20,743 nt of DNA, from IMG/VR virus record IMGVR_UViG_3300044675_008049, positions 1 to 20,743 of that record; one strand, 5' to 3'. This document shows, piece by piece, positions 1 to 20,743 of the stretch. A model generated the notes under the pieces. That model ran no database searches and was not told where the DNA came from. It saw nothing but the letters and a program-made list of their open reading frames with translations. The stretch's first letter is position 1. The number at the start of each line of letters is the position of its first letter. Source of the DNA: a virus. The position numbers and the translations under genes were made by a program.

Positions 1-1
1 T

Positions 2-94
2 GCTGATAATGAGTTGATCTATCAGCATATTGCTGATAGCAAGGAAGAGCTTGAATTATATATAAGGAAAAATAATTTAGTTCCTCTAGCTTAA
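2..94 (+). CDS. C-terminal end of an unidentified protein (partial)
   Basis: An open frame enters from the left edge and runs 30 codons to a TAA at 92-94. The tail is hydrophilic and ends in KNNLVPLA. The stop overlaps, by 4 nt, the stop codon of the leftward neck gene, so the two genes converge with no spacer. That tight junction resembles the other convergent junction of this window at 18788-18791 and supports this being a real gene end. The fragment is too short to identify. It holds a perfect 9-bp inverted repeat at 19-39. Confidence 0.55.
   Translation, partial: ADNELIYQHIADSKEELELYIRKNNLVPLA
19..39. repeat. Perfect 9-bp inverted repeat (hairpin) near the 3' ends of two convergent genes
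   Basis: CTATCAGCA at 19-27 pairs with TGCTGATAG at 31-39 around a 3-nt loop. A third copy, TGCTGATA at 1-8, could pair with 20-27 instead. The hairpin lies 52-72 nt past the stop of the leftward neck gene, where a 3'-end structure would sit. It has no U-tract on either strand, so it is not a canonical intrinsic terminator. It may protect or define an mRNA 3' end, or be chance. Confidence 0.5.
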
Positions 95-864
95 TAGTAA
101 TTACCATATATATCAGTGTTATTAACTGACATATCTAATACTCTTGTTTTAGATTCATTATCTACATCAAAGTTATATGGTTTAGCCTCTGAGGCGCTAA
201 CGCCTGGTATATTTGCTGAAACAACACCACTAAAGGAATTTTCAAAGACCTGCTGATTAACACTTTCACCAGATAGTCCAGGCTCAAAAGAAGGCTCATA
301 TCTCTTAGCACGTACACGATAGACATAGTGACCTAACAGTGGATTCAAAGAAGCTATATCCTGATCAACTCTTTCAGTAATCTCAAACCATTTTGATCCC
401 CTACCATTAGGTCTATCACAACCAAGTGCAGTCAATTCTAAAATATCGCCAGATTTAGGTTCAACAGATTGCGCAAAAGTATCATAATTTAATGCGCTCA
501 TTTTACTAGTAAATGTTTGTATATGAAGATAACCAGTTAATTCGTCATCTGATGCAAAACCAAACTTTGTTAAGTTAATAGCATTTTCGTTTAATTCTAT
601 ATACATTAACAGTTCATAGGGACCTGTATATTTACTAGTTGGATGTTCACCATATAATGGATCAGCACCTCCTGTTAGATTAAAAGTATTAACATAATAG
701 TTAATAGGTATACCAAAGTTGTTAATAAGATCTTTAAACGCTGTATCGTATATAACTTGTTCACCAGAGAAGTTACCTGGATTAAAGAACTGCCCACAAG
801 CAGGATTTGCCACTGCAGCAAATGCTGTAGTTATAGATACATTTCTATTTGTATTACATGACAT
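91..864 (-). CDS. 14: Neck protein, T4 gp14-like
   Basis: This 257-aa protein matches T4 gp14 (256 aa) in length and general pattern. gp14 is a head-completion (neck) protein at the head-tail junction. Visible family-like blocks are an N-terminal EQVIYDTAFKDLINNFGIP (35-53), a YELLMYIE strand (83-90), an FGFASDDEL segment (101-109), and PKSGDILEL (137-144) followed by YRVRAKRYEP (182-191). The start is fixed by a strong Shine-Dalgarno AAGGAGAG at 871-878, 6 nt upstream of ATG, inside the 3' end of the preceding gene. The gene overlaps that neighbour by 11 nt and probably shares its transcript. The assignment rests on remembered family patterns and was not checked by alignment. Another small head-tail connector protein is possible. 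Confidence 0.6.
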   Translation of the reverse strand: MSCNTNRNVSITTAFAAVANPACGQFFNPGNFSGEQVIYDTAFKDLINNFGIPINYYVNTFNLTGGADPLYGEHPTSKYTGPYELLMYIELNENAINLTKFGFASDDELTGYLHIQTFTSKMSALNYDTFAQSVEPKSGDILELTALGCDRPNGRGSKWFEITERVDQDIASLNPLLGHYVYRVRAKRYEPSFEPGLSGESVNQQVFENSFSGVVSANIPGVSASEAKPYNFDVDNESKTRVLDMSVNNTDIYGNYY

Positions 865-1210
865 TTTTCACTCTCCTTCTTAGTTTTCCAAATAATTTAC
901 CATCAGGGCCGTAATCTAAGACTACTTCGACTTTTGAATTACCTAAAGTTTTAATTCCTGATTCGGGATCAATTTTATAGATAGATAAAATTTTCATTAG
1001 TCTTTGATAAGGTACTAATTGATTAGTAGCGTGACCAAGAGCTACACTTTTTACAAGGGGATCTGCATACTCCTCTTCTTTTCTTACTGAAGTAATATGT
1101 TTACGATTACCTGTTAGAGCTCTATTAGGATCCTTACCGTTTACCATTTTAGGATTTAGTATAGGATTTCCTTTATAGTACTCTAAGAAAAAGCGTTTAA
1201 AAGAGGTCAT
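854..1210 (-). CDS. Small basic protein of unknown function, upstream of neck gene
   Basis: A 118-aa basic protein with no recognised domain. It begins MTSFKRFFLEYYKGNP, which loosely resembles the short N-terminal leaders (T4 type MKTYQEFIAE) that target proteins into T4-like proheads, though it lacks a clean (I/L)xE cleavage site. The C-terminus is rich in Arg and Lys (KLRRRVKNVM). It is the first gene after the terminator at 1227-1261 and overlaps the neck gene by 11 nt, so the two are probably cotranscribed and coupled. Its own start has no Shine-Dalgarno sequence, only imperfect late-promoter-like octamers upstream. By position it may be a neck or head component, but no function can be assigned. 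Confidence 0.7.
   Translation of the reverse strand: MTSFKRFFLEYYKGNPILNPKMVNGKDPNRALTGNRKHITSVRKEEEYADPLVKSVALGHATNQLVPYQRLMKILSIYKIDPESGIKTLGNSKVEVVLDYGPDGKLFGKLRRRVKNVM
871..878 (-). promoter_or_regulatory. Strong Shine-Dalgarno for the neck gene
   Basis: AAGGAGAG on the minus strand, 6 nt before the ATG at 864 and inside the coding end of the upstream gene. It is one of only two good Shine-Dalgarno sites seen in the window. Both belong to genes that overlap their upstream neighbour. Confidence 0.8.
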
Positions 1211-1212
1211 TA

Positions 1213-1226
1213 CGTTTATATTTAAT
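1213..1226 (-). promoter_or_regulatory. Weak late-promoter-like region for the neck operon
   Basis: Read leftward, two overlapping 6/8 matches to TATAAATA lie here: ATTAAATA (1226-1219, 8 nt from ATG) and TATAAACG (1220-1213, 2 nt from ATG). Neither has the 5-nt spacing seen at other genes. Since a terminator lies directly upstream, some promoter must exist close by. Confidence 0.35.
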
Positions 1227-1261
1227 AAAAAAGGCCTGATAGATGAACTACCAGGCCTTTT
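1227..1261 (-). terminator. Rho-independent terminator between the acidic-protein gene and the neck operon
   Basis: Read leftward, a perfect stem AAAAGGCCTG / CAGGCCTTTT (1261-1252 and 1238-1229) with a 13-nt loop ends in a run of six U (1232-1227). It starts 21 nt after the stop of the acidic-protein gene. It is the best canonical terminator in the window and separates two leftward transcription units. The opposite strand also ends in four T, so weak bidirectional action is possible. Confidence 0.88.
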
Positions 1262-1281
1262 AAATTGTTTATATTTGAGTA

Positions 1282-2133
1282 TTATTGCTCGAACATTGAT
1301 TTACCAGTCTTAAGACTGCCGACTTTGTTATTCTTACCATAATTAGGCTCTTTAGCATTAACTAAAGCGTGGCCGTGATCACCGTCATCACCGACTTTAT
1401 CAGTGTATTTCGAGGAAGCACCACCAGATTGTGGTCTAAGGTTACCAACTTTGTTATTCTTGCCCATGTTAGGCTCTTTAGGTGCATTAACAGCGTGTCC
1501 GAAGTCTTCTTCGTCTTCTTCTGAACCACCCATTGATTCGTAATCCTCTTCACCACCTTCATACTCGCCTTCACCTTCGCCTTCTGTTTCATCTTCACCA
1601 CTTAGAAGCGGCATTAAGACGTCGTGAAGCTTTTGTGCAGTTTCGCGATCAAGTGTAATGGTAATTTCATCAGATTCACCTTCTGTATCACCCTCAATAC
1701 CAAGTGCATCAAGTTCTTCCATAGAAGTATCTTCAGGACCTTGTGGGCCTTCAGTTTGACCAATGACGTTTTCGTAAAGTCTATCAAATATAGATTTTTT
1801 GCTCATAAAATTATTTAGGCTCTCGCGTGCAATTTTTCTACTTTCTAGGGGAATTTCTTCATCTTCTTCATTGTCTTGAGAGTCATCATCATAAGAAAGA
1901 TCTTTCATTTTATATAGATTATCATCTAATTCCTTTTTAGACATCTTTTTTCTATCAAGCTTAGCTGGTACAAATCCACCTTTTTCTTGTGGACCACCAT
2001 CTAATAAAGGCGATTCACCAATCTCTCCTTCTTTTACTTTAGATTCTTTAACTATATTACGTTTGACATTATTAAGAATATCACCATAAATATTTCCTAG
2101 GCTGTTTAAGTCTTTCTTTTTCGTAGTCGACAT
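1282..2133 (-). CDS. Acidic, low-complexity protein with C-terminal repeats; candidate prohead/virion component
   Basis: This 283-aa protein is very acidic in its middle and second half, with long Glu/Asp/Gly runs around residues 175-215. The N-terminal third is mixed charge. A possible helix, KKSIFDRLYENVIG, lies at roughly 110-125. The C-terminus holds two copies of a motif of the form N-A-(P)-K-E-P-N-x-G-K-N-N-K-V-G-x-L, separated by a GASSKYTDKVGDDGDHGHA stretch. Acidic low-complexity proteins in T4-like phages include the prohead core proteins (gp22, gp67), so a scaffold or core role is possible, but I do not recognise a specific homologue. The start is set by an exact late-promoter octamer 5 nt upstream, and expression ends at a strong terminator. 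It diverges from the large-terminase gene across only 16 bp. Confidence 0.75.
   Translation of the reverse strand: MSTTKKKDLNSLGNIYGDILNNVKRNIVKESKVKEGEIGESPLLDGGPQEKGGFVPAKLDRKKMSKKELDDNLYKMKDLSYDDDSQDNEEDEEIPLESRKIARESLNNFMSKKSIFDRLYENVIGQTEGPQGPEDTSMEELDALGIEGDTEGESDEITITLDRETAQKLHDVLMPLLSGEDETEGEGEGEYEGGEEDYESMGGSEEDEEDFGHAVNAPKEPNMGKNNKVGNLRPQSGGASSKYTDKVGDDGDHGHALVNAKEPNYGKNNKVGSLKTGKSMFEQ
1310..1492 (-). repeat. Imperfect direct repeat encoding the EPN-x-GKNNKVG motif twice
   Basis: Two DNA copies, about 1310-1362 and 1436-1492, share the blocks ACTTTGTTATTCTT (1322-1335 and 1448-1461) and TTAGGCTCTTTAG (1343-1355 and 1469-1481) at 126-nt spacing. They encode EPNYGKNNKVGSL (distal copy) and EPNMGKNNKVGNL. 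The offset keeps reading frame, as expected of an internal protein-module duplication. Confidence 0.8.
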
Positions 2134-2140
2134 ATAATTA
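2133..2140 (+). promoter_or_regulatory. Possible late promoter for the large terminase gene
   Basis: TATAATTA, a 7/8 match to TATAAATA, ends 9 nt before the ATG at 2150. It overlaps the start codon and promoter of the divergent gene. The spacing differs from the 5-nt rule seen elsewhere, so this is tentative. Confidence 0.35.
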
Positions 2141-2146
2141 TTTATA
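2139..2146 (-). promoter_or_regulatory. Late promoter (exact TATAAATA) for the acidic-protein gene
   Basis: Minus strand reads TATAAATA-ATTAT-ATG, an exact T4-type late octamer with 5 nt to the start codon at 2133 and no Shine-Dalgarno. It lies wholly within the 16-bp divergent intergenic region. Confidence 0.75.
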
Positions 2147-2149
2147 CAA

Positions 2150-3859
2150 ATGCCATCAAACTCTACTAAAAATGAATTTTATTTAGGTAATCCAAACCTA
2201 CCAAACAAACACTGGAAAGGTGAGTATACCAAAGAGATGGTTAATCATCTTAAAAAGAGTAAGCAAAACCTATTACACTTTGCTGAAAATTTCTTCTATA
2301 TTATTGATCCTGATGCAGGTAAGGTATGTATAGAACTATTTCCTTATCAAAAGCGCTGCTTAAGAACTATCAGAGATAATAGAAAGGCTATATTACTAGC
2401 TAGTCGTCAAGTCGGTAAGACGACCGTGTTAACTATCTACGCTCTTTGGATTGCCTGTTTTAATGATTATCAAAATATTGTTATCGTAGCTAACAAGGAA
2501 GCTACTGCTATTGAAATTTTCCGGCGAATTAGATTAGCATATGAAGAGTTGCCTAACTGGATTAAGCCAGGAGTAAAAGAATATGGTAAAACGTCTTGTG
2601 AGTTTGAAAATGGTTCACGTATAAGTATTAGTACAACGACAGGCTCTGCAGCTCGTGGTGCTTCTATTAACTGTATTATTATTGATGAGATGGCTTTCAT
2701 TGAACCTGAATCAATATTAGAAGATTTCTGGCGTTCTGTGTTTCCGACTATCTCGAGATCGAAGAAATCTAAAGTGTTAATTGCATCTACGCCTAATGGC
2801 ACTGGTAATCTGTTTCACCGGTTGGTTGATGGAGCTGAAAAAAACGAGAACGGCTTTGTATACGAGCGCGTTATATGGTCGGAGGTTCCAGGTAGAGATG
2901 AAAAATGGAAACAAGAGCAATTAAGAGCTCTCGGTAGTATGGAATCATTCTTACAGGAGTATGAATGTCAATTCCTATCTCTAGGAGACTCTTCTATTGA
3001 TGAAGAACTATTTTATGAGTTATCTCAAAAATGTACTGATGCTAAGATAATTTTAGACGATGGTCATTACAAAATATGGGAAGAACCAGATCCGTCTAGA
3101 GTCTATGTCGCAGGCGTTGATATATCTGAAGGAGTCGGTATAGATGCTTCTGTAATTCAAATATTAGATATAACTGATATTAGAGCTATTAAACAAGTAG
3201 CAGTATATCATAATAGACAAATACCACCTTTAGAGTTTGCAAATAAAGTATATTCTATACTTAGAAACTGGGGATCGCCTTTAGCTTTAATTGAACGTAA
3301 TAACTGTGGTGCACAAGTTGTTGATAGACTTGCATTTGATATGGGATATGAAAAAGTAGTCTCGTATGGATCTAAAGTAGCAAACAGAACACGACCACAA
3401 ATGGGTATGATAGCACATACTAATACAAAGTATAAAGGTGTTATTAATATGAGATACTTTGTTAATGAAATGCGGGTTGTAGAGTTTAGAGATATAGAAA
3501 CTCTCAAAGAATTTAAAGACTTTGTAAGGCATCCTAATGGTATTTGGAAAGCGAAATCAGGGTCACATGATGATAGGGTAATGTCATTTTTATATGCTTT
3601 GTATATTCTCGAAAAAGAAATAACAGAAAGATATTTCGATATTGTAGAGTTGGACGATCAAGGCAAGCCCCTACTCATTGAACCTATGGATTTCGGTATA
3701 GCTATGTTTGAGAACCCCACTTCAATATACTTAGATAACGAAGTAGCTGGAATAAATACAAATGCTATTACACCTATTGTTTTTGGTGGTGATGGCTCAG
3801 AACAACTATCTGAAATGGATGACTTAATTTCGCAAGGATGGAAACCATATGGCAGCTAA
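2150..3859 (+). CDS. 17: Terminase large subunit (DNA-packaging ATPase/nuclease), T4 gp17-like
   Basis: This 569-aa protein is the packaging motor that cuts concatemeric DNA and drives it into the prohead. The ATPase domain shows Walker A SRQVGKTT (85-92, compare SRQLGKTT in T4 gp17), Walker B CIIIDE (175-180) with the catalytic Glu at 180, and a coupling motif ASTPNG (212-217). The C-terminal RNase H-like nuclease shows acidic residues in GVDISEG (Asp324), IERNN (Glu382) and SHDDR (around 472-476). T4 gp17 is 610 aa, so this one is slightly short. There is no Shine-Dalgarno before the ATG. The start region is shared with the divergent acidic-protein gene, and the 3' end overlaps the next gene by 11 nt. 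The candidate small subunit is about 13 kb away on the other strand. Confidence 0.97.
   Translation: MPSNSTKNEFYLGNPNLPNKHWKGEYTKEMVNHLKKSKQNLLHFAENFFYIIDPDAGKVCIELFPYQKRCLRTIRDNRKAILLASRQVGKTTVLTIYALWIACFNDYQNIVIVANKEATAIEIFRRIRLAYEELPNWIKPGVKEYGKTSCEFENGSRISISTTTGSAARGASINCIIIDEMAFIEPESILEDFWRSVFPTISRSKKSKVLIASTPNGTGNLFHRLVDGAEKNENGFVYERVIWSEVPGRDEKWKQEQLRALGSMESFLQEYECQFLSLGDSSIDEELFYELSQKCTDAKIILDDGHYKIWEEPDPSRVYVAGVDISEGVGIDASVIQILDITDIRAIKQVAVYHNRQIPPLEFANKVYSILRNWGSPLALIERNNCGAQVVDRLAFDMGYEKVVSYGSKVANRTRPQMGMIAHTNTKYKGVINMRYFVNEMRVVEFRDIETLKEFKDFVRHPNGIWKAKSGSHDDRVMSFLYALYILEKEITERYFDIVELDDQGKPLLIEPMDFGIAMFENPTSIYLDNEVAGINTNAITPIVFGGDGSEQLSEMDDLISQGWKPYGS
3834..3841 (+). promoter_or_regulatory. 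Shine-Dalgarno for the tube-like gene at 3849
   Basis: AAGGATGG, inside the end of the terminase gene, lies 7-10 nt before the ATG at 3849. It supports translation of this overlapping internal gene from the terminase transcript. Confidence 0.6.
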
Positions 3860-4427
3860 TACGTACATACAATCGAGCTTAAATAAGTCGCGCGTTGATA
3901 AGTTTAAGCTGGTATTTCAATTACCAAACGCATTAAAATCTATTAACACACGTGATGATAGAGGCAATACAGTTGTTAATCAGGATTCTGTACAGTTTTC
4001 AGTTTACGGGTCAATAGTGCCAAGAATAACAGTGCCTGCGTTAGAAATACGTTATGGTGGCAGTACATTATATAATTCCACTCATAGTAAAAACTCATAT
4101 CCTCCTGTAACGGTTAATTTTACCGTTGATAACATGTTTAACAATTACTGGACTATGTATTCGTGGTTGAATCTAATGCATGATCAGCGAACAGGCCTTT
4201 TTGATGCAAATGAATTAATAGAAGATGAGGTATTTAGAGACTATCAAACAGATATATCTATCTTTGGTTTAGATGAATATGAGAAGCCTGTAGTAGAGTT
4301 TAAGTATACCAAAGCGTTTCCTACTGATCTTGATGAAATAAGCTATAACTACAGGCAATCTAACGAAATAGAATCATCATTTACGTTCGTTTACTCACAA
4401 TTATATATTTCGATGTTAAATTCGTAA
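3849..4427 (+). CDS. Tail-tube-fold structural protein upstream of the sheath
   Basis: A 192-aa protein with the look of the gp19-like tube family: an early FKLVFQLP strand (19-26), IVPRITVPALEIRYGGSTL (57-74), a PPVTVNFTVDN strand (85-95) and an aromatic NYWTMYSWLNLM helix (99-110). T4 has no gene between the large terminase (17) and the sheath (18), so this is an insertion relative to T4. It overlaps the terminase gene by 11 nt and has a Shine-Dalgarno inside it. Likely roles are an alternative tube subunit, a tube-end or baseplate-tube adaptor, or a tail-completion protein. Fold assignment is by pattern only. Confidence 0.6.
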   Translation: MAANTYIQSSLNKSRVDKFKLVFQLPNALKSINTRDDRGNTVVNQDSVQFSVYGSIVPRITVPALEIRYGGSTLYNSTHSKNSYPPVTVNFTVDNMFNNYWTMYSWLNLMHDQRTGLFDANELIEDEVFRDYQTDISIFGLDEYEKPVVEFKYTKAFPTDLDEISYNYRQSNEIESSFTFVYSQLYISMLNS

Positions 4428-4443
4428 TTTTCATCCGAAATTC

Positions 4444-4451
4444 TATAAATA
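4444..4451 (+). promoter_or_regulatory. Late promoter (exact TATAAATA) for the tail sheath gene
   Basis: TATAAATA-ATTAC-ATG: exact T4 late octamer, 5 nt from the sheath start codon at 4457, no Shine-Dalgarno. It suggests strong separate, leaderless expression of this high-copy protein. Confidence 0.8.
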
Positions 4452-4456
4452 ATTAC

Positions 4457-6763
4457 ATGGCTAAACGTACAATAAATTCTCCTGGTGTTGAGATTAGAGA
4501 AAGAGATTTATCATTAAGAGTACCAGCAGGTGCAGGGACAAATGTCTATGTTACTGGTTATGCTGATCAAGGTCCTTTAGATGAAGTAGTAGATATAGGC
4601 TCAATTACTGAGTTTGAAAATATCTACGGCACACCTAAAACACCAGCAGAGAGATACTTCTACCACACTGTTAAAGCAACATTAAATTCAACAGCTAGAC
4701 TTAAAGTTAACAGATTACCTTACGGTGCAGGGTCAGGTCAAGGCTTTGGATCCCTTTACTCAGTACTAGCATATCCAGTTTCAACTGTTGGCTCTTCAAC
4801 CTTTAATGTTACATCTGGTACATATTTAGTAGGTAAGCCAACTCAATTTAATTTAACAGAATCTCAGTATCTTGAGTTAGTTAATGGTACAACTTTTACT
4901 AACGGTTGGGGTGAACAATCATCTGCTACCTTTAACAGTGTTGCTAGCTTATCAGCTGCTGGTATTATTGTTATTAACAAAGGTCAGTCTGTAATCGATG
5001 GCAAGTTTAATGGTTACTATGTAGGTATTGCTGATAATACTAACATAAATCCTGCTAGTAGTTACGATGCTATTAGAACGGTATCTACTGTAGCTCAATC
5101 TGCACAATCTACAGGTCTTACCAGTTACATTACAATACCTAGCAGCAGATTTGACTTCTCGTTAACTGCTACACCAGCGTTTGGAAATAACCCAGCACAA
5201 AATTCTGTTTCGCAAGTAATGGAAGAGAAAATTACAGGGTATGATATTTCTACCAGAGATTTCGACGATACTCTTAATGTTGGAGTGTTCAAGCTTAGAC
5301 AATCAGTATTTTCTAACGATGCTACTAAACTAGATTATTTGCTGGAAGAGGGATACAACGGCTCTATCGGTTATTATAGACAAGTAAATAGTGAAAATGG
5401 CGGCCAACCTCTTAACTTCTTCTTAGAAAATGTAGAAAATGATTCTAGAAATGTAGAGATATTAGTTAATCCATATATTTCTGATGTATTTTCAGGTATT
5501 CAACTTAATAGTGACGGAACACCTAAAAAGAAAATTAGAGTTATATCAAATCAATTAAGAACTTTATTATCAGACAATCCTACATTAGGACAGTCTGTAG
5601 CTGGAGTTAATCTCACAGCATTTGACGCTGCAGCTACAGCATTAGGATATGCTGACTCACTATTCCCGCTTGGAGCATACGGTGAAGTAAAATTAAATCA
5701 AAAAGAAGTAGGTAATTTACCTCAAAAGCTTACCCGTGCACTTGACGGTATTAAAAATGATGAAGTGTTTGATCTTGATGTTCTAGCAGAAGGCGGTTTA
5801 GGCACTATCTGGGCTACAGTGTGCGCTACAAGTCAAGGTTTCTTTGATGATACAAAGACGAGCGCTAAGTTCGATGCTCTTAGAACATCTAATACACTAG
5901 TAGATACAGATGTTAGAGATTACTACACTACTATTGCTAGTCAGTTTGTAACTTTCTGCGGACCAATTAAAGATGGTGGTAGAGGTGACTGCTTATTCGT
6001 AGCTGATCCAATCAGACAAATATTAGTAACTGGTAAACAATCAAAGGTCATAGATGATCCTTCTAAGAACTTCTCAACCGATATTTACTGGGCGCTAAGA
6101 CACCAGTTTGAAAATATCAATACTTCGTATGCTACTACATATGCTAACTACATGAAGGTATATGATGATTATAGTGGTCTATACATTTACGTTCCGTCTT
6201 CCGGCTTTATCGCTGCTAAGCTTGCATCTACAGACTCAGATGTCGGACCATGGGGTGCGCCAGCAGGATTTAATAGAGGTATAATTACAGATGCTATTGA
6301 TTTAGCGATTTCACCTAATCAAAGACAACGTGATGAGCTTTATAAGATTAACATTAACCCGATTACTAAATTCCCAGATCAAGGCTTGGTAGTATTTGGA
6401 CAAAAGACACTTCTTAAGAAGCCAAGTGCATTTGATAGAATTAACGTACGTAGAAACTTCTTATATCTTGAAAAGGTAACGAAGCAAGTAATGAAGTTCT
6501 TCTTATTCGAGAACAACACATTGTTTACAAGAACAAGAGTTGTTAATACACTCATACCATTCTTTGAAAGAGTCAAAGTAGCAGATGGGTTATATGACTA
6601 CCTCATCGTTTGCGATGAGCGTAACAATACACCAGAAGTTATTGATAACAACGAATTAGTTGTTGACATTTATCTGAAACCGGTCAAGGCTGCAGAATTC
6701 ATCCTTGTTAACTTCTACGCAACAAGAACAGATACCAACTTCCAAGAATTAGTGGGAGGTTAA
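4457..6763 (+). CDS. 18: Contractile tail sheath protein, T4 gp18-like
   Basis: This 768-aa protein forms the contractile sheath around the tail tube. It begins with the classic sheath N-terminus NSPGVEIRERDLS (7-19), which contributes to the inter-subunit strand exchange that couples sheath rings. The conserved C-terminal part includes RINVRRNFLYLEK and later DIYLKPVKAAEFILV near the end. It is longer than T4 gp18 (659 aa). The extra length is probably in the surface-exposed middle domains, which vary widely between phages. It has its own exact late promoter and lies directly upstream of the tube gene, the usual sheath-tube order. Confidence 0.95.
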   Translation: MAKRTINSPGVEIRERDLSLRVPAGAGTNVYVTGYADQGPLDEVVDIGSITEFENIYGTPKTPAERYFYHTVKATLNSTARLKVNRLPYGAGSGQGFGSLYSVLAYPVSTVGSSTFNVTSGTYLVGKPTQFNLTESQYLELVNGTTFTNGWGEQSSATFNSVASLSAAGIIVINKGQSVIDGKFNGYYVGIADNTNINPASSYDAIRTVSTVAQSAQSTGLTSYITIPSSRFDFSLTATPAFGNNPAQNSVSQVMEEKITGYDISTRDFDDTLNVGVFKLRQSVFSNDATKLDYLLEEGYNGSIGYYRQVNSENGGQPLNFFLENVENDSRNVEILVNPYISDVFSGIQLNSDGTPKKKIRVISNQLRTLLSDNPTLGQSVAGVNLTAFDAAATALGYADSLFPLGAYGEVKLNQKEVGNLPQKLTRALDGIKNDEVFDLDVLAEGGLGTIWATVCATSQGFFDDTKTSAKFDALRTSNTLVDTDVRDYYTTIASQFVTFCGPIKDGGRGDCLFVADPIRQILVTGKQSKVIDDPSKNFSTDIYWALRHQFENINTSYATTYANYMKVYDDYSGLYIYVPSSGFIAAKLASTDSDVGPWGAPAGFNRGIITDAIDLAISPNQRQRDELYKININPITKFPDQGLVVFGQKTLLKKPSAFDRINVRRNFLYLEKVTKQVMKFFLFENNTLFTRTRVVNTLIPFFERVKVADGLYDYLIVCDERNNTPEVIDNNELVVDIYLKPVKAAEFILVNFYATRTDTNFQELVGG

Positions 6764-6771
6764 TCCAATAG

Positions 6772-6779
6772 AATAAATA
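6772..6779 (+). promoter_or_regulatory. Late-promoter-like octamer for the tail tube gene
   Basis: AATAAATA-ATATT-ATG: 7/8 match to TATAAATA with exactly the same 5-nt spacing to the start codon at 6785 as the exact copies. No Shine-Dalgarno at proper distance. Confidence 0.6.
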
Positions 6780-6784
6780 ATATT

Positions 6785-7330
6785 ATGCCAGTAAATCAAA
6801 ACATTCAGCAGTTCTACAGACAAGCAGCAGCTAGAGACTTCTCACGTGACTTCTTATTCAGAGTTACATCTTTGAAATTACAAGGAGTCACCGAGCTTGG
6901 TGATGGTGATCTCGTCTATGCAAAAACAGCAGCTCTACCTGGAAGAGCTATAACTAACGTAGCTGTACCATATATGGGCTTGAATATAAATGTACCTGGT
7001 GCAGCAACTTACCCAGGCTCAGAAAGCTATCCAATATCATTCTACTTAGATGCTAATAGCAATTTAAGAAATTATTTTGAACAAGCTTCACGCCAGCTAT
7101 TTGATGATCAATCATCAACTGGTGGTTATGGTACTCCAGATATTGATAGTTATATCATTCTTGAGCAGTTAGATAAAAAGCTTGAAGTAATTAAAGGTGG
7201 TAAGTATAAGTTGAACGGCGTTTCTATCAGAAGCATAGAAAATATTGGTTATAATATTGCTGAAGGTACTGGTAATACAGTGCCTATTGATGTGACCTTT
7301 GCATATCACTTCTATACCGTAGAAGGTTAA
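6785..7330 (+). CDS. 19: Tail tube protein, T4 gp19-like
   Basis: A 181-aa protein (T4 gp19 is 163 aa) that stacks as hexameric rings to form the DNA conduit inside the sheath. The diagnostic block AALPGRAITNVAVPYMGLNI (49-68), followed by a SYPISFYLD strand (81-89), parallels the ALP...VGFMNRKINV region and following strand of T4 gp19. The N-terminal RDFSRDFLFRVTSL (17-30) fits the first family strand. It lies 21 nt after the sheath gene, as in T4, and has a near-consensus late octamer 5 nt before its ATG. Confidence 0.85.
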   Translation: MPVNQNIQQFYRQAAARDFSRDFLFRVTSLKLQGVTELGDGDLVYAKTAALPGRAITNVAVPYMGLNINVPGAATYPGSESYPISFYLDANSNLRNYFEQASRQLFDDQSSTGGYGTPDIDSYIILEQLDKKLEVIKGGKYKLNGVSIRSIENIGYNIAEGTGNTVPIDVTFAYHFYTVEG

Positions 7331-7336
7331 TAAATA
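7329..7336 (+). promoter_or_regulatory. Late-promoter-like octamer supporting the GTG start at 7342
   Basis: AATAAATA-ATCTT-GTG: 7/8 match with 5-nt spacing. The octamer overlaps the stop of the tube gene. The conserved spacing argues that GTG at 7342 is the real start. Confidence 0.6.
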
Positions 7337-7341
7337 ATCTT

Positions 7342-8031
7342 GTGGCTGTAGGTCCTATAAGAGAAAGGCTCAATTTATTATCTGAAGCTTGGTCTTCAGA
7401 TATACCTCTTAAGTTTCTTTGGGCTATTGATATATATGGTGTAGATAGTGATAACATTAACGCTGTTAATGATTACTACGAGAAGCGTAGACGAGATGAA
7501 TGGACTACTCCTGATGCAGCTAGTATAGAGTCTTTTAGTTCAGATAACTTTGGATTCTTACTAGCACAGAACGTAAATTTTCCACAAGATTCTTTTAATG
7601 TTGGAAATCTTGAGGTAGGCAATGGAGGATTTCTACCAGGATATTACGGTGACACAAGATCAGGATATGGTGGCTCAAATAATCTAGGCATTACCTTTCT
7701 AGAGACAAATATTGATTTTGTTGATTACTTTATAAGACCGTGGATTATTGCTGCTTCGCATAAAGGCCTTATAGATGATGGAGATACATCAACCAATATA
7801 AAATGTACTGTTGAGGCTTATCTTTTTTCAAGAGATTCACAGTCTTCTACCTCTTCAACAAATATTGTTAATAGAAAATTAAAGGTTAGAAAACACTTTA
7901 CCTTTCATAATGTAGTACCATTTCAAGTAGAAGGTGATAACCTTAAAACCGAAGGAATGGACTATAGTGATTTATTAAAGCGGGTTTCTTTTGCGTTTAC
8001 GCATTACAGTACTACAAGACTATTAGGTTAA
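7342..8031 (+). CDS. Tail-tube-fold protein, possibly tube initiator (gp54-like) or second tube subunit
   Basis: A 229-aa protein with a GTG start. It carries a tube-family-like core: FGFLLAQNVNFP (70-81), then GITFLETNIDFVDYFIRPWI (116-135), a strand-helix segment reminiscent of gp19/gp54-type proteins, then KGLI. A charged YEKRRRDEW stretch at 46-54 precedes it. It follows the tube gene by 11 nt. T4 has no second tube gene here (gene 20 follows 19), but T4 gp48 and gp54 are tube-like baseplate adaptors. Because a gp48-like gene exists at 11499, this one may fill the gp54 role. That is inference from position and pattern only. Confidence 0.6.
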   Translation: MAVGPIRERLNLLSEAWSSDIPLKFLWAIDIYGVDSDNINAVNDYYEKRRRDEWTTPDAASIESFSSDNFGFLLAQNVNFPQDSFNVGNLEVGNGGFLPGYYGDTRSGYGGSNNLGITFLETNIDFVDYFIRPWIIAASHKGLIDDGDTSTNIKCTVEAYLFSRDSQSSTSSTNIVNRKLKVRKHFTFHNVVPFQVEGDNLKTEGMDYSDLLKRVSFAFTHYSTTRLLG

Positions 8032-8037
8032 CCCTCT

Positions 8038-8868
8038 ATGTCTAGTTTAACGAAATTTACCGTACCTATAACTACGCCATCCGGTAAAGATGTGCGGTTA
8101 GAAGGTATAACAAATAGACAGTATCAAGAGATTATAAAGTATTGCGCTATTAATGATTATGAGGGGTTAGAGAGTTTGTTTGAAACCTTAGTTTTTAGTA
8201 AGATAACGCATAAACTTAACTGTATAGATAAATTTTATATTCTTATTGCTTTAAGGATATTCTTTATAGATGAATCTATAACTATACTATCACAAGATAA
8301 AGAAATAACCCTATCTTTATATAAAGTCTTAGCTAATTTAGATAAAATAGAATTAGAAACTAAAATTTATAATGTTGACGGTATACAATTAGAGTTAGGG
8401 TACCCTGATAATTTGTTCTACTCAAATATTGATAGTTATTTAGATAGCATTATAGTTTCTCTAACTTTAAACAATAAGACTGTTTTATTTGATGATATAT
8501 CTAGCGAAGAGAAAACAGAAATTTTAAATTTCTTGCCTAATAAATGCTTATCTGTTTTATATAATCATTTTAAAGATATAACGGAGGCATTTGAAGATTT
8601 TATAGTAGTCGAAGAAAACACAGAGTTTAATATGGATAAGATCTCCTTTAATTTAATTTCTTCTAATTTAATATCTTTTATTTCTAATATATACGGCTTT
8701 AATACAGTATCCTTTTTTGAAATGCTCTATGTCTTTGTTAATAAGATGAAAGCTGACAGTAATTTGTTTTATTCTTTACCTCCTATAGATAGTAAGATAT
8801 TACTTAATATACTTAACGCTGAAATTAAAGAGCAAAACGATAGTTTAAAAACGCAACATAGTATATAA
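8038..8868 (+). CDS. Baseplate/tail assembly protein, T4 gp26-type; likely tail assembly chaperone
   Basis: A 276-aa, Ile/Leu/Asn-rich, mostly helical protein. The opening TVPITTPSGKDVRLEGITN (8-26) followed by a helical domain resembles the T4 gp26 family, small proteins needed for baseplate hub assembly but not part of the finished particle. Two such genes in a row lie immediately upstream of the tape measure, where many tailed phages place their tape-measure chaperones. It begins 6 nt after the previous gene, with no clear Shine-Dalgarno and no late octamer, so it is probably translated from an upstream transcript. Family membership is a pattern judgement. The gene itself is secure. Confidence 0.6.
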   Translation: MSSLTKFTVPITTPSGKDVRLEGITNRQYQEIIKYCAINDYEGLESLFETLVFSKITHKLNCIDKFYILIALRIFFIDESITILSQDKEITLSLYKVLANLDKIELETKIYNVDGIQLELGYPDNLFYSNIDSYLDSIIVSLTLNNKTVLFDDISSEEKTEILNFLPNKCLSVLYNHFKDITEAFEDFIVVEENTEFNMDKISFNLISSNLISFISNIYGFNTVSFFEMLYVFVNKMKADSNLFYSLPPIDSKILLNILNAEIKEQNDSLKTQHSI

Positions 8869-8871
8869 ATA
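8864..8871 (+). promoter_or_regulatory. Late promoter (exact TATAAATA) for the second gp26-type gene
   Basis: TATAAATA-GCCTT-ATG: exact octamer, 5 nt from the start at 8877, overlapping the TAA of the gene before it. Confidence 0.75.
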
Positions 8872-8876
8872 GCCTT

Positions 8877-9602
8877 ATGAGTAACAATGTATCTAGCTTT
8901 ATTTCTGATTTAAAAGATTTAGCTAATAAGGAAACAATCAATATTATAGTACCATCTATTAATAAAGCGGTTAAATTTAAGCCGCTTTCTGTTAGACAGC
9001 AAAAAGATGCTCTAAAAGCTAGCTTAGCAGGAGTTCACGGCACACTATTATTTTTCAACACAATAACCACCATCTTAGAAGAAAACTGTGAAGAGTCAGT
9101 CGAATTTACCATTCAAGATAGAGTTTACATTATTCTTCAACTACGTAATAACGCTCTAGGATCGACATATATTAAAGATGGTAAAACCTACGATTTAACA
9201 AGTTCATTCGTAGAGATTCCAAAAGCTCCAAATTTAGATATAGATTATAAGGGTATTAATGTGAAGCTCTCTATACCTACTCTGAAGACTGATACAGCTA
9301 TTAATCAAAAATGTGCTCAGGAGATTAAAAATAAGCAAGCCGAAGAGATTGCTGATGTTGTAGACATTATGTATGCTTACGAAATTCTTAAGTATATTGA
9401 AAGTGTTGAATTTAACGATGAGGTCATAGAATTTAGCACACTATCTCTTAAGAATAAGAAAGACGTGGTAGATGTGCTACCGTTAGCTCTTAATAAAGAG
9501 ATTCTATCTACTATTACAAAAATTAAGAATTATGACGACAATTATTTAAAGATACAAGGCGACGATCTAACACTTGACGTTAGTTTGCTGACTAGCGATT
9601 AA
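8877..9602 (+). CDS. Baseplate hub assembly protein, T4 gp26-like; likely tail assembly chaperone
   Basis: A 241-aa helical protein. The segment AVKFKPLSVRQQKDALKA (31-48) is typical of the T4 gp26 family (compare an 'FKPLTVKQQK' style block), and DRVYIILQLRNNALG (84-98) matches the following family helix. It appears to be a distant relative of the preceding gene product, suggesting an old duplication, although the two sequences have diverged strongly. It has an exact late promoter and lies 8 nt upstream of the tape measure gene. Predicted role: holding the tape measure or hub in an assembly-competent state. Confidence 0.7.
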   Translation: MSNNVSSFISDLKDLANKETINIIVPSINKAVKFKPLSVRQQKDALKASLAGVHGTLLFFNTITTILEENCEESVEFTIQDRVYIILQLRNNALGSTYIKDGKTYDLTSSFVEIPKAPNLDIDYKGINVKLSIPTLKTDTAINQKCAQEIKNKQAEEIADVVDIMYAYEILKYIESVEFNDEVIEFSTLSLKNKKDVVDVLPLALNKEILSTITKIKNYDDNYLKIQGDDLTLDVSLLTSD

Positions 9603-9605
9603 ATA
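9598..9605 (+). promoter_or_regulatory. Late-promoter-like octamer supporting the GTG start of the tape measure gene
   Basis: ATTAAATA-ATAAT-GTG: 6/8 match to TATAAATA at the same 5-nt spacing. An ATG at 9609 overlapping this GTG runs out of frame after five codons, so GTG at 9611 is preferred. Confidence 0.5.
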
Positions 9606-9610
9606 ATAAT

Positions 9611-11497
9611 GTGGAAGATAGACTAGAAAGGCCTATAGAAAGACTCACCCAGCAAATTAATATACTGGGTGAGAAGATTAAAGGTACTCAGAGCATTATA
9701 CCTTCTGATGGCGGTAGCACCTTTAAAAGAGAGGAGAGCCCTGTACTTACACCACGTGAAAAATCACGTGAGCGTCAAAAAGCTATAGAATTTGGTAAAG
9801 CTTTAGGTATAGGTAATTATGCATCTAAAGGTAAGCTCGAAGATTTAACGCCAGCTGCTATTAGACCTAATGTAGCGGCTGTAACAGGAGGACCAGTGCA
9901 ACAAGGAGGAGGATTTAGTATACTAGGTATGATAGGCAAGGTTATAGGCTCTATCTTTAAAGTTCTTAATTATGTATCACTCTATAAACTAGCAAAACCT
10001 TTTATAGAGAAATTCTTTGGCAAAAATGTTATCACTGATACGCTTTTTGCGATATTTGATCCTATAGTATCTATTGTAGATGATTTAAAGGCTCGTTTCT
10101 TAAAGTGGTTTAAGGAGACTTTTCCTAAAACATATGAGGTTATAGCTGGTATCGTTGATACAGTGAAAAAGGCCTTTTCATGGGTTTGGGAAAAACTTAA
10201 AGCTACATTTAATTGGGTAAAAAGTTTTTTTGAAGCTCCAGATAAAATGAAATTTTTATCAGATGCTTGGGAGGACTTAAAGGGATCTATTAAAGAAATG
10301 TTTAAACCTAAAGAAGGTGAGCAGTCTTTGTGGGATTGGATAAAGATGAAATTAGGAAATGTGTGGCAATCGGTAAGTGACTGGGTTAATAAAAAGTTAG
10401 AAGAGTGGGATATTAACGGTATATTTAAAGATTTTAAAAGTACCTTTGATAGAGCAATAGTAGTAGCAGATCGCTTTATGGATTTTCTTGAATCTCCTGA
10501 GGTAGAGGCCATTATAGCGAATTTCCGTAAACTATCAGATTGGATAGCCGAACACGGTGAGTTCTTAGGTAACGCTGCTTTGCGTATTGTAACTAATACA
10601 GATGAGCTGGTAAAAAATATTAGTGAAATGGTAAAAGAATTCAGAGAGCAGGTTTGGCCTCAATTGAAAGAACAACTTATAGGTATAATAAAAGAACAGC
10701 TCACTGCTCTACGCGAAAGCCTTGAAAAAAGTATTAATGAAAAGTTAACAGAAATAACAGGAGTTATAAAAGATAAACTAAATCAGATAACTAGTGAGGT
10801 GATATCTCAGGTCAGGTCTATTGGCGCGGCTTGTATAGGTGCGATAAATGCTGCTGCAGCTGCTATAGCTGGTGCAGCTGCTTCTGTGTCTGCTGCAGCT
10901 GCCGAGGTGAGTAGTGCTGCAGCTTCTGCTAGAGAGACTTCTGATTCAGCTCGAGAGGTTATAAACGACCCAGTAGGCTATATTAAAGATAAAGGTAAAC
11001 AAATGGTAAAGGAATCAGCTCCATATAAAGCATATGAAGGAGTAAAAGCGGGAGTGAAAAAAGGCGCTTCAACAATAAGTGAGAAGGTAGGTGGCGCTTG
11101 GGAAGCTACGAAAAACTTTTTTGGAGTTGGTAAAAAGGCGAATGACTTCTTAGTAAGTAAGCGCGGTGATTTTGTTAACTTTTCAAATCAAGATAATGTC
11201 TTGGGATTCAAAGATGGAGGATCGATAGATCGAGTTTTGGGTAGAAAAGACGATGCTTTAATAACTGATACTAGACAGATCTTAATAGAATCGAGAAAGC
11301 AAGTAAGCTTATTACAGAAGATAGTAGAAAATACATATAACGCTAATTTACTGCTTCAGAAATTAAATAATAGACCAGCTCAGCAGTCTAACAGAGCTAA
11401 TACAGGTACTAACAATTTAGTGAAGTTTAATAGATCGGAATTTGATGTCGATACATCACCTAGTTTTAACTTTGCTGGTAATTTAGCAACAATTTAA
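9611..11497 (+). CDS. Tape measure / tail length determinator, T4 gp29-like in role
   Basis: A 628-aa protein, close in length to T4 gp29 (590 aa), which sets tail-tube length and sits in the tube lumen. Residues 1-95 are hydrophilic. A Gly-rich hydrophobic stretch from about 98 (GGGFSILGMIGKVIGSIFKV) leads into a long amphipathic region rich in Trp and Lys (about 130-330). Extended charged helices, likely coiled coil (about 330-400), are followed by a very Ala-rich segment (about 408-450) and a basic Gly/Lys-rich region. The C-terminus has a GFKDGGS element, common in phage tape measures, and a final helix (about 555-585). Position between two chaperone-like genes and the gp48-like tube cap supports the call. 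It starts at GTG and has two strong hairpins in its first 160 nt. Confidence 0.8.
   Translation: MEDRLERPIERLTQQINILGEKIKGTQSIIPSDGGSTFKREESPVLTPREKSRERQKAIEFGKALGIGNYASKGKLEDLTPAAIRPNVAAVTGGPVQQGGGFSILGMIGKVIGSIFKVLNYVSLYKLAKPFIEKFFGKNVITDTLFAIFDPIVSIVDDLKARFLKWFKETFPKTYEVIAGIVDTVKKAFSWVWEKLKATFNWVKSFFEAPDKMKFLSDAWEDLKGSIKEMFKPKEGEQSLWDWIKMKLGNVWQSVSDWVNKKLEEWDINGIFKDFKSTFDRAIVVADRFMDFLESPEVEAIIANFRKLSDWIAEHGEFLGNAALRIVTNTDELVKNISEMVKEFREQVWPQLKEQLIGIIKEQLTALRESLEKSINEKLTEITGVIKDKLNQITSEVISQVRSIGAACIGAINAAAAAIAGAAASVSAAAAEVSSAAASARETSDSAREVINDPVGYIKDKGKQMVKESAPYKAYEGVKAGVKKGASTISEKVGGAWEATKNFFGVGKKANDFLVSKRGDFVNFSNQDNVLGFKDGGSIDRVLGRKDDALITDTRQILIESRKQVSLLQKIVENTYNANLLLQKLNNRPAQQSNRANTGTNNLVKFNRSEFDVDTSPSFNFAGNLATI
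9644..9673 (+). other. RNA hairpin in the 5' coding end of the tape measure gene
   Basis: CTCACCCAG (9644-9652) pairs perfectly with CTGGGTGAG (9665-9673) across a 12-nt loop, 33 nt after the GTG start and 42 nt after the stop of the preceding gene. It is unusually GC-rich for this genome. No T-run follows, so it is not a canonical terminator. Confidence 0.6.
9753..9770 (+). other. Second RNA hairpin in the 5' coding end of the tape measure gene
   Basis: CACGTGA (9753-9759) and TCACGTG (9764-9770) form a perfect 7-bp stem with an AAAA tetraloop, 80 nt downstream of the first hairpin. Confidence 0.5.
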
Positions 11498-11498
11498 T

Positions 11499-12575
11499 AT
11501 GCCCGGGCCCTACTACGCATCGTATACAGAGAAAACAACAACCCCATTGTTTAAGGTAGGGTCTGTTGAAAAAATGCATATACCTAATACTGATAATTAT
11601 CATAAATTAGTACCTAGGGGGTATATAGATGTGCGTAAAGATTTCTCCTGGACAGTTTCACCTAAACATCAAGTTTTAGATAAAGTACCGGCATGCTATC
11701 TAGTAGAAAGGGAGCTGCAACAAAACTCTTTAATATCTTCAGCTCTATATTATGTAAATGCGTTAACATCATCTGGAAATATTGATAATATAGCGGATAA
11801 ACTCACATCTATATTGGCAAAAATAAGTCCGGATGCGGGTGCTACTGCAGAATCTGCTAAGGCTAAACTCGATAAATTTAGATCAAAAATAACAAGTCTA
11901 GCATCTACTGCTAATGATAAGTCTTTACTAGGCGATTTACTTCAATCTTATATAGGCATTTACTTTACACAGCCTACATCCTTTAAGTACGTACTACCGT
12001 ATTTAGATAGTAGCTTTATTAAGCAAAGTAACAGATTTGATGCGGCTCAGCAAAATCCCGGGTTTGGAGCAGGAGTAGTAACAGATACACTCATGCCGTT
12101 TGTTGATACGGCAGCTGCAACGGGTAATTTATTCACACCAGGGACATATATTGAAAAACCTAAATACTTCCAGTATCCTGGTGAAGGAGAAACGTTTACT
12201 ATAAGTTTTCCACTTCTTAATACCTTTACTAGTAAAAATTATTTACCTTATGTTCAAAATTACGAGCTTCTCTGGATATTATCCTATCAAAATAAGCCGT
12301 ATAGAACATCGTTCTCGAGAATTTTACCACCTAAGCTATATTCTGTATATGTTCCTGGTGTACGGTTTGTGCCTTATGCTTATATAAGTGATATGACTGT
12401 AGACTTTGTAGGAACTAAAAGGTTATTAGATGTAACACTACCTAACGGTAAGACTGTTAAGCCTCCTATACCTGAAGCATATCAAGTAAATCTTACATTT
12501 ACTAGTTTGCTAGCTAATATAGGTAACACCATGGTGGATGATGGATTTGGTGCTAGCTCAATAATTATAGAATGA
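11499..12575 (+). CDS. 48: Baseplate tail-tube cap, T4 gp48-like
   Basis: A 358-aa protein (T4 gp48 is 364 aa) that caps the central baseplate hub and starts tail-tube polymerisation together with gp54. Recognisable blocks: YFQYPGEGETFTISFPLLNT (223-242), LSYQNKPYRT (261-270), PPKLYSVYVPG (277-287), YAYISDMTVDFVG (293-305) and the C-terminal IPEAYQVNLTFTSL (324-337). A helical insertion at about 90-155 separates the N-terminal part from the tube-like core. The gene follows the tape measure by 1 nt with no Shine-Dalgarno, so it probably depends on translational reinitiation or AT-rich initiation. It begins ATG CCC GGG CCC, a locally GC-rich start. Confidence 0.85.
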   Translation: MPGPYYASYTEKTTTPLFKVGSVEKMHIPNTDNYHKLVPRGYIDVRKDFSWTVSPKHQVLDKVPACYLVERELQQNSLISSALYYVNALTSSGNIDNIADKLTSILAKISPDAGATAESAKAKLDKFRSKITSLASTANDKSLLGDLLQSYIGIYFTQPTSFKYVLPYLDSSFIKQSNRFDAAQQNPGFGAGVVTDTLMPFVDTAAATGNLFTPGTYIEKPKYFQYPGEGETFTISFPLLNTFTSKNYLPYVQNYELLWILSYQNKPYRTSFSRILPPKLYSVYVPGVRFVPYAYISDMTVDFVGTKRLLDVTLPNGKTVKPPIPEAYQVNLTFTSLLANIGNTMVDDGFGASSIIIE

Positions 12576-12579
12576 ATAT

Positions 12580-12960
12580 ATGAAAGAATTTGGAGATTTT
12601 CAATCTAATATATTAAGTTTACCCTCTTTAGAGCAAGAACGGTATGAGAATATTTTTAAGGTCTATGAAATAGAAAAATCATCTAATAATTTTTATTATT
12701 TTTATAATATACTTAAAAAGATCGAAATGCCTGATACTCTTGATAGAGATATTGTTGGTAAGTTAGATATTAATGTTAAGCTTCCATGGACAACTCTTTC
12801 TTACAAATTATATGGTACACAATATCTTTGGTGGCTATTATTTCTTCTAAATAAACCAAAAAATATATTTTATGCGGAAGCAGGAAGTGAAATAGAGTAC
12901 GTAAAGCCAGACTATATAACGCAGGTAGTTGATAGTATTCAAACACAAATACCAAAATGA
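12580..12960 (+). CDS. 53: Baseplate wedge protein, T4 gp53-like
   Basis: A 126-aa protein, shorter than T4 gp53 (196 aa). Its core LPWTTLSYKLYGTQYLWWLL (68-87) matches the gp53/LysM-like pattern in which a 'xxIYGxxxLYWxLxxxN' helix-strand unit is central. The C-terminal EIEYVKPDYITQVVDSI (104-120) fits the end of the same fold. gp53 joins baseplate wedges around the hub. The gene begins 4 nt after the gp48-like gene, and its stop overlaps the next start (ATGA), so translation is probably coupled. Confidence 0.75.
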   Translation: MKEFGDFQSNILSLPSLEQERYENIFKVYEIEKSSNNFYYFYNILKKIEMPDTLDRDIVGKLDINVKLPWTTLSYKLYGTQYLWWLLFLLNKPKNIFYAEAGSEIEYVKPDYITQVVDSIQTQIPK

Positions 12961-14621
12961 GTAACTATGTAACTATTAACAATAGTACCTATGAGTTTAA
13001 TGCTTTTTTAGCAAACAGCAACAATAAGGGATCTATATTTCCTATACCCAAAAGTATAATAGAATATCTTGAAATAGAAGATAGCCTATCATTTCCAGGA
13101 TTGAGAGGTACAATTAGTTTATCTAACTTTTTTGGTATTTTACAAAAACTAGAACTTTTTGATATTAGTAATGATATTAATTTATTAATTATCGATATTA
13201 ATAATAAGGATACAGAGACATCAGGCGCATTACCTATAAAATTAGCTTTTGAGGCTATTATTGGAGAAGCTGGTGAAAATTCTAATAATATAGTAGATAA
13301 AAAACTAACTTTTACTTTTGAAGAGTTTAATGTAGGGTACTTAAGAAATAGGTTTATAGAAAACAAAGATTTAGGAGACGGAACCTGCTCGGATTATATA
13401 AAAAAGGTAATATTGACGGGATTAGGAGAAACAGAAATAAAAAATGTTTTTGAGGTGGAAAGGGACACAGGAGATATTTTAAATACTAATGTACCAGCAC
13501 CTGCAGGTAGTATAGTTAAACAGACGCAATCTTGCTATGAAATTTTAAGACTGTTGATGAGACACTGTTACTTTGATGAAGGTATTCCAGGATTATTACA
13601 AATACACAACGTATATGAAAATAAAGACGTTAAAAGAAAATACAAACTAACGAATTTAGGTAAGTTTATTAGTGAGTTTTATACTAAAATCTCTAGCGGT
13701 AGTACAGATGTAGATTTATCAAAATACTTGCTAGAAACTTTTATAGCTGGTGATGCGACCTCATCGGTAACCTTCGGATCAAATTTTATAGATAAGTATG
13801 ATATTATTAGACCTAATTTAAAGGAGGTATTAGCAAAAAAATGGGTTGATTATAATATAGCACCTCAATCTTGCTCTGTAGATGGTGTAGTAAGTACAGA
13901 TGTATATCCTTATGAATATGCTAAAAATTTATTCGAATCACAGGTTCTAGGCGATACTTACACCTCTAATTTACCAGACAGAAACATAAGCACCACAGTT
14001 TCTAACTTAAGTGCTAGTTCTGAGTCTTCTCCAGGTGTAGAAAATACATCTAATGTTAATGCTATAGTTACGGTAATACCCGAAATAGCAGAATGGAAAG
14101 ACGCTATTAAAGCTATGGTGTTAAAGAGCTTTATATATGATAATACAGCTATTTCCTTTAAAGTACCTGGCAACCTCTACAGAGAAGCTGGTTACTTTAT
14201 TCAGGTTAAAGTAGAGCAGAATCAAGAAGTAAAGGATAAGACTCAAGATATAAGTGGTTATTATTTTATAATATCTATTAAGCATATTTTTTCCGGAGAA
14301 AATTACCAAAATGAAATTATAGCGGTTAAGCTAAATAAAAATCAAAAAATAAACAAGAATAATACTTCTAGCTTTATCTCTAACTTAATTTCCGGTACAT
14401 CTAAGCCTTCAACAGCTACCAATACTGCGAATGTCGCTGCTACTTCAGAAAAGACTGCAGCGCCCATAGAGTCTGCAAACATTACTACTAATACAACACC
14501 CGGAGTGATTAATACTAGCGCGACTATGGAAACTGAAGGATTGCCAGGAGCGAAAGGAAAAGCATTGCAGGATGTAGAACAGTATGGACCTCCTCCTCCT
14601 CCTCCTCCTACTACTACATAA
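12957..14621 (+). CDS. Baseplate central hub protein (gp27-like), with poly-proline C-terminus
   Basis: A 554-aa protein starting in an ATGA overlap with the gp53-like gene. Alternating beta segments and the late block SFKVPGNLYREAGYFIQVKV, then SGYYFIISIKHIFSG and a final EIIAVKLNKN strand, have the look of gp27-type hub proteins, which form the trimeric base of the cell-puncturing device. The last 90 residues are low-complexity Thr/Ser/Ala/Asn, ending in YGPPPPPPPTTT, encoded by seven CCT triplets (14589-14609). The following gene, a tail lysin, supports a hub assignment. The exact T4 counterpart (gp27 versus gp5 barrel) is uncertain. Confidence 0.65.
   Translation: MSNYVTINNSTYEFNAFLANSNNKGSIFPIPKSIIEYLEIEDSLSFPGLRGTISLSNFFGILQKLELFDISNDINLLIIDINNKDTETSGALPIKLAFEAIIGEAGENSNNIVDKKLTFTFEEFNVGYLRNRFIENKDLGDGTCSDYIKKVILTGLGETEIKNVFEVERDTGDILNTNVPAPAGSIVKQTQSCYEILRLLMRHCYFDEGIPGLLQIHNVYENKDVKRKYKLTNLGKFISEFYTKISSGSTDVDLSKYLLETFIAGDATSSVTFGSNFIDKYDIIRPNLKEVLAKKWVDYNIAPQSCSVDGVVSTDVYPYEYAKNLFESQVLGDTYTSNLPDRNISTTVSNLSASSESSPGVENTSNVNAIVTVIPEIAEWKDAIKAMVLKSFIYDNTAISFKVPGNLYREAGYFIQVKVEQNQEVKDKTQDISGYYFIISIKHIFSGENYQNEIIAVKLNKNQKINKNNTSSFISNLISGTSKPSTATNTANVAATSEKTAAPIESANITTNTTPGVINTSATMETEGLPGAKGKALQDVEQYGPPPPPPPTTT
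14589..14609 (+). repeat. (CCT)7 trinucleotide repeat encoding Pro7
   Basis: Seven perfect CCT units followed by ACT ACT ACA TAA at the end of the hub gene. Such runs are prone to replication slippage. Each gain or loss would keep frame and change the proline count. Confidence 0.9.
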
Positions 14622-14633
14622 CCAGATTTTCAA

Positions 14634-14641
14634 GATAAATA
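14634..14641 (+). promoter_or_regulatory. Late-promoter-like octamer for the tail lysin gene
   Basis: GATAAATA, 7/8 match to TATAAATA, 6 nt (not 5) from the ATG at 14648. No Shine-Dalgarno is visible. Confidence 0.5.
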
Positions 14642-14647
14642 TTTTAC

Positions 14648-16945
14648 ATGCTAATATATTCTAATAACTTTGCTGAAAAACTTTTCGGATATGCGATTAG
14701 CAGAGAGTATTTAAAGTATAGCTCTCCATTTTGTGATCTTTTAGATGATCCGAATTTAAAAATAGATTTTGACTTAGCTATAAATTTTAATAAAGGGTTA
14801 AATGGTGATATAGAAGCTGCTAATTTATTTACAGAGGATTTTATTATTAATGGACCCTCTCTAGACGTTTCTACTATAAATTTTTATGTAAAAAAAATGT
14901 ATCAATACCCTATATGGCACTCTCAGATCGAAAGAGTGTATTATGTATTTGGATATGTAAATAGAATAGGTGAAAGTAAGGTAGATTATAATCCTGGTGA
15001 GTCAAGATTTATTAATAAATTACTTGATGCATTAAAAGATTGTTTAAACTCGCCATGTAATTATTTTGCAGCTACTTCTGATTCAGTAGGTAAACTAGCA
15101 GAAGCTACAGCAAATACTAACAACGGTACTATGCCTCCTTTTAAAGAATTATTTGGAGAAATTAGCACTGTTATAGGTGGTATGGGTAAAAATCTTTTTA
15201 ATAAGATACCTGACGCATTTCAAAAGAGTTCGATTGAATTAGCTGCTATAGGACAGGCTGCGTTTGCAGAGTCTGTAAATATGTTTACTAAAGACGATAA
15301 AGATGAATTAATTAAAAAAGCGAAAGGAAAAATATCCTTACGAGGTGGTACAAAAGCAGGTAGTAGTATCTTCACTACCGATTATAAGTCATATTTAGAT
15401 CACACGGCAGCATCTACTAAGATTTTAGAAAAAGTAGCAGGGTCTATGGGTGATTGCTTTAGACAATACGAACAGGCCTATAGATACAATCCTTATAACG
15501 CTGATATGAATTTAAACGTATCTAACAAATCTCAAGTTAATGATCAAAATAACGGTCAGCTTTTTGAAAGAGATATAACAGGCCAGGTTATCACAGAGGG
15601 TGGATCTGATATATCAAACGGCTTAACGTTAGGTATAGGGGGATGCTCAGATAACGTTTCAACAGGTGGTGGATCTTCTTATAGCTCTGATGCAGAAGGA
15701 GTCGCCACAGAGGCTAATACTAATACAGGAGATGTTCTCTATGAATTCACTATAGGTGAACAAGAACCTGGTACAACCTTTGTAAATAGAGTTACTATAT
15801 TCGGAGGATGGTATGATATTGAAGATACAGAAGCTGTAGATGGTAAAACAGTATGGGCAGATTCTTACGGATTTACTTCTGGTGAAGGTAATGCTAATGA
15901 TAAAAACACTCAAGCTGGTGTAGGAAATGTTCCTGGAGTAATATATTGTCCAAGTACCCCTGGTCAAATAGCACAAACCGGTGTAGGTGCTAAAAACGGA
16001 TTTGTTAAACTAATTAACGATGGGTGGGTTAGTAGCGGTAAAGTTGATGCATTTGAAGCTAAAAAATTCAATCATGGTGTAGCTATAATATCACATGATT
16101 ATAGAAAATATATTAAGGGTAAAGGGTTAAAAACTTCTGACTGTGTTGCAGAATTAAGCTATAACGGTAAAGTTCTTAAAAATGTTAATATTATTGATAC
16201 AGGGGGCGCTCTTGGTCGACAAGCGGTACGACTTGATATGACTCCGTTTTTATTAAATCAACTCACAGGTAAACGACCTAATGGACCGTCTACTGCAGCT
16301 AGATCAAAAAGAGGTACAGATGGAATAGGCTCAGATGGTCAGCCTTCTGTAGAGTATTATACACTAGCAGATGGTACTAAGGTAAGACATAGATTTATAG
16401 GATGGCCTAGCGGGATGGGTGCAACTCCACTAGCAGGAATGAAGGTAAGAATTTTACGCAAGGGTAGTTCTGGTGCTGGTGGTGAATCTAGTACTGGTAG
16501 GGGTACAGGTAATATAAGATACGACCTTGCTGGTAAGAAGAGATCACTACCTATTAAAAAGCAATTAGAAGATATATTGCAGGGAGCAGCTGCAGAAGTA
16601 AAGGTAGATTTAATAGTATATAGTGGGGGTCAATTACCAGGAAGGGGAACCGGTTCTACAAGACATAATTACGGGTGGGCAGCAGATATGTATATTTCTT
16701 CAGGGGGAAGAAGACTTTCTAGCAGCAATCAACAGGATATACCGCTATTAACGTCTTTTGTTAAAGCTTGCCGTCGTAGAGGTGCTACAGGTATTGGCAT
16801 GGGACCAGGATATATGGGAGGTATAGGAATGCACGTCGATATATCTTATGGTAGATCAACCTCTGTACCTCCTAATTGCTGGGGTGCTGGAGGAAGCTCA
16901 GCAAATGCACCTGGTTGGCTAAGATCTGCTTTTAGCAGTTACTGA
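14648..16945 (+). CDS. Tail-associated peptidoglycan hydrolase: structural N-terminus, double-psi-barrel-like region, M15-type peptidase
   Basis: A 765-aa protein after the hub gene, in the functional place of the T4 gp5 lysozyme spike. Residues 1 to about 300 are an unrecognised structural part. A Gly/Ser/Thr-rich linker lies around 310-360. Residues about 430-605 include VNIIDTGGALGRQAVRLDMTP (Asp517, Asp530), resembling the double-psi beta-barrel core of RlpA-like transglycosylases. Residues about 618-745 match an M15-type metallopeptidase: TRHNYGWAADMY gives His673 and Asp680 (H-x2-G-x-A-x-D), and GGIGMHVDIS gives His729 and Asp731 (HxD). M15 enzymes cut peptidoglycan peptide crosslinks. 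The protein would locally digest the wall during injection. I see no T4-type lysozyme domain. The peptidase call is firm, the barrel moderate. Confidence 0.8.
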   Translation: MLIYSNNFAEKLFGYAISREYLKYSSPFCDLLDDPNLKIDFDLAINFNKGLNGDIEAANLFTEDFIINGPSLDVSTINFYVKKMYQYPIWHSQIERVYYVFGYVNRIGESKVDYNPGESRFINKLLDALKDCLNSPCNYFAATSDSVGKLAEATANTNNGTMPPFKELFGEISTVIGGMGKNLFNKIPDAFQKSSIELAAIGQAAFAESVNMFTKDDKDELIKKAKGKISLRGGTKAGSSIFTTDYKSYLDHTAASTKILEKVAGSMGDCFRQYEQAYRYNPYNADMNLNVSNKSQVNDQNNGQLFERDITGQVITEGGSDISNGLTLGIGGCSDNVSTGGGSSYSSDAEGVATEANTNTGDVLYEFTIGEQEPGTTFVNRVTIFGGWYDIEDTEAVDGKTVWADSYGFTSGEGNANDKNTQAGVGNVPGVIYCPSTPGQIAQTGVGAKNGFVKLINDGWVSSGKVDAFEAKKFNHGVAIISHDYRKYIKGKGLKTSDCVAELSYNGKVLKNVNIIDTGGALGRQAVRLDMTPFLLNQLTGKRPNGPSTAARSKRGTDGIGSDGQPSVEYYTLADGTKVRHRFIGWPSGMGATPLAGMKVRILRKGSSGAGGESSTGRGTGNIRYDLAGKKRSLPIKKQLEDILQGAAAEVKVDLIVYSGGQLPGRGTGSTRHNYGWAADMYISSGGRRLSSSNQQDIPLLTSFVKACRRRGATGIGMGPGYMGGIGMHVDISYGRSTSVPPNCWGAGGSSANAPGWLRSAFSSY

Positions 16946-16949
16946 TGAT

Positions 16950-17384
16950 CTAAACGTCTATAGCATCGTCATTGACTAATGCTTTCATAATATCCTCGCG
17001 TGATAATAAAATTTTTGTCTTGTTATCTGTAATGTTCATTCTTTCACGAGAGTCAACATCCATTTGCTTTACCGCTACTTGCGTTTTGTTTCGTTCATCA
17101 GAGATATAAACCTTATTTAAGGTCTCTATCGCTGACGAAGTAGCACTAATCAGCTCAGCTAATGCTGCTACATCTTTTGCGTCTGGTGCAGATGCTACGT
17201 AATCCTTTACATCATCAACTATATTAAGTGATTTCGTTACAAGCTTACCGGAATTTTTAATTATAAATTCTTCTAGCTGATCCTTAGTTAGAATTTCTTC
17301 TTCTGGCTGTTTTTTGGCGATCGTAACTGTACCTTTTAATTGAGATAAAATATCATTTACAGCATCATCTAAATCTGTATCCAT
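16950..17384 (-). CDS. Candidate terminase small subunit (T4 gp16-like)
   Basis: A 144-aa, mostly helical, charged protein. The central segment IVDDVKDYVASAPDAKDVAA followed by LAELISATSSAIETLNKVYI resembles the helical-hairpin core of T4 gp16 (164 aa), where a YxxxAPxA-like turn joins two helices. A charged tail (KQMDVDSRERMN, then LLSREDIMKALV) follows. gp16 forms rings that regulate the large terminase and recognise DNA. The gene converges on the tail-lysin gene with a 4-nt gap. It is divergent from the dUTPase gene, sharing a 50-bp promoter region. If correct, the two terminase subunits are split to opposite strands. The assignment is by pattern only; a coiled-coil structural protein is the alternative. 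Confidence 0.5.
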   Translation of the reverse strand: MDTDLDDAVNDILSQLKGTVTIAKKQPEEEILTKDQLEEFIIKNSGKLVTKSLNIVDDVKDYVASAPDAKDVAALAELISATSSAIETLNKVYISDERNKTQVAVKQMDVDSRERMNITDNKTKILLSREDIMKALVNDDAIDV

Positions 17385-17400
17385 TACTATATATTTAATC

Positions 17401-17428
17401 TTGATTTATGTATTGCAATAGTTATAAT
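17401..17428 (+). promoter_or_regulatory. Sigma70-like promoter for dUTPase and clamp loader
   Basis: TTGATT (17401-17406), a 16-nt spacer, then TATAAT (17423-17428). The -10 box ends 6 nt before the ATG at 17435, so this transcript too would be nearly leaderless. It differs from the late octamers, as expected for early or middle replication genes. Confidence 0.55.
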
Positions 17429-17434
17429 ATTAAT

Positions 17435-17869
17435 ATGAGTACAGATGTAACACTAAAATTTAAGAAAACTAACTTAGACGCTAAGCTACCTACCAAGAAC
17501 AATGAATCTGATACAGGTTTTGATGTTTATTGTGTAGAAGATAAGGTAATTCAAGCAAGAAATAGCGCTGTAGTTGATGTTGGTCTAGAATTTGCATATA
17601 TTACGCCAGGATACTGGGTTAAGGTTGAAGGACGTAGTGGTCTTGGGTTCAAACACGGTATTTCTCCTCATCCTGGCATTATTGATAGCGGGTATAGAGG
17701 AAATGCTGGTATTAAGCTATATAATAACACAGATATTACCTACGAGGTTAAAAAAGGTGATAGAATTGCACAGTTTGTAGTATATAAAAACTATAGTGTT
17801 GTAGTAGAAGAAGGAGATACAGTAGAATCTGATAGAGGTGCTAGTGGTTTCGGTTCATCTGGTAAATAA
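17435..17869 (+). CDS. dut: dUTPase (deoxyuridine triphosphate nucleotidohydrolase)
   Basis: A 144-aa trimeric-type dUTPase, converting dUTP to dUMP and pyrophosphate. This keeps uracil out of phage DNA and feeds dTMP synthesis. All five motifs are visible: SDTGFDVY (25-32), GRSGLGFKHGI (66-76), GIIDSGYRGNAGIKLYN (81-97, catalytic Asp84), KGDRIAQFVV (107-116) and RGASGFGSSGK (134-144). The ATG at 17435 is chosen over an in-frame ATG at 17408: the latter would overlap the promoter and add nine residues outside the fold. The next gene begins 1 nt after the stop, so the two form an operon. Confidence 0.95.
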   Translation: MSTDVTLKFKKTNLDAKLPTKNNESDTGFDVYCVEDKVIQARNSAVVDVGLEFAYITPGYWVKVEGRSGLGFKHGISPHPGIIDSGYRGNAGIKLYNNTDITYEVKKGDRIAQFVVYKNYSVVVEEGDTVESDRGASGFGSSGK

Positions 17870-17870
17870 T

Positions 17871-18791
17871 ATGTTAGATTTCAATAAAATTTGGGTTGAA
17901 AAGTATAGACCGCAAGCTCTTGACGACATTATACTGTCAGAAAGGAACAAAGAGATTGTAAGAGGGTTTATAGATGAGATTCCTAACTTACTTTTCGTTG
18001 GTACCCCTGGTACAGGTAAGACTACTTTAGCGAGAATTATTGTAAATGATGTTTTAAAGTGTAACTTCTTATATATTAACGCATCTGACGAGTCTGGTAT
18101 TGATACCATCAGACATAAAGTTACTAACTTCTCGCAAACTAAGTCGTTTGATGGTAAAGTAAAGGTGGTTATTCTAGATGAGTGCGATGGTCTCACCAGT
18201 CAAGCACAGGCAGCTCTTCGCAATACTATGGAGTCCTTTGCTAAGTATACACGATTCATTCTTACAGCTAACTATAAGCATAAGATCATTCCTGCTCTAC
18301 AGTCGAGATGTCAGTTTCTTGATATCAAGCCCACTCTAGAAGACGGGGTAAAGAGAATTTACAGTATTATTAAACAAGAAGGTATTGAAATAGATGATGC
18401 ACAGAAGAAGAAGTTTGTAGAACTCGTAAAAGCTAATTTTCCCGATCTTCGCAAGGCTATTAACGAGATTCAGAAGAATTGCATCAATGGCTCGCTAGCT
18501 ATTACTTCAGTTAGCGTGGATAATACACTATTGAGAGCTATTCATACAGCAATTGAACAGAAAGATATTTTATCATTACGAAAACATCTTATTGAGAACG
18601 AAAATACCTTTTATGGTGATTATGACACGTTAATGCGCGATTATCTCAATTATCTTTACGAGCAACCTATGCAAGATCTTAAAAAGAAAGAGATGATCGC
18701 AATAATTGCTGATCATCTCTATAAAAGCGCGTTTGTTTTAGATAAAGAAATTAACTGCTTTGCTTGTATAATTAATCTTGAAAGAGTTTAG
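17871..18791 (+). CDS. 44: Sliding-clamp loader ATPase subunit, T4 gp44-like
   Basis: A 306-aa AAA+ ATPase (T4 gp44 is 319 aa) that, with a gp62-type partner, loads the sliding clamp at primer ends for phage DNA replication. Motifs: an N-terminal WVEKYRP (8-14) typical of clamp loaders, Walker A GTPGTGKTT (44-52), Walker B LDECD (102-106), sensor-type LTANY (131-135), and the SRC box (145-147) carrying the arginine finger. The ATG at 17871 is chosen because WVEKYRP normally lies within the first 15 residues. An in-frame ATG at 17838 lies inside dut. The gene converges on the leftward operon with a 4-nt overlap of stops. Its 3' part carries that operon's apparent terminator on the other strand. 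Confidence 0.95.
   Translation: MLDFNKIWVEKYRPQALDDIILSERNKEIVRGFIDEIPNLLFVGTPGTGKTTLARIIVNDVLKCNFLYINASDESGIDTIRHKVTNFSQTKSFDGKVKVVILDECDGLTSQAQAALRNTMESFAKYTRFILTANYKHKIIPALQSRCQFLDIKPTLEDGVKRIYSIIKQEGIEIDDAQKKKFVELVKANFPDLRKAINEIQKNCINGSLAITSVSVDNTLLRAIHTAIEQKDILSLRKHLIENENTFYGDYDTLMRDYLNYLYEQPMQDLKKKEMIAIIADHLYKSAFVLDKEINCFACIINLERV
18681..18720 (-). terminator. Intrinsic terminator of the leftward head-protein operon, embedded in the clamp-loader gene
   Basis: Read leftward, AGAGATGATC (18720-18711) pairs perfectly with GATCATCTCT (18698-18689). Inside it GCAA pairs with TTGC around a TTA loop with one bulged base. The stem is followed at once by TTCTTTTT (18688-18681). It begins 68 nt past the stop of the gene ending at 18788. 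The rightward strand lacks a T-run, so the signal acts leftward, inside the coding end of the opposite gene. Confidence 0.75.
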
Positions 18792-19225
18792 ATTAACTTA
18801 CCACCAAGAGTTCCTTTTGACGTGGTAAATTGACCTTTTTTGGTAACTCTCTTAAGATTTTTAGCAATAGCTGCTTGAATATCAGAAACAAGAGCTGCTT
18901 CATCGGTCACCTCCATACCAAGCTTAGCTAAATCTCTAGTAATACTTTTAGCTGAGCTTCTAAGGTATGATCTATACCCAGCTTCTTCACCTACACCACC
19001 TGCTTTACCAAGTCTTTTTTCTCCTTCTTTAGCTATAGAGGCTCCGGTTTCAGGAGCTACTTTACCTATCATCTTACCTAACCCTTTAGCAGCTTTACCT
19101 TTAAGTGTCTCTTTAGCTCCTGCTACTTTTTGCGCACCTTTTGATCTAATTCTCTGAAGGAGACCTTCTTGAACTAATTCGTAAGCCTCTGTTAATAAAT
19201 CTAAATCTTGTTTAGTATTCTTCAT
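18788..19225 (-). CDS. Basic putative internal head protein with capsid-targeting-like N-terminus
   Basis: A 145-aa protein with no recognised fold, very rich in Lys, Gly and Ala over residues 21-80 (KGAQKVAGAKETLKGKAAKG), hence strongly basic. The N-terminus has an LTE-A (11-14) and a VQE-G (18-21) site. T4 prohead protease gp21 cuts after (I/L)xE, removing short leaders from internal proteins that are packaged with DNA. Size, charge and leader resemble T4 internal proteins IPI-IPIII. It is last in a leftward run of three to four genes, has its own exact late promoter, and ends before the embedded terminator. The function is inferred; an unrelated DNA-binding protein is possible. Confidence 0.7.
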   Translation of the reverse strand: MKNTKQDLDLLTEAYELVQEGLLQRIRSKGAQKVAGAKETLKGKAAKGLGKMIGKVAPETGASIAKEGEKRLGKAGGVGEEAGYRSYLRSSAKSITRDLAKLGMEVTDEAALVSDIQAAIAKNLKRVTKKGQFTTSKGTLGGKLI

Positions 19226-19230
19226 AATAT

Positions 19231-19238
19231 TATTTATA
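19231..19238 (-). promoter_or_regulatory. Late promoter (exact TATAAATA) for the basic internal-protein gene
   Basis: Minus strand reads TATAAATA-ATATT-ATG: exact octamer with 5-nt spacing to the start at 19225. It fills the 14-bp gap after the upstream gene. No Shine-Dalgarno. Confidence 0.8.
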
Positions 19239-19239
19239 G

Positions 19240-20088
19240 TTATTTGTAATTAAGAGCTTCTATTTTTTTAAGTTTTGCTAGCATCTCTGGGTTATCGGCA
19301 TATTTAACAAACAGTTTTTTGAGTGTTTCTCTACCAGCTTGGTCAGATGCAGCAGCTCGGGCATTTGTAGCAGCGATATCACCTATAGTCGCGCCAGCAC
19401 CTGTAATAGTATCTACTGGATTTTTTAAACTTGTTACCACTCTATCCGAAGCTGAGTCACCTGCAAGAGTTTCATACCCCGCCTTTGAGGCATTAATGTA
19501 CTCACCAGCTCTATCACCTAAAGTCTTATTTATAAATGGCGGAGGTGAATAAATTCCTAGAAAATGCATTATAGCGAAAATACCACCTGTTATAATTATT
19601 GTACCTAAAAAAGAATTACCAAAACTACCTATTTTACTAAGTGTTTTACCTAAAAGGCTACCTTCTACTTTTACACCTTTAGCCTCGAGTTTGTCTTTAA
19701 AATCTCGCATAGCGTAGTCTCTAATTTGCTTTACACCTGCTTGATATGCTTCGGGATCCTTTTCTTTTAATTGTGCTAGCTCATCGAATCGCTTTTGTAT
19801 TTCCGGTGGAGCGTATTTATACATTGCCTGTGCATCTTTTTCCGATACAGTATCAGCCTTTTTACCAAGAAATTCTAAAACCTTGGAAATTAAGTTTACT
19901 CCTACCATGGATAGACCGATAGTACCTATATAAGGAAGAGCCTTATTAAGCCATTCACCCCAATTAAGACCAGAAGTAATAGAGTCGAAAAAGCCTTCTT
20001 CTAATAAATGAGATTCAGCGTTAATTCTATTAAAAATTAACTGAGCTTCATATATTGCTTCTAACTGCTTTTTATCAGTGTAGTTCAT
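19240..20088 (-). CDS. Putative internal head/ejection protein with two membrane segments
   Basis: A 282-aa protein of unknown family. The N-terminus carries IYE-A (12-15) and LEE-G (29-32), both fitting the T4 prohead-protease pattern. Residues 51-74 (starting LPYIGTIGLSMVG) and 160-180 (FLGTIIITGGIFAIMHFLG) are hydrophobic enough to span a membrane. A charged helical region (about 78-145) with an APPEIQKRFDELAQLKEKDP stretch lies between them. The C-terminal third is Ala/Gly-rich, ending in a helical KKLFVKYADNPEMLAKLKKI. It lies 2 nt after the preceding gene and has no Shine-Dalgarno. A protein made in a prohead but bearing membrane segments suggests ejection with the DNA and insertion in the host envelope. 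This is inference. Confidence 0.65.
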   Translation of the reverse strand: MNYTDKKQLEAIYEAQLIFNRINAESHLLEEGFFDSITSGLNWGEWLNKALPYIGTIGLSMVGVNLISKVLEFLGKKADTVSEKDAQAMYKYAPPEIQKRFDELAQLKEKDPEAYQAGVKQIRDYAMRDFKDKLEAKGVKVEGSLLGKTLSKIGSFGNSFLGTIIITGGIFAIMHFLGIYSPPPFINKTLGDRAGEYINASKAGYETLAGDSASDRVVTSLKNPVDTITGAGATIGDIAATNARAAASDQAGRETLKKLFVKYADNPEMLAKLKKIEALNYK

Positions 20089-20090
20089 AA

Positions 20091-20501
20091 TTAAGCTTGG
20101 TGTTCTTGAGGTTGTGAGAATCTGTTACCAGCTGCTTTTTGCGTCGTTGCGTATGTACGTGCAGCTCTTGCACCTTGAATACCTTTCTTAGCTACGGTTC
20201 TGCCTAAACCTCCCAGTTTTCTAAGCTTAAGTACCTTTATTACATCAGCAAACGGTAATAGTGAAACAGCTGATATACCTGCATTGATAATATGACGTTT
20301 GCGTTCATCAGGCTCTTTAGCTAATGCAGCTCTCAACCCAGATATTACAGTATTTGACGCGTCCGCAACTTCACCTACACCTAATCCAGGAATAATCCCC
20401 ACTACATCTAAAGCTCCTTGTAACTTATCGATAGCATTCGATTCAGTTACAATAATAGACTCGTATCTTTCTGCTATTAGATGTAAATCTGTCTTTTTCA
20501 T
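20091..20501 (-). CDS. Putative internal head/ejection protein with pre-toxin-like hydrophobic motif
   Basis: A 136-aa protein. The N-terminus MKKTDLHLIAERYESIIVTE resembles those of the next two genes and has IAE (9-11) and VTE-S (18-21) sites. The segment LDVVGIIPGLGVGEVADASN (31-50), followed by INAGISAVSLLPFADVIKVL (71-90), matches the repeated 'D-hydrophobic-G-x-I-P-G-x-G-E-x-x-D ... A-x-S-x-x-x-x-x-P' pattern found in pre-toxin regions of polymorphic toxins and in some virion proteins, where it is thought to contact membranes. The basic C-terminus (KLRKLGGLGRTVAKKG) fits DNA or membrane binding. Its start lies in an ATGA overlap with the upstream gene, indicating coupling. Confidence 0.65.
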   Translation of the reverse strand: MKKTDLHLIAERYESIIVTESNAIDKLQGALDVVGIIPGLGVGEVADASNTVISGLRAALAKEPDERKRHIINAGISAVSLLPFADVIKVLKLRKLGGLGRTVAKKGIQGARAARTYATTQKAAGNRFSQPQEHQA

Positions 20502-20743
20502 TTAAGATCTTTAATATACTCGTGAGTATAAGAAGCTAATGCTGGTGAAGGTGTAGCTTGAACAGAAGGAATTGTTTTGTTGGCTGTTGGAAGCGATATT
20601 TCTGTATCAGATAACTCACCATTACCTCTATCTGTCTTATTTGTAATAGAATCTGACTTTTCAACCTCTTTTGGCTTAATATTAACGTTATTTTTACGTA
20701 TTACAGCATCTGGAATAGGAGGTAAGTTAGGATAAAAACGCTC
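20498..20743 (-). CDS. C-terminal part of an unidentified Pro/Ser/Thr-rich protein (partial)
   Basis: A leftward open frame with no stop enters from the right edge and runs 81 codons to a TGA at 20500-20498. The stop overlaps the ATG of the next gene as ATGA, strong evidence for a real, coupled gene. The visible part begins ERFYPNLPPIPDAV and is hydrophilic and disordered-looking, with Lys/Asn/Ser/Thr-rich stretches, a PSVQATPSPALAS segment, and a final HEYIKDLK. No domain is recognisable. By operon position it probably belongs with the putative internal head proteins. Confidence 0.75.
   Translation of the reverse strand, partial: ERFYPNLPPIPDAVIRKNNVNIKPKEVEKSDSITNKTDRGNGELSDTEISLPTANKTIPSVQATPSPALASYTHEYIKDLK

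Follow-up and report, generated by a model that had tools for sequence, protein, structure and literature searches.

The phage represented by the 20,743-nucleotide DNA stretch analyzed here (the window) is very probably an uncultured member of the T4 superfamily that has kept the T4 -10 octamer and lost the 5' leader, with the predicted transcription start (+1) of late as well as early and middle genes falling on the ATG. The preliminary description proposed that T4-type late promoters give leaderless late transcripts, and sequence evidence strongly supports this: the spacing in hundreds of dereplicated sites, the late-gene specificity, a gp55 homologue in relatives, an initiator-like step where T4 has its +1, and the contrast with other T4-type phages. 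The accompanying proposal, a second mode of translation based on Shine-Dalgarno (SD) sequences, is not supported. A broader reading is favored with less assurance, namely that a whole widespread clade lacks leaders, with early sigma70-type, lineage-specific middle-like and gp55-type late promoters fused to the start codons and promoter spacing replacing the SD as start signal, while the capsid mRNA keeps a conserved two-hairpin leader.

In the proposed mechanism, the late promoters retain the T4 -10 octamer (core TAAATA), with a gap of 5 (or 6) nt between its end and the start codon. Under the T4 geometry, +1 would be the first base of the ATG or GTG, or the base preceding it. The host RNA polymerase, equipped with the gp55 sigma of the phage, for which a -35 element is not needed, would initiate at the start codon, and the resulting leaderless mRNA would be translated start-codon-first and independently of an SD.

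Octamer sites in the window

The four exact copies of TATAAATA located 5 nt upstream of a start codon, the variants with the same 5-nt gap and the single variant with a 6-nt gap, all noted earlier, were confirmed (Table 1). Two further sites, upstream of 1210- and 17384-, bring TAAATA within 5-8 nt of the start in 10 of the 21 window genes; none lies upstream of the terminase large subunit gene. A terminator hairpin with a T run at about 1258-1227 directly precedes the promoter of 1210-, and some orthologues of this gene carry the motif at gap 5-6. Many of the tail tube orthologues that depart from the gap-5 form have TTAAATA or CTAAATA. The caution that AT-rich DNA should contain several chance copies proved correct, as the window holds 6 exact octamers and 5.5 are expected; thus, spacing rather than abundance is the signal. 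An order-1 model fitted to the upstream regions gives a probability of 5e-11 for four or more exact octamers at gap 5 among the 21 starts. No near DNA match to the window was found among phage records, and an Rfam search of the window and the capsid leaders matched no family.

Table 1 Predicted promoters and assigned genes in the window.
Feature	Position	Strand	Gap (nt)	Remarks
Late promoter -10 octamer TATAAATA	2139..2146	-	5	Predicted +1 is A of ATG 2133; orthologues 44/63 at gap 5
Late promoter octamer TATAAATA	4444..4451	+	5	To tail sheath ATG 4457; orthologues 59/71 at gap 5
Late promoter AATAAATA	6772..6779	+	5	To tail tube ATG 6785; 18/49 orthologues at gap 5
Late promoter AATAAATA	7329..7336	+	5	To GTG 7342; overlaps TAA stop of upstream gene (7328-7330)
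Late promoter TATAAATA	8864..8871	+	5	To ATG 8877; TAA stop of upstream gene (8866-8868) inside
Late promoter ATTAAATA	9598..9605	+	5	To GTG 9611; TAA stop of upstream gene (9600-9602) inside
Late promoter GATAAATA	14634..14641	+	6	To ATG 14648; predicted 0- or 1-nt leader
Late promoter TATAAATA	19231..19238	-	5	To ATG 19225
Late promoter ATTAAATA (TAAATA core)	1219..1226	-	8	To ATG 1210; predicted 3-nt leader by the nt-6 rule
Late promoter-like ATTAAATA	17392..17399	-	7	To ATG 17384; weakest site; pyrimidine-purine step at nt 5/6 absent
Early sigma70-like promoter TTGATT-N16-TATAAT	17401..17428	+	6	To dUTPase ATG 17435
Terminase large subunit (gp17) gene	2150..3859	+		PHROG 2, E 1e-55
Tail sheath (gp18) gene	4457..6763	+		PHROG 23, E 4e-72
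dUTPase gene	17435..17869	+		PHROG 135; promoter spacing supports start 17435

Spacing and gene specificity in relatives

Octamer-to-start spacing, proposed earlier as a computational check, was determined in 88 related sequences that yielded 518 dereplicated TAAATA-to-start pairs. The distribution peaks at gap 5 (224/518), followed by gap 6 (76/518), with 24, 12 and 16 sites at gaps 7, 8 and 9, respectively; gaps from 8 upward hold 0-16 sites each. Exact TATAAATA is at gap 5 in 88 of 213 cases (not dereplicated), and the gap-5 peak is found in every long relative. A separate sample chosen by the capsid gene gave 62 sites at gap 5 and 18 at gap 6 over a background of about 2 per bin.

The motif accompanies 42 of 67 virion genes versus 0 of 19 replication genes (p 3e-7). 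At the starts tested it is absent from the remaining 25 virion genes, some of which lie within operons. Tandem genes may in addition be read from an upstream polycistronic mRNA, in which case such ORFs would not be leaderless. The major capsid gene is an exception to leaderlessness, as it has a long, conserved, structured leader with two hairpins in place of the motif.

Predicted transcription start and gp55

The T4 late octamer spans -13 to -6 (PMC1524935). A pyrimidine-purine step at nt 5/6 downstream of the octamer coincides in the relatives with the T4 +1 position. Among sites with gaps of 7-9, this step is present in 34 of 52 (control 24%, p 2e-10), compared with 6-21 of 52 when other positions are examined, which ties the initiator to the octamer rather than to the ATG. 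At gap-5 sites a pyrimidine occupies -1 in 91% of cases, which fits a +1 on the start codon.

Dependence on gp55 is suggested by homologues in two long relatives, G001 and G002, which are 58% identical to each other and are matched by the HTVC008M gp55 query at E 2e-19 and 1e-15. Pocket residues N13, R57 and H95 of T4 gp55 are changed in the clade, L54, F86 and Y97 align unchanged, and T99 is kept in G001 only. No gp55 was found within the window, a 20.7-kb fragment, and the HTVC008M gp45 query gave no match at E 1e-4 among the relative contigs listed.

These data also bear on an improbable alternative, in which the promoters are real and scatter of the start site generates leaders of 1-5 nt, so that the mRNAs are nearly but not strictly leaderless. 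The enrichment of gaps 6-9 and the initiator step located 2-4 nt upstream of the ATG in gap 7-9 sites are consistent with such scatter, yet gap 5 outnumbers gap 6 threefold and carries the pyrimidine at -1 in 91% of its sites.

Early and middle promoters

Three additional promoter classes in the relatives place the predicted +1 on the ATG as well. A sigma70-like class has the form TTGA-N16-19-TATAAT-N6-7 before the ATG, and a peak at gap 5-7 is seen for TTGA-N16-19-TANNNT. In the AAACACTA-N3-TANNNT class the ATG follows at exactly N6 in 41 of 73 sites, and in the GGAAC-N5-TATAAT class in 17 of 23; all 58 N6 sites of the AAACACTA-box and GGAAC-box classes have a pyrimidine before the ATG. The window dUTPase is predicted to be a leaderless early gene of the sigma70-like class. 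Its first ORF start, 17408, was dropped in favor of 17435 on the basis of the promoter spacing. Since early and middle promoters share this arrangement, leaderlessness looks pervasive, a trait of the whole phage rather than of its late genes alone.

Absence of Shine-Dalgarno signals

The two SD-like sites described previously are present as letters, AAGGAG 8 nt before 864- and AAGGA about 11 nt before 3849+, but conservation is lacking: an SD is missing from most orthologues of 864-, and those of 3849+ mostly have an ATAAATA motif instead, with NATAAATA at gap 5-6 in 52 of 77. The relatives show no SD peak upstream of starts, and SD is absent as a class; clear SD peaks are seen in the comparison phages T4, HTVC008M, Cr30, V45v66 and phiM9. 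The postulated division between leaderless late genes and SD-led overlapping genes is not supported on these grounds, nor by the early and middle promoters that also put the predicted +1 on the ATG.

A host that apparently makes no use of SD perhaps requires another start signal, and many motif sites sit between close tandem genes. Instead of a promoter, TAAATA-N5 might accordingly be an AU-rich element that binds ribosomes on a longer transcript, but this is considered marginally less credible still than start-site scatter. The motif is the T4 late octamer with the T4 +1 geometry and is confined to virion genes in the comparison with replication genes; at gaps of 7-9 the pyrimidine-purine step follows the octamer and not the start codon; the equivalent place is taken in other genes by the three further promoter classes, which have -35-like or upstream boxes; and some sites lie directly after terminator hairpins or in divergent spacers. 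Chance or misannotation, whereby AT-rich DNA, miscalled start codons or a TAA stop with ATA after it mimic a promoter, can be practically dismissed: TATAAATA shows no over-representation within the window and an upstream stop codon overlaps the motif in 58 of 226 motif genes, but 66 of the 226 are divergent from the upstream neighbour with no stop codon involved, the N-termini of orthologues align at these start codons, and the gap-5 peak survived both dereplication and the separately picked capsid-gene loci.

Host clues and implications

A single-protein query for related contigs in bacterial genomes gave no match. An alignment query matched a single TerL (46%), located at the end of a contig in a Verrucomicrobia MAG, the only match in 289 genomes of the phylum. 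A Verrucomicrobia host was rejected because the rest of the contig looks bacterial, which indicates a likely chimera or bin error; TANNNT-N6-ATG in this MAG (739 versus 522 for the reversed pattern) is too weak for use. The scattered tRNAs offer no host clue. Bacteroidota-type TANNTTTG promoters were not found upstream of starts, which is in tension with the Flavobacteriales host prediction for Far-T4 phages (PMC7198788, PMC13037479).

If leaders have indeed been lost in every temporal class, the clade would serve as a natural test, on a large scale, of how leaderless translation copes with heavy expression, and its host must translate efficiently without SD. The arrangement would also help explain the different-looking transcription signals of far T4-like phages and make the calling of start codons more accurate for many uncultured genomes.

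Comparison with known systems

In T4 late transcription, a textbook case, a leader that contains a ribosome-binding site comes after the octamer. The T4 late promoters (TATAAATA), which depend on gp55, gp33 and gp45, share their octamer core with the clade and need no -35 signal (PMC2988020, PMC1524935). In both, the motif is found at virion genes on both strands, and the long relatives encode the gp55 homologue. The first two octamer positions are looser in the clade than in T4, leaving a TAAATA core that resembles the CTAAATA of Aeh1, and the late promoters of cyanophages, pelagiphages and other T4-like phages (NATAAATA) belong to the same motif family. The difference lies in the distance: T4 octamers are 12-35 nt from the starts, mostly 24-28, with an SD between, whereas those of the clade are at 5-6 nt with no SD. 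The gap-5 peak was absent from all nine T4-type phages compared, which were cultured or reference phages (0/9), and S-T4, AG-345-F15 and HTVC008M differ from the clade in this respect; HTVC008M has isolated short gaps (gp3 at 5, gp13 at 8) and otherwise leaders with an SD. Among the papers searched, none joins T4-type late promoters with leaderless mRNA.

The clade has 100/99 support in both the gp18 tree (nine members) and the gp20 tree (three members) and lies apart from T4, HTVC008M, S-T4 and Cr30 in each. It resembles the Far-T4 phages, which are uncultivated except for the isolate RM378, in being uncultured and outside the T4/cyanophage/pelagiphage group; these phages miss T4 transcription genes, and their transcription is possibly different (PMC4360716). 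RM378 forms a very long branch in the trees and shows no gap-5 peak in the 40 kb checked.

In bacteria, leaderless genes are marked by a TA-like -10 element some 10-12 bp upstream of the start, and those of Deinococcus-Thermus and Actinobacteria combine a -10 near the start with the lack of an SD, as in the clade (PMC3160421, PMC12340547). The clade displays the TA-led pattern of PMC3160421, a fixed -10-like signal at about 10-12 bp and no SD. The bacterial genes use the TANNNT box of a host sigma, whereas in the clade the octamer of a phage late sigma and upstream boxes specific to the phage are also fused to the start codons.

Octamer spacing in the window and its relatives

The preliminary description had proposed that a T4-type late octamer stands at a fixed distance, mostly 5 nt, before start codons, probably giving leaderless late mRNAs. 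All eight of its sites were found in the window, with the gaps (nucleotides between the end of the octamer, or another box, and the start codon) as claimed, and TAAATA also precedes genes 1210- and 17384- (start-codon position and strand) at gaps of 8 and 7, respectively. The octamer itself is not enriched, with six copies of TATAAATA for 5.5 expected. Under an order-1 model of the regions upstream of 21 starts, the chance of four exact TATAAATA at gap 5 is ~ 5e-11 and that of six NATAAATA at gap 5 is ~ 2e-14. At 7329, 8864 and 9598 the stop codon of the upstream gene overlaps the motif. A terminator-like hairpin with a T run immediately adjoins the 1210- promoter, and orthologues exhibit comparable terminator-promoter-ATG stacking.

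The window, an entire IMG/VR record (20,743 bp, GC 35%), codes on both strands for T4-type structural proteins (terminase large subunit, sheath, hub, tape measure, baseplate, and two tail-tube-like proteins) as well as the clamp loader (gp44) and a dUTPase. Two further products lack PHROG matches. One is an acidic protein of low complexity in which a segment is nearly repeated (NAPKEPNMGKNNKVGNL / NAKEPNYGKNNKVGSL); the other, of 765 aa, has a C-terminal region (STRHNYGWAADMYI...MHVDIS) that on visual inspection resembles a peptidoglycan peptidase domain. A search of 50,697 phage records gave no near DNA relative, and terminase identity to phages in this collection is at most ~ 38%. Relatives are numerous in IMG/VR: a terminase scan yielded 79 loci, and a scan using the capsid gene of a relative at least 600 stretches. 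The gp18 and gp20 trees separate the window's clade from T4, HTVC008M, a cyanophage and Cr30 (support 100/99), a placement compatible with, although not proof of, membership in the uncultivated Far-T4 group (PMC4360716).

The octamer-to-start spacing test proposed for relatives revealed the same gap-5 peak. With start codons taken, as in all spacing counts, from ORFs and orthologues, and related contigs not fully independent of each other, gap 5 accounts for 88 of 213 exact octamers in the terminase-picked loci and window, and gap 6 for 14. TAAATA sites dereplicated by N-terminal protein similarity number 6, 14, 8, 9, 2, 224, 76, 24, 12, 16, 9, 10, 0, 8 and 9 at gaps 0-14, so that gap 5 stands far above all others. 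The peak is seen in 8/8 long relatives (40-202 kb) and in a separately picked capsid-gene set (510 kb; 62 at gap 5, 18 at gap 6, ~ 2 per bin elsewhere). In orthologue alignments the motif is retained despite turnover of flanking DNA, at gap 5 in 59/71 sheath and 44/63 gene 1282- orthologues. The motif genes number 226; 66 of them diverge from the upstream neighbour, and in 58 the stop codon of that neighbour overlaps the motif.

Promoter identity and predicted transcription start

The T4 late octamer spans -13 to -6 (PMC1524935); therefore, with gap 5 the start codon's first base would be +1. A test that does not rely on the start codon used 52 sites with gaps of 7-9 and 682 internal control sites. 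Nucleotides 5/6 after TAAATA are pyrimidine-purine in 34 of the 52, versus 24% of controls (p 2e-10), and other steps in these sites are so in just 6-21, which indicates that the initiator moves with the octamer. The motif occurs on 42/67 virion genes versus 0/19 replication genes (p 3e-7). Two long relatives, G001 and G002, encode homologues of gp55, the T4 late sigma. Among the pocket residues defined for T4 (PMC7892883), L54, F86 and Y97 are conserved in both and T99 in G001; N13, R57 and H95 are changed in the clade homologues. One query gave no gp45 match.

Predicted early and middle promoter classes

Genes without TAAATA show a TATAAT peak at gaps 6-7 and TTGA at gaps 29-31; TTGA-N16-19-TANNNT accounts for 8, 22 and 9 sites at gaps 5, 6 and 7, and 0-3 at other gaps. 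The dUTPase promoter of the window is of this form. G002 carries 73 copies of a AAACACTA box, 67 on one strand; in 41 of the 73, the box plus 9 nt is followed by ATG exactly 6 nt on (AAACACTA-N3-TANNNT-N6-ATG), often before small genes. This is a predicted lineage-specific early/middle promoter box. GGAAC-N5-TATAAT, a further predicted lineage-specific class, has 23 copies in the relative G004, 17 with ATG at N6, and is absent from G002. All 58 of these AAACACTA (41) and GGAAC (17) sites have a pyrimidine directly before the ATG. In long relatives, ~ 20/232 late-motif genes also carry TTGA at a distance of 29-30 nt from the start, an arrangement that would let some promoters be read by host sigma as well as gp55.

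Positions of predicted features
Feature	Sequence	Position
Terminator-like hairpin (GGCCTG...CAGGCC) + T run, minus strand	window	1227-1258
Acidic low-complexity protein	window	1282-2133
765-aa protein	window	14648-16945
dUTPase promoter, TTGATT-N16-TATAAT-N6-ATG	window	17401-17437
AAACACTA boxes	G002 (L108-L111)	about 118-193 kb
GGAAC-N5-TATAAT	G004 (L092-L093)	about 52-79 kb
Verrucomicrobia MAG contig with terminase	L131	1-12498
Capsid leaders, alignment A2	L134, L136, L204 + 21 more	3906-4003, 3472-3568, 3900-4003

Translation and host

The preliminary description had further suggested two modes, leaderless late mRNAs and Shine-Dalgarno (SD) translation of overlapping genes. This model is not supported, because non-late promoter classes, including that of the window's dUTPase, also sit at the ATG, and SD-type sequences are almost missing as a class in relatives. 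The SD at 864- is not conserved in orthologues. Most 3849+ orthologues have the late motif at 5-6 nt in place of an SD, and the SD-like letters there may thus be simply terminase coding sequence. Most likely, host sigma70 polymerase in the early phase, a lineage-specific promoter class next, and gp55 polymerase in the late phase would each initiate on or beside the start codon, with 5'-AUG-first initiation of translation on such transcripts. Operon-internal genes 8038, 11499, 12580 and 12957 of the window have neither promoter nor SD and are probably coupled to the upstream gene for translation.

The major capsid (gp23) gene of relatives, outside the window, has a conserved leader of ~ 80-110 nt with one or two covarying hairpins and is an exception to the predicted leaderless pattern. 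Its order is ACCCUGAACAAUGAGG...CCUGAG..., second hairpin, (G)GUCGAAA, GAAAGGAAA, AUG. In 24 leaders (23 distinct), 99.5% of hairpin cells pair and 7/10 pairs are changed on both sides; no slid register comes close to the proposed pairing. Rfam gave no match for the leader.

Flavobacteriales make little use of SD sequences. Far-T4 phages are predicted to infect this order (PMC7198788, PMC13037479); in contrast to that prediction, no TANNTTTG-type promoters were found. The sole cellular lead found is a 46% identical terminase adjoining apparently bacterial DNA on a Verrucomicrobia MAG contig, probably a chimera or bin error.

Comparison with other T4-type phages

No gap-5 peak occurs in stretches of T4, HTVC008M, AG-345-F15, XG4, V45v66, RM378, S-T4, phiM9 and Cr30. 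SD peaks at 5-9 nt are plain in several of these nine, but no such peak is seen in relatives of the window. Octamers of the T4 late region stand 12-35 nt away from the start codon, mostly 24-28, and GGAG-type sequences lie in the interval, in contrast to the gap of 5-6 in the window's clade. HTVC008M is mostly like T4, except for gp3, which has gap 5.
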